This document shows positions 1 through 64,000 of a DNA stretch of 64,000 nucleotides, one piece after another. This DNA is from Cenococcum geophilum 1.58 (taxonomy: Eukaryota > Ascomycota > Dothideomycetes > Gloniales > Gloniaceae): positions 187,475 through 251,474 of the forward strand of contig KV748250.1 of assembly GCA_001692895.1 (NCBI GenBank). The letters are read 5' to 3'. A program made the position numbers and the translations under genes. The notes beneath the pieces were generated by a model. That model was given only the letters and a program-made list of their open reading frames with translations. It was not told where the DNA came from and searched no databases. How positions within the stretch are numbered: position 1 is the first letter of the stretch; each line of letters begins with the position of its first letter.

Positions 1-1545
1 TCTAGAATGGATTATACAATTTATCTAAGGGTTTATAGGCTAGAAAGAAATATTATTAGTCTTTAGCAGATACCAGAGCCCCCCTATTACAGTAGCAATA
101 GGAATACCATAAGGATTACCCCTCTTACCTATACTCTTCCTTTTCTTTATAAGTAACCTGCTCGACTCCTTTAAGAAAAGGGCGACCTAGGGGATAGGCT
201 TCGTTAATAACACAAACCTAATTATATACGGGCTAATAGCCGCAGAGAATTGCAGAACACTAGAGAAAGCCTATAACACTTATATAGAATAGGCAAAACG
301 TTATAGAGTCCAATTCTTACCAGAGAAATACTAGCTAATTTATTTCATAAGAAAACGCAACCAATCTGCAGATCTCTAGCATACAATTCGCATTTAAGGC
401 TTTAGGGGTTAACTAGTTTAGGGCCTAAGGGTATTAGGAGTATAGGTAGATAGCAAGCTCCGGTAGAGCGTATATACGGCATAAGCAGCCCGTAAAGGCT
501 AAGTATAGTTCATTACTTTATCTAGGATTGTTAACTCTATATAGGGTCTATACTTCTAGAGGTTACGCCTACTATATATAATAGTTATCCGGCCAACCAT
601 AACATATAGATCTAGTATTTGGGCCATTAGAGAAACTAAGAAGGGCCCCCCTAAATCACTTCTTAAACCACTTTAAAAGGTCTAGACAGCCTGCCTTTAG
701 AGTATTATAGGTGGGTACAAGCAAACGGCCACAGCACTACTAGAGAAGGAATCCAATATTCCCCCCCTATAGTTATATATTAAAGCCGCTGCAATATAAA
801 GGACGTAAAATAAACGCAACTCTAATATTATAAAGTATATTAAAATACGCCTAAGTAAACTATGGAGGGACCTTAGGGTGCCCCGTAGGAGAATAAACTA
901 ATAACCCCAAAGTAGGGAAGAGATATTAGAGAAACAGGTAAAGAAAGTAGAAGAAAAATAGTACCGCTTTAGGGCCCAGGCCTATATAGAGGAGGAAGGG
1001 AGACGCGTAAGAGGTTAGTAAAGACAATAGCAAGATAGAGAAAGGAGCTAAAGTAAAATATGTAAGAACGCCGGGAAACCATCTACCACAATACAATACT
1101 GGTTGGACCAATGCTGGAGAGGCGAATAGAAGTCGAAGGTATAGAGGCTAACTTAGGTAAGACGAACCCAAGCTATAGCATAGTTAACGCTATGGGGGGT
1201 AAATACCTAAGGGCTCTAAGAAGGCCTAATAAAGGCAGAAAATATAATAGCAACACTCTTAAGAATAGGAATAATAGGACTAAAAGATTGGCTTTACTAG
1301 GTAGGTATCCCAGTAGGTAGCCTAAGATGCGAATATAGCTGGCTAAGATAGATACTAAAACACGTAATACTGCTATGCCTCCTACGCACCAATTAAGAAA
1401 TAATGCTCTTAGTAGCTGGTATAGAGAACTATAATACACTACTCTTAATATAAAAAGGCCTTAAGGCGGTCACCTAGTGGCTTATTAGTTAAAATATGCT
1501 AAATTAGTTCCGGGTTATAAGGGAAATAGTAATAGAAGGCAAGGG
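1..1545 (+). pseudogene. Tad1-like LINE ORF2, C-terminal part, RIP-degenerate
   Basis: This is the 3' part of a non-LTR retrotransposon reverse transcriptase polyprotein; it would have acted in target-primed reverse transcription. The window opens inside the RT region. Read with TAA/TAG as lost Gln/Trp, it shows IGFVNNTNLIIYGL near 200-240, LRVLGV-VDSKLR near 424-465, PTITYRSSIWAIRETKKGP near 594-650, and the C-terminal block KHVILLC...NYNTLLLIQKGLKAV near 1350-1470. These follow the order of fungal Tad-clade ORF2 proteins. The Cys/His element close to the end is reduced (CEYSW...KHVILLC). At least one frame change lies near 1300. The 5' half is outside the window. I am confident in LINE RT; the Tad clade is from remembered family sequence. 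Confidence 0.75.
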
Positions 1546-1829
1546 GGCGAGCAGCAGGTGCCCTCTAGTAACTCTATAGTAGTAAAGTAATAGTTTATAA
1601 TACTAGCGCGTCCGTAGGCTTATTACGGCAGTAGTAGTTCCCAAAGAGGTTAAACAGTAAGGTAGTAGAGTACTATAGGCGACTTGTAGGCGCTAAATAG
1701 GCGAGTCCTAAAAGGCAGGGAGATAGATTATGGGGTTTTCTCATTTATAGAGTTTTCTCCCTATATATAAATAAGGAGTAGTCCGCGTAGGCTTAATAGG
1801 GATCTAAATCGGACATTAAGTAATAAATT
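1546..1829. other. LINE 3' tail and junction with Gypsy element
   Basis: No coding signal is visible. The stretch probably holds the LINE 3' untranslated region and its junction with the Gypsy RT that becomes readable near 1830. A poly(A) or simple-repeat LINE tail is not obvious, so the exact boundary is unresolved. Confidence 0.4.
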
Positions 1830-2213
1830 ATTATATATCTAAGCCGGGTAAAGATCTTTACTAAACTTAATATCCGTTAAGCTTTTTACTAAATTAGAAT
1901 AAACCCTATATCTAAAGATTTAACAATATTTTATACCTATTATAGTTCCTATAAATATAAAGTTTTTACTTTTAGACTAATAAACGGACTAGCTATATAC
2001 TAAAGGTATATAAATAACGTTCTTTTTAATTACCTAGACGAATTCTNCATAGTATACTTAAACGACATTCTTATATACTTAAATAATAAACTTAAATANT
2101 AAGTTTATATTAAGAAGGTCCTAAAGAGATTACAAAATATAGGCTTATAAGTTAATATTAAGAAATATAAGTTTAGAGTAAAACGTATAAAGTACCTTAG
2201 GTTTATTATTAAC
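1830..2213 (+). pseudogene. Ty3/Gypsy reverse transcriptase, 5' segment (interrupted)
   Basis: This is part of a Gypsy-type pol. Recognisable RT blocks in order are VKIFTKLNIR (about 1847-1877), FRLINGLA (about 1969-1993), the palm motif VYLNDILIY (about 2052-2078, where the family has YLDD, so the first catalytic Asp reads Asn) and KYLRFII just before 2213. After this the frame stops resembling pol. The next expected RT residues (GVKVNPKKVE) appear about 7.85 kb downstream at 10066, so a later insertion split the element. Two N calls (about 2047 and 2099) fall here. Stops are TAA/TAG. The 5' LTR, gag and protease are not in the window. Confidence 0.85.
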
Positions 2214-2639
2214 CCAAGGTACAAGTAGTCTATACTTTTAGGTATTTAAATTTTCAAACCCTACTAAGCCAGCTTCTAATTAGTTAGAAAAAAAAACGTA
2301 AGTAGTATCTATCTGTAGAATACACGTGACAAACACCAAAATATTCAAGATCTCACTATTAGCAAATCAACCTTTTTATTAATATCTCTATTAATACTAC
2401 TATACGCATCTTAACTATAGTAGAACCTGCTTTAATTAAGTGTAGCAAGTGCTGTTCAATACAACCCCGTATTAATTTTATTAAAAACGGCCTATCTATT
2501 AAGCTTTTAAAGTAATATTAATCGTATTAGTCAAAGGTGCGTTTTCCCTATATATTACTTCTACTTTTACTTACTTTCCTAGGGCTCTAAATATAATTCA
2601 AATAGGTAGAAAGCAGAGCTTGGTTCTACTAAGACTCGT
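2214..2639. other. left flank of the insertion inside Gypsy; no gene recognised
   Basis: This is the first part of the material inserted into the Gypsy RT. It should contain the 5' end of the Helitron, but I could not fix a terminal TC dinucleotide or any other defined end. No coding frame is convincing before about 2640. Confidence 0.4.
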
Positions 2640-5600
2640 CCTATAAAGCGCTAGCGAAATACTTTACCTAAAACCGATACTAAGGACGTCTTCTTACCTC
2701 GCGGCTAGAACAGTTAAGATACCCCTGAAATAGCTTAACGGCGGAAGACAATTAGGGCAATATAACGGGAGCACCGCATTCTTAATCGGTGGGGTAAAGC
2801 TCACTTGCCTACTCCTCCGCTATATACTATAGATAAAGCTCTATATAGTAGCAGAGGCGCTCTAAATAACCTAAATGCGTCTTTGCTGGAACTAGCTCCT
2901 ACGCCTACTCTACCGCCAATACCTACTCTACTGCCAATACCACCTTCCTTACGGCAAGCTCTAACTACGGCCATACTACTACCTATTTCGGCTGTCGATT
3001 GGGAGCGAATTAAGAAGTTTAGGAGTATACTACAGGCTAAACGTATAGAGACGTATAGTCGCTATAAGGAGCGGTGGTTCCAAATGGGCCTAGCTATAAA
3101 GGGTGATAATATAGGTATATGCAAAGTCTATATTAAGGACGCCGACAGCCTTAAAGATCCAATCCTTCCTTCCCTATTTAGTGAAAGCAACGAGCTTAAT
3201 CCGGGGCCTGTTCCTAGCTTTCTACCTATACTTACCGTAGTAGAGGAGCTTCTAATTGCGCGCGTATACGTTTATCTATAAGTTATGCGTGTACGCGGCC
3301 AGCAATATCGCTATACTGGCTACGTCTACTACTTTGGCCAGAACATACTAAAGACTTAAAGGCAGCTACTACGGCTACCTACTAAACTTGATATACTAGT
3401 CATAAGGCCTATAGCAGTAGAGGGTGGCTAATACCTAAGTCGGTGGTTTACTAAGCGGTATACTATAAGGCGCTCTACTATAGCACTGTGGCTTTACTTT
3501 TTAAAGGTCAATTATCCTAATTATCGCGACGTTAAAATATATAGCATCTAGCTTACCAGCTTACCCGAAAATAGCTCTATATTAAATCAGCTACCTTATA
3601 TTAATAAGTCGGAGTCTAACAATTCTACTTCTATGCAACGTCCTCCTGCTATTAATCCTCTGCCTGCTGAGCTTAGTAGTAATATACTAGATGGCGAATT
3701 CAATAACGACGTACTAGATACTTTGGTTCCTAATCTAGTACCTAACCTTAATAAATTAGAACTTTTGGGTTATAAGGTTTAATACTAATAAGACCTATAA
3801 ACGGGCCTAGAGGTTCCTACTGTGCGGTAGACACCTCTCTCTAAGCAATTAGCTAGTTTTATTATGCGCGGCGCCTTTCCTACTCTGTTTCCTTATGGCA
3901 AAGCCAACTTTAATATACTACGAAGCCGTATAGTTACCCTAGCTGCGTACGCTAAGCATATACTTAAGTATCAGGACGGTCAGTTTGGCCGCCACCCCTT
4001 ATTTCGCTACTATGTGTTTAATTAGATTATAAAAGAGTAAGCCCTTAACGCCACCCGCTTCCTTTATAGCCGATTAAATAAAAATAGTCTATCTTTAGAT
4101 AAGCTTAATAATCTTATAAATGGTAGTAGGGGCAACTAGGTTCTAAATAAGATTATATAGTATATACGGAAGCTTAAGGGCACCAGGCCTTACTAGAAGC
4201 AGAAGAGAAATAAGCTTATAGCTTATACTGAAAATATTAAGAGCGGGTCTCTATTCTTTATACTTAGCGCTACTAATCTACATTGGCATAATCTACACTC
4301 TTATATACCTTAATTTAACGAATATAAGGCTATTAATAAGGCTTAGCGCTACCGGATTGCTTCTTAGAATCTTAATAATAACCCGCATATTGCTGCTTAC
4401 TAGCTGTATCGCCGCTTTAATCTATTTAGAAAGCACGTGCTTATAGGTCTATTTAATAGCACTAACTTTTAGTCCCGATATAAGTAGCAGGCGTGAGGTA
4501 GCGGCTATATATATAGCTTTTTATGGAGTTTAATAGCCCTAAGGCTAGATCCGTTAACTAGTAAATTAAGGGCGGCTTTTGCTAAGCACTGGGCTTCTTT
4601 TATATCTATAATAAATCCTAATTAATCTAGGCCTCTTAATCTTTAACATTCTTCTGCTCTTGGCTATAAAGAATAGGTTAACACTAGTAAGCTTCTTACT
4701 GCCTGCCTTAATCGATTTTAACGGCACCGTAATTATACTAAATCTTACTGCTTAAGATTAAAGAAAGGCTCCGCTGGAGCGAAGGAGTGCCGCTTTTACT
4801 TTCTACGCTTTCTCCGTAATAAGGCCGCTGTATTAAAGGATCAAAACCTATATTACTGGACGTTCTATCCATAGCGTAACGATAAGCTTCTTAATAGCTA
4901 TAATTCAGCTATAATACTAGCGTGGATGGCAAATATTAATACGTCGCCTGCTATAAGTATATTAGTAATAGTTAACTATATAGGCAAATATTGCAGTAAG
5001 GAAGAGAAGAAGTCGACTTTTTACTAGGAGTTACTCTAATCAGTATAGCCGCACGCCAACAGTCTTTATGCCTTTAGTTTAATAGTAGCTAAGTTTATAA
5101 ATAAGCTTATTACTAAACGCGATTAGTTGGCGCAGGAGGTATGCTATCTGCTTCTTAATATTCCCCTTTCCAAAGGCTTAAGGAATGTAGTAACTTTGGA
5201 CTGCTGCCAGGAGGACGACCGAAGCGCTATATATAAGCTTAAGGATGGGTAACTAAGAGAGTACGGACTGTCTAACTATAAGAAATATAAGCGCCGCCTA
5301 GATAAGGTAGAGGACGTTACTTTCCTTAATTTTCTACTCTATTTTAATTACTCTACTTATAAGCGTCGGCTAAGAGCAAGGCCTTAAGTTATATCGTACT
5401 TTCCGCAATATAACGGCGATCGTTCCTATCTGCAGTATCCTAAGTTCTGCTATATAAAGCTCATTCTTTATCACCTATAGAGGGAGTATAAGGAAGTAGC
5501 TACTTATACTAATGGATTTAAGGCCCCTAATTATATGGCTTCCTATTAAGCTTGCGTTAACTCTTATTAACACCCGCCCAACTACTTCTACAATTAGAAA

Positions 5601-7385
5601 CTAGAGGAAGGTTACGAAATTGCTAATAATATTAATAAGTTTAAGGGCGATTTCGTAGACAACTTAGAGCTATACTAGTCCTTTAAGGCCCTGCATGCCC
5701 GCGTTTAAAATACTAATAGAGTTAAAATTAAGGATCCTAACAGGCTTAGTAATAGGGAGCTTGATTATAACTACGACTAGAGTACACATTAGGGTACGTA
5801 CCCGCAGCTTAATAGGAGGACTTATTAGCAGGAAGCACGGCTACAGCCTCTACCGTAGAGCCGCCTATCCCAAACAGCAACTCCGTCCTCCTTATAACCA
5901 GGTCAGCGTTATATCTATAACGTTATAGTTAATTACTATAGGCAGATCTAAGTAGGCGTTGGCCTCTCCCTACTACGGATTAACGTTAATGGAGAGGCAG
6001 GAACTAGCAAATCACATCTTATTGCTGTCCTCTCTACTACGCTCTATAATATAGTAAGGGCTAATGGCAAGCTAATGCCATTGGCTCGAGCGGCCCTTAC
6101 TAGGGTAGCTGCCTTTAATATTAACGGCAGAACTATATACGATCTATTAAGGTTGCCAGTAAATCGCCCGTTTAAGGACTTGCCTAGTACCAGTCTTACG
6201 CCTCTATAACAGGCTTTTAAGGATATTTACTATCTCGTCCTTAATAAGAAATTTATAATTGGGCAAGTATATCTGGCCTAGATTGATTGCTACCTCCGTC
6301 AGATCTACCCTATGCGTAACAACGACTACTTTAAAGGCTTAAACATCTTACTAGTAGGCGATTTCTATTAGCTTCCCCCTATGAATTAGGCGGCCTTATA
6401 CAGCAATCTACCCGCTAGGCCGTTAGAGCTCGCCAGCCACGGAAAAGAAGCCTATAAGGCAATTGACCGAACTGCTATTCTAGATTAAGTTATGCGGCAA
6501 GGCGGTAATAACGCTAAGAGCTTTATATTTAGGACTGCCCTTATAGAGCTACGTAGTAATTCTGTAAGTAAATCGACCTAAAAGCTTCTTTTAACTAGGT
6601 GTAAGCAGGGCCTATCCACTAATAAGGTTGCGGGCTTTAATGACGTAATTCGGCTATATGGCACACGCGCTGCTATAGGTAAGTATAACACTACTCGGCT
6701 TCGCGACCTTTTACAGCCAGTAGTGGCTATTAAGTCAGTTGACATTAGTGTAGGTATACGGAAAGTTACTCCTAATTAGTGCGATACTATAGAGAATCTA
6801 GCCCTATATATTGGCGTAAAAGTAATACTAATATAGAATATCTGGATTGAACTAGGCTTAGTAAACGGTACTACTGGTATAGTTAAAGATGTTATATAGA
6901 AGGGACACGCGGATATTAAAAAGGATCAGCCTTAGTTACTACTAATTGCGGTAGATGGGTATAACGGACCTGCCCTATTTACTCGGCAGGATGGTAAGAA
7001 AGTCATCCCTATATTTTCCGTGCTTCGTAAATAGGAGGGTATAAAAGGCTCTTGCTTACGGCGTTAATTTCTAATTACTTTAGCTTTTGCTCTTACCGTA
7101 TATAAAAGCTAGGGCCTAATACTTAACTAGGTGGTTCTAGATATTAAGGAAAAGGATAAAACAGCTAGGCTAACCTATGTAGCAATCTTATAAGTCAAGA
7201 AGCTTTTAGGGCTTATATTTAAACGTAAGTTTAATATAGAACGATTTTAGTTATCTATAAGTAAGACTAAAGAGGTATAATAAGAAGATTTTGTACGGAG
7301 GCAGTAGTAACTACTCGTAAACGACTTTTCCTAATTAGGAAATTATATACTGGCTTGGAGGTAAGCGGAGAATATAGCATTTGTC
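2640..7385 (+). pseudogene. Helitron Rep-helicase (RepHel), RIP-degenerate
   Basis: This is a rolling-circle transposon replicase of about 1,580 codons, normal for RepHel. The N-terminal frame (about 2640-3780) includes a stop-free stretch at 2805-3281. The Helitron-like N domain follows (HPLFRYYVFNQI near 3993-4028; LFFILSATNLHWHNLH near 4240-4290). Next comes the Rep HUH region, where GSGYIYSFLW at 4497-4526 should carry His-x-His, then the two-Tyr motif NYIGKYCSK at 4974-5000 with both Tyr present. The Pif1-type helicase shows a Walker A of GEAGTSKS (5991-6014; Gly to Ser in the loop), a Walker B-like LLVGDFYQLPP (6348-6380) and LTVYKSQGLILNQVVLDI near 7090-7145. Some helicase stretches change frame. 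It cannot encode an active enzyme. Confidence 0.9.
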
Positions 7386-7674
7386 TTGGTTTCCTAACTT
7401 TTAAATAGCTTAACCGCGAAATCTAATTTTTTAAATTTTAACCCCCCTATCCGTCCTACCTTCTTACCGCTTCTAGAGCTGTTAGATATACATATAATGG
7501 TATATAGGGAGAATTAGCAGTACTGCCGGATCAATATTGCTGCTATCTATAGCGTTAATCGATTTTTGGAGTTTTTCAATTTTTTTAAAGGGCGGAAATG
7601 TCGCTTATATAAGAAGTTACGTAACCTCCGAGAATACTTAGGACCGTATATTAGCAGCCACAACTTCTCTACAC
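7386..7674 (+). other. post-Helitron stretch with weak coding signal
   Basis: A short coding-like frame runs through here (QQYCRINIAAIY near 7520-7560, then FFKGRKCRLYKKL near 7580-7625). It could be the end of the Helitron protein or an unrelated remnant. I do not recognise it. Confidence 0.3.
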
Positions 7675-7835
7675 TACAGTTAAGATTTTATATATACTGC
7701 ACCTAGAGCTGCTTATAATAACTATTACCTATAAATCTGCCGATTTATAAATCAAAAATTAGACGTAGTTAGAGCTATCAGTAGGGGTCATCAATCGCGC
7801 TTTCCGTAACAAAATTTTAGATTTTAGTAATCTAA
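7675..7835. repeat. direct repeat, left copy (pairs with about 9265-9420)
   Basis: Beginning near the phrase GAGCTGCTTATAATAAC, this copy matches GAGCTACTTACAATAGG at about 9297. Similarity continues with RIP-type differences through ATCTGCCGATTTA / ATCTGCCGGTTTA and on for about 150 bp. The two copies bracket the Copia-like gag and the triplicated repeat. They may be degraded LTRs, but I could not define terminal TG...CA ends. Confidence 0.5.
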
Positions 7836-7919
7836 ACTAACAAATCAAATCAAAAGTTCGGAACGTCTAAATAAGGTTCTGCTAAGACGCTAGCTAGACC
7901 CTAACCTAGACCCTTCCTA

Positions 7920-8335
7920 ACCTATCAAATTCTAAAAATAACGACCTCTACCGAATTAAAAATCAACCTTATCCTTAATAAGCCATCTAATTGGATTTAA
8001 TGGTTCTTTATTATCCAAGACACAGCTAAAACTAACGAGGTATAGCAGTATATCGACCCATTTAAGAAGAAAGACGATCTTCTAAAGCTAGAACTACCAA
8101 GTCAGCCTACACTAAGGGATATACTACCTACGGCTATATTAGTAGCAAAGCTAGACCTAAACTAGCTTACTGCCTATAACTAGCTCTACGCTAAATACAA
8201 GGACGATTTACGTGTATACTAGAAGCAAAAACAGGCTATAAACGATATTAACAACTACATTATTTACACCACATCGGTAGCCTACCTTTCACTTATCAAC
8301 AGCCTTAGTAGTCAGTTACATTAAATATTTAAGGC
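7920..8335 (+). pseudogene. Copia-type retrotransposon Gag fragment
   Basis: This is the N-terminal part of a fungal Ty1/Copia Gag polyprotein. With stops read as Gln/Trp, the frame gives TSTELKINLILNKPSNWI near 7947-7995, then FFIIQDTAKTNEV, YIDPFKKKDDLLKLELPSQ, PTLRDILPTAILVAKLD (about 8105-8160), LTAYN-LYAKYKDDLRVY and INDINNYIIYTTSVAYLSLI (about 8240-8300). This order matches the Gag seen in many fungal Copia elements. It breaks off near 8335 just after INSLSS, where longer relatives continue. Zinc knuckle, protease, integrase and RT are absent. It is less damaged than its neighbours, with only four or five stops. It lies between a pair of direct repeats and upstream of the 256-bp array. 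Confidence 0.75.
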
Positions 8336-8455
8336 GTCTCTACTACTGTAGTAGCCACTACAGTGACAAAGACACCCCGTATTTTAGTAAGCAATTAAGC
8401 CCATCTTATACGAGAATCTTATACTATTAGTACTTACTAAATTACGTACTTATAG

Positions 8456-9192
8456 GGCCTCCTCCCGTCTATAAATACTCCCTCCTCTATACCTTCCTCT
8501 CTTCTTCTTTCTTCTTCCTTATAAGAGCTAGAGGTGCTCCAATACCCCTCCCTAGTCCCCACTAAGGGATCTATTAGTCAATATAGCAATATAGATAGTA
8601 TCGGACGATAAGACGGGCGAGAGAGGACAAAAAGGACAGAGGAGCCTCTAGTATATATTAGTCGAGCAACGTCACTGGCTATATTATAGCTGCCTAATCT
8701 CCTATGCTTATAGGCCTCCTCCCGTCTATAAATACTCCCTCCTTTACACTTTCCTCTCTTTTTTTCTTCTTCCTTATAAGAGCTAGAGGTGCTCCAATAC
8801 CCCTCCCTAGTCCCCACTAAGGGATCTATTAGTCGATATAGTAATATAGATAGTATCTAACAAGGAGACGGGTAAGAAAGGAGATAGGAAGGACGGAGGG
8901 GCGTCTAGTAGGTGTTAGTCGAGTAACGTTAATGTCTATATTATGGCTGCCTAATCTCCCATTCGCAGGCCTCCTCCTATCTATAAATACTCCCTCCTCT
9001 ATACCTTTCTCTCTTCTTCTTTCTTCTTCCTTATAAGAGCTAGAGGCGCTCCAATATCCCTCCCTAGTCTTCACTAAGGGATCTATTAGTTAATATGGCG
9101 ATATAGATAGTATTGGACGAGGAGACGGGTAAGAGAGGAGACAGGAAGGACGGAGGAACCTCCAGTAGGTGTTAGTCGAGCAACGTTAACGG
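8456..9192. repeat. three tandem copies of a ~256-bp promoter-like unit
   Basis: Copies start at about 8456, 8713 and 8968 (periods 257 and 255). Each begins GGCCTCC, has a TATA-like CTATAAATACTCCCTCC about 14 bp in, a pyrimidine-rich tract (CTCTCTTCTT...), then CTTATAAGAGCTAGAGG, CACTAAGGGATCTATTAGT and a purine-rich end. A TATA box followed by a pyrimidine initiator-like tract suggests an LTR U3/R or other promoter unit that multiplied in tandem. The two minus-strand open frames across copies 1-2 and 2-3 are products of the repeat. Confidence 0.8.
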
Positions 9193-9264
9193 CGGTTTTC
9201 GTCACCCAAAAATTGCGTCACGTAACGACATTTGGGAACGCAAATATATACCCCCGTCCTATAC

Positions 9265-9420
9265 TTATACCACTACTAAATATTCTAGATTTCGCACTCG
9301 GAGCTACTTACAATAGGCATTTCTAGGAGATCTGCCGGTTTAAAGCTCTATAATTAAACGTTGTTGACGTTTTATATAGGGGCCGTCGATTAAGCTCCCG
9401 GGACACGATTTTTAAAGTTT
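9265..9420. repeat. direct repeat, right copy (pairs with about 7675-7835)
   Basis: This is the right-hand partner of the repeat upstream of the gag remnant. It keeps more CpA/TpG (for example ATCTGCCGGTTTAAAGC and CTCCCGGGACACG), so it has suffered less RIP or was inserted later than the left copy. Confidence 0.5.
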
Positions 9421-10065
9421 AACACTATACCAATATCACGACCTTCTTACAGTGGCCAAGCCACCCCCAATCTCCTCCCCCTCCTCCCCCCTCCTATTAC
9501 TCGGCGCCGAGCTATTACGTCGTCGCCAAGCTATCGCGTCGTCGTACGTCCAAACTGGGTGGGCAATGACGTGGTTACTCAATCATGTTAGACGTCTCTG
9601 TATATAGTTATATCTCTTCCTATACGCGTATTTAATCGAGTTGGGGTGGTAAACTTACTTTAATTCCAGCTATACGGCGATTTAGTTATTAGGTATTAAA
9701 AATATTTAGTATATAAAGCTTTAAATTGGAATTATAATCTACTATATCAGATCCTATATATTAAAGCTCTGCAGTCTAAATATATACTAGATTCGTAACC
9801 AATATAATCCTTAAGCCTAGCTTAAGTAGGGCGCCTTGGTCACTATAGTAGATCCTTACCTAGTAGTGACCAAGGCGCCTTAATCTTACTACTACTTCTA
9901 AATTAAGCAAAAGCTCTATATAGGGGGGTCCCAGGGGGTCTCCCCCTAGAAAACCTTATCTCTATATATATTAATTAAAGTCTATATAATAAAGCTCTAA
10001 AATTGATTAGCTTATTACTTATAAACTTGGGTCAAAATTTACGTTGGGGGATTAACGTTCCGCAT
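9421..10065. other. GC-richer, RIP-poor island and right end of the insertion; no gene
   Basis: From about 9440 to 9600 the base composition differs from the rest of the window: C-rich tracts (CTCCTCCCCCTCCTCCC), many CpG (ACGTCGTCGCC) and retained TpG/CpA (GGGTGGGCAATGACG). No reading frame is convincing. The remainder to 10065 is AT-rich and contains a strong hairpin (separate entry). Gypsy pol resumes immediately after. Confidence 0.55.
9830..9879. repeat. perfect 16-bp inverted repeat (hairpin)
   Basis: The arms GGCGCCTTGGTCACTA (9830-9845) and TAGTGACCAAGGCGCC (9864-9879) are exact reverse complements with an 18-nt loop. It lies about 190 bp before the right edge of the insertion inside Gypsy. 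A subterminal hairpin is a known feature of Helitron 3' ends, but the spacing is larger than usual and no CTRR terminus is evident, so this role is only a possibility. Confidence 0.85.
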
Positions 10066-11118
10066 ATTAACTATAAAAGGAGTTAAGGTTAACCCTAAAA
10101 AGGTAGAGGTAATTTACTACTAGAAGCCCCCTTATATAGTAAAAGAAATCTAGTCCTTTCTTAAGTTTTATAATTTTTATTACCGGTTTATCTATAACTA
10201 TANAGTTATAGTAAGGCCTCTTATATAACTTANTTAGAAAGANANACCTTTTATCTTTAATAATAACTATATAGAAGCCTTTAAAGAGTTAAAAAATCGG
10301 CTTATTTCTTCTCTAATCCTTTATTACTATAGCCTAGACCTTAAGTTAATACTAACAACGGACGCTTCTAATAAAGTTATAGTAGGAATTCTATTATAGT
10401 TATATCTAGATAGTAAATAGTACCCTATTACCTTCTTCTTAAAAATAATAGATTTAGCTAAGTNTAACTATAAAATATATAATAAAGAAATACTAGCTAT
10501 TATTTAATTACTATTTTAATAGTATATAGAGCTTAAAAGTATAAACTTCCGGATTAAGATATATATAGATTATAAAGCCCTAAAGTACTTTATAACTATA
10601 AAGTAGCTTACTAAATAATAAGCTTTAGGCTAAAATACTCTTTTAATTCTTCTTTATAACTATATATTATTCTAATAAATAAAACTTTAAGGCTAATATA
10701 TTAACCTAAAGGGAATAAGATATAAAACCCTAGGATAAGCTAAAAGCCTAATACTAGACGCGCGCCCTTTTTTACCCTAAATAGCTTAACCTATAGATCC
10801 TTAATAAATAGGAAATTAAAGAAATACTAGCCTATAAACTAGTAAGGAAAACGTTAAAGTACCGCGTTAGTTAGAAAGGCTATAACCTAGATCCTAATTA
10901 GTACCCTATATAGAACTTTATTAGCAGTCCCTATAAGCTTTAAGAGTTCTATAGCCGTTACCCTAGTAAACTAGGACCCCTAAAGTACCTAGATAAGTAG
11001 ATTAAATACTAGTATAGTAAAGATAATAGGCTACTGGAAGAATATAAAGATAAAAACGCCCTATAGGCATAATACGGACATATAAAGCCTAAGGGCAGGC
11101 TTTTACGGAGGGGGGGTA
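10066..11118 (+). pseudogene. Ty3/Gypsy pol, RT end + RNase H + chromodomain (integrase missing)
   Basis: This continues the RT fragment that stops at 2213: KGVKVNPKKVEVIYY (about 10075-10120), then SFLKFYNFYYRFIYNY (about 10155-10200). RNase H follows with LTTDASNK (about 10352-10375), NYKIYNKEILAII (about 10465-10505) and IYIDYKALKYF (about 10560-10592; family TDH now reads IDY). LSR-like spacer residues end near 10740, where an integrase of several hundred residues should begin. Instead a chromodomain appears almost at once (EILAYKLVRKTLKYRV, about 10820-10870, to KLGPLKYLDKQIK near 11010), followed by the acidic and basic tail typical of fungal Gypsy pol. An internal deletion thus removed integrase. 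A purine tract (GGAGGGGGGG, about 11107-11116) leads into the LTR. Confidence 0.85.
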
Positions 11119-11119
11119 A

Positions 11120-11329
11120 TATTACGGCGCTGGTGGAAAACGGTGGATTATAGTAGACGTAGTTATATAAGCTTACGTGACTCGAGGATCGCATAAAACG
11201 TTAAACAGCGCTACTGTTTTTCTCCTTTCCTTTCTCTAGCTTTAGATTCTCGTTTATAGACAATCCAATTATATAGGCTTGCGTGACCCCCTTGCCGTGC
11301 TTATATCTCGATTAACTAAGTTATTAATA
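11120..11329 (+). repeat. Gypsy 3' LTR
   Basis: It starts at TATTACGGCGC right after the polypurine tract and ends at TTATTAATA. It matches the solo LTR at 19410-19656 along its length (shared blocks TTTCTCTAGCTTTAGATTCTCG and ATAGGCTTRCGYGACC). It is about 37 bp shorter because of an internal gap near 11160. The matching 5' LTR is not in the window. Confidence 0.85.
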
Positions 11330-11353
11330 TTTATTATATATATTACAAATCCA

Positions 11354-11578
11354 TTATTGCTTATTCCCTAGGGATTTTAAGCGGCGTAAATATTCTTTTA
11401 ATGCCTCTACTTTGTAATTACCCGCTATAAGCTCCACCTTCTCTCCAATTATTATATCCTAGCCTTTAAATAATAGATATTCGGATTTATCTCCTAGCGN
11501 ATNAACGCTCCCTAAATNGGCATTATATGCCCGCCCGCGGTTAATATAGTCCAGTATCTTCTGCACTTAGGCTTTAGA
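11354..11578 (-). pseudogene. unrecognised gene fragment with clean C-terminus
   Basis: A minus-strand frame of about 75 codons runs from 11578 down to a TAA at 11354-11356. It holds VQKILDYINRGRAYNA, LGDKSEYLLFKG, DIIIGEKVELIAGNYK and KEYLRRLKSLGNKQ before the stop. There are only two internal TAG/TAA codons, so it is much less damaged than most of the window. Charged and aliphatic residues alternate like a small helical protein; I do not recognise a family. It ends 25 bp from the Gypsy LTR, and its N-terminal side abuts the palindrome array at 11581, which may have interrupted it or may be its promoter. Three N calls fall inside. Confidence 0.45.
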
Positions 11579-11580
11579 AG

Positions 11581-11875
11581 CTCTAAAAGGTCGTATTATT
11601 TAATTTTAGCGTATTTATTATGCCGAAATCGGACTAAAGCTCTAAAAGGTAGTGTTATTTGATTTCGGCGTGTTTAGTATGCCGAAATCAGACTAAAGCT
11701 CAAGAAGGTCGTGTTATTTAATTTCAGCGTGTTTGTCATGCCGAAATCAGATTAAAGCTCTAAAAGGTCGTGTTATTTGATTTCGGCGTGTTTAGCATGC
11801 TGAAATCAGATTAAAGTTTTAAAAGGTCATGTTATTTAATTTCGGCGTGTTTATTATGCCGAAATCAAACTAAAG
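11581..11875. repeat. five tandem 59-bp units, each holding the 24-nt palindrome
   Basis: Units start at 11581, 11640, 11699, 11758 and 11817 (exact 59-bp period). Each reads CTCTAAAAGGTCGTGTTATTT, then a palindrome of the type GATTTCGGCGTG / TATGCCGAAATC, then AGACTAAAG. RIP-like differences separate the copies. The palindrome core is the motif that recurs singly through the rest of the window. The array lies immediately upstream of the minus-strand fragment ending at 11354. Confidence 0.95.
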
Positions 11876-12217
11876 CCCTTATAGTGTAACGGCTTATATA
11901 AATGCCTCTAAACCGAAGCTTATAGATTGCTATCTAATAAATATACTAAGCTAAGGAGAGGGAAGGGGGTTCGCTAGGGCTGGTATAAATAAATAAGTAG
12001 CGCAAGCCGTTAAGGCGCTAGTAGTAGGCGAGCTAATAGTAGAAAACAGTACTAGATAGTATTAATACGATAGGTAGTAGAATATAGCAGAACTTGGGTA
12101 GAATTTAGCAGGTGACGCGCTTTAGCACCGTCATATATAGGCTACTTTTAGTTTATCGTATCTCGTCTAACTTATGTCCGTAATTTGTTATACGTTAAGA
12201 TTAAGCGTCTTAATTAC
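11876..12217. other. intergenic, nothing recognised
   Basis: I see no frame, repeat or known element in this stretch. It separates the palindrome array from the MITE. Confidence 0.4.
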
Positions 12218-13112
12218 CTCGTGCACAGACCTACCTCGTGCACGGTTTTCCTCACTAAAATCTATCAAAATCTGCCTAAATATACCTTTTTATACCACCT
12301 ATAACTTAATAACCTTCCAGTAAAAGTCTATAAATTTTTCAATATGGCTTATTAAATACTAAAACCGTAATTTCATATAATAAAAATATTAAATATTATA
12401 AAATATTTATATTAAAAATAAAGTTAAAAAAGTACTTTTTTAATATAAAATAAAGTTAATAATAACAATAATAATAATAAAGTTACTATATAGCTATAGT
12501 ATATAAATAAGTCTTTTTAATATTTATTAAGTTTATTAATTATATTTTTNAATNACTTATATTAATATTTAATNNNTNNTAANNNTTNAATTTATATATT
12601 TATATTATAAATAAGTTTTTAATATTGTAGTCTAAACTTATAATATATTTTACTATAACTAAAATTAGTAATTAAAAATATAATATAGCCTATTATTATA
12701 TTTAATACAATATTTTCAAATTTTTACTATAGGTAAAAATAGAGCTTTTTAGTTTATATAATAATATTCTATATTTTTATATTTTTATATTATAAAAAGC
12801 TTAAATTACCATATAATAAACTATATTTTAATTTTCATATTAATAGCTTGTATGGTTATTTAGTTATAAGTATTTAAAAAATACTATATTTTGGTGTATT
12901 TTAGTACTCTAAATACATTAGTTGTGTATATAAGCTAATTAAGTTTTTTATTATATTTTTTATTATAAAACTATAGTTTTAGTATTTAATAAGCTATATT
13001 TAAATTTTTATAGAATTCTATTAGAAGGTTATTAAGTTATAGTGGTATAAAAAGGTATATTTGGGTAGATTTTGGTAAGGAAAACCGTATACGAGCCGGT
13101 CGCGTATACGAG
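12218..13112. mobile_element. MITE-like element with ~165-bp terminal inverted repeats
   Basis: The left arm (12218 to about 12395) and the reverse complement of the right arm (about 12948-13112) align along their length. Shared blocks are CTCGTRYACGGTTTTCCTYAC, AAATATACCTTTTT, ATAACTTAATAACCTTC and GCTTATTAAATACTAAAAC. The ends carry CTCGTGCAC twice, 17 bp apart (12218 and 12235), mirrored on the right by GTATACGAG twice. The interior (about 12400-12945) is extremely AT-rich, has a cluster of N calls and no coding frame. Long TIRs and no transposase fit a non-autonomous DNA transposon. I could not find a clean target-site duplication, so the superfamily is open. Confidence 0.8.
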
Positions 13113-13224
13113 CCGGCCGAGCCTTTTAGCGGCTAAGATATCCCTAATCTATACTTAATATAAGAAAGCTAAATCGATACAGATAGTCACGATTGTTTAA
13201 CAGTAATATCTATAGCAGTAAAAA

Positions 13225-13505
13225 TACTACTCTTTACTATATTAGGTTAAGTAGTAACAGGCCACTCGCAATTAATACCCCAAGTCTTTTTAAAGGACAC
13301 CCTATTCCTTAAATATTTCACAAAGCCTTTGCTTATAAGCGTCGTTAATAGGCCTGTTTACGCTAATAGTCTATACTAGCGTAAGAGAATTAATTGGGAA
13401 CTTTGCTGTTATTAGCTAATATGGCCTAGCCTGGTTATATATTAAATCCACCTCCTTTAGGTAGGAAGCTTTCGACCTAGGCCCTAAAGCCGCTGCTTCT
13501 TATCC
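13225..13505 (-). pseudogene. unrecognised coding remnant
   Basis: A single minus-strand frame of about 95 codons, with six TAA/TAG codons only, contains ALGPRSKASYLKEVDLIYN, INSLTLV-TISVNRPINDA, YKQRLCEIFKE and LRVACYYLT. Amino-acid use is ordinary for a soluble protein, and in-frame TGA is absent, so this is probably real decayed coding DNA. I cannot assign a family. Its upstream side holds the 13649-13933 minisatellite and then the palindrome at 14046, in the same arrangement as other minus-strand remnants here. Confidence 0.4.
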
Positions 13506-13648
13506 GTTATATTAGGGGTAGGTAGGTTTTGGCGCTTTATATTAGTAATATCTGGCTTTAGGAATTGTAGATAAGTTAGCTATAAAGTGGAAAAGTAAAG
13601 GGTTCTATTTATTAAATAGGAGGTATAGCAGGGAGGTTACTTACTAAG

Positions 13649-13933
13649 CTGTAAAACGGTTGCCCCTGGGGGCAGTTATCTTGCAGCTCTTATAACTGTC
13701 TTATAGCTCTTACACCTAGGGGTAACTCTCTTACAGCTTTTATACCTAGGGGCAACCGTCTTGTAGCTCTTACACCTAGGGGCAGCTACCTTACAGCCCT
13801 TGCACTTAGGGGTAACTCTTATACCTAAAGGCAGTCGTCTTATAGCTCTTATATCTAGGTATAAGAGTTATAAGTTAGTTGCCCTGGGTGTAAGGGCTAT
13901 AAGGTAGTACAAGAGCTGCAAGACGGCTGTAAG
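13649..13933. repeat. ~30-bp minisatellite with inverted copies
   Basis: About six direct copies of a unit like CTTACACCTAGGGGCAACTG followed by TCTTACAGCT run from about 13660 to 13860. They are followed by opposite-orientation copies (GTTGCCCTGGGTGTAAGGGC, GAGCTGCAAGACGGCTGTAAG) to 13933. The opposed copies could fold into a long imperfect hairpin. It is GC-richer than its flanks. Confidence 0.85.
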
Positions 13934-14028
13934 TCTTTGTTTATTGTAACTAAAATATATTTTTTGCCCCTAGGGCTAATGTAACTCTACCCTAGTTATA
14001 CTATTTAGACCTAAGTATTCTATTTCGT

Positions 14029-14156
14029 TAACGACTCGCGACTTAGTTTTAGCATGTTAACATACTAAACCCTTTTTATTTTTTTACTAATACCACCTTA
14101 ATTCCCTATAGGGAGCAATTGATGCAAGGTTTATAGCCTAATAGTAACTATAGTGC
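14029..14156. promoter_or_regulatory. palindrome copy within a 128-bp block shared with 50500-50628
   Basis: The palindrome GTTTTAGCATG/TTAACATACTAAAC is at 14046-14070. Unlike most copies, its flanks are also conserved: ACTCGCGACTT before it, and TTTTTACTAATACCAC, then ATTCCCTATAGGGAGCAATT after it, reappear in the same order and orientation around the copy at 50516. In both places the block lies on the upstream side of a minus-strand remnant, which argues for a duplicated promoter segment. Confidence 0.7.
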
Positions 14157-14889
14157 TCTTACCAATATTTAATATTAGTTAGCGCTGTCGCGCACCTATA
14201 AGATAGGTATGTTAGTATTAATAAATAAGGCGGGAAATAAGCGTAGAAGGAAGGTTCGCGTCTCTTAAGGCGTCACACCTAAGGCTAGAATTAATGTAAC
14301 TATGGCAGTAAGGTAGTCGAAGCTGGTGTTAATATAAAGATATAAAATCGCGTAGTAGAATCTAAGCTGTCGACTTAAGCTTTAGCTGCGCGCTTATTAG
14401 AACATTACGAATAGCAACGTATACTTTATAAGTATTTTTAAAAGGCTTCCCAAAAGCTTAAGTTGTAATCTATATTAAGTATACTAAATAGGTATATAGG
14501 AAATAAGATTTAATTAATAAATATAGTAATATATATAACCTGCTTCCTTTTCCTAGGCAACTAAAATGGCCCTTATATATAGCTAGAGGTATTTACTATA
14601 ATTAATTGGTAGCAATTAAGCGAGATTAGATACGTATACTAAATTAAAAATTTTATAGCGCTTGCTAAAGGGGGGGTGGAAGTTATACACCGTAAATAAT
14701 ACCTAACTACGCGCTACCGTGTAGAGTATCCTCGCCCTTAGGCGTACTAAGAGGCCTAAATACGTCTTTAGCATATAAGCTAAAGTAGAAAAAGTTTAAG
14801 AAGCAGTATATTTATAGCTAACGCGCGCCTCTACTAGGGCCTATAAGCAGAAGCAGTATTATAACGGCGACACTATTACGGAGGGGAGG
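14157..14889. other. intergenic or coding remnant, unassigned
   Basis: Both strands give broken frames with no recognisable motif. No repeat structure was seen. Confidence 0.35.
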
Positions 14890-15290
14890 CTACTCCTTTT
14901 TCTCGTTAACGTTGCAGGTTGGACGCGCCGCGCGGTAAGGAGTAGTTCGTAGACAGTTTAAGAGCCCTCCTACGAGGTTAAATTACTAGTTTATATAACC
15001 TCTTCTTCTCTAGCTACTTCCTTAGTATACCTATCTTTTATATCTGGTAAAGTCTAAAGCTCGACTAGGTACTTCCTATCGCCGACCAATAAGGCTACTA
15101 TAAGTTTGTCCTATTTGCTTATAAGCTACCAGACTATATCTACCTAATCCCTTAGCTTAAAGAGCGCCTAGTCGTTTATATAATCCTAAACTTATAGTCT
15201 ACTATCCATTCCTCCCAATATAAGGTAGTCTTTAGCCTAAACTAGCCCCTATATAGCCCGATCGTAAGCCTCTAAAGTATAGATAAGTTT
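14890..15290 (-). pseudogene. unrecognised coding remnant
   Basis: The minus-strand frame reads about 130 codons with a few TAA/TAG: EAYDRAIQGLV-AKDYLILG, then ALFKLRD-VDIVW-LISK, KLIVALLVGDRKYLVEL and DIKDRYTKEVAREEEVI. The residue pattern looks like a soluble helical protein, and the frame is continuous across about 350 bp, so I believe it is decayed coding DNA. No family is recognised. It reads away from the plus-strand coding-like region that starts near 15700. Confidence 0.4.
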
Positions 15291-15699
15291 TCTGTTTTAC
15301 TAGTCCTAGGTTTAAATAGTCCTATCCGCTCTAGAAGAAACTAAGTTTCTATAGAAATTTGTAAGTTATATAGCGACTTTTATATAACCTTTATAGGTTA
15401 TAATATATATCCTTTATTAGTTTCCTAGTTAGTAATATACTATTAAATTAGAGCTAGCAGCCAGGGCCTACTAACCTATTACCAATCCTCTAGATTTTTA
15501 TAACCCCTCTACCGCTACCTATTACTAGTAGGGTATAGTCTTTATTAAACCTAAGCACAGTTATATAGCTAGGGTGGTTTTATAAAACGTATAAACATTA
15601 GCTAAAGGGAAGATCTTATATCCTTACGGTGGTATTATTAAAACCGCTTATAAGTAAGTTATCGCGTAGAGTAAGGTATAAGATAGTGTTAGCATGCCN

Positions 15700-18600
15700 A
15701 TTAAGCGTATATATATATACACCGGAGCCAGTATTTTAAACCTATAATACTGTGTCCTTAGAGCTAGACACTATAGTTAAATCATTAGTAAATAGTATAC
15801 ACTATACAGCTTCGGTATGTCTGGTAAAACTATATACCTATAAACTAGCCCACTCTTTAGTACGTATAACCATCCATAGGGAAGGAAGGGTTAAGAAGTT
15901 ACCCAAATTTAAGGCTCTAAAGCCGCATAATACCATTATTATTAGCTATAGCTATAACTTTATTATAACACGCAATGTCCTATAGCCTTCTAGCCTATAT
16001 AACCTGCTTATACAGACATTCTCCTTTAGACAGTATAAGCGCAGCATATTAACACTTAGTATTAAGAATTGTAATAAGACTACCTAACGTAAAAGCGACG
16101 AGAAATTTATCCGTAATATATAGCTAATTAATATAGGTAGGGCTATTAAGTTAAAACCTAGACTATAAACTTATTTTTACCTTTAATAATAACAATGAAT
16201 CGGAACAGGGTTTATATATTTCTAAAGTGGTTATATTTAAGTAACAATACTATTAAAACCCGTGCCGTAATAATATACTATACTACTATATTACCCTTTC
16301 GCTAAGCCCCCCTAATTAAGCCACTCTACTCCTATAGGATATTCCTTTTATCTTATACACGGCATATATACGCTATTATATTATATAGCCTACATCCTAC
16401 AGGTTTATATACTAAATTAGTACCATCGGGCCGGTTATCTTAAATATCGCACTAGATATTTTTGTAATCGTAATAATTAACCAGCCCGTAATCTTAATAG
16501 TAGTTAAATATCTAAGTCAACTCGCTTAGCGTTACACCATTTCCAGTAGCGTAGGCCGAAGAGGATACATATTATATGCCGCAGCTAAATATTTATTAAA
16601 TATAAACAAATAGATTAGTATAGAGACTTTTAACTAGGGCGTACACTTATAGTAAGAACCCGATAAAAAAGTCCTTAGCGATAACTGTCTGCTTATAAAC
16701 AAAACTAAAAAGACCGTATCTAGCTATATATATCGCTATGTAGTAAACCTATAGCCGTTAGACTAAAGAAATAAGAGCTAATATAAACTTAACTTATATA
16801 GGCTGTATAAACGTTACGCTTCTTTATACTGGCCGGTAAGTAGCTATCGATTTCCTGCGGGTCCCTAGGTGCAAGAATGTACTCAAAAGGCAATTTTTTC
16901 GGTCGCGGTTAGTCTGCTACTGCAATTACGGTATTTCTAGCCGCGAGAGCATAGAGTAAAATAGTAGTTGGCTTTATATTATTAAGAAGATAAAGAGGAA
17001 GCTATATTTATATAAACTTTATAAGGTATAATTAATAAGGAATAAGAACAAAGCTTTATATCTTCCTAGTACTATTAAAGAGATGCCGAAATATGGTAGT
17101 AAAGTTTAAGTTAAATAGACATGTAATATATATAGCAGTATAGGCTGCGCCTAGCCTATATCGCCACGTAGAAAGCGGCAAAACAGCTGCGCCTATAATG
17201 GCCCTATTACCTATTTTATTAATATAAAGCGCTATAATCCTACTACTTAACTAGAGGCGTTATACGGCACGGCAGTATTACGTATATAATGGCGCCAAAC
17301 TTTAACCTTTATCTTCCGTTACTAACGGGCCTAAAATATATACCCTTAAAGTAAGGGGATAAGTTAAACAGCTGGATATATATAGCGGTTATAAATATAC
17401 AGGGATAATATATAAAGTCTCCGACTATATTATATAATGCACTACTACAATAGGCATATTTTAATATATCCCTTAATACGGCAATTTTCTTAGGTTATTA
17501 ATAAGAATCAACTAATTAGAATAGCTAGTTAATATAAATATCCAACTAAATCTAGTTGCGAATATAAGCGGCCTTAGCAAAGGGCCCTACTATATTAAGG
17601 GATAGGCGGTTAGAGATTAATCCGTTAGGGCGATATAATAGCTTAGCTTTTCTAAGGGTACTATAGTAATATCACCAGTATTCCATATTACGTTTAGTAT
17701 AGCGTATTCTTATAAGGTATATTAGGAGTAGAGGGATTAGTTATATTAATAAGACATAATAGTTTAAAGGAAGTTTAAATAAGTAATGCTAATTCCTATA
17801 TCGGATTAGTAAACGTGGCCGCTAATATATTAAAGTATAAAAGACAAGGGAAATATAGGCCAATAAAGAAGATATATGCTAAAGATATACACTGTTTTAT
17901 CCGCAAGTCTTTATTAGAGTCACCACCTATCCTATAATACGTTTACAGTAACCACTTTAGGGTATATAGTACTATATACTACGTATATTAGCTATAACAG
18001 TATTAATTAATAAATACGCTTCTAGCAGAAATGCGGCCTTTTACGGTAATCGGGGTAATAGCTATAGTAGCTTTAGTCATATCCGCCGGTTACTTTTATA
18101 ACAAAATAATAGGTAATAAAGTCCTAGGGCATAGCGCCATAGATACGGTATACTAGATATTCTAAGGGAACTTTCTAAAGGCGTAGAGTTAGACGTTATA
18201 CGTAACGGATACTATAACTAGATCCTTATAGTTTTTTAAGGTTAAGCTAAAGAATAGCGATATAGTTTTCAAATTGCAGGTATATAAAGATAGACTATTA
18301 CCGGAAGTTAGCGGATACGACTATAGAGGGGAGAAGACTAAGGATAAATAGTATTGGAAGTAAGTTTATTAAGGCGGAGATTAGGTAATTTAAGTGCTAA
18401 TAGTAGTATAGAGCGGACCTAAACGCTAGAGTTTGCTAGGATATAAGTTATATTAACTAATAGGGAGGAAACCCACCAATAAGGAAGTAAGAAGAAGGGG
18501 AGATAAAAGGTAAGGAAAAGAAAGAAGTAGCAAAAGCTGCGTTAACAAGGAGGGGGTTAAGGTTTAAAAAGAAGGACGGGAAAAATAAGGTAGAAAGAGA

Positions 18601-18800
18601 TATAAAGGTTATATATAATATAGGTAGTATTAAAAATAAAAATCAAAAGAATAAGAAAGTGTGCGAGGTTAAGTTTAGCTACGATATAGGTAGAAATAAG
18701 TAGGATATTACTTAGAGGATAAAGGACCTAGTTAATTGGACTAAGGACTAAGCCATCTAATCTAGATTAGTTAGATTAAACACTAAGTAACTAACCTAAG
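15700..18800 (+). pseudogene. long degenerate coding region, function unknown
   Basis: Plus-strand coding-like frames run with shifts through this interval. The least damaged part (15752-15985) is an open frame with LDTIVKSLVNSIHYT, CLVKLYTYKLAHSLVRIT and PKFKALKPHNTIII. Further on are RRGYILYAAAKYLLNINK (about 16555-16610), FSKGTIVISPVFHITFSIAY (about 17650-17710) and a Lys-rich stretch near 18480-18720 (KGKEKKEVAKAALTRRGL, KIRFKKKDGK-like). Stops are TAA/TAG. I cannot tell whether this is one gene or several, and no catalytic motif or domain is recognisable. A transposon-encoded or repeated host protein are both possible. Confidence 0.35.
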
Positions 18801-19218
18801 TTAGGAACTTTATGGAGGTTTTATTTATATAGAGTTAGACTTATATTTAAAAACACATTCTTTTACCTAAGGGTACGTTTAGTTGCAAATCGGCTCTATA
18901 TTATTTATTTAATCTATATATATTTTAGTATCACCCGTTTTATAATTAGTGGCGGCTACTACCATAGCTTATTTAAATCTGTAATTAAGTCAATTATTTA
19001 GTAAGCTTCTATATAACGCTCTAGATTTAGCTTTATATAATATATAATTAATATTAGCGAGCGATTTAAGTAAGCTCCTCTCTACTACTAGGCCTCTATC
19101 GCGACTCCCTACTTTAGTGTAGTAATAGAGCCTCCTCCTCGGCCAACGCCCTCTCTATAATTAACGCTTTCTATACCTTTACCCACCTCCTATAGGAGCC
19201 GTAGTAAAACTATAGCAA

Positions 19219-20130
19219 TGTCTGCGACGCCTACAACGCCCTAAAAATAAGCTTATTGTAATTATAAAGGTTAGAATAATAATATTATATAAGGTATATA
19301 AATGCGATAGTAGTATTGCGATCCGGGTATTTAAAGTTATTACTTTAGCGCATTATAAAAGCTCTAAATTAATATAGAATATAGAATAGAAGCTTAAAGG
19401 TAACTTATTTATTACAGCGCTAGTAGAAAACAGTAGATTATAGTGGTAGATTATAGCGGACAATCGCAGACAGTGTTTTACTGTTTTAGATAGTTGCAGT
19501 TACGTAACTAAGTAATTATATAAAACCTTAAGCAGTGCTACCCTTCTTCCCTTTTCCTTTCTCTAGCTTTAGATTCTCGTTTATAAATAATCCAATCGTA
19601 TAGGCTTACGCGACCCTTTTACCATACTCGTGCCTTAATTGACTAAATTACTAACATTATTAAAACGGTGCTAAGAACCTCATTTTAACTACCGTATATA
19701 GTATAGCCTATAAACTTGACGCGCTTACCAATATAGAGGAGCTCTATATTTAAAAGTCGTTAGATTTACTAAACGACTACCTTATATTTAGATTTAAGCT
19801 CTATTTCGGTTAAATATAAAGCCTCTATATTAAATATAAAGTTATAACTAAATAGCCCCTAAGTAGAATATTAGTAAATAAGCTTATAGCGACATTATAT
19901 AATAAAGCTTAGCGCTAAAGGAGAAACCTTATCTACTATCTATATAGAAGACAAGTAATATATAACGCTTTAGCTCTATAACCTATTAAATTAATATATA
20001 AAATACGTATACTAGGCCCTAAAAAGCCTCCTATCTCCTAGCGTCCCTACTACTATACTAGCTAAGCCTAGTGCTAGTATTAACAGCCTTTTTCTAGAGC
20101 CTAACTATACCAGATATATAGATAAAAAAG
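19219..20130 (+). pseudogene. unrecognised ORF remnant split by a solo LTR
   Basis: An ATG at 19219 opens MSATPTTP and then runs with TAA/TAG codons to the LTR at 19410. On the other side a continuous frame of about 140 codons follows (NLILTTVYSIAYKLDALTN, LYI-KSLDLLNDYLIFRFKL, SRILVNKLIATLYNKA) to about 20130. The left-hand frame is less certain than the right. The short Thr/Pro-rich start and the basic tail do not identify a family. The LTR insertion would have separated the N-terminal part from the rest. Confidence 0.4.
19410..19656 (+). mobile_element. solo Gypsy LTR with TTATT target-site duplication
   Basis: It is 247 bp, starting TATTACAGCGC and ending CTAACA, and matches the Gypsy 3' LTR at 11120-11329. 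The direct flanks are TTATT at 19405-19409 and TTATT at 19657-19661, a 5-bp duplication as made by LTR-element integrases. No pol or gag adjoins it, so it is a solo LTR left by LTR-LTR recombination. Confidence 0.9.
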
Positions 20131-20187
20131 TTAAACTAAGAGACCTAGTAGCTTGGCATGCTGCTTAGTATAGAGGCGCACAAGTTA

Positions 20188-20212
20188 ATTTCGGCATATT
20201 AACATGCCAAAC
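20188..20212. repeat. 24-nt palindrome copy
   Basis: The sequence is AATTTCGGCATA followed by its near reverse complement, TTAACATGCCAAAC. It is one of the best preserved copies. It lies about 200 bp before the coding-like stretch that leads into the FunK1 pseudogene (+). Confidence 0.85.
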
Positions 20213-20399
20213 TTAGCGCCTTAGTAGCGCCTTAGCTGTTTACTTATACTCTTCCCTAGATTTATTTTCTTATTTTCCTTAGCTTAGTATCTTTATAAAA
20301 TAGCATTTGTTTAATATACTTATAGACCTTAAGTAAATCCTCCGTGGAATATCTATATATTATTTATTAGTTATAGCGGTAGCTATTATAGATAGGGAA

Positions 20400-21300
20400 A
20401 CCGCTAATAGGGCGGCTTCCTCTATGCGTGGGCTTTGGTACATTATTAGAGCAGAGTGCGATTGGACCTATACTTTTAATAAAGTCTAGAATTTCCCTAA
20501 CCTAGCCGGCTTTACTAGAATGCAACCATATAAGGTTGCGCGATATTTATACCGGTATAGTAGCCGCTATATATAACGTAGAGGGTCACGCTAAGAGGAC
20601 GTAATACCTTTTAAATATTAAGGTAGGACGTCTAACAAAGTAATATAGGTCTATAGCTGCACTAATTACTAGGCTGCTTATTGCATAGCGCGTATACCTC
20701 GCTTACCGTAGTTTTATATGGGAAATTCGCTTATTACTTAGTAAAAGGTTAGTTAGTTTACTAAGTAACGTATCCTATTACTACAAAATAAAGTAGCGCG
20801 ATAATTAACCTTATATCGCTATTAGTTGCTATAAGCTCTTCTATATAGACTTATTATGCCGTAGTAGAAACTAGTAAAGGTAAAAATATAATAAAAACAC
20901 TTTTATACGTTTAATATACTAACCAGAGTATAGAAATATAAAGGCCGAAATTACAACCAATTAAGGTATAAGAAGAGAACTAAGAGTTTAACTAGTTTTT
21001 GCTAATAGTATATATCGCAAGCAATACTAATAATAACAACCCTACTACTTAGGCTATAACTAAAAGCCACTCTAGCATCTGCCGAGCAGTTAGATATTTT
21101 ATACAACTTATTAAACTTACTTCTCAGCTAATATACAGATAAGCCACCTATAGAAAAGCCCCTTAGGAATAAGCCATCTCTAAAAGAGCCCCTCATAGGC
21201 AATATTAGTAATCTCAATTAATATACCAATAAACAATCTATAGAAGAGACCTCTGTGGATCTATATAGCAATATTAGGAAAAAGGGCAATATTATCAATC
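20400..21300 (+). pseudogene. coding-like remnant upstream of the FunK1 kinase, unassigned
   Basis: Plus-strand frames with TAA/TAG interruptions are visible, for example NKVI-VYSCTNY-AAYCIARI near 20640-20700 and SSAIINLISLLVAISSSI near 20790-20845. I could not decide between two overlapping frames. It may be the N-terminal half of the kinase gene or a separate gene. No motif is recognised. Confidence 0.3.
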
Positions 21301-23640
21301 CGATTATATCTATAAGAATGCCCTACCGCTCTAAAAACGTAGCTAAATATATAGGCTACACCAACGAAAAATACAATTACATCACCTCCTTACTCGACGC
21401 CATTTAATATAGTAAGTAGCTTATTAATCAGCAACAATGCCAAGCTTCGCCGGTTTCCTATAGTTGCTAACCTCGCCTACCGGTCCTATATCTCGTTAAC
21501 GCTATTAAATACATTTATAGAAGACATTCTAAAAGTTACGTAAAAGTACGTAGATAATCTTTATAAGAAGGACGAGTGGAAAACCTTTATAGGAAGCTGC
21601 ACAGGTGGAAAGAAGAGTAATTTATCTATATATAAATCGTCTTCTAACTTAAACAAAGAGGAATTTAAGGCAGTTATATAATGTATCACAAATTTAGACG
21701 GCCTAGGGGAGTACTTTAAAAAACCTAAAGCTAATAATCCCCGTTGGGGTTATATTAAAATATCTTACTAGGGAAATTCCCTAATAAAGACTTAGAACAC
21801 CAAAGCAAGATAGCTAAAAGGGAATTACGGCAGTATAGTAAGGTAGAAGGAGTTAAAGCCAAATCTTATAACTATAGTTATTAAGGATATAGAATTATAG
21901 CGACCTTGCGAAACTTAACCGAAATTTATTTAACTCGCTAAGCCGTAGACAATATTACCCCCTCCTAATAGCTAGAAACCCGCGCCGATAGATAATAAGT
22001 ATTTCCCTATAGTGAAGTATAGAGAGCCGGTTTAGGAATGCCTTAATATGCTTTAGGAATATAAACGCAATTCCTAGGATTTAAAGAATACTAAGGTATA
22101 TCTTAACTGTGCTTTAAAAGCTACTAAGGCGCTTCGCTATCAATAAAGCCGAAGATACATTTACTGTTTTCTATACTATAGATTAATAATATAGCTCTTA
22201 TATTTTAATTAGTTAGGTCTTATAGTAAGTAAGCTACTAGATATCTAAATAGATACAGCTAAGTTTATCTAATGCCTGCTTAAAGCATTTTATTATAAAC
22301 CTAGTAGGCTTAAATACCCTGCTAGGAAAAAGGCGCCATTCTATAAATATAATCTAGACAACAGACTATTTTAAGTAGTTACTATAGATAGTCAATAACT
22401 ATATATTAACGATTAGGAGGCAAGGCCACCTAAAGATCATCTTATTAGTTATATAACTATGGCCTTTAAAGCAAAACTCGTTAACCCTAAAGAAAAGGAA
22501 AAAATAGGCTAGGACTGGTGCTATAAGAGTAGCTAGCCTTAAGAGCTTTGGAAATATAAAGGGCACTACCTCTTAAGCCTCCAAAACCAGCCTAATATAG
22601 TAGAGTTACTTACCTACGGTGTTATTAAGGTTAAGAACAAGAATAACACTATAGTTTTTAGGCAATAGTGTTCTTCTAGGCAACTAATAACCTTTCTTAA
22701 AACTTTTTACGATAGGGCTAAGGTCTAAAGACCTAACTTTACCTAGTATACTAGGAGTGCAATTTCTATCTTAGAAGATTTAACGGCTTTACTATACGAT
22801 CTAAAACGACCTAAAGGTAGATTATAGCAGGACTGCGATAATAGGGAACATAGAGATATTATCACTACTTAGGTCAGCTCGTCCTTTAATAATGCTATTT
22901 CTTTATTAGATTCCTTACCAATAATATCCTTAATCTAGCAACAGGCCTTTTTAGCTATTAAAGTAATGGCTAAGAGGGGTATAGTTTATAGGGACATTTT
23001 ATTTATAAATATTAGGATCGATAATTAACACAAGCTAAAGGTTTGCGACTTAGATATAGCGGCGTCTATTAATAATTAAGGTATAGGAGCATAGGATAGA
23101 ACTAGCACAGTTACTTTTATAGCTACTTTATTATTAAGCAAATCTTCTACACCATTTACACATCGACTAATCTATAATTGCGAATCTATTTTCTAGCTCT
23201 ATACTATTAACCTACTAAGTAGAGTTAGTATTAGAGACATTAAAGAGAACCTTATAACTATTATAAACCCTAGCGCGGGTATTAACTTAGTAAGGAGTGT
23301 AAAGAGGGAAGTTGTTATACAGTTAGGTAATTTTAAGAGAAAAACACAGCGGCTTAAGGCTTACGCTTCTTTGAATACGCTAAAGGATTTATTATTATTC
23401 TTTTGTCTCACCAAGCTTATAAGGGAATTCGCTAGTAATAACTACATTAATGACTATAAAAGTGCGGAAGAGGGAACTAAAAATATCTACTTCAACTACT
23501 GTATTGAAATTATTAAACGAGCTTTTAATTTAGGCGTTGAATAAGCTATAGAGGGGATTACTAAAATATCACTTTCCCTTTAAGCATCTAGCTAGTGTCT
23601 ATTTAGAATTAAGGAGCTAAGGGATTTAGAGGCTTTTTAT
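21300..23640 (+). pseudogene. FunK1-type fungal protein kinase, RIP-degenerate
   Basis: This matches FunK1 (fungal-specific kinase-like proteins) in block order. The N-terminal region has NLAYRSYISLTLLNTFIEDI and DNLYKKDEWKTFIGS (about 21465-21590). A FunK1 signature block follows: LNCALKATKALRY, then RRYIYCFLYYRLII-LLYFN (about 22110-22220), matching the family pattern RxxxHGFxxxGxxMxLxxFDR. Next come the middle lobe (KIGQDWCYKSS, LWKYKGHYLLSL) and the catalytic loop GIVYRDILFINIRID (22979-23026), where family HRD reads YRD. The metal-binding segment KVCDLDIAAS is at 23038-23070. The C-lobe continues to LFFCLTKLIREFASNNYI near 23440. The catalytic His to Tyr change and the many stops make it inactive. 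Confidence 0.8.
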
Positions 23641-24045
23641 AGTATATTATATCTGCTATAGTATTATTATAGGGTGCTTGTATTATAGATATATACCCTA
23701 AATAATAGAGTTTAATATAGTAAAGAGCATATATTTGTTAATCAATATTACTTAAAATGGTGCGCCTTAATTATACACAAATAAAATAATAAAATTTGCT
23801 ACTATTGCGGATATAGTTAACTAAGGCACTAGTACAATATAGTATACGCACAGCCTATATAACTAGTAGTCTATTAATAAGGATCTAAAACTAAGGACTA
23901 GAAGAAGGTTAAGGAAAAAAAATATCTATATATATACGCTAAGGCTCTAGCTAAGCCCCTAGCTAGGGTTTATAACAGTGCCGTAAAGTAGTATTATAAC
24001 GGTGATAAAGCATATTACCTACTACATTACCGCGTTCTGCTAAAA
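23640..24045 (+). pseudogene. C-terminal extension after the FunK1 kinase with a Cys pair
   Basis: The frame following the kinase continues with HIFVNQYYLKWCALIIHK, then KICYYCGYSQLRHQ near 23800-23840 and a Lys-rich tail (KTKDQKKVKEKKYLYIY). CYYC with a following His resembles the start of a small zinc-binding knuckle, but later ligands are not clear. It may be the end of the kinase protein or a separate short gene. It ends just before the triple palindrome. Confidence 0.35.
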
Positions 24046-24058
24046 TACTAGGAAGTTA

Positions 24059-24143
24059 ATTTTAGCATATTAATATACTAAAAGACGTTGGTTTTAGCAT
24101 ATCGATATACTAGGGGAAATTTCNGCATATTAANATGCNAAAA
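24059..24143. repeat. three clustered palindrome copies
   Basis: Copies lie at about 24059-24083 (ATTTTAGCATAT...), 24090-24113 (GTTTTAGCATAT...) and 24118-24143 (ATTTCNGCATAT...), about 30 bp apart and linked by AAAGACGTTG / AAAGAAGTTG. They sit between the 3' ends of the two convergent kinase pseudogenes, so this array, unlike most copies, is not in a 5' region. Confidence 0.85.
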
Positions 24144-24229
24144 GAAGTTGATTTTAGACTATTTNTAAGGATAAATAGGGGCATAGTACTTNAATNAATA
24201 TTTAGTATTTAGTAAAGCTAATTAGTACT

Positions 24230-26320
24230 AAGTACTTATTAAACTACTAGATAGGCCGCTCGATCTTAACTATCTAGAAATACACTACTTAGCTTACTAT
24301 AATTTAAGACCGAAATTATCCTCTATATTATACTTCCCCTCCCTTTACTTCCTCTTCTAATTAGGTAGGATACCTAACGGCTACCTAGTACGGATCTTCG
24401 CTCGCTTAAAATCCACAAAACTAAGACGCTAACTATACTCGTCCTATAGAATGTTCCGCGGTTTAGGATCCTTTTATAGCACCTATAGGTCGTATAAAGC
24501 CCGTAAAACTATAGCCGATTTATCTACAAAGTACCTTTTATTCTCCCCCGTAAAAAAGTTAAAAAGTAGCCGCCTAGCCTAGCTAAGGAAGAGCATACTA
24601 ATATAAACCCCACTATTATAGTAGTATAGGAGCTCTAGTATAACGGATCTAATGTAAACGGGGATAAATTTCCCTTAGGTAGGATAAACGTAATTATAGA
24701 TACGCCGTTTATACTAGAGGTAGCCAAGATTAGGTTTTACTATCCCTTTCGCAACTAGAGTATATCCATGCAATAATAGCCTAACTTTAAAAAGTACTCT
24801 ATGGGCTCTTTTAGCATATAGTGGCTTATAGTCCGCATCACTTCTACGGTCTATACTAAGCTATTACTAGATAAGGTAGAGAAACGTCCTTTAGTTAATA
24901 TGCTTCCTATTATAATCCTAAAAGTTATAGCACTACTTATCTATTACACCACTATATGCTAGTCTAAGTAGACACCGCTGCGTATAGTATAGTTACTCCT
25001 TAATCCTTAGCCTAGATATTAGTTTTACTAGCTTCTTACTACTAGCTATACCTTTTTTAGTTCTTCTACCTGCTTTTTATTCTTTTATAGTCGCTATTTA
25101 GTTCTCAGCTACACCTTAACTACTACCTTAATGCGGGAGTGGTGAGTTTAGGGTGAAGTCATCTCCCTTATTATGCCTTTTATTATCGCCACTAATATCT
25201 TTATCATTGCGGGTTACTTTACCGCAAGACCGTAATATAATTGGCGATCGCAGAAACCTATTTTCGCGCTTAGACCTATACGCGCTATAGCTAACCTTTT
25301 TCTTCTTTTTCTTTAGAGTTAGTTTATAGAATATTAACACGCTCTATAGGCCAAATGGGTAACTTCTTTACTTCGTCATGCTATAACTAACTAGGCGCCT
25401 TAGCTCTGGCTACATAAATAATAAAGGCAAAATCCTTCGGAACCGCCGTTATATATAATCTATTTTTATCGTCTTTTTAATAATCCAGCTTTGGGATTAA
25501 GAGATAGTAGTAAACAATTAAAGGGTTATCTAAAATATGTAGGAAAATAATAGCTTCTCCTATAAAGATATAACCCTATTAAATACCTTTACAGATTATA
25601 TTTAAGAAGAGCTGCGTAATTACTGCTACTACTACTAGCCATTTTAAATTAAATTTAAAGCTCTTGCCTTTTATTAATTACATCTTTAACTAGTTAAATC
25701 TCCCTACCTAGCCCGGCTACTATATTATCTAAGAAGAACTTATACGGCGCCTTATATTCAATCGATATAATAGTAGTCTTTTTACTGCCTAACTACTCGT
25801 ATATACAGAACTGGTCTGCTAGTCCACCTTTTATTCAATTTCTACTCCTTAAAATATTCTACTTAGCTTTTCCCCTACCCTTTTCTACTTTCTACCCTTT
25901 GCCTTACACCGTCCCTATTATCTAGTTTAGTGTAGTAGGTCTGCTAATTAACATTTACTCTATTTCCTCCTTAATCGGTATCCCGCTTAGCTCTCCTATA
26001 TTTATATAACTTTCAAACACTACCTTTCCCTAAAGCCCGAGCACTTCCTATAGCTACTTATCTTTATATATTTCCTTAACTAAGCTCTATACATAGTTCT
26101 TAATCATTTCACATGCGCAGTATTAGAGCCCAATCTCCGCGTTAATTGGATAAAGGTTTTTATAGATATAATTAAGTTGGTATAAGGACGGGAAGGTACA
26201 CTTTAAATAGAAATCTAGGTTAGTTAAGAATTTTTCCTAAACCTCTTCTTATTCCGGAATTAGTAAATCCTAAATCACCACGTTATTGTTTAAAGCTTTT
26301 TCCCCCCGTTTATATTCCAT
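24230..26320 (-). pseudogene. nuclease-like N-terminal domain fused to a kinase-like domain
   Basis: The minus strand starts at ATG 26318-26320 (MEYKRGEKALNNNVVIQD). Blocks that recur in a fungal family of uncharacterised proteins follow: LLIPEQEEVQEKFLTN, YPINAEIGLQYCACEMIKNY (about 26200-26080) and GLADQFCIYE-LGSKKTTIIS, then IEYKAPYKFFLDNIV near 25700-25830. The last resembles the E-x-K core of PD-(D/E)XK nucleases (inference). A linker is Lys-rich and frame-shifted. The C-terminal half is kinase-like: LYAKRAHRVLFKVRLLLHGY (about 24830-24760), TLVAKGIVKP with the ATP-site Lys, LYDLQVLQKDPKPRNIL (about 24500-24445; relatives have HKD) and RLSFVDFKRAKIR (about 24430-24390). The frame fades near 24230. 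It is convergent with the FunK1 remnant. Confidence 0.75.
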
Positions 26321-28084
26321 GACGTAGTAAAATTGCCCCCTTAGGGGAGGACTTAAAGCTAGACGTTCTGGTTTTATAACGACTATATTCGGCTTAAGGG
26401 CTTTAAGCTTCTCTTATTTATTATAGGGAGGGTAGGATAGGGAATAGGAGGCTTATTATAGACTTCCCGGGGTATATACGGTTTGGTTTGGTTGCTATAC
26501 TATATATAGGTGCCGTATAGGAGGAAGGGGGGACGCTGGAGGTGAATGCCGTTAATTTAAAGCTATTAAATAGGTATAGAGGCCGATTTTATAGTAGGTA
26601 GTTATATATTAGCTAGTAATATAGTAGAGTTTAATATACCTACTTATCTAGGCCTTTACCCTAGTTTTCTAGTGGCTGTAATATACCTATAGTTATATAC
26701 CTTCTATAGCTAAGGTCTAGCTAAAAGCCTCCCCCGCCTAAGTAAGTCCTATTTACTCTATAAGTATATCTTATTAGTATACCATCCTAGAAACGGACGG
26801 TTCTGTCTATTAATATACTAATACGCGTATCTATTCTCTTAAGTTATATAGTAGTCTCTTTAACTAGGATATAATCCTGCTTACTAGGTATACTAAGGGT
26901 TAGAGCCTAGCTAAGGGGTAATTAAAGCTAGTAGTAGCTAATTACGCACTTCGCCCTATAGGAGGCTAGTAGTAATATAGGGGCGTAATACCCTATACAC
27001 CGCCAGTTCCCGTTTCGCGATACCTATAAGAGTCTCCTTATAATAGGCCGACCGTGTCTTATAGGAGAGGCCCGTAGATGCTAGGTCCTATACTAGGCGA
27101 CCTACTCTACCCTCTCCTACTAACTAAGCTTATATCCCCCCTTTTTATAAGCTAGCCTATATCTCTAACTATTAAGTCCTTATCCAACTGGCCTACGTTT
27201 CCCTATAGCCTCCCCCATATATATATACGTTAGGTTATATACACTACGCCTATTAAGACCCTTCTATAAGTCGCCTATAAGTTAAACGCTATAGGGCCGT
27301 CAAAGCTAGCCTATATTTCCGCTGCCTAGAGCTTTGCCCGTATTTCCGCCTTATTAAGCCATCTAGTCGCCATTACGTCGCTATTACGTCGCTGTCGCTC
27401 TCGACTAGGTCGCGTATACTACGCCTATTAAGACCCTCTTCTAAGTCACCTAGGTATACTAGATACCAGATAGGCCCTTATAGAGGGGCCTTAATAAGTT
27501 CTCTAGGTAGGGCCTTAATAAGTTCTTTATGGTGGCCTTAGGGCCTTAACAAGTTTTATATAAAGTATCTGCAACGCGTTAACCTTAATAAGTTCTTATA
27601 ACAAAAAAGGATCCCTACGCCCTTATTGCGTTCCCTTTATAACCTTAAAGCTAGTGTAAGCCTAAGGGTGTCCTATTATACGCCTAGGACGCGTTTATAT
27701 TAACTAGCTAAATAAGGCCAGTTTTAGGCCTAGCTGCGAGCCGGGTAGTCGTATATTGGGTAGTTTTTATATCCTAGTTTTCCTTTATAGGCCTCCCTAG
27801 ATAGTAGAACGGGAGCTTTAAGCGGAGGTAGTAAGGCTCCTAGTGTTATTAAGGGCGATGCTTTATACGCGTCACGGGCTTATTACTATAGAATTAAACG
27901 ACAGCGCTATATACGCTGCGACGGCTCTTTACTATCGCCTTTATACTTGGCTATTAAGAGGAACGGATTTTAGATAATGTTTCTACCTATAGTATATAGT
28001 AGGGCTTTACGGGCAGAGGCTGTAAATAGAAAGATACTAAAGTTAGAAGTTAAGAGCTTGGTAGATAGTATTAGTACTATTGGC
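26321..28084. other. gene-poor interval with short direct repeats
   Basis: No convincing frame was found. CTACGCCTATTAAGACCC occurs near 27243 and 27420 with similar flanks (TAAGTCRCCTA), giving a degenerate direct repeat spaced about 177 bp. GGCCTTAATAAGTTC recurs about four times between 27485 and 27600. CpG-rich runs (ATTACGTCGCTATTACGTCG near 27370) recall the island near 9500. Confidence 0.45.
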
Positions 28085-28109
28085 TTTTGGTATACTATTA
28101 TACCGAAAC
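28085..28109. repeat. 24-nt palindrome copy
   Basis: TTTTGGTATACT is followed by ATTATACCGAAAC. With the copy at 28387 it brackets a 300-bp unit holding a 12-bp minisatellite. Confidence 0.8.
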
Positions 28110-28246
28110 CGTATAATATAGTAAGTAGATACGCATATAATATACATTAATTTGCAAGCCATTATTAATAGGTCTTACGCAGTAACTAGTAATCGTCCTA
28201 TTATATTTACCTAGGCATTTTCAATGCCCGTACTAACAGCTACTAC

Positions 28247-28352
28247 AATACTTATCTTAACACTTATCTCGACACTTATCTTAATACTTATCTTAATACT
28301 TATCTTAACACTTATCTTAACACTTATCTTAACACTTATCTTAACACTTATC
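28247..28352. repeat. 12-bp minisatellite (ACACTTATCTTA)n
   Basis: There are about nine copies of ACACTTATCTTA with C/T differences between copies. The plus-strand open frame over this region (28224-28505) exists only because 12 is divisible by 3 and the unit lacks stops in that frame, so I do not call it a gene. Confidence 0.95.
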
Positions 28353-28386
28353 CAGATTAATTATTGTCCGTTTCCGCAACAATTGT

Positions 28387-28412
28387 ATTTCGGCATGTTA
28401 TTATACCAAAAC
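28387..28412. repeat. 24-nt palindrome copy
   Basis: ATTTCGGCATGTT is followed by ATTATACCAAAAC. The left half is unmutated, the right half carries CpA to TpA changes. Confidence 0.85.
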
Positions 28413-29519
28413 CCCCTATACTTAACCCTAATAATTAGTAACTTTCTTATTATACCGCTTATTTATTGCCTATGCTTATCTAACGGCTATATAACCAGGC
28501 GTTAGCTCTATAATTACTTCTCTATAATTATCTCTACCGCTATTAGGAATAGCTGCTCTTAATTTTCCTAGCTATTAAGTATTGGTATATAGTTATCCTA
28601 AAACCGTATAACGCGACTTAACTTTTATAATCCGCATTAATTGGCGTGTTTTCTTAACATTATCTTCGCCTGTTATTACTAAGAATTATACTAAATAACA
28701 CTTTTACCCCTTAGTAGAACCTATAATATATATAAAAAGGCTATTATATTAGTAAATTAGGCCCGGTATATACGAACTATTTATTTAGAATCTATTATCT
28801 TACGGACGATTAAAGGCGAACAATATTGGTACGAAAAATGCAACTCTTTGTATCGCGGAGTTAGAAGGCTAGGCGTAACCGTCTTTGCTATAGCAACGCT
28901 AGCAGTAGTTTTCTTTAGTACTTAAATATATCTAGGGGTCTATCGACCTGTTACTTACTACCTACCTAGTAGCAATTTGTCGTCGTTAGCATTTTCGTCA
29001 GCCCGTAACTAATATCTACCTATAATTTACCTATCTTATATATATATAGTCTCTTTTCTTTATAGATCAATCTATATATAAGTCCTTCTTTTCTAACCTA
29101 GTTTTTAGTAGTCGCTAGGGTCACAAATAGAAACTAGCTTTAAGCGTTAGTGGGATTAATATATAGAAAGCATATAAAACTAGTAATCTATCTAGAGTGG
29201 AGCCAATTTAGCGCATTTAGCTAGAGCTAATTTGCATTAACTATACATCCTATGATTTAATTGGTGGTATAGAGTGGATTTTAAGGCTTTAGAGCTCTTA
29301 GAGCGCTAGCCGTATATCTAATTAAAAGAAGGTGGCTATGGGAAGGGTTAATAAGGCGTTAGAGCATAATGTTAAGCTAATTAGTAGAGCTATATAATAA
29401 CTCGCTTTTCTAGAATATAAGCATTCCCTATACGATCTATAAAGTCTACTTATTTCCTTTCCTTCCTACTCTCTTTCCTATATACTTAATTACTTAGTAA
29501 CTTAATTTTATCTCCCTTA
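28413..29519. other. intergenic; left arm of a dispersed inverted repeat near 29245-29320
   Basis: No coding frame is convincing. The segment around GAGTGGATTTTAAGGC and TAGAGCTCTTAGAGC (about 29270-29315) matches the reverse complement of about 39485-39560 (GTGTGGATTAAACC, TAGAGCTCCTAGAGCTC). The two lie 10.3 kb apart in inverse orientation. They may be duplicated promoter segments or the ends of a large element. Confidence 0.45.
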
Positions 29520-31340
29520 ATTACTATAGAGCGATTCTTTCCTATGCGCGCTGCCGCGCCTACTAATAACGTTATCCTTATACCAAAATTAATTAATCTA
29601 AAGGCCGACAACTCTAAGGAAGTTAACAAGTTTCGGCTCTATGGTAGACAGTATATTTGATATAAATCTCTTATAAAGTAGCCGAAGTATACTAAGCAAC
29701 GAACATTACCAATCTAGCGGCGGGGTTTAAAGAAGAAGAGATTGGTTTTAGGGAAAAGCCTACGCCTAGCGGTGGGGTAGTAGTTATTAAGGATAATAAG
29801 ATTACGGAGGAAGGTAATAAGGAAACTAATAAGCAAATCTAACGATCTTCCCTAGTAAGTTTAAACGCCTCCTACCCCCTAAATAAAATACCGAAGTTAT
29901 GCTAAGACTTACTATAAGTAGTATATATCTACACTAGAGCTTTATAGCGCTCCTAAAGTCAAATCGTCCTTTTAGTAAATAGAGTGGATTTAACCTTAGA
30001 ACTACGCTACTACTTTAGTCCAAATAGATTACTGCGTAAAACTATAAGCGGTAAAGAATAAAGTATATACGCATATATGTAAACAGATTAACAAATTATA
30101 AAATACGAATTTAAGACTAGGCTAAGAGCTACCTAATTATAGGCTTATATTAGAGAACTGCAAACTAAAAGAACCCCTATTATTTAATAAGTACAATATA
30201 TAGACTAGAAGGATTATAAGTACGACGACTTACGCCGTTAGAGATACGTTGTCTGCTTCTAAAGGTTAGCAGCCTAAAGTGCCACTTATTATACCAGCCG
30301 TGCTAAAGCCTAACACCAACGATGCGGCTTAAAGAGTATTTCGCCTATCTCTTAACTAAACCCACTATTGGCGTATATAAATGCCTGGTAAATATACCGG
30401 CATATAGTATATTAAGAGACTTAAAGGAGATAAACTAGAGTAAAAAGCGTATAGAATACTAGCTCGTAGACCTATCTTCCTATATAGCCTTTTAGATTTG
30501 CGGCAAAGCTAGTGTCTTCTTATTGCCTTATATAGATTATAACTATTACTGCGAAAGAGGGATAGAAGCTAGATAATATGGCCATGGTAATAAAAAGCCG
30601 AATTTTATAAGCAGGCGAGGAACGATAAAGTTATGCTAGAAATATCCTTGTCCGCAATATACTTAGGGTAAGGTAATAATATAATACAATCTAGGGAGGT
30701 AATTTACGCCCCTTATTTAATTACTAGTGTGCTTATATCTAGTACTATAAGTTAGGATTCTAAGACAATATTGCAAGTTATACGTTAATTAATACTTAAA
30801 CTATATTATTTAAAGATAACAAACGAAGATCTAATAAAAGAATTTGGGGTAAAACTTTAAAGTATTAAACGGCTATAGAGTATAAGGTATTAAGCATGGC
30901 CGTAAAATTCTAAGGAGAAATTAAACAAGTTCTCGGCTTTGCTTAAGGTATATCTAGCTTTAACCCTACCCTATAATGCCTTTATTCCTATTTAACTAAA
31001 TTATATAGTCTAGGAAGTACGTTCTAATATAACGCTTTAAGAAATAGAATAGCGAGCTATATGGATTGGAAAGCTGCAACTACTAAATAGGCTGTAGTTT
31101 AAATAGGTGCGCTTATATAAGAGCTATAAAATAGTCTAGATTAGTTTACTATACTAAATACAACTATTTAGAAGCATATTAAAACATACTATAAGTAAAT
31201 AAGGGTTGTTTTAGTATATAAACATCTAAAGAGCGCCAATGTTTTAATAAGTACTACGTTGCTATATTTATTATTTGCGTTCCCGTTATATTAAATATAA
31301 TCGCTATATATTACGTTAGCCTTTAATATAAAATCCCCAC
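29520..31340 (+). pseudogene. unrecognised degenerate gene, plus strand
   Basis: Coding-like frames start near 29555 (NNVILIPKLINLKADNSKEV, KFRLYGRQYI) and go on through TIGVYKCLVNIPAYSILRDL, KEIN-SKKRIEY-LVDLSSY (about 30360-30485) and FQICGKASVFLLPYIDYNYY (about 30495-30550). After that come KPNFISRRGTIKLC and KYPCP-YT-GK, a Cys-bearing segment. Several frame changes and many TAA/TAG codons are present. The Cys spacing could once have bound zinc, but I cannot name a domain. It converges on the minus-strand family-1 remnant at 31380. Confidence 0.4.
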
Positions 31341-31379
31341 AATAAACCCTCTCCATACTATAGTAACTTTAAAAAAAAT

Positions 31380-33060
31380 ACTATAGAAATATTCGTTGCT
31401 ATAAGAACTATACTTCTTAGCCTTACTCCCGCCGAAGTTCTTCTAGCATTAACCCTCCCTATTTACTTCGCCCTCTATATTCGCCGTACCCTCCTTATCC
31501 CTACCATCCGCATTATCCTTAGTCTTATCAATCTCTAAACTGCTACCCTTAGACAGATTAGATATAACTTCATTAGCTATAATAATACCTTACTACTTTC
31601 TAGCGGCTATACCTTCTAGACTAGCATTAAGTGCTTTACCTTCCCCTACTGTCTTACTAATCCTTTCTAAAAGAGGTCTTTTAATACCTGTTTTAATTTG
31701 CCTAATTATAATAGGCTAGCTAGCTTTAATAGGCTAATATAGATACTCCTCTAGTAGCGTATATATAGGGCTAATAAAAGGGGCCTATATCTTTAGCAGG
31801 CTATATATAGAGGCCATCTATTAGTTTCCTTAGCGGTTTAGCCTAATATTTTTAGCGACGGTTTAAAGAGGAGCAGGGTAAGCTTACCTATTTATAACGC
31901 TAGTAGGTAAAATAGGGATAATACTAGGGCCGAAAATCTCTATTAAGGCTATTACGCCTTAGGCTATCTAATATATATTTTATAGAATAAAGGGAGAGAT
32001 ATAGATTAAATTAGCTAAGAAGTTAATAACGCATAACTGCTATCTTAGCCTACGGCTAGTTTTATAGCCCAAATCCTAGAGAAAGCTTAATAGAGCAGTG
32101 TCTTTAGCGGCGGCCAGGGTTTTAAGCTAATTAAATTAAGAAAGAAGTTTAACGTATAATATAATCTGCTCTATTACGGCGAGTCCACCTTATAGATTTA
32201 GCCGTAAACGCTAGGTATAGATAAAGGTATTAAAGAAGCTCCGCACCGTGGTAATATTAGCTTTATCTTTAGCGGCTACTTCCGCTCGCGCCCTAGCGCC
32301 CCTATTAATCCCATCATTATAGTCAGCAGTATAGCTTTATAGCAATACTTAAAGACGTATTATAGCTTTAGGCCCTATTATATCGGCAAAAAAGAAGTTA
32401 GTAATCTCTATAGCTTCGCTCTTACTAAATCTCTACCGCCCGACTTTATTGTTCTTAGTTACCTCAACTTTTAACTTTTTAAGCTTTTTATAAAACTTGT
32501 CCCATATAACCTTAAGTGCGGCTTTATTAGCTTCTACACTTAATACCATTCTAATTTTTTTAAACCTATCGCTGCAGCCGTTATATTTAGTAGTAGGATC
32601 ACTACCTTATATATTATTACTGCTACTACCTATATCTAAGTCCTCGCTTAACTTATCAATGTCTATATTTTTCTTACTGCTATCTTTAGCGGTTAGTTTA
32701 ATCTCATTATCAGTACTTAGCAGAACTTATAGTTAGAAGTCTTTAGGAAGTTTAATATAGTAGGTATCCGCAAGGGTCTTAACGTAGAGGTTAAGAGCAA
32801 TAACTATAGTTTAAATCTATTTAGTATTTCCCTTTACTTCGTTTTTAATATAGTCTAAAAGGCTAGCCAGTGTCTAGAGTTATTTATCTTAAAATAAAGC
32901 TGCGTAAACTATAGAAGCAGACTTATATACTTTACTAAGGTAATCTATATTATAGGGGGTAGGATCTTCTATCTAAGAATCTTCTACTCTTCTTTACTTA
33001 GTTAGTGGTACTTTTCGCGGTAAAGCGTTTAACTTATAATGGGTCATTCTAGCGACAAAC
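31380..33060 (-). pseudogene. family-1 protein, copy H (multicopy, function unknown)
   Basis: A long minus-strand frame shows VYKSASIVYAALF (about 32930), YIKNEVKGNTK and IALNLYVKTLADTYYIKLP (about 32800-32750). Then come a stop-free stretch with acidic linker KLSEDLDIGSSSNNI, the core EITNFFFADIIGPKAIIRL (about 32400-32345), TVRSFFNTFIYT, and a long tail ending DKEGTANIEGEV near 31450. The core matches KITNFFFS-IIGKLALSRL in copy A and its relatives in B and C, so four copies lie in the window. The protein would be about 550-600 residues, helix-rich, with no membrane segment or catalytic motif I recognise. Stops are TAA/TAG. Two palindromes lie 275-350 bp upstream. Confidence 0.55.
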
Positions 33061-33334
33061 AGCTATATTACAAGCCGCCAATATAACAGCAATAGGGAAG
33101 AAAACGCCTTAGTATAGACTACTAGTAGCAGTAAATAAGGGCCTAGAGGTAGAGTTAGTAGGTTAAATACTTCGTAAAGGACCTATAGGAAGGCATTATT
33201 GGATTATTTTAACTTTATTAACGGAAGGTCTATACACCTACCTTATTCTAGTTAGAATAAAACGATTATATAATTACCGCGCCAATCCTCTAAGCTACGT
33301 AAAATATAATTATAGCATTAGTACTAGTATATTA

Positions 33335-33409
33335 ATTTTAGTATATTAACATACTTAAATATTATATACAGTAGGAGGATATTATTTTAGCATATTTATA
33401 TACTAAAAG
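33335..33409. repeat. two palindrome copies upstream of family-1 copy H
   Basis: ATTTTAGTATATT/AACATACTTAAAT is at 33335-33360 and ATTTTAGCATAT/TTATATACTAAAAG at 33384-33409, 49 bp apart. They lie upstream of the minus-strand family-1 copy. Confidence 0.85.
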
Positions 33410-33749
33410 ACAATAGTTTTACAATATATTTCTCTATATCTTATATACACCCACCCCTATATATTAAACACTGCCTACCGCTTAGGATTTAGAACGCTTA
33501 TTTAATACTAAATATAATATAGCCCTACTAAAACCTAACCCCCCTAGCTATTGCATTAACGCGAGCTACTATATCCGCTAATTATTGCATACTATCTAGA
33601 ATCCTCTCGCTATATTCTGTAATATTATCGCAATATAGTTGCGATATTGTAGATATCTTATTTAACCCAACCTTATTGCCTTTTTACTCATTACTTTCTC
33701 CTACTTACGCCCTTTTAAAAGATATAGGATACTAACTACTAGATACTAT

Positions 33750-34420
33750 AGTGTGCGGGGCGTCAGGCAAGCCTTCTTATATACTCTAAAATGGTAAAAC
33801 AGAAGTAAAAGAAGAGGTACGGGGCCTAAGGTTTTAAGGCTTTAGTTTTTAGGCTTTAGCTTACTTATCCGCATATATAATGCGTTTTATAAGAGGTTAC
33901 TCCTCTATAAACAGGCTTTATTCTCTTTATAGTTAGCGCTAAGTTAATAGTAATAACACTAGTTTATTAAGTGGCTTCTTTAGTCCTTTTAGGCAATACA
34001 TTTCCTAAAGTATCCAGTTAATATAGTCTACAGGATAACTAGAAGGATTAATCCGCCGTCGCTTAAGAGCCTTTTTAGGTAGTACTACGGCAGTACGCAA
34101 AGAGACGGGTTCCAACTAGGTGGAAATAACTGTTGTAGCTATATTAATTATCAATACCTAAAATTTCTAGATATTAACGCACTTAGGAGTATAGTAGAAT
34201 AAAGTATATAAGGTCCTCTATCTAGGTCCTCACGAATAACTTCTTATATAGCATTCTTAAGACTTTTACGCGCTACATCGGAGCCCTAAGTAGAGTCAGT
34301 ATTGCCTAGGAGTCCCTAAACTATAAGGAAATAAACCTTTTTTTTACTATCGCTTTTAGGCTGCTTTATTACCGCTCGGCCTAGCCTACTAGCGTACTAT
34401 TAAGGGGGAGAGATGCAATT
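33750..34420 (-). pseudogene. unrecognised coding remnant
   Basis: Minus-strand frames include KVYFLIV-GLLGNTDST, SDVARKSLKNAI-EVIREDL near 34300-34200 and, after a shift, LRTAVVLPKKALKRRRINPS, then YPVDYINWIL-EMYCLKGLKK near 34110-33990. The basic cluster (KKALKRRR) could be a nuclear localisation signal. No family is recognised. Only TAA/TAG interrupt the frame. Confidence 0.35.
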
Positions 34421-36249
34421 AATAGTTACCGCTTACTACGAAGAGAATTAGACACGGCTTTATAATAGGTATAGTATAGATAAAGTCTATCTTTATAAGA
34501 AGGCGCGTAATAAGCAGGGTGCTAAAAACACATCGCCTGCCTAATTAGAAGTAGCTGCTTTTCTTAGCGAAATAAGTAATAAAAGAATATTGATATTAGT
34601 AGAAGTTATACTATTAGATATATTAAGTATATCAAAAATACCTAGAGAAAACTTTACTTGGGTAAAAAATTATATAAAAATTAAAATAAACTTACTAATA
34701 GTAAAGCTACGCGATAAGAGCTACTCCTTACTACCCTAGCTATAACCCTAGCTACAACCCCTTATATATACTTTTATTATTAGCCTTAACTTTTCTAACT
34801 AAGACTCTTGTTATATAACTACTCCCTTACCTTTTATCTTACTAGACTCGTAAGCGTTATTATATAACACTAACTAGTTAGTAAATTGCTATCCGTTCCG
34901 GTATAAGAGTAGATATATTACTTATTTTCTATACGTTACGGATATTCCAGCTTAGAATAATAATTATAACTATACTAAATAGGCTCTTTAACTGGCGAGG
35001 CTTAGCTAGTCTTTAGATATCCTATACGGTATTAGCACTTTCTAGCTTCCTTATTAGCATTATCTACTATATTCTACCGGCTTTATCTCTACTCTCTGTC
35101 TTAATATCCGTTTCTAAGGTATAGTAGTTAGTACTACTAGCATAGTTTATCCCTATTAATTTCTTAGGTGTTTTATAGGGAAAGATAACTAAAATAATAA
35201 CTAATATAATTAGTACGCGTTATGGAGGACTAGCTAAGTATAACAACTTTCGTTTTATATTAGTAATGTTTATAATAGTTTAAGTACCATTATATAATAA
35301 TATAGCCCTTATAGTATACTCCGGCTAATATATAAGGTAAGTAGGTTATAGTAAATATAATAAGGAGACAAACCTGCTTTGTATATAGTACGCCGCCTTA
35401 CGTTACTGTAGTTAATATAACCTTGCTATTCCAATATTAAACGTTTCGGCGAGAAAGAATAAATGTCGTTTTAATAAAGAATAGAAGTATAACGTGGCCG
35501 CCTTGTTATTAGTAGGAAGCGTAAATAAGGAGGCTAGTTAGACAACGTAAGGTAGATATAGCTGCTAAGTTACGCGTAAAGGCGGTAAAAACGGGGTTTT
35601 TTAATCCTACTAAGGTGGCTTATAGGGTTTTCCCCCTAAATGCCAGTGGTTTTCTTTCCTGTATAATATATAAGTGTATAGAGTAGTCTACGTACGCCGA
35701 TATAGGCTCTACCGCTCTAGTTATCTACCTTTAAAATTTATAGTTAAATTAACTTATATATTTAAATATAATACAAAACAAAACTAGTTAAATAGGATAT
35801 TAATAGGAGAGATGAAAAGATATAATAATAACCGTCTATTTATTCCGAGCTTTACTAGCTAAATATAATTAGACTTTTAAACAGTAGGCTCTTGCCTAAT
35901 AGCTAAATGCAGTTACTATAAAAGCTAGTCATTTAATTAGCTAATATTAGCTATAGCAGAGATAGGAAAGGTATAGAGGAACTAGTATATATACGCTAAA
36001 AGGAGAATATAACCTAGTTGCGAGCTTCTAATACTACTAGTATAGAATTATAACTAATTTTTAAGGTAAATATAGAGCAGGGAAGATATAAACGATAATA
36101 GTTAGTGCAATAAAACATATCTTGGCCGAAATTTTCTAATAATTTAGTATGTCTAATATAAGCTAGTGGCATAAAGTTATTATTCTAAGTGTATTCTTTT
36201 AAATACTATTACAGCCACCATATACCCTTTAACTTATGTCCTTAACGCT
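34421..36249. other. degenerate coding-like DNA, strand and genes unresolved
   Basis: Both strands give broken frames. Plus-strand stretches such as VAAFLSEISNKRILILVEV near 34550-34610 and NLAIPILNVSARKNKCRF near 35420-35475 look protein-like, but so do parts of the minus strand near 35300. No domain is identifiable, and no repeat beyond simple AT bias was seen. Confidence 0.3.
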
Positions 36250-36970
36250 TTCTCTTTTCGCCTCTTAAGTCGCGGCAGGTCCCTAATATAATACCTAAAA
36301 CATTATCTATCTTCCTTCCTAAGTCTATAAACAGCCTTCTTCTAACGCTATCCTTCTTAACTAGTATCGTAGCTTTCGTTTTACTCGGTATTAGTTTCCT
36401 AGCGATCGCAATTACTAGGCTACGGATTTTCTCTTCAATATCTTCCTTAATATCTCCTTAGATATCTTCTTAGATATCTTAGTCTAAGTCTTTATTAGCA
36501 GACTTATAGTTAAAGTAAGTATCTTCGGGGCTCGATTTAACATCGGAGACTATAATATAACTATGCTCTTCTTTGTCCTTTTCGACCATATTAGGTGCTT
36601 CGGTAGTTATAATAATTCTATTTATACTGCCGGGAATAACTATAACTAAGTTAAATATATATATGCAAGTAATAATGGAAAGCTCCTTACCTTTAAAGGC
36701 GGCCTTATAAATTAATTTACTAGACTTAGATAGTTTATATATACACTTTATCGCGGCTTTTATCTAGCGCTAATTAGTTAATCCTCTTAACACAACTATA
36801 AGTGTACTATTAGAGCAACTACCCGTTTATATTCAACATTTAGAGCCGCCACTTTCTTCCTATTTAAATCTTTAGATAATATTTTCTGTCTAGAGCACTA
36901 TAGACGATTACTCTTAACTGCAGTGTCTATAGCGGGATTGTAGTTATATAGAGATTGTAGTTATATTAAG
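36250..36970 (-). pseudogene. orphan minus-strand gene with acidic Asp/Ile repeats
   Basis: A well-kept minus-strand frame covers most of this interval: YKAAFKGKELSIITCIYIFN (about 36710-36650), VIPGSINRIIITTEAPNMVE, KDKEEHSYIIVSDVKSSPED and a repetitive acidic stretch (LDQDIQEDIQGDIKEDIEEK, about 36485-36425). The C-terminus is basic: ILVKKDSVRRRLFIDLGRK, then GTCRDLRGEKRKR before a stop near 36258. IYIFNLVIVIPG could be a short hydrophobic segment. No family is recognised. It is divergent from the plus-strand gene starting near 37160, with a palindrome and a minisatellite between them. Confidence 0.45.
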
Positions 36971-37085
36971 GGGAATGCTATATTAGATAGAGAGGGTCGT
37001 ATTAAATAGAGAGGGTTGTGTTAGATAGAGAGGATTATATTAAATAGAGAGGATTATATTAAATAGAGGGGATTATATTAGCTAG
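36935..37085. repeat. ~20-bp tandem repeat (GGATTATATTAAATAGAGA)
   Basis: About seven degenerate copies of GGATTATATTAAATAGAGA, differing at RIP-type positions (GTGTTAGATAGAGA, CGTATTAAATAGAGA). It lies just upstream of the minus-strand gene ending at 36250. Confidence 0.85.
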
Positions 37086-37125
37086 GTAATTTCTATTACT
37101 AAGCCTATATTAGCACGTTATATAA

Positions 37126-37150
37126 GTTTGGTATATTATTATGCCAAAAC
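37126..37150. promoter_or_regulatory. palindrome between divergent genes
   Basis: GTTTGGTATATT is followed by ATTATGCCAAAAC. Coding-like frames begin leftward (minus, near 36970) and rightward (plus, near 37160), so this copy occupies a shared 5' region. Confidence 0.65.
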
Positions 37151-37159
37151 CAACTAGCT

Positions 37160-38520
37160 ATAAATACTTAGAATTCCATCACACCTTTATCCAAATAGAT
37201 ATCATTAAGCATTAAGTGCTTATAGCTCTTAGCAGTTGGAAGATACCAAACCGTACCCTCTACCGCTATTTATAACGACATTAATAGATATAAGAGGTAA
37301 TTTAGAGCTAGGAATATCGCATTGGCTTAATTATAATAAATCATTATAAATAACCTCTCCTCTAACCAAACATTCTTAAACCCTAACTAACTTACCTAGG
37401 GCTAGATTATATAATGTATATAAAATTAACCTTATGCGTATCGTTAAGGACAACAAAGCTATTTAGTTATTCTATTAACGTACGGGCATAATAATAAAGA
37501 TGCTACTTAAGCTTAGGAACATAGCGTAACAGCTTAGCATTAGTCGGGATATAACTAAAAGAATAGGCATATTATACAGCGACTACTATATATAGTTCCT
37601 TAGAAGTATAAAGAAGGACTAAAACAAAATAGATAGGACCGTGCCGTAGGGCCAGAAAGATAATCTTAGAAGATATATAATATTCCTTAAATAGGAGAAC
37701 AACTTATATGCCAAGGATATTGCAATATTTGTTTCGCTTATATTAGATACTAGCCACGTTTAAATTAACCAGCTATTAGTAACTAAAGTCATTAATATTA
37801 AGCCGCTTACTTTACTAATACGTTACATTATCGCCTTACCTTAGGGTTTAATTAGCTAAGAATCTTAGGAGAAGAGCCGTTATATATTTATCAAATTGCT
37901 ATAAGCAGAGGTACCTAGCTGCAAAGCGGGCGCCTATAAATGCATTCTCTTTATACTTAAGGAGTGTTTAATAGGGCTTCTATAGCTCTCTTTTACAACT
38001 ATATATAGATTAAAGTGCTATAACAACTAATATATAATTAAGAAAGGCATGCGTTTAGTTCAATATATAACTCTAAACCTATTACTCGAAAACTCAAGAG
38101 AATCTATTTAACAGATACTCGGCTATATATTTAATACAAAAGACCTCCCTACTAATACTACTAATTCTAAGTATAGCCATAGGCAGGAATGCACCGAGGC
38201 GACCTTAAAGATAATATTGGTGGTAAATCAGATACTACTAGTTATAGCAGTCCTCTTTAGGACGGATATTAAAAGGAAAGAGGAAAAATATCAGAAGGTG
38301 TTTAAGAAGATAGAGATTTAGTATTACACTATAAAGGGTATTCGCACTATATATTACAAACCCATTAGGTACGTCTTCTATATTAGCAAAACCTACTACA
38401 CTACTTACTAGGTTAGCAGAGGGCCCAATAAAGGTAGAATTATCTATTACAATAATATAGCCGGATGTAATGTGGTATATTATAAGACGAACAATTAGTA
38501 GGAGAATATTGAACTAATGT
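37160..38520 (+). pseudogene. unrecognised gene, plus strand, moderately preserved
   Basis: A long plus-strand frame of about 450 codons starts about 10-40 bp after the palindrome. It holds LELGISHWLNYNKSL-ITSP (about 37300-37360), LYNVYKINLMRIVKDNKAI, LFYQRTGIIIKMLLKLRNIA (about 37470-37525) and ISRDITKRIGILYSDYYI. Then come AKDIAIFVSLILDTSHV (about 37710-37760), CKAGAYKCILFILKECLIGL (about 37920-37980) and IRTIYYKPIRYVFYISKTYY near 38340-38400. Nearly all stops are TAA/TAG in Gln positions. The order of short hydrophobic and basic segments resembles DNA-associated proteins, but I cannot assign a family. Confidence 0.45.
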
Positions 38521-39690
38521 AGGGTGTTGTTACGGTGTTCTACAAATAAATCATATTAAAAAATATGATTTAGTCTTAACCCGCTTATTGCATTATATAC
38601 TATCTAGTTATACTTTATGGGTTGTTTATTAAACAGTAATAGAAATAGATTAAAGTGGAGTAAATTAAGGCTTAAATCCACTCCATCTAGTAAATCGCTA
38701 ATAAAGCCCCAGGAGTTTCAGCATATAACTATACTATTAATAGTATATACATATAAGTCTTGGCAACCTTTTAGTGTTAAAGAAGCTTAGTGCGAATCTT
38801 ATTAATTTAACGCCCTTAATCCTTATTGCTAGTGATATCGTCGCCTTTTAGATTAACTAGTTGCTCTACTAAAGGACATGCCCTACTTTATATGCAGTAT
38901 TAGCTTTATTAAAGCTCCTATTAACCTAAATCGGATTTCCTTACCACCGTCTTATAACTGTCTTTAATGCCTAGTACCCTATATCTCACTACCCTATCTC
39001 TTACTATTGTATTGCTTACTACCTATTTCTATTACCTATACCGATCTTATATATATAGAGAGCTTCTAGAGCTATCTTTAATCGATAGAGTTCTTATTAC
39101 TAATCGGCCTATTTAACAGCTCCACACTAAATATATACCTTACTATCTAGCCAGAACTCTATATCCTTTATAGCGTTAATAGCGTTCAGATTAACTAACG
39201 TTAGGGCGAGGACAATATTGTCAGAGGTAGAAGATACGTATAGAGGGAAGAAGCGCTACTATACTTAGGACATAGCGAATATACTAAGGAAGAGGTAGTA
39301 ATAGTAAGGTAGGTAGGCGAGGACGAGCTTTAAGGAGGGTGTCGATATAGGTAAGCAGCGGTAAGGGCTAGACGATAGACGCGAGTTAAATATTAGGTGG
39401 CTAAGACTATAATTTTCAAACGCCCTACCATAAGGAGCACTACTAATTGACTTTACTACGCACTAACTACTAGACGCTTAATCCTTTTAAAGAGGTATAA
39501 GCTATAGAGCTCTAGGAGCTCTATTAGGTTTAATCCACACTACTCCATTAATTAAATTAATCGATCTAAATTTAGTGAAAAGGGTGCTCTGTCTAGAGCT
39601 TTAAATAGCCTTTAATCTAGTTCTATTACTATTATTAGATAATATCTTTATAAGAGCACATTCTCCTTAGCTAAGCCTATTTTTTAACCT
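38521..39690. other. intergenic with a hairpin and the right arm of the inverted repeat
   Basis: TAAATCATATT (38547-38557) and AATATGATTTA (38562-38572) form an 11-bp stem with a 4-nt loop. Near 38640-38690, GTGGAGTAAATTAAGG and TAAATCCACTCC form a looser inverted repeat. About 39485-39560 matches 29245-29320 in reverse. No convincing reading frame was found. Confidence 0.45.
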
Positions 39691-39699
39691 TGTAGTTCT

Positions 39700-40280
39700 T
39701 GCTATTATTATAAATCCACCTAACCACAAGTCTGTAGCATAGCCCGCCTTAACTATCCCTATATAGTATAAACCCTACCCTCCTTTCTCTTTCCCTTTTT
39801 ACTTAGACTCGGCCTAACCTTATTATCGCTAAATAAGATTTCGTTGACGCGGACCTTACGCGGCAGTTACGCTTTGCTTAATAAGATTTTCTTCTTACGC
39901 GTTTTACTTAGTAAGGCTTTCTTCTTACGCGATATAGCTACTATATCCACCTTCTTAGTTTCCGGCTTATTGTTGGCAATTATATCTCTATGGTTCTTAA
40001 GAGCTTCTCTATATATAACTAGGTCTAATAAGCTTTGGTTAGGAGATTTAAAGGTTATTAGAACTAACCCTAGAACGCGACTTAGTAGATTATACTCCTA
40101 CTTAAGTTATATCTTAAGATAATAGCCATTTATTATTCCATCTAAATCTAGTTATTAGGCTATTAAACATTAACCTTTACTATTTTAGTGCACTCACCTC
40201 TAATACTACTTGCTCTATTATCGCGGCTGCCATATTTATAGAAGTGGTGATAGTAAATACTATATAAAAGATTGTAAGAT
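39700..40280 (-). pseudogene. small Lys-rich protein remnant, minus strand
   Basis: The minus-strand frame reads YNLLSRVLGLVLITFKSPN and SLLDLVIYREALKNHRDIIA (about 40075-39990), then NNKPETKKVDIVAISRKKKA and LLSKTRKKKILLSKA (about 39980-39880), and RKVRVNEILFSDNKVRPSLS near 39865-39805 with a KKGKRKEG tail. Repeated RKKKxLLSK blocks make it strongly basic, as in DNA-binding or nucleolar tails. The opposite-strand open frame at 39844-40122 mirrors it and is probably a shadow, because the minus frame has more protein-like composition. It is divergent from the plus-strand gene at 40729 across a palindrome. Confidence 0.4.
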
Positions 40281-40420
40281 ATGCTCTGTAGAAGGTTAGT
40301 TATAGTATATACTAAGTAGCTAAGCAGTAGTTTAGAGTAGAGGTAGGGCGAATTATAGAGTGGCGTGTTTTATATAGATAGTGAATTAATATTATTAGGG
40401 CTGCGTTATTAAGTAAGCGG

Positions 40421-40446
40421 GTTTTGGTATATTACCATGCCAAAAT
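40421..40446. promoter_or_regulatory. palindrome between divergent genes
   Basis: GTTTTGGTATAT is followed by TACCATGCCAAAAT. It lies about 140 bp upstream of the Lys-rich minus-strand gene and about 280 bp upstream of the plus-strand gene at 40729. Confidence 0.65.
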
Positions 40447-40728
40447 CCAGATTCTATCTTCCTTCTCGCGCCTAACGCCTTAACTAGTTAGCGCGGCATC
40501 TACTTTTAATATAGCCCTATTTAGTATAACAATATACTAAAATAAAGACTTCTCAAAGCCACTGCTCCTTTAGTTCGATACTATTATACTTATTACGCTA
40601 TTAATACTATTTACCTCTTAGTAACTAGCCGCCTCTAAATAACGCTTCCTAATTAGTAATCCCTACTATCTAGTAAGTATATAGAACGTCCTGGGATATA
40701 TTCATACCGCTAATATCTAAGTAGTACT

Positions 40729-41400
40729 ATGGCTATAGAAAGATTACACGCGTTAGTTAATAAAGTCCTACTATATCTGGGTGATATATATAATAACATT
40801 AATAAATATATTAAGGATAAAGAACTAGACTACAAATGCTGCGATATAGATATCTTTTATCCACTTAATACAGACGATAATTACGACTACTTTTATAGTA
40901 GCTGTATTGCCTTAATAGAGGAGTATTGTATATTAAAAGAGAAAGAACTAGTAGCGAGGGAGAAGGAGCGGGAAAGAGCCTAGATACTCGCCTTGTTTAA
41001 TAAAGTCATGCCGCGCAAAAGCTAATTATATTATAACATTTGCAAATTTAAAGAGAACGAAAAACTAGGCTATAAATACGGCGATACCAATCCCTTTTAT
41101 CCTCTAAGCGCAGATAATAAGCTAAATACTCCGTTAGTACTTCTAGCAAAACTCTAAAAGAGTTAATAACTACGGATTAGTTACTAATATTACTAGTAGG
41201 TCTTCTTAGGCTACCAGGCTAGCTATATACTAACACTCCTATAATTCTTACTACGGCGCGAAATAGATTTAGCTAGATGGATAGTTTATTTATTAACGGC
41301 TTTATTTATTATATAAGCCCTCTTTATTATACGGTTAGAGCTAGAGCTTCTAAGTATAAATATAAACCTAGTTTCTATATTAGTATGCTTCACTACTATA
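40729..41400 (+). pseudogene. unrecognised gene with an internal duplication
   Basis: ATG at 40729 opens 84 uninterrupted codons (MAIERLHALVNKVLLYLGD... to KEKERERA at 40980). After a TAG the frame goes on for about 130 more codons. Two similar modules are visible: KELDYKCCDIDIFYPLNTDD (about 40817-40880) and KLGYKYGDTNPFYPLSADN (about 41062-41120), sharing K-L-Y-K-x-x-D-x-x-x-FYPL. A Glu/Lys/Arg-rich helix (KEKELVAREKERERA) separates them. LARWIVYLLTALFII near 41265 may be a membrane helix. The first module is one of the few stop-free frames here. No family is recognised. Confidence 0.5.
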
Positions 41401-41794
41401 TATTAAATACTTATAGTTACTATTAACTATCCTTATTAGTATATTTTATATAAATCTCGCTCTATATAACAGTGTCCTATATATTAATACAAATGTAGAA
41501 ACTCCGCCTTAGTTAGTTAGCACTAATAACTACTATAGGTAAGACTAGGTTTAAATCTATACTAGTGATGTCTATATTATCTATCGCTTATTATTAACGT
41601 AATTAATATTATAAGACTCTCTTAGTAGGCAGCCCTATAATTACAAAGAAATCTTAGCCTAGTAAAGATATTGTATTAGTAAGATAGAGTCCAGAATTTA
41701 AGCTCCTTAGCCCTATATAAGGCCTATACTACGTGATTTTAGAAAATAAAAAGTAGACTATTTTACGCTACCACGCCACCCTACTCTATTAGGG

Positions 41795-43330
41795 TTAATC
41801 CACCTCCATCTTATCTGCCTCCTTAATGGCCTTATTTAGACTATTTAAGAGATTATTCCTAGTAGCCTTAATCGCCCTAACCTTAAGGGGCTAGCTAATT
41901 ACTAATGGCTAATAGATAGTCTTATCAATAATTTCGCAAATTAGTTTTAGGAAAGATGCCGTTTTAAGTAGAATTGAATAGACTTAGGCTATAACCTAAG
42001 CATTAAATCAATATAGGCTTACCGCTATTAGTATAGTATTAACCTCTAAGAAAGTATTGACTTATATATTTATACTACCTTCTAGCAGTATTAGGATAAT
42101 CCTAGGGCTGACCTAGTTAACTAAGCTCTTGATAGACTTTCCGCATTAGGTTTTATAGTTTAGTACATTTCTCTTTATAACCAATTCGCGACAAATATAC
42201 TAGATTATCGCCGATTTTAGGCCTTTTCCTTTTGTAGTAGGACACCCCTTTAATCTAAGCTCGGTTTTCAAAGCCTTCTTCTTTACTTTCTCCTCTTTAA
42301 TGGCTTTACTTATATATATAGCTTCCTTAATAAGCTTAATATACGCGTCTATAAGTTTAATATATATATAAATAATATAGATCTAATAAATAATACTATT
42401 AAAGCCTCTAGACAATACCTTGGATTTTTTAATAGTTTTAAAGAAGTGTTTTAGAGTATAATTAATCATCCTTCTTGCGGCCTCCTAGGCTTACTCGGTA
42501 ACTCCCTTATCTAGTTTATAGTTGTTTTACTTATTATATAACTATATAAGTAAAGAAAGACGACTAAGTGCTAGCTTGCCTATAATCTAACTAAAGAAGA
42601 AGTTGGTAATTTTAATCGTATTATCTTTGGTTACCCTTATAACGGTCTTCTTATTATTTATTAAAGTGTTAAACTTAAGGAGGCGAACTACGGTAAAGAA
42701 TTTATCTCGCGCTCCTGTAATGTATATAATGTTAACAGCCTTACTTAGGTTAAACTTAATAGGAAGAAGTCCCTTCTTTCTTAGCTTAAAGACTATTGTT
42801 ATATCCTTAGCTCTATCTAAGCGTTCCACTTCCTCTTTAGCAGCAGCTTCCCCCCTATCTTTAGCTTTAGCTTCAGCCTTTCCTCTATCTTTAGCTTTAT
42901 CTTCTTCTACGGCTTTTCCCTCGTTACTTTACTTAAGAAAGTTTAGAATATCTCTATCTATATTATCTTCGTCTTTACTAACACTATTATGCCCGCTATT
43001 AATATATTCATTATTATTATATTAGGGTTCCTCTTTAGTTCCCAAGGAGTTTTTAGCAGCAGCTATTATTAGTCTAAAGGGTTCATCTTCTATTTCCTCG
43101 CTTTTTCCCTTTAGGGTATTAAGGTATAGTTTAAAGAGACGGATGCAGTGTATATATTATACTAGGTTATTATAAAAACCCTCTAAAAGTTTAGATATTC
43201 CCCTAAGGATCTAAGCGCGTATTAGTAAATAGTCTTAGATTCATTTCATTATAAGGCCCTACCTTAACTACTACTTCCCTAATAGCTAGCGTTGGCGGAA
43301 CCTTACGTTAAATAGACTTGTTTTTTAGGG
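41795..43330 (-). pseudogene. family-1 protein, copy A
   Basis: Minus-strand gene of about 500 codons. The N-terminal part has LYLNTLKGKSEEIEDEPFRL (about 43130-43070) and IIAAAKNSLGTKEEP, then an acidic and Ala-rich linker (AEAKAKDRGEAAAKEEVERL, about 42890-42830). The conserved core is DITIVFKLRKKGLLPIKFNL and NTLINNKKTVIRVTKDN, then KITNFFFS-IIGKLALSRL (about 42610-42555). The C-terminal half is Lys-rich (LKHFFKTIKKSKVL; LRLKGCPTTKGKGLKSAII) and ends SLNKAIKEADKMEVD with a stop at 41795-41797. The open plus-strand frame at 42603-43025 is its mirror. Copies B, C and H share the core and the (K/I)EVD end. Function unknown. Confidence 0.6.
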
Positions 43331-43546
43331 TGACTAGATCTACTATTATAAAGAGCGGCAGCATTAAAAGTATAAGCTAGGTTAAAGAAATAAGCTTAGC
43401 TTTAAAGCGGATATTAAAGGAAGTAATAGGTTTAAAAAAGGTGGTAGGGGAAAATTTAAATGGGCAATATTGTTATAAGTGTTATTAAAAACTTAGTGGG
43501 GTTACTATTAATAACAGGCCTACCTAACTTCTGCTGTCCGACCTCC

Positions 43547-43570
43547 TTTTAGCATATTAACACGCCAAAA
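43547..43570. repeat. 24-nt palindrome copy upstream of family-1 copy A
   Basis: TTTTAGCATATT is followed by AACACGCCAAAA, about 215 bp upstream of the family-1 copy A frame. Confidence 0.85.
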
Positions 43571-43849
43571 TCACGAATATTATACTATTCTCTTGCGAAT
43601 TACAAATTCTAATACGTAGAGCAATAAGGGTGGGTATACTAATAGCAGCGGCTTAAAAACCGATCCGGAGGACCCGGTTTAGTAAAGAAGTAGCTATGCG
43701 TATTAATTCCAAAGGGGATAAATTTACGCCATTCGATTAGCGCGACTAATACGCGCTTATAACGAGATATAAAGATTAGTGTAGCTACTAGTATAGTAAG
43801 GCACTTTATTTATGCTAGGTAATCTTTAGTATTTTTGTGTTATTATATA

Positions 43850-43952
43850 GATATATCTATATAGCTAAGCGAGCACTGCAGCAGCACCCCTGCATCTTAG
43901 CAACACTAACATTATTAACATTTATAAAATTAAGCCTTACTTACTTGCTTTC
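43850..43952 (+). repeat. split direct repeat A1
   Basis: It begins GATATATCTATATAGCTAAG and ends TTACTTACTTGCTTTC, pairing with A2 at 48248-48350. The internal CACTGCAGCAGCACCCCTGC is nearly unchanged between copies. Confidence 0.9.
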
Positions 43953-44099
43953 TATATTAGTCTTATTTAAGAGCTAATACCTTATTTACTCAATTTCTAA
44001 TAATTAATTGTTGCTGTTAATGACTTAACGACCTATACGCTCGTCTAAACCTTTATAAATCGTCCGTAAAAACCTTAAAAACTTAACTAATGACAACAC

Positions 44100-45310
44100 A
44101 CTTAATAAGCTAAACTCCTTAGAGGTTACCTACTAGTCTCCCTTACCTTCCCCTATACCTTTAGGCGATACGCCAGCATTATAATCTCTATCCTTTATAA
44201 TGGCGCCTCTCTCTACGGCTTAACGCGAAACTTTAGCCGCTAAAAAAGCTAAAAAACGGCTTTAGTAACTACATAAAAAGGACCTAAGGATTAGAAGAGC
44301 TTAGGTAAAGAAGGTTAAGGACTAAGTAACTAACCAGAAAATAAGACTCCTTTAGGAATAGGAGGACCGTACCAAAATACTACGCGTCTAAAAAGAATAG
44401 GAAGATTAGGCGACTAAACTCTATATATTAAGCCTCGCTATAGTAATAGCGAGATTAGCTACGGTAGTATTATCCTTAACCCTAATTAATAAACTAGGTA
44501 AGTTACTCCTATCTATAGCTAATATTCTAAATACCCTCTTCCCTAGCGTCCTAAATAAAGAGATACTTAAGGTATTTTGGGGTACTTTCTTGCCTAATAA
44601 CCTCTCTCGCCTTTAGATATACTAGCTCTAGTCTAAGCCTTAAAATAATATCCTTATTATTAATAGCGTCCTTTTTATAAGACCGAAAGAAGGGATAATA
44701 AAGGACTACCCATCCGTTAAAGTGTGGGTAGAGGGCTTCCTTAACTATATAATAATTTTAATTATTATATATAAGAATCTTTTAGTAGATCTTATTCCCT
44801 AAATACTTACCTTCTATAATTAAGTTATTTAGCTATCTACTACCTACTAAATTGCTCCCTTAATGACTATAGCCTTAGAGCACTACTCTATAGTTATTTA
44901 AAAGAACTAGTTAAAGCTAGCTAACTAGAAGATCTCTAGTAACTTCCTAGATATCTATTGCAATCCTAGTACTTATAAATCCGTATCTATCTTAAAACAT
45001 ACGTAAGTAAGCACTAATATCTTAAGGACCTGTTATAGCTTTAATAGAGGGAAGTATAACCTAGGTAAGAATTACAAGTTCCCATATACCTATAGTAAGT
45101 ATAATAGCCCGCATGCTACAAGGAATTATAAGTAGTAATTACTAGAGGAAAGTATTAATAAGGAAAAGGATTTTATTAAGCTATACCTACACTCTACCAA
45201 AACCGTGCTCTACCCTTATAGTATAAGTAGGCCAAATACTATACTATTATTTCCAGTCTTCCTGCCCTCCTCTCCTCTACAGGACTCTCCCTCCCCCTTA
45301 ATTATTTAAG
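44100..45310 (+). pseudogene. gag-like protein of the DIRS-type element
   Basis: This is the N-terminal ORF of the retrotransposon. The frame shows EILKVFWGTFLPNNLSRL near 44560-44615, RPKEGIIKDYPSVKVWVEGF (about 44680-44740), IALEHYSIVI-KN-LKLAN and FLDIYCNPSTYKSV (about 44945-44990). A Cys/His segment, TCYSFNRGKYNLGKNYKFPY followed by TYSKYNSPHATRNYK (about 45030-45130), lies at the end. In related elements this last part is C-x-C-x-C-x-H rich, and most of the Cys here have become Tyr (TGC/TGT to TAC/TAT). That fits RIP destroying a zinc-binding nucleic-acid motif. The real start was not determined. Confidence 0.65.
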
Positions 45311-46880
45311 CGTAGGGGCGTTATCTATCCCTATACCCTGGCAACCTCTAATATAACATTATCGGTATCTTAAAGTTTAAATATTAGATTAGGGTAGACC
45401 TAGAAATTAAGCTCCTCTCCTAAAAAAACTAAGCCTTAATAGCCGTAAATACGGTCCTAATCTTAGAGAAGATTAGCGCCAATTTAGATATAGGTAGGAT
45501 TATAATAGCAACGTCTCCTATTATATCCTCGCCGCTAGGTTTAGTACCTAAAGTAAATAGGGGATAGCGCCGTATTTATAACTTATCCTTACTATTTAGC
45601 CGATCTATTAACGACTTAATCCCTATAGTATTCGCCACACTATAATATTTAATAGTTAATTAGGTTCTCTAATATATTATATATATAGGCTATAGTTATA
45701 TAATTGTTAAGAGGAATATTAAGGACGCCTTTTAGAATATCCTACTTTCTATTAAAGCTTAACGCCTTATAGGGTTTTCCTAGAAGGGTATAGTGTATTT
45801 TAAACGTTGCCTCTTATTCGGCCTTCAAACTATACCCTTTTTATTTAATCTTTTTACGGAGAGATTCTACTAAATACTTATCTAATATATCCTAAACACC
45901 GCCTTAGAGCACTATCTAGATAACTTTATTTTTATACTCTCTAACACTTCTATTCTTCCTTAATTGCTTAATATATATAACTAATTAAGCGACAAATTAG
46001 GCATCCTATAAAACGAATTAAAGAATATTAAAGGCACTACGGCTAAAGTCCTAGGTTATATTATAGATACTCTAAAGTCTAAGCTACGTCTTTCTCCTTT
46101 AAAATAGGCTACTACGATTAAGGAGATTAATAAAGCGTTAAGTGGTAGATCCCTAACGCTAGTTTAAAGTTAAAAACTAGCTAGTAAACTCGCTTAGAGC
46201 GCCCAAGTAATTAAGCTTAGGTATTTATATAACCACTCTATCTAGGAGTTTATCTCCACTTTTATAAAGGTAGATAGTTATCCTTACTAACAGCTAACAG
46301 CTAAACTTCGCTAAGACTTATTATAGTAGAGGGATACTCTTACCCTTTTAAATAGTATCCTCTTCTTTAATAATACGGATTAAAAATAATTCTATCTCTT
46401 TTTAAACGTATCCGGGATTCTTAGTTATAGGGCTTTTTTCTTCCTTAAGGATTTTCGAGGGATAATATAGCCGCCCTATTTGGTATCTCTACCCTAAGAC
46501 AATTTTTTAAGCTACTACCCTAATATAGAACACCACCTTGCCCTAATTAATAAGCGGAAGATCTAAGTAATTACAACCTCGTTCTAGCTCTAGGTAACGC
46601 GGTAAGAGTATAGCTTAGTCTATATCCATACGGATAATATAGTAGTACTCTTAGGATTTTAGAATACGGTAGTAAAAGGACTAGGTAATTACCCGCTCTA
46701 TAAAATCCTCTAATTAGCCGTAGCCTATAATATTACGCTCTATATAAAGTGGGTTTCCTTTATAGAAAATAGGCTAACTAATACTCTATCTTATTTTAAT
46801 CGCGATAGGGTGTTATTACTATACCCGTATTAGAATATTTCTAATTTACTGTTACTATACGCTTCTTTATTATATTTAAT
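45310..46880 (+). pseudogene. reverse transcriptase and RNase H of the DIRS-type element
   Basis: RT motifs: SRSINDLIPIVFATL (about 45595-45640), YIGYSYIIVKRNIKDAF (about 45685-45735), YFKRCLLFGLQTIPFLFNLF (about 45790-45850) and the active site HYLDNFIFIL (45910-45939), where HYLDDFIFI is expected. The second catalytic Asp is Asn at 45922-45924, a G to A change in a TpG context. ILGYIIDTLKSKLRLSPLK-like residues follow (about 46050-46105). RNase H follows as YIHTDNIVVLLGF (about 46620-46660), GNYPLYKIL and IKWVSFIENRLTNTLSYFNR near 46745-46805, the segment that precedes recombinase in DIRS elements. Stops are TAA/TAG with several frame changes. Confidence 0.8.
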
Positions 46881-46899
46881 CTAACGCTAAAATAGGAGA

Positions 46900-47950
46900 C
46901 CTAGTCCCTCTTAAAGACCCCCTACCTAATTTCTAGATTAAGGTAAAAGCCCCCTTAGAATACTTCGGCTAACTATTATAGTATAGCCTCTCTAATAAAA
47001 TAAGAGATTTATACTATCCCGCAATTAAGAGTTAGGAGGGCTACTATAACCCCTATAGAGCGGTGAAGTACCTAGCGCCCCTCTACTACCTAGGAGAATG
47101 GATTACCTAATAAATCTTTAGTAATGCTAGTCTAGGAATAAGCCATATTAAGCCTACTATAGTTAGAGCCTACGTCTCCGCAATTCAATTCTACTATATT
47201 AACGCTAATTATAACACCTCTGTCTTTAATAATTCTATTATTAAAAGGATCCTAAACGGTGCAATATCTATAAATCCCTCTACTACGGCTAAAAGATTGC
47301 TAATTACTAAAGACATCCTCGCCTAATTGGTCACCCCAAATGCCTAATCCGTTAAGGATTTTAACTTTAATGCCGCCGTTACTACGGCCTTTATGGGATT
47401 CCTTTATCTAGGTGAGATTACCTACACTAAGGCTTAAAAAGATAGCCACGCCTTCTCTATTATAAAATGTACTAAAAACGATATAATGCTAGCAGAGGAC
47501 CATATAATATTACGTCTAAAGCGTAGTAAAACGGACGTTAATTACTAAGGAGTTTTAATTATAATTGCCGCTTTAGGGCAACCTAAATATATAGTTTAAG
47601 CTATAAAACACCTATTTAAAAATAACCCCTAACCCAGAAACGCCCCTCTCTTTTACTTTAAGAGATTAGTCTTTATAAGCTACGCGGTTAGAAATAAGCT
47701 AAAGTATAAAGTTGCCACTCTCGGCCTCCACTCTAAGCTCTATAACGGACACTTATTTTAAAAAGGTACTACTTAATACGCTTAAGATAATGGTTTTATA
47801 GACGGCTAAATATAGTAACTGGGCCGGTAGTCCTTATAAGCGTTCTAGCTTTACTATTTATTATCCCTAAAAGACCTATTTTGGCTAAGTATAAACTTCT
47901 AATATAGAACGCTAATACCATTCTTATTATTACTCGCCCTAGATATAATA
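46900..47950 (+). pseudogene. tyrosine recombinase domain of the DIRS-type element
   Basis: This is the integrase-replacing enzyme that would recombine a circular DNA intermediate into the genome. It begins near 47000 with LYYPAIKSWEGYYNPYRAVK, then WIT-QIFSNASLGISHIKP-like residues. FNFNAAVTTAFMGFLYLGEI (about 47355-47415) is the N-terminal part of the catalytic domain, and LRLKRSKTDVNYQGVLI (about 47512-47565) is the strand pair typical of DIRS recombinases. The C-terminal box is NGHLFQKGTTQYAQDNGFID and QIQQLGRQSLQAFQLYYL (about 47745-47860). Relatives have H-S-F-R-x-G-A-A-x-x-A and GRW, so the catalytic Arg reads Gln and the Trp is lost. The terminal Tyr is still readable as LYYL. Confidence 0.8.
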
Positions 47951-48100
47951 GGTAAAAGTATTTAGGCATAACGGCGTATAGAAGTGCCTATTTTAGCACT
48001 CTAATATATTAACTCAAATCTCTCCTTTCCCCCCCTTTTTTATTTTTTATTTTTTCTTCCCCCTACTCTACCTTATATAGTATAGGCGCTGCGCTTCTAA

Positions 48101-48245
48101 GTCCATAGGCATTACGTTTAGTTAAGGTAGGGCAATCCCCTATAAATGGCCTTGTAAATATACCCATTCTTAATTAATGCCTTTAAGCCCGTACCCACCA
48201 ATTAGATTAATTAATCCTCTTCTTTATAAGCGTGTAAATAATAGA
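48101..48245 (+). repeat. split direct repeat B1
   Basis: It starts GTCCATAGGCATTACGTTTAG, pairs with B2 at 48430-48574 (same length) and is followed within 2 bp by A2. Confidence 0.9.
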
Positions 48246-48247
48246 TG

Positions 48248-48350
48248 GATATGTCTATATAGCTAAGCGAGCACTACAGCAGCACCCCTGTATCTTAGTA
48301 ACACTAATATTATTAATATTTACAAAATTAAGCCTTACTTGCTTGCTTTC
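48248..48350 (+). repeat. split direct repeat A2
   Basis: A 103-bp partner of A1, placed directly after B1. Differences from A1 are mainly C/T or G/A. Confidence 0.9.
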
Positions 48351-48429
48351 CCTCCCACCTATACCTTTTTCTTTAGTTATATATTTTAGGCTTTATAAAT
48401 AGATACTATAGCGATATACTTACGCACAG

Positions 48430-48574
48430 GTCTATAGGTATTACGTTTAGTTAAGGCAGGGCAATCCCCTATAAATGGCCTTGCGAATATACCCATTCTT
48501 AATTAATGCCTTTAAGCCTATACCTACCAATTAGATTAATTAATCCTCTTTTCCGCAAGCGTATAAATAATAGA
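48430..48574 (+). repeat. split direct repeat B2, right end of the DIRS-type element
   Basis: A 145-bp partner of B1. A 79-bp spacer separates A2 from B2. A palindrome copy begins 7 bp beyond it. Confidence 0.9.
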
Positions 48575-48580
48575 CAAGAT

Positions 48581-48606
48581 ATTTAGGCATATTAGCATGC
48601 TAAAAC
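48581..48606. repeat. 24-nt palindrome copy at the DIRS element edge
   Basis: ATTTAGGCATATT is followed by AGCATGCTAAAAC. It lies on the 3' side of family-1 copy B. Confidence 0.85.
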
Positions 48607-48717
48607 ATTTGCCTTATTCTCTGTCTCTGTAAAACGTAGCTTAAGAACTACTAAGCAATTAAGTTAACTATTACCTAAGTAATTATCTAGTAGTTCTCTA
48701 AAATGGGTGCTCTCTAC

Positions 48718-50390
48718 TACAAATCCACCTCTATTATATTCGCATTCTCTGCCTCTACAGCCTCTAATTCCTTAGCATCCTTAAGTAGGCTATTTATAAA
48801 TATTTTGCTAGTGGTCTTAATCTCCTAGACCCTAAAAGGCTGACCAATAATTAACGGCTAATAGATAATATTGTTAACAATTTAGCAGAGCTCTTGTAAG
48901 ACGGGTGCCTTTTAGTTTAGGATTAAATAGACCTTAGCCAAGACCAGAGTATTGAAATTTTGTAAACTTGCAGCCATTAGCACTATGCTTATTTATTTAC
49001 TAGGTGCTAACTTACTTATAAAGCCCGCCTATAGGTATTACTAGAACAATTCCAGTGCCAAATTCGTCTATTAATACTTAGACAACCTTCCCGCTTTATA
49101 CTTTATTAAAGAGTATAGTTTAAGTATATCTAAGCTTATTACAGATATACTTATTAACGGCAGTCTTTTAGCCTTGTCTAATATTAGTACCATAGCCCTA
49201 AGTCTTAAGTTCCTCCAGTAGTCTCTTCTTCTTTTCCTTCCCTATTATAGTTAGCTTTTTAGTAAATACCTTGGCAATAAGCTTTATATAAGCTTCTGCT
49301 AAATCCTTAAGCGTGCGAAGGTAGTAGATTTGCTAGATAATGCTATTATTTGGTCTACTGGCCCTAGTAATAGCTCCTATAGTTACGAAAAAGTATTTAA
49401 GGGTAGTATGCTTAGTGTTCTTTACTACCTTATCGGCTCTTTTAGAAATTCCCTTATCTGGTTTACCGTTACTATACTTATTATATAACTGTATAAGTAA
49501 AGAAAGACGACTAAGTGCTGGCCTGCCCATAATCTAACTAAAGAAGAAGTTTGTAATATTAACGGCTTCTTCTTCCGTAATCTCCTTAATAATGTTTTTA
49601 TTATTTTTCCTTATCTTAACTATTAGACCGTAAACTGCTGCAAAGAACTTATCTTTTATAGTAGTAATATTATTAACGTTTTAGTTATTGGAGATATCTA
49701 GTATAATTAGAAGAAGTTTCTTCTCCTTTATCTAGGAGACTTTTATGGTAGCTTTCTTTGTATTTAAACCCCTAGCTTCTTATTTTACTAGAGCATTATC
49801 TCTATGTTTAGCTTCCTTTCCTTATTCTGCTAACGCATTACCTTTATATCTATCTCCCTCCTTTCTTATAGTTTCTTCTTAGTCTATAGCTTCTCCCTTC
49901 TTGGCTTCCTTAAGAAAATTTAAAATGTCATCGTCCATATTATCTTTAACCTCCTCCTCCTCTACTTTATCCTCGGTAGAATTATTATACCCGCTATTAA
50001 TATAGTTCTTATTACCGGCTTCGACCTCCGCTATATCCTATAACGAGCCTATAGTAGTAGCTGTTGCGGTACTAGAGAATTAATTAGTTATACTTTTTGG
50101 CTTTTCCTTAATTCCATCGAGATACCTATTAATTATTTAAATTATAATATTAGTTTGCGTAGGATTATCCTAAGCTTAAAGGACCTTATCTATACGGCCG
50201 ATTTACTAAGGATATATTAGGAGGTATATTTTAGTCTAGTAAATTAAAAAGCCTTACTTTAAGTATTATATCCTTAATGGCTGGCGTTGCTAGTACCTTA
50301 AGCGGAATAGACTTATTCTTTAGGGTAACTAAATTAGCTATTACAAAGAGCGGCCACGTTAAAAGTAGTAGGCTCGCTTAAAGAATAACA
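48718..50390 (-). pseudogene. family-1 protein, copy B
   Basis: A minus-strand paralogue of copies A and C. The stop is at 48718-48720 after ENANIIEVDL. The C-terminal block has LIIG-PFRV-EIKTTSKIF and INSLLKDAKELEAVEAENAN (about 48850-48725). The stretch around 49330-49535 reads ITNFFFS-like then MGRPALSRLSLLI-LYNKYSN, GKPDKGISKRADKVVKNTK and LKYFFVTIGAITRASRP, equivalent to copy A's IIGKLALSRLSLLI and LKHFFKTIKKS. An acidic linker lies near 49900-50000. The plus-strand frame 49340-49537 is its mirror. N-terminal residues fade near 50390. Upstream is the palindrome at 50516 inside the block shared with 14029-14156. Confidence 0.55.
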
Positions 50391-50515
50391 ATGTTTGACT
50401 CTAAAGGAAGCAATAGGTTTAGAAGTAGGTAGTAGGGAGAAGAAGTAGGTGGTAAAGGGAAATAGGCGATATTATTATAGAAAACTTAAGCGGTTTCCTT
50501 AATAACTCGCGACTT

Positions 50516-50541
50516 GCTTTCGGCATATTAATATACCGAAC
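50516..50541. promoter_or_regulatory. palindrome upstream of family-1 copy B, in the shared 128-bp block
   Basis: GCTTTCGGCATA is followed by TTAATATACCGAAC. The flanks ACTCGCGACTT and ACTAATACCACTT, then ATTCCCTATAGGGAGCAATT, match those at 14029-14156. Confidence 0.7.
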
Positions 50542-50926
50542 TTTTTTTTTACTAATACCACTTCGATTCCCTATAGGGAGCAATTAATATAAACTTTATA
50601 GTCTAATGGTAACTGCCGTGCTGTGCTTATATAATATATGTAAGGATATTAATACTACTTAGTGCTATATAGTTAAAATACATTCTTACTTATTAGTTTT
50701 CTTTAGTAGTATTAATTAGATATCTATATACCGATTATAAGAAAAGAATAAGGACTCTATCTATTGAATATGGCTCTAAGAGCCTCTATATATATATAGG
50801 AAAGGTATAAGAAATAAGAACAAGAAGGGGGTAGGGGGTGGTAATAGAAATAAGGGGTAGGTAACTAAGTTAATAAGAGATAGCTAAGTTGGTGATAAGA
50901 TAACCTAATTTAGGTCGACAGATCTA

Positions 50927-52450
50927 CTATAAATCCACCTCTATCTTATCTGCGCTCTTTACTTCATCGGCATCCTTAAGTAGGGTTATTAGAAGTACCT
51001 TACCGGTAATCTTAATCTCTTAAATCCTAAGGGGTTGGCCTATAACCATCGGCTAATAGACCGTTTTGCCTATAATATTGCTAAGCTCTATTATAAACCG
51101 TGCCTTCTTAAGCAATATTAGATAAACTTGGGCTATAACCTACGCTCCAAACCGTTGCAGTCTCGCAACTATTAGTATTTACTTACTCTTAAGAAGGCGT
51201 TAACTTATACGGCTATACCATTTCCGGGTATTACTATAATAATTCTAGCGCTAAAGTGGTTAACTAATAACCGAAGTGCCTTTCTGCCCTAGATTCTGTT
51301 GTCTAGTGCATTCCTATTAATAATAAGTTCGTGACAAATATAGTCTATAAGCGCCGTTTTCAGCCCTTTTCCTTTCTTAGTTTTAAAACCCTTTTTTAAA
51401 AGTTCGTTTTCTAACGCTATATTTAATACTCTTTACCTTTTTAAAATCTTCTTCTCCGTTACTTTTGTTATAAGCTCTAAGTATATAACTGCAAGTTCTA
51501 TATATATATAATTAACGTAAATTTAGTATATAACGCTATTACTACTTCCTAAAGATCTTACAACATTCCCTATAGTTTTGAAGAACTTCTTAAGCTTAGG
51601 GTTTTTAGTATTTTCTGCCGCTATATCCGCTCTCTTAAAAACAGCTCTATTGTCCCTATCCGCGTCCTTTTTATTATATAAGGATACTAAGGAGCTTAAG
51701 CGTTACAGTGCCGGCTTGCCTATAGTGTGGTAAAAGAAGAACTTAGTAATATTAACCGCCTTTTTATTACTTATATCTATTAATTCGGCCTTATTATCCC
51801 TTATAATAGTAAAATAAACCTCTTAAATAGCTGTAAAGAAATTATCTCTTACTTCCGTAATATGCTTGACGCTATAAGCTTTAGTAAGACTATATATAAT
51901 AAAAAGGAGGACTTTTCCTACTAAAGATGTAATGATAACCAGCGTATATAGACTTTTAATACTCTCCTTAAGTTCTTTATACTTCCTAGAATTAAAATAT
52001 CTTAGATTGCTAACTGGATTATAACTAGGTTCCTATTTTAAGGGTTCTTTAGCTACCTCCGCACTATTATGCTAGTTACTAGCGTGCTCTAAACTATAAT
52101 CGCCTACTATTATAGTATCTATTATAGCAACTATTTTCGCTCTAGAGGCTTTATCTACCTCTTCTTCGCTCTTTTTCTTTAGAATATTAAGGTATATTCT
52201 AAAGAGGCGGATATAGTATATATATTATACCGGGTCATTATAAAAATCTTCTAAAAGTTTAGATATTCCCCTAAGGAGCTAAGCGCGTATTAGTAAGCGG
52301 TTTTGGATTTACTTTATTATAAGGACCTACTTTAACTACTACTTCTCCAATAGTAGGCGTTGGCGGAACTTTATATAAAATGGACTTGTTTTTTAAGATA
52401 ACTAAATCTGTTATTATAGAGAGTGGCTAGGTTAAAAGAAGTTGGCTAGG
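50927..52450 (-). pseudogene. family-1 protein, copy C
   Basis: The stop is at 50927-50929 after SADKIEVDL. The C-terminal segment PMVIG-PLRI-EIKITGKVL, then LITLLKDADEVKSADKIEVD (about 51060-50930), parallels copies A and B. The core near 51720-51760 corresponds to TKFFF-HTIGK-ALxRL, and a Lys-rich middle is present (about 51400-51480). It lies head-to-tail with copy B and is separated from it by about 390 bp including one palindrome. More frame changes are visible than in copy A. Function unknown. Confidence 0.5.
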
Positions 52451-52598
52451 TTAAAGAAATAAGCTTAGCTATAAAAAGAATATTTAATTTTTCGGAATAA
52501 TAGGTTTGGAAGTAGGTGGTAGGGGAAAATAGGCGATATTATTGTAAATGTTTTCAAAAACTCTAAGGTTGCCATTAATAACTAGCTTACTTACCGCC

Positions 52599-52623
52599 TT
52601 TCAGTATAATAATATGCTAAAAC
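52599..52623. repeat. 24-nt palindrome copy upstream of family-1 copy C
   Basis: TTTCAGTATAAT is followed by AATATGCTAAAAC, about 150 bp upstream of the copy C frame. Confidence 0.8.
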
Positions 52624-52699
52624 TACAATTATTAATCTTTTGGTGATTTTTTAGAACACTATAACTTTAATATTTATCGTTAATACTACATAGTCCTAA

Positions 52700-53600
52700 A
52701 TATAACTTTAGGTAAGTCCTAAGGGATATTATACGGTATCGCATCTATAGAGTTACTAACTTCGCGACTTAGTATAAAAAGTAAAGGATAGTTCTGTTTA
52801 TGTATAGTATATTAGTCTACACTATAACGAGAATAATTCATGTTAATAATTAGGTGGTCTTTTNGCATGTATATATATCGAAACTACTACTACTATTAAA
52901 AAGTTATATAGGTTTGCTAAGACAGCTACCTAGGTATTTAGAGCCCACTAATCTTAACTCGCAATACGTGCTATTGCCTTTCCCGCCTCTAATTTATCTG
53001 CTTTACCCGGCGCTGTTTATTTAGTCTATTGCTTAATAATAATAACTCTACCTAATCCTTTTGCTTTCTCTTAGGCTTAGATGGAAAAGAAGTAGTAGTA
53101 ATTAGCTAGTCTACCTACTTCTTAAGCTCTATAATGTTATCGTGCTTCTTTTATATGGCAGGCTTTTTGTCTTTAGTGTAATCTTTAGACTGCGGGTCGG
53201 ACTATAGGTTAGATTATAAGTCCACACCTTTTAAGTCAGCCTTTAGGCTATAGAGAACTAATAGGGTATTAGTATAAGTGTAGGCATCTATAACTATGCG
53301 ACTTACTATTATTAATGACCTTAAGGATAGCCCGCTTCTTAAATTCCATTAGCGTCTTTATAGCGAGTTTAACCTAGTATAAGTTAATAAAATAAGGGTG
53401 ATTTGTCTAAATAGAGTAATGGCGCTTACTTATATTTCCGTACGGACTTTCTTCTTGCTTTTTTCCTTCTTATTATCGCGTTCCGGAAAAAGTGCTATAA
53501 TAGTATTAGCATTATTCCAAATTAGCATCGTATATACAATACTCACTGTCCCTAACTATATTAAGCATATAATAGCCACTATATTAAAATAAATCTTTAG
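52700..53600 (-). pseudogene. family-2 protein, copy D
   Basis: The minus-strand remnant starts near 53600 (YMLNIVRDSEYCIYDANLE, about 53575-53520). It passes through a frame-shifted Lys-rich stretch (DNKKEKSKKKVRTEI) to the family-2 core LYQVKLAIKTLMEFKKRAIL, then KVINNSKSHSYRCLHLY (about 53385-53275). The rest reads through KLEAGKAIARIAS-D-WALNT near 52990-52930. The core LYQxK(L/F)xxKALxE(F/Y)xKRA-LKVVNN-K is shared with copies E, F and G. It is probably a shorter member lacking the long repeat region. The function is unknown. Palindromes lie at both ends (53873 and 52859). Confidence 0.5.
52859..52884. repeat. 24-nt palindrome copy
   Basis: CTTTTNGCATGT is followed by ATATATATCGAAAC (one N). 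It matches the copy at 56016 in the duplicated unit. Confidence 0.75.
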
Positions 53601-53872
53601 TATAGAGCTTTAACTATTATTAATTAGTGTAACGAACCTAATCTATTATAGTGGTGCTATGCGCTTACTACCTCCTTTGCCCGTTTAAGTTTATCTTAGT
53701 CTCCTATTACGTTAAGGTATTTTATACGTTGTTTAGCTAGTAGGATAAAATAGCGCGGAGAATAGAAGGTAGGAGCCTCCTTTAAAGTATTTTAGTTTTA
53801 TTACTATAGAATAAAAAAGAGAAGAAAAGTGGAGTTTATAAGAGGATGGTTAGCGGCAGAGGGATTATTTTG

Positions 53873-53898
53873 ATTTTAGTATATTTTTATATTAAAAG
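53873..53898. repeat. 24-nt palindrome copy upstream of family-2 copy D
   Basis: ATTTTAGTATAT is followed by TTTTATATTAAAAG, a heavily mutated form. The paired copy is at 57022. Confidence 0.75.
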
Positions 53899-53974
53899 TA
53901 TATTAGCTCCAGCTAGGCTCTTTCTAGTTAACGCGCTTCGCCTATTTTCTGCAGCCTTAATAGGTATAGATACG

Positions 53975-54000
53975 CTTTTAGCATATTTCTATGCTAGAAT
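53975..54000. repeat. 24-nt palindrome copy
   Basis: CTTTTAGCATAT is followed by TTCTATGCTAGAAT. The equivalent site in unit 2 (57117-57140) is barely recognisable. Confidence 0.7.
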
Positions 54001-54199
54001 TTATCAATTATCTATCTTTAGCTAATATAGTTTACCAAAAGATATATATAAATGCACTGAAAGTAAATAGCTAGGTTCTATTTCTTAGCCTAATATTGGC
54101 TTTCTATATAATCCAGCCTAGGAGCCGCTTCCCTATAATACTCTATAAGCTAGAAATGCCTTTTAAGCCTTCACCTAACTTAACTAATTCCCGACTAGA

Positions 54200-55260
54200 T
54201 AGGAAATAATCTCGACTTTTACTTCTTATCCGTTTTAGAGGAAGACATCTTACTAGTCGCTAGTAAACGTCCCTTCTCCTACTTTAAGTTAACAGCCTTT
54301 TAGTTTCTACAATCCTTTATAGGAGTAGAATTAAGTTTAAAAGGACTACTCTAGTTTACTAAATCTGCAAGTTTATCAATGCTAGCAATATATTTGCTAG
54401 CCGTATTACTTTTAGCGACCTTAGTTAATGCTCTAGCATTTATTAGGCTCGTATCTTACTTTGGCTTAGCTAGTATACTAAACTTATTAGACTCTGTATT
54501 GGAATCTGCCTTAAACCTAGCTATTAATTTATATGATGTCGTATTACAATCCTTATTCTCTTTAGTATTAGTGTCCTTATTCTCTTTAGTGTCAATATCC
54601 TTATCCTCTTTAGTGTTAATATCCTTATCCTCTTTAGTACTAATATCCTTATCCTCTTTAGCACCAATGTCCTTATTCTCTTTAGTACCGATATCCTTAT
54701 CCTCTTTAGTACCGATATCCTTATCCTCTTTAGTACTAATATCCTTATCCTCTTTAGTACCAATGTCCTTATCCTCTTTAGTACCGATATCCTTATCCTC
54801 TTTAGTACCGATATCCTTATCCTCTTTAGTACTAATATCCTTATCCTCTTTAGTACTGATGTCCTTATCCTCTTTAGTGCTAACACCCTTACCCTCTTTA
54901 GTACCGATATCCTTATCCTCTTCGGCGTTAATGCCCTTATCCTCTTTAGTATTAATATCCTTATTCCCTTTAGCATAATAGTCTTTATTATTATTAAAGT
55001 CTTTATAACCTTTTTTAGCTATTAGAGGCCTACGGCTCTTCGCGTTTATAGTTTCTTTATCTATCTTTTCGCCGAAAAGAACTAATAAAGTATTAGCATT
55101 GCAATACCAATATAATAGCTATATTGCTTGCCGTTATTGACCATATTAAGAACGGCCCGTTTGTTATATTCTAATAGTGCTTTAGTAGTAAACTTTATCT
55201 AGTATAAATTAGCTATATACTAAAGCTAATTTATCTTAGTAATATTATATCGCTTACCTA
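54200..55260 (-). pseudogene. family-2 protein, copy G, with 18 acidic/basic 8-residue repeats
   Basis: Minus strand. The family-2 core ANLY-IKFTTKALLEYNKRAV, then LNMVNNGK (about 55215-55130), is followed after a frame change by KSRRPLIAKKGYKDFNNNKD and a repeat array of eight-residue units. The commonest is DIGTKEDK, with variants DISTKEDK and DINTKEDK (about 54975-54550, 24-nt period, about 18 copies). After the array comes FSILAKPKYDTSLINARAL, then TKVAKSNTASKYIASIDKLA (about 54490-54375), with low damage. The Asp/Glu/Lys alternation suggests a soluble single-helix or disordered spacer. The two long open frames on the other strand or phase (54379-54978, 54524-54976) are shadows created by the 24-nt period. 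Confidence 0.6.
54550..54975. repeat. 24-bp coding minisatellite within family-2 copy G
   Basis: About 18 copies of ATCCTTATCCTCTTTAGTAC plus 4 nt (GATR/AATR). Copies differ mostly at the positions that change Gly/Ser/Asn. The sister gene F has a different repeat at the same place. Confidence 0.95.
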
Positions 55261-55720
55261 TTTCTTAGCATTAAGAAACCCTTTAGTGGGCTCCTTAAAG
55301 TATATTAACTTATCTAGGTATATAGCTAGAGGGTATTAGTGTCGCTCCAATACTATAAATTTGTAAAACCTACCCTAGGTAATCCTATAAAGGACTATCC
55401 GCCNACNGAATTCCATTNTCTCCTNAATAGAAAGCTTTAGCTNTTATTNGTTAGTAGTACNAATCTAATTAGTTTTAATAATGTTACGTACTTACCTGCT
55501 CCTTTACTTGGTCCCTTATTACACTAAAGCGTTTTAGTAGTTATAAAGATGGTAAGGAAAGTAGTATATATAAGCCTTCTTTAAGGTAGCTATTTTAGTT
55601 ACTATAAAACAAGTAGAGGAGAAGAGTGGAGTTTTTAAGACAGTGGTCGCGTCGCGGAGGTTGTTTTAATTGTCCTATAAAAGGTAGCTAATAAACTTTA
55701 GTGCCTACCGCTAATAACCC

Positions 55721-55744
55721 TTTAGCATAATATTATGCCAAAAT
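55721..55744. repeat. 24-nt palindrome copy upstream of family-2 copy G
   Basis: TTTAGCATAATA is followed by TTATGCCAAAAT. Confidence 0.8.
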
Positions 55745-55929
55745 TATTTCCTATAATACTACAAAACGGCAACGACATATTATTAGAATGTAGATATTAT
55801 TGTAAATTATTCTAATATACCTAACTAGGTTATAGAGGCCTAGCTATCTAGCGTCTTTAAAACGCTAATAGTATTACTAAATGCCCCGCTATTAATAATA
55901 GCTTTAATCTAAAAGGCTTTACGATATGG

Positions 55930-56790
55930 CATAAAAAGTAAAGGATAGTTCTATTCGTGCGCATTATATTAGTCTATACTGTAACTAGAATAATTTATAT
56001 TAATAATTAGGTAGTCTTTTAGTATATAAATATACCGAAACTATAACTACTATTAAAAAGTTATATAGGTTCGCTATAACAGCTACCTAGGTATTTAGAG
56101 CCCACTAATTTTAACTTCTTATATTCATAATACGTGCCATTATCTTTCCTACCCCTAATTTATCTGCTTCGCCCGGCGCTGTTTATTTAGTCTATTACTT
56201 AGTAATAATAACTCTACCTAATCTTTTTATTTTCTTTTGGGATTGGCTAGAAAAGGACTAGCAGCAGTTCCCTTCTCCTTAAGCTCTACGATATCATTAG
56301 TCTGCGTTAGTACAGCATACTTTTTATTAAGCTCCGTATAGCTATCTAGCTTCTTCCTTAATGTGAGCCTTTTAGCTTTACTAGTTTTAGACTATAGGCT
56401 CGCGCTTTCTAAGTTAGCCTCTAGGCTGTAGAGAACTAATAGGGTATTAGCATAAGGTATAGGCATCTATAATTGTAACTTACTATTGTTAATAACCTTA
56501 AGGACGGCCTATTTCTTAAATCTTATTAAAGTTTCTATAGTGAGTTTAACCTAATATAAGTTAGTAGAAAGGGTAATTGGTCTAAGCAATAGCTTCTACT
56601 TTTACTTATACCTGAAACTTTTCCCTATTATACTTCTCCTTCTTATTATTAAGTTCCGGAAAAAGAACTACAAGTATATTAGCGTTATTCTATCGCAGTA
56701 ATAAATATATAGAACTTACTATTTATAATTACGTTAAGCATATAAAGACCACTATATTAAAATAAATCTTCAGTAGTAAGCGTCAGCTAT
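55930..56790 (-). pseudogene. family-2 protein, copy E
   Basis: Counterpart of copy D in the second duplication unit. The minus-strand frame gives VLFPELNNKKEKYNREKF-V (about 56680-56620), then NLYQVKLTIETLIRFKK-AV and LKVINNSKL-L-MPIPYANT (about 56560-56450), and LLVLYSLEANLESASL-SK. A coiled-coil-like stretch follows, LRKKLDSYTELNKKYAVLT and NDIVELKEKGTAASPF (about 56375-56255). Compared with D it keeps a longer uninterrupted frame after the core. It ends near a segment rich in LLLLSNRLNK. Flanking palindromes are at 57022 (5') and 56016 (3'). Confidence 0.5.
56016..56041. repeat. 24-nt palindrome copy
   Basis: CTTTTAGTATAT is followed by AAATATACCGAAAC, the unit-2 equivalent of 52859. Confidence 0.8.
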
Positions 56791-57021
56791 TGTTAGTTAG
56801 TGGAATGTACCTAACCTATTTATTATGCCGCGCTTACTATCTATTTTACCTATTTAAGCTTACGGTCTCCCATTTTATATATTTAGTTAGTAGGTAATTA
56901 TAGTAAGGATAATAGAAAGCGTAAGCCTTCTTTAAAGTATTTAGTTTTGCTACTATAGAGTAGAGTAGAGGAGTAGAGTTTTTAGGAGGATGGTTAGTCG
57001 CGTTACAGAGGGTTTATTTTA

Positions 57022-57047
57022 ATTTTAGTATATTTTTATATTAAAAG
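57022..57047. repeat. 24-nt palindrome copy upstream of family-2 copy E
   Basis: ATTTTAGTATAT is followed by TTTTATATTAAAAG, identical in form to 53873. A very decayed second copy follows at 57117-57140. Confidence 0.75.
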
Positions 57048-57339
57048 CATATTAGCTAGGCTCTTTCTAGTTTAGCGCGCCTGTCTATCCTTTATAACCT
57101 TAAAAGGTATAGATATATTTTTAGTTCCTATGCTATAATTTATTAATTAACCACCTTTTGCTTATATACGGTGTTCTAAAAGGCATATTATAAGTGCTCG
57201 GAAAGTGTATAGCTAGCTTCTATTTCTAAGCTTAATATTAGATATAATTGGGCTTAGGAGCTACTTCCTAACGACAATTCCAAAGCTATAAATGCCTTTT
57301 TAGCCCCTACCTAGCCCAATTCAGCAAATTGCAGCATTT

Positions 57340-58360
57340 GCTTTATTTCCTTCCCCTTATAATGACATTATTTAGGCTTCTTTGCAATCGGGCCTAGCGC
57401 AAATGTTCCTAAAGTAGGGCGCTTTTTTTTACGCATACTAGGCGAGGAATTAGATAATACTAAATCTATAATAGGTAGACTAGTCCTACCTATTCTAGTG
57501 CCCCTAAGGCCCTGACCTTTTCTCTTATCCTTTATAACAACTATGCTGGGTGCCTTTAGCGTAGTCGCAATATAGTTTATACTCTCTCCCGTGGCTGCTA
57601 GCTTATTATCGTTTTCACTCGTTTTAGTAGTCTTATTTAGCTCGGCTAGTATATAAGAATTGTCGGACCTTATATCGGATACCTTAGCTTTATATATTGG
57701 CTCGTCCGATTTAGTATTATAGTTCTTAACCTCTTCGCCACTACGGATTTTTAGACTTATAACGCGCTAAGACGCTTTAAAACCCTCTTGGTCCTTAGCT
57801 ATTATATACTTCTTAGTGCTTATATTTAGGTTCGATATCGTATTTTAATCTGGCCCAGCTACTATCTTAAATTTGTTAGACCCTATATTATAGTCTAGTC
57901 CATACTTATCGGAGCCCATATTGTATTCTAGCCCACATTTAACGGAACTAATATTGTAGTTTAGCCCAGACTTGTCGGAGGTCGTATTATATTCTAGAAT
58001 AGCCTTATTAGAGTGTATATTGCAATCTATTTTAGGCTAGCTAGTTAACTTATCCAACCTAAACATAGCTCCTTTATATTTGGCGGCATTAAGTTCGCAT
58101 TTGGCACTAATGTCGTCTTCCTCTTTAAAGTCTTCGCCGTTAACCCTAGCCACTAGGCAGGCTTCTTCGTTAGACTATTTACCGCAGATAACTAAGGATA
58201 ACATTAGCACTAAAATATAGAAATAGCGACTATATAACTTACCATTGTTAACTACTTTAAGGATAGCTCGTTTATTATATTCCGAAAGCGCTTAAACGGC
58301 GAGTTTAATCTAGTAAGGCTTAGCTATGAATTAAAACCAATTTGAGCCAATAACGTAATC
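57340..58360 (-). pseudogene. family-2 protein, copy F, with YN-x-x-S-K-x-G-L repeats
   Basis: Minus strand. The core PY-IKLAV-ALSEYNKRAIL, then KVVNNGKLYSRYFYILVLML (about 58320-58195), leads to VNGEDFKEEDDISAKCELNA and AKYKGAMFRLDKLTS-PK (about 58140-58040). Four or five 11-residue units of the type LEYNMGSDKYG / LDYNIGSNK follow (about 58010-57870). The C-terminal half is well kept: SDEPIYKAKVSDIRSDNSYI, ATGESINYIATTLKAPSIVV and LPIIDLVLSNSSPSMRKKKR (about 57600-57430), then PTLGTFALGPIAKKPK. The Lys/Arg cluster could be a nuclear signal. It occupies the same slot as copy G but carries a different repeat. It is divergent from the sirtuin gene. Confidence 0.6.
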
Positions 58361-58759
58361 GGAATTACTTGTTATTCTGCATATTGTTGCTATTAAGTAT
58401 TCTAAATAAAATACATATTCTCCTCTGTAAAGAATGCTATAAAAGGTAGTAGCATTAATCTAAAACGGTTGCGAGTATAGGCAGCTTACCTTCGCCAACT
58501 ATACTAAGAACAGAGGAGCCACTATAGGCTAGAAACGCTTTAAGACTAAGGTGTAACTATTACCAATTAGTAACTTAAGTTAATCTCAATTACTAATACC
58601 GTATGCTTATTATTTCCCTTACCCGTTTAACTGTAAGGCCTTCTATTATATTAGGGGATTCCATTATATTAAAAGGCATTAATATAGTATTTAATATATA
58701 GAGACGGTGGGCTTGGTGGATAAGTGTTTGGAGTAAGTCACGTTGCGGAATTTATTTTT

Positions 58760-58786
58760 ATTTTAGTATATAATTATACTGAAAAT
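58760..58786. promoter_or_regulatory. palindrome between family-2 copy F and the sirtuin gene
   Basis: ATTTTAGTATATA is followed by ATTATACTGAAAAT. It lies about 400 bp upstream of copy F (minus) and about 275 bp upstream of the sirtuin frame (plus). Confidence 0.65.
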
Positions 58787-59034
58787 AGGAAGTTCTTACT
58801 AGGCTGCCTTAAGTCTAGCGCGCCTGGTGCATTCTACGCGAAAACATTTACAGATAATATAAGACTTTAAATTATTCCTTTATTATAATATTCTCCTTTA
58901 TATATCCTTTTTATAAGAGTAGTATATCCCCTAGAGAAGCTTCTAGTTATAATACTAGCTTACTAGCTAGAAAGAAAGGCATAGTAAAGTCTATATCGCG
59001 GACGACTAAATACCTTAATTTGCAACATAGGGGG

Positions 59035-60240
59035 TTTAATACCGCTTAGAGAATCCAACTTAACTAACTTCTTAACGTTTTGTATAAAAAGCGTAGGATT
59101 ATCGCACTTATTGGTGCGGGTATATCTATATCCGCCAGAAGTACGTTAATCCTAGATAAATACCATTTTTACTCTGCATAGCTAACTTTCTAAATAGTTC
59201 CTAATTTCTAATCCACAGCTAGGCTATTTAACACTCTTAGTAATAGGCCCTTTTAGATATCTTTAGGAAAGGATCTCTTTGATACTTCTATGTATTACAA
59301 CGACGTCTTTACCTCCTCTTTCTACAATATATTACGAACCCTCTTGGTAAGCGCAAGGTCAGCAAAACTAACTACCTTTTATTATTTACTTGCGACTTTA
59401 GCTCACGATGGCCGTCTATTATAATTATACTCCTAGAACGTTAATGGAATTAACACTATAATAGAACCGTTAAGGACTAAGGTGCCTTTGCTAAAGAAAA
59501 CACCTTAGCTAAAGACTATTTAGCTTTATAGATACGTTAGGGAGATAGTCTACTTAAAGTGCTATAGGGTTTCTAATTTCCAAGCCGAGCTTTTTAATAG
59601 GCCTATTTAACCTATATGCGCAGACTATAAGGATAACAATAAGTTTTATGTAAAAGCCGGTAAACGGAGCCATGGTGTTAGAAATCTTCGTCCTTAGATA
59701 GTATTATATAATGGACAGAATCCTAATAATAAGGCAATTGGATTTATTATTGTGTCTAACCTAAGAGCAAGGCTAGATACTTTTATTATTACTAGCATAA
59801 CATTAAAGGTTCTAGGTGTAAGAAGGATTGTTAGGGAAATATGCAGGCTGGTAAGGGACTAGGTAGGTAGTATTACTATTTAGATTAGTAAAGAAGCAGC
59901 ACCTAAGGGTAAGGACTTTAAAAACTGCTGAGATCTAGTCATAAGGGGGTCCTATAATGAGGTTGCTTAATATACTATAATGCGTAGGTGGGATTAAGAG
60001 CTAGAATATAGTGAAACTAAATACGGAAACGCTAAGGTTAGGTCAGTCTTATTAGAAAGCGTAAAAGTACCTAAACGCAAACAGCGGCAATTATTACTCT
60101 CCCCTTTAAGTCTCAAGATCCCTTAAAAAGTGACTAGAAGTAAGAGAAGAAATCCTAAGGTGTCTACCGGATCGGACACCCTTAAAGTTAAAAAGGTGGT
60201 TAGAAAGCGGCAGGTTTAAATACTACAGAGTATTATAGAC
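59035..60240 (+). pseudogene. sirtuin (Hst3/Hst4-like NAD-dependent deacetylase), inactivated
   Basis: A class I sirtuin homologue. The NAD-binding start RRIIALIGAGISISARSTLI (59092-59152) keeps GAGIS but not the usual PDFR. LFDTSMYYNDVFTSSFYNIL (about 59275-59340) and TTFYYLLATLAHDGRLL follow, then YS-NVNGI (about 59428-59450; family TQNxD). The catalytic His segment TI-LYRYVREIVYLKCYRV (59515-59571) has Tyr for His at 59527-59529. Zinc ligands are half lost (YLKC and CADY for two CxxC pairs). The block KRSHGVRNLRPQIVLYNG, then NPNNKAIGFIIVSNLRARL (about 59655-59780), and VLGVRRIVREICRLVRD (about 59810-59860) match fungal Hst3/Hst4-type proteins. A long basic C-terminal tail follows. RIP stops are present. 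Confidence 0.85.
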
Positions 60241-60970
60241 ATTATTAATAAAGCTCTTAGATATAATGTAAGATAGATATAGGATAGGAATTTTAGCATA
60301 GTGGCGGTTTAGAAGGACGTGATTACTCTAGGCGTACTTAAGCGTAGTCGTTTGGTGCTATCTTAGATAGAGTTATTAAATAAGATACGTTTTCAAGTAT
60401 ATTCAATATATTAGAGTAAGGAACTTAATTATTTTATATCTATTTTATAAGCAAAAGAAAGACTAAGCTAGAGCAGCAAATTAAAGTATCTATAGTCTCG
60501 CCTCTAAAAGAAAGTCATTAACGCAATCCTTATCTTTAATACTAAAATACTTACTAAATATTTGTGGCAAGCATTTTTATATCAATTCTAAAGGACAGGA
60601 TTAATAAGCATAAGGCTGTTTAGAAAATGAGATTAGGGGATATATACTATAGGTAAGATCTAAAGCTTAATTTTATAAAACAAAAAAGGCTAGTAAAAGA
60701 AATAGCCTAGAACTATAATGCTATATATTTATCTTTAACTAATCTCTATATAAAAGCTTGTAGGCATTCTGGTATAAGTAAGGTCTATATAAGCGACGCT
60801 TTCCGTAATGTTGTTAGTAGGGAACTGTAGAAGCTTTATAAGATAGACCGCTTCTTTTAGATAATTAAGGAGTAGGTAGATAGCGTAGATATAGCGACTT
60901 ATAAGGCGAAGCGATATTAAGCGGAAAGGCGACTATAGTTAACTAAAGCGGGTTTATAGGACCAAATCCT
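60241..60970 (+). pseudogene. possible C-terminal extension of the sirtuin gene
   Basis: A plus-strand coding-like frame continues past the deacetylase: INKALRYNVRQIQDRNFSIV and VITLGVLKRSRLVLS (about 60245-60370), then a shift and AIYLSLTNLYIKACRHSGIS, KVYISDAFRNVVSRELQKLY (about 60720-60845), IIKEQVDSVDIATYKAKRY. It is helical and basic with no recognised domain. It may belong to the sirtuin protein or be a second gene. It converges on the minus-strand gene ending near 61060. Confidence 0.35.
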
Positions 60971-61059
60971 ATGTTAATATCCTTACCGGTTATATACTAA
61001 AATGTAGCCACGTTAACTCTGGGTATAGTTAGCTTATTTAGTATTAGTTTTAACTAGAA

Positions 61060-62861
61060 GGCACCGCTTATATCTTATTGCACTTAAAACCTATATACTG
61101 AATATTACCTGCTTTCTTAAAGCCGAAGTGTCGGAGAAATTTAGCGGTCTAGAGAATATCAGTGCTATTACCTATACTATACAGCACCTAGTAAATTATA
61201 GTCTTAATAATTCGGCTACCTATAGACCTAGATATATCTACTTTGGCTATCTACTTATATCCGGCCCTGGCCTAATACTTAATATCTATAAGATTTAACA
61301 TTTTGTCTATTAAGCAGCTATTAATTCCTTTATTATAGTAATCCGGGTAGGTAAAGATATCCAACTTAACTATATAGCGGTATATGCTTCTAGGGTAACA
61401 GAAATTATCGGCGTATATAAGACCTACTATTTTCTTAGGGATGTGGGTTACCCACGAGCTGTAAAGACCAGTATCTTTAGACCGATTAACCGCAACAATC
61501 CACGGCAGTCTATTTATTAGGATATTGGCAAGGCGGTTAATAAGATTCTATATTATACGCGGATTAAACTTAGGATAGTGTATAGTATTAGTAACATAAT
61601 AGTTGTAAAGATTAGTTATCTGGACAATATCTCTAAAATAGGTAGGGCAAAGATATACGTTCGCTTTAGGCTTTAGGCTCCTATTAATAGGTATAAAAGT
61701 TTTAGTAATTTCTAGGTAGTTACGCTTCCTCTAGAGCTTAAGCTGTTTTTTCTCAGCGGCGCTAAGCTTTTTTACATTCTTAGCCTTTTCGTATTTCTTT
61801 ATAGCGCCATTGCTTCCGAAGTCTTTAATTGCCAAGGCGTAGGTAAATTTAATAGTATCAAGCTTTGCTTTAGGGACGTTAATTAGTAGAAGAAGGGCGG
61901 AGGTAGCTAATATATAGGTCTCCCACTATAGCTACTTAGTAGGATCGTAATTAGATAACAGAGCTGGCGCTTATCCTTAGTATGTCCGCTAAAATAATTG
62001 TGGTAACTCTATATTAAGGGTAAATAGGATCTAAAAGCGTAGTGCAACCTTACCGTTGGTTTTAGCGACGAAAGTAGGATCGCTGATATCTATGTTTTCC
62101 TTACTTACCTTTTCCAACTTATTTATCTAAGCCTTAATACGGTTATAGAAATTACGGCCCAAAAATCCTCTATGGCCTTCCCATTCTACCAGAGCTAGGA
62201 GCCAGTTTCCCCCCTAATTAGTAATCTTTTTAATATAATAGGTAGGGTCCTAGTTACTATTTAACTTCAATAACACACTACTATCGTTATTACCACCCTT
62301 TATGGAAGTTTTTATATCCCGTTTTTTTGGCCATCTATAGCTTTTAGACGCTATAGGTCTGGTTATTACCTAAAACTCCGCATTCTTTATAGTGGTATAC
62401 TTTTTAGCGTTATAGCGAGGAGAAGATAATGCTGGCGTATTATTACCAATCCTAATAGTAATGCTAGTTGCTTACTTTATAAGCTTAGTACTAGTCTCTT
62501 AGACTTTATTAAGCGGATGCTATTACTAGCTAGGAATTTGGGGTAACTTAGGGAGGTTTTGTAATAATAGCTGTAGGGTAGCGGTTAGAAATACTTACTT
62601 TACTTTATATCTATATAATTATAAGTACTAGCTAGAAAGAATAGAAAGAAAACATAAGGCGTAGAAGTGAGATAATACGTTAAACACTTACTATAAGCGT
62701 TGCTTAACTTTTAATGGGCCATAATTAGTTAAGAAATATCTTAAGGCCGGACGGGTATAATTAGAAGCCACTATAGCTACTTTATTTATAGAAACTGAAA
62801 TAGGAGGCGGGTTGCATTTATAGCCTTCGCGAAGGTATAGAGGGACGTTTTTTAACGCCAT
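61060..62861 (-). pseudogene. large unrecognised gene, minus strand
   Basis: ATG at 62859-62861 opens MALKNVPLYLREGYKCNPPP and ISVSINKVAIVASNYTRPAL. The frame then runs about 600 codons with few interruptions: GNNTPALSSPRYNAKKYTTI (about 62450-62395), WLLALVEWEGHRGFLGRNFY (about 62205-62145) and IDISDPTFVAKTNGKVALRF. Next are AKKYEKAKNVKKLSAAEKKQ-like residues near 61800-61750, YLEITKTFIPINRSLKPKAN, VYLCPTYFRDIV, LPWIVAVNRSKDTGLYSSWV (about 61510-61455) and VTHIPKKIVGLIYADNFCYP. The length, moderate damage and mixed composition point to a real cytosolic or nuclear protein. I recognise no domain. It is convergent with the sirtuin gene, with a palindrome 155 bp upstream. Confidence 0.5.
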
Positions 62862-63016
62862 TTTAAAGTCTTTACGAATTCTCCAGCGCTTACATCTTAG
62901 GGCTTATTAGTAGGCAGTGTGATATAGTAGACTTAACAAAGAATTTTGTGTATAATTGTATGGAGAATTAGTTAATAGGTTAGGGGAGAAGGTAGACAAT
63001 TAGAGTAAGTTGGACC

Positions 63017-63040
63017 TTTTAGCATATAGACATGCCAAAA
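63017..63040. promoter_or_regulatory. palindrome upstream of the large minus-strand gene
   Basis: TTTTAGCATATA is followed by GACATGCCAAAA, 155 bp before the ATG at 62861. It is one of the better kept copies. Confidence 0.7.
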
Positions 63041-63329
63041 TGGTGACATTAACGCGTCACGCTAACTATTTTGGGCTTAGGCTATTTACTAAACAGCTTA
63101 TAACAAACTTGGCTTAAATATAACTATATTTACACTATACTATTTTAATATCTTCCTTTACTTAGTTAAACTTCCAAGGATAAAATCCAGGTATTCTACC
63201 TACCCTCTTAGCACTATACTTACTATTAACGTTAAAGCGTAGCAAAGATATGGTGGTCCTAAGACACAGTTAGGCTCAAAAACCTCTATTTACGCCAAAA
63301 ACACGCCTTATACCGCCATATCGGTTATA

Positions 63330-63565
63330 TATTACTTAATGCTCTTATTTAAAACACCTAGCCTAGTTTCTAATAAGCAGCTCTAATAGCTTAATCGACA
63401 TTATTTCCACTTAATCTAGCCTAGTAGAGCTTTAAAACATTATATCTAGCTAGTATTATATCTAGCTAAGAGTCCTTAAGCTACGCGTAAGACGGCTAAT
63501 CTGTTTCTATTAAAGCATCCTAGTTAAAGACGGTGGTGGTGTCGCTACCCAGTAAAAGATGTGCT
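63330..63565 (-). pseudogene. unrecognised coding remnant
   Basis: A minus-strand frame of about 75 codons with few stops reads SDTTTVFN-DALIETD-PSY, LKDS-LDIILARYNVLKLYQ, ARLSGNNVD-AIRAAY-KLG and VFQIRALSNI. It has the look of a helical soluble protein fragment. No family is recognised, and its ends are not defined. Confidence 0.4.
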
Positions 63566-64000
63566 ATGTTTATAACCGGTACTACTATCGCTGCGTTCTT
63601 ATAGTTAAGACTCCTAAAAATAGTCGTTATTATCATTTATTGAGGAACTTTTGCTATTACTTTAGCTAATTTGGCGGTTGGTATATAATGACGGCAGATC
63701 TATAACTTCGTCGGTTAAGGGATATGTACTTAATATAGGTACAGCCTATAATTGCGAGAAGCCGCAGTTAGTGACGAGAATTGGTATATTAAAACTCTTT
63801 AACTTATAACTAGTAGACACTCTAAGTTTAGGCTAGATATTAAGGGCACTAATAGTAATAGAGGCGACAATGGCGGTGTTAAGGGTATAGGTTAGGCTAT
63901 AAGCATACGCGGATGGATATACGTTATATATATATTATTAAAGGATATAGGGTCTTGCTGAATTGGTATAGGTAGGAGGACTGAAGAAAAATATTAGTTA
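63566..64000. other. window end, nothing recognised
   Basis: No convincing frame or repeat was found. A half-site-like GAATTGGTATATTAAAAC near 63779-63796 recalls the palindrome but is not a full copy. Confidence 0.35.

Follow-up and report, generated by a model that had tools for sequence, protein, structure and literature searches.

A 24-bp inverted repeat precedes unrelated genes of a giant repeated block in Cenococcum geophilum and is probably a block-specific regulatory site

Results

The window, which is the whole 64,000-bp stretch of C. geophilum DNA that was analyzed, is a RIP-mutated copy of a giant block that recurs in the genome. The recognized genes in the copy read are broken, and some of them were mapped to the window from the copy on contig C71. 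The plus strand carries a FunK1-type protein kinase remnant (20520–23580; PF17667, 2.5e-12 for the C71 counterpart), a gene named J1 (28701–32015), placed by homology and paralogous to J2 (C71:54.2–56.5k), and a sirtuin remnant extending at least over 58981–59505 (SIR2, PF02146, 8e-6 on a C71 fragment). J1 contains a C2H2-like finger and, as judged by reading, a stretch that may be cupin/JmjC-like, which Pfam does not confirm. It overlaps by ~380 bp the opposite-strand homology of a distant family 1 gene (31638–33196, minus strand). Family 1 genes A (41798–43346), B (49017–50341), and C (50933–52414), all assigned by homology, also lie on the minus strand, as does a possible GNAT acetyltransferase fragment (61275–61451; PF13508, 7.5e-4 on a C71 fragment, below cut-off). 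In the Pfam scans made, matches above the curated cut-off are limited to kinase, NTPase, DUF6570, OrsD, and SIR2. No Pfam scan made gave a match to RecQ helicase, a PDB search with the family 1 relative on contig C29 returned 0 matches, and in the parts read, outside which lies ~60 kb of a copy, the only hits to a zinc-cluster protein were low-complexity pattern matches.

Dispersed along the window is a 24-bp palindrome with the consensus TTTYRGYAT-N6-ATRCYRAAA. Using transition-tolerant letters, and excluding an array of different spacing (see below), we counted 22 sites with ≤3 mismatches, versus 0 in 20 first-order Markov shuffles, which yielded 4 sites at exactly 4 mismatches. The first-pass annotation had listed 22 places for this palindrome, all of which were confirmed to within 2 bp; further sites, absent from that list, were found at 40519 (3 mismatches), 26800, and 38716 (4 each). 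The site at 14047–14070 has 1 mismatch and flanks in common with that at 50518. Some other sites are weak. Three palindromes are clustered in 24060–24143, starting at 24060, 24092 (weak, 5 mismatches), and 24120 (with ambiguous bases). Two weak palindromes (53874 and 53976, within 53874–53999) lie near a family 2 copy and another (57023–57046) near a second such copy, with 3 mismatches each. The weak site at 52860–52883 (4 mismatches) has a C71 counterpart (42093) 446 bp 5′ of gene C, and the site at 56017–56040 is embedded in a stretch that resembles the surroundings of 52860. Several palindromes have no assigned gene (e.g. 37126–37149, 40422–40445, which has the weaker neighbor at 40519, and 55720–55743).

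The array, detected by sequence scan at 11578–11876, consists of 5.1 copies of a 59-bp unit, each with a variant of the palindrome. Its homologue is at C71:6314–6615, and a 13-unit, 60-bp array is found at C71:57003–57747. The array had previously been counted as copies of the same palindrome; it is real, but it forms a separate spacing class with arms 7 bp rather than 6 bp apart. As 59 is not divisible by 3, a coding repeat was rejected.

Analysis of 30 C71 sites showed that the 9-bp arms are conserved and the 6-bp center is loose (GTTAAC or ATTAAC in 10 sites, the remaining 20 centers being seen once each), which amends the first-pass description. Arm spacing is strict. In 177 Mb, the pattern occurs 291 times with N6 (0 for the reversed control), 246 times with N7 (control 1), nearly all of these being tandem arrays in C71, and 0 times with N8. 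In the flanks, information content does not exceed 0.29 bit at 36 of 40 positions and peaks at 0.76, versus 0.52–2.0 inside the palindrome, where selection of sites by their arms inflates the arm values. When 58 pairs of sites with a BLAST match over both palindromes were compared, the common stretch was ≤40 bp in 30, 41–100 bp in 14, and >100 bp in 14. Of 30 sites, 2 are bordered by direct duplications of at least 2 bp, with 3.4 expected. With little conservation beyond the 24 bp and no surplus of target-site duplications, the palindrome is not a transposon end, in agreement with the earlier remark that flanks are mostly unconserved. The possibility that every copy is the end of one transposon family fails, since over half of the matching pairs share at most 40 bp. 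Some sites are paired, the neighbor being ≤320 bp away in 9 of 29 cases in C71.

Block copies have diverged almost solely by RIP-like transitions. There are 4192 transitions and 14 transversions between the window and the C71 copy, and 2441 of the 3356 transitions with a readable neighbor are CpA/TpG. The TpG to TpA and CpA to TpA differences described previously were thus correctly identified. A Zn2Cys6 (Ftf1-like) target would carry inverted CGG/CCG triplets a fixed distance apart. The spacing is fixed, but left-arm position 4 is C in only 12 of 37 C71 sites, a comparison that RIP blurs. Position 21 is A rather than G in 31 of 37, so that only some arms contain TGCCGA in full.

In C71, the palindrome is 140–201 bp upstream of six of the seven gene starts that could be fixed. 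Gaps between the ATG and the near end of the site are 201, 177, and 185 bp for family 1 genes A, B, and C (window sites 43547–43570, 50518–50541, and 52599–52622, respectively), 140 and 189 bp for the putative ATG of the distant family 1 gene (33336–33359 and 33385–33408), 74 and 175 bp for J2, and 197 bp for the sirtuin (58761–58784). The kinase, whose frame has an uncertain start, fits loosely, with 308 bp between its first ATG and the site (counterpart of 20189–20212). Six of seven starts have a site within 120–260 bp, an interval picked after the gaps were seen, and 7/7 within 0–350 bp, whereas neither mirror interval downstream contains one (0/7). After circular shifts of the 33 C71 sites by at least 400 bp, the best scores were 4/7 and 5/7, respectively. 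These start codons were set by frame and homology in broken genes, the readable ones being chosen, and three of the seven are paralogues with a fourth their distant relative. For these few starts, the 5′ enrichment that the first-pass annotation proposed to check does hold. In L039, an OrsD gene has a palindrome 211 bp upstream, and the first OrsD gene has only a degraded candidate with 3 arm mismatches, ~320 bp from the domain.

In the window, palindromes also lie 5′ of J1, as placed by homology (28085–28108 and 28388–28411), and of a minus-strand frame at 62034–62369 (63017–63040). Most sites had been described as upstream of minus-strand genes; they are upstream, but of genes on both strands. 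The three family 1 promoters can be aligned from the palindrome to the ATG, and similarity is lost beyond the palindrome; upstream regions of unrelated genes share little except the palindrome itself. The sites precede a pyrimidine-rich tract that probably marks the start of transcription, and therefore they probably lie outside the transcript.

The kinase segment of the block is present in 16 copies on 14 of 162 contigs. Palindrome order is kept, and spacing nearly so, between block copies (among the matches listed, on C41, C52, C71, and C72). All 36 strict and 39 exact-core matches in the genome, which are overlapping sets, are on contigs with a copy of the kinase segment or of OrsD. Complete genome listings contain no strict or exact-core match on C1–C40, and looser matches (N6 and N7), among those listed and sorted by contig, start at C41, which makes a host-wide promoter motif unlikely. 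Genome-wide, the copies are foremost copies of one large block, a feature that a single window could not reveal. Similarly, 59 of 60 family 1 matches are on contigs bearing a kinase copy. Within the 2 kb read, no site with up to 4 mismatches accompanies the single exception, the C29 relative of the distant family 1 gene, and an intact OrsD gene on C23 has none in the 4 kb read.

In eight of the nine kinase-bearing contigs longer than 200 kb, a kinase copy is within 100 kb of a contig end, with the same polarity in all eight; the exception is C15, where it is interior. The telomere repeat (TTAGGG)4 was found nowhere in the assembly by a search that skips simple repeats. The giant block is probably subtelomeric. 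One small OrsD contig was read; its alignment to kinase-bearing copies is confined to short stretches, so membership of this contig in the same block is likely rather than established.

Discussion

The palindrome probably serves as a regulatory site upstream of the genes of one giant, probably subtelomeric repeated block, its most likely role being that of an activating site or an operator. A dimeric DNA-binding protein would read the TTTCGGCAT/ATGCCGAAA arms, whose 6-bp spacing is fixed, ahead of the pyrimidine-rich tract, and would drive or repress transcription of the genes of this subtelomere-like block alone. The putative regulator, perhaps a zinc-cluster protein or a C2H2/OrsD-type finger, may be encoded within the block itself, and by analogy a zinc-cluster-like dimer site remains reasonable. 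The first-pass annotation had suggested a regulatory or chromatin site for a gene set, perhaps in a large mobile or subtelomeric system, of which the 5′ site before unrelated genes and the large repeated, probably subtelomeric system are borne out. Because the recognized genes are broken in the copy read, any such regulation probably persists only as a relic here. If this explanation is right, a giant repeated chromosome-end block owns a regulatory code, one long palindrome that is common to unrelated genes and is not found before ordinary genes in the matches listed and sequences examined, and such blocks can act as transcriptionally self-contained units. The palindrome would then serve as a direct bait to find the regulator and would tag, by sequence, the genes of similar blocks in other fungi.

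Alternatively, the palindromes might be the block's site for chromatin, silencing, replication, or segregation, a landing place for a block-specific chromosome protein. We think this unlikely because, although such a role would suit the presence of a sirtuin and a repeated block in which the sites are both dispersed and arrayed (in C71, as many as 13 units of 59/60 bp), the tight 5′ placement, with none in the mirror interval, and the pairing of sites do not.

Tyrosine-recombinase core sites have inverted arms flanking a 6–8-bp crossover region, a layout that the palindrome matches with its inverted arms and 6-bp center. Conserved 9-bp arms, variable 6-bp centers, and strict arm spacing would be expected if the palindromes were recombinase core sites and the genes were cassettes that can be exchanged. 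Behind one OrsD gene lies a stretch that looks tyrosine-recombinase-like, judged by eye only, and upstream of family 1 gene B the sequence is a patchwork whose joint is near the palindrome. However, the recombinase-like stretch has no Pfam match, and the single large difference beside a site, an insertion of ~4.7 kb that is absent from C71 (43855–48567), ending ~8–14 bp before the palindrome at 48582–48605, resembles an element with split direct repeats. In the parts listed for four contigs, the sites stay in order with almost unchanged spacing, so no cassette movement is seen, and the constant distance to the ATG fits promoters better. This explanation is distinctly improbable.

Spread by transposition, as footprints or as tiny hitchhiking inverted-repeat (MITE-like) elements, would account for a short inverted repeat in many copies, and PMC3599309 provides a precedent, mimp MITEs in promoters of Fusarium effector genes. 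The scarcity of flanking duplications, the little conservation beyond 24 bp, many pairs being alike over the site only, the lack of an internal region, and the constant ATG distance led us to reject a transposon end or MITE, which is very improbable. Hardly plausible is a eukaryotic integron-like cassette system, in which an OrsD zinc-finger/recombinase-like protein of the block would exchange genes at palindromes that double as promoter elements. A role in RNA, as a hairpin of the 5′ leader or a 3′-end signal with a 9-bp stem and a 6-nt loop, would explain a stem with a variable loop but is scarcely credible: the same arm letters recur, double changes that preserve pairing are rare (3 of 30 sites have A-T for G-C at pair 5/20, and 2 of 30 have T-A for C-G at 7/18), one-sided transitions are commoner, and the sites are 5′ of the pyrimidine-rich tract. 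Baculovirus hr regions are dispersed palindromes, some in tandem arrays, as are the sites described here, but a virus was rejected since a search of IMG/VR contigs with the strict pattern gave 0 matches and no viral sign was met.

For the palindrome as an upstream regulatory site of the block, we recognized no description of a comparable fungal subtelomeric palindrome in the literature listings searched. The Starship giant transposons (PMC11623301) are likewise very large, cargo-carrying segments in filamentous fungi, but a DUF3435 captain (PF11917) was not found, among the matches listed, in three block copies (C71 7–75 kb, C41 16–71 kb, and C75 187–251 kb, with provisional block ends and 100 of 346 candidates scored). 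A DUF3435 match on C93 (306.4–307.4 kb), in the range expected for that copy, is perhaps a nested insertion. The subtelomeric TLH/UTAS families, including UTASb of Ustilago maydis with its OrsD domain (PMC10532341), resemble the probably subtelomeric block in that repeated segments close to the chromosome ends contain OrsD genes, and differ in that no telomere repeat was found in the present assembly by the search used. In Fusarium oxysporum, promoters in accessory regions are enriched for a short site of the effector-promoter zinc-cluster regulators Ftf1/Ftf2 (aTf1/cTf1), encoded partly on accessory chromosomes (PMC5140021, PMC3599309). The ATGCCGAAA arm of the palindrome overlaps both the Tf1 site T[AG]CCG and the effector motif AACTGCCGA. 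Whereas the Tf1 site is short with many genome-wide occurrences, the one described here spans 24 bp, with inverted arms at a strict distance, and was seen on certain contigs only. Finally, the CRJE of Pneumocystis (PMC10622565) is also short and conserved and lies on the 5′ side of every gene in a subtelomeric set; it is an imperfect mirror repeat at the gene starts of one family and a probable recombination junction, whereas the palindrome is an inverted repeat ~200 bp upstream, common to unrelated families.

Results

Each of the 22 places at which the first-pass annotation had listed a palindrome, a 24-bp inverted repeat with 9-bp arms (TTTYRGYAT and ATRCYRAAA), does carry one in the window. 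When letters tolerating C/T and G/A changes were used, 22 window sites had at most three mismatches to the 24-mer, and 20 Markov shuffles of the window gave none. The array at 11578-11876, which had been counted with the palindromes, shares their arms, with 7 rather than 6 bases between them. Throughout the assembly (177.2 Mb, 162 contigs), TTTYRGYAT-N6-ATRCYRAAA has 291 matches (0 for the reversed control), the N7 version 246 (control, 1), and the N8 version none (control, 0). The spacing between the palindrome arms is strict. On contig C71, N7 matches sit in 59/60-bp repeats, with the single exception of a weak match at 44423. Among 37 C71 sites, information is 0.9-2 bits per arm position, a range biased upward by the selection of these sites by their arms, and 0.5-0.8 bit at the middle three positions of the 6-bp centre. 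Across 30 sites, flank information stays at or below 0.29 bit for 36 of the 40 positions; the other four reach 0.31, 0.44, 0.54, and 0.76. BLAST matches spanning both members of a palindrome pair (n = 58) share at most 40 bp in 30 cases, 41-100 bp in 14, and 116-724 bp in 14, the longest being duplicated gene stretches.

Among the matches listed, site-to-site distances are nearly repeated in the same order on C41, C52, and C71 (60, 4167-4168, 267, 4978-4998, 7037, 7450, 3250-3274, 2744, 4256, and 1891-1903 bp), and several recur on C72, one differing by ∼330 bp, which indicates that these contigs carry copies of one block. From 13126 to its end, the window is collinear with the start of C71 (∼90-92% identity), interrupted by an insertion and small indels. 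An 801-base segment of a FunK1-type kinase gene is found in 16 copies on 14 contigs (87-100%), and a right-hand segment (C71:77400-78400) gives 21 matches, some partial. Both C72 and C75, the contig of the window (C75:187475-251474), have two kinase copies in the same orientation, 140 and 195 kb apart, respectively. One of the block copies on C72 stops at ∼819 kb (L038:5045), the counterpart of C71 74.43 kb, and C71 and C41 stay alike past that point, to about 79.9 and 78 kb, respectively. An imperfect tandem repeat, whose units contain AAAAAACCCTAAA-like runs, lies towards the right-hand end of the block at C71 72.3-74.0 kb (L027:2300-4000).

Among the matches listed, the palindrome is confined to contigs with block or OrsD genes. 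Every strict (36) and exact-core (39) hit, in two overlapping sets, lies on a contig with a copy of the kinase segment or of the OrsD domain; a complete listing shows none on C1-C40, and places for the looser pattern start at C41 among the contig-sorted matches listed. No site with four or fewer mismatches was seen in 4 kb examined at the intact OrsD gene on C23, or in 2 kb at a relative on C29 that is the only one of 60 family 1 matches off kinase-bearing contigs. This C29 sequence (C29:815801-817800) is a relative of the distant family 1 gene, is far less mutated, and has a G+C content of 42-52%; by eye, its similarity to the block copy stops ∼16 bp upstream of the ATG of the latter, where it reads ATA.

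Nine kinase-bearing contigs are longer than 200 kb. In eight of them, a copy lies no more than 100 kb from a contig end, its kinase directed inwards; in the ninth, C15, the copy is interior. A search for telomere repeats gave none in the assembly, which seems incomplete at its ends. The block is probably subtelomeric. In Ustilago maydis, the OrsD domain is described near telomeres (PMC10532341). In the present assembly, 26 copies were found: 12 share a contig with the kinase or right-hand segment, 11 lie on seven small palindrome-bearing contigs, and 3 are on C23 and C59. The one small contig examined, C155, aligns with kinase-bearing copies over short stretches only, and may therefore lie more distally in the block or belong to a related segment.

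In collinear stretches, the window and C71 are separated by 4192 transitions and 14 transversions. A neighbouring base could be read for 3356 of the transitions, and 2441 of these fall in CpA or TpG. The divergence between block copies is thus RIP-like. Copying of the block was therefore recent on the scale of ordinary substitution, and the fact that every copy has kept its sites is uninformative on selection in this genome. What has to be explained is the presence of ∼30 sites, many with unrelated flanks, inside one block.

The genes recognised in the C71 copy are all broken. They include a FunK1-type kinase (PF17667, 2.5e-12), a sirtuin (PF02146, 8e-6), a STAND/NACHT-type NTPase (8.9e-7), a possible GNAT fragment, family 1 on the minus strand (three tandem paralogues and one distant), two copies of family 2, and a plus-strand gene pair with a C2H2-like finger. 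C155 (L039) has two OrsD genes, one of which scored 5.9e-17 for PF12013. At C71 25.5-26.0 kb (window about 31.6-32.0 kb), homologies to J1, one of two plus-strand paralogues (J1 and J2), and to the distant family 1 gene (minus strand) overlap by ∼380 bp, which is either a convergent overlap or one spurious match.

Palindromes had also been placed upstream of unrelated genes, and this holds at the C71 starts, which are few and were selected for readability: six of seven have a site within 120-260 bp, an interval picked once the gaps had been seen, and all seven within 0-350 bp. Downstream mirror intervals contain a palindrome at none of the seven. With family 1 starts placed by the common N terminus M-x-DLV-x-x-KNKSI, the distance from the ATG to the near palindrome end is 201, 177, and 185 bp for the three family 1 paralogues, 140 and 189 bp for distant family 1, 175 and 74 bp for J2, 211 bp for one OrsD gene of C155, 197 bp for the sirtuin, and 308 bp for the kinase, whose start is uncertain. 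Random circular shifts of the sites reach at least six starts in 34 of 20,000 trials. Exhaustive shifts of at least 400 bp never exceed four (120-260 bp) or five (0-350 bp) of the seven, so the high scores stem from shifts near zero. A strict site beside OrsD lies 238 bp from the domain on all five contigs that have one, as copies of a single locus should. On C155, only a degraded candidate site is present for the other OrsD gene, about 320 bp from its domain.

Other repeats and insertions accompany the block. A ∼4.7-kb insertion at window 43855-48567, missing from C71, stops about 8-14 bp short of a palindrome. It carries split direct repeats as well as a frame that we read as tyrosine-recombinase-like, and it resembles a DIRS/Ngaro-type element. 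The AT-rich stretch at 12235-13095, 66% alike to its own reverse complement and missing from C71, is likely a decayed insertion. A dispersed ∼140-bp repeat occurs several times in the block (e.g. L036:985-1156, window 19494-19665, and L027:2971-3101), in some cases within 100 bp of a palindrome. The window also contains a 257-bp tandem repeat (8449-9193, 2.9 copies), a 24-bp/96-bp minisatellite open on both strands (54549-54988), and, left of the collinear block, a 171-aa plus-strand frame with a DUF6570 match (2766-3278, 5.5e-6).

Discussion

We propose that the palindrome is a promoter element for a putative dimeric factor. Such an element would account for where the sites lie, for their fixed spacing and pairing, and for flanks that are not conserved. 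The boldest alternative, which we consider unlikely, would make the palindromes recombination sites. The support for a recombinase is our own reading of broken frames, which gave no Pfam match. As for the factor that would bind a promoter element, no zinc-cluster gene was found in the parts of the block copy that were read, ∼60 kb of a copy lying outside these. The palindrome arm overlaps two sequences described in Fusarium (PMC5140021, PMC3599309): T[AG]CCG, which is the half-site for the zinc-cluster regulators Ftf1/Ftf2, and AACTGCCGA, the effector motif. This likeness may serve as a lead rather than as a sign of membership.
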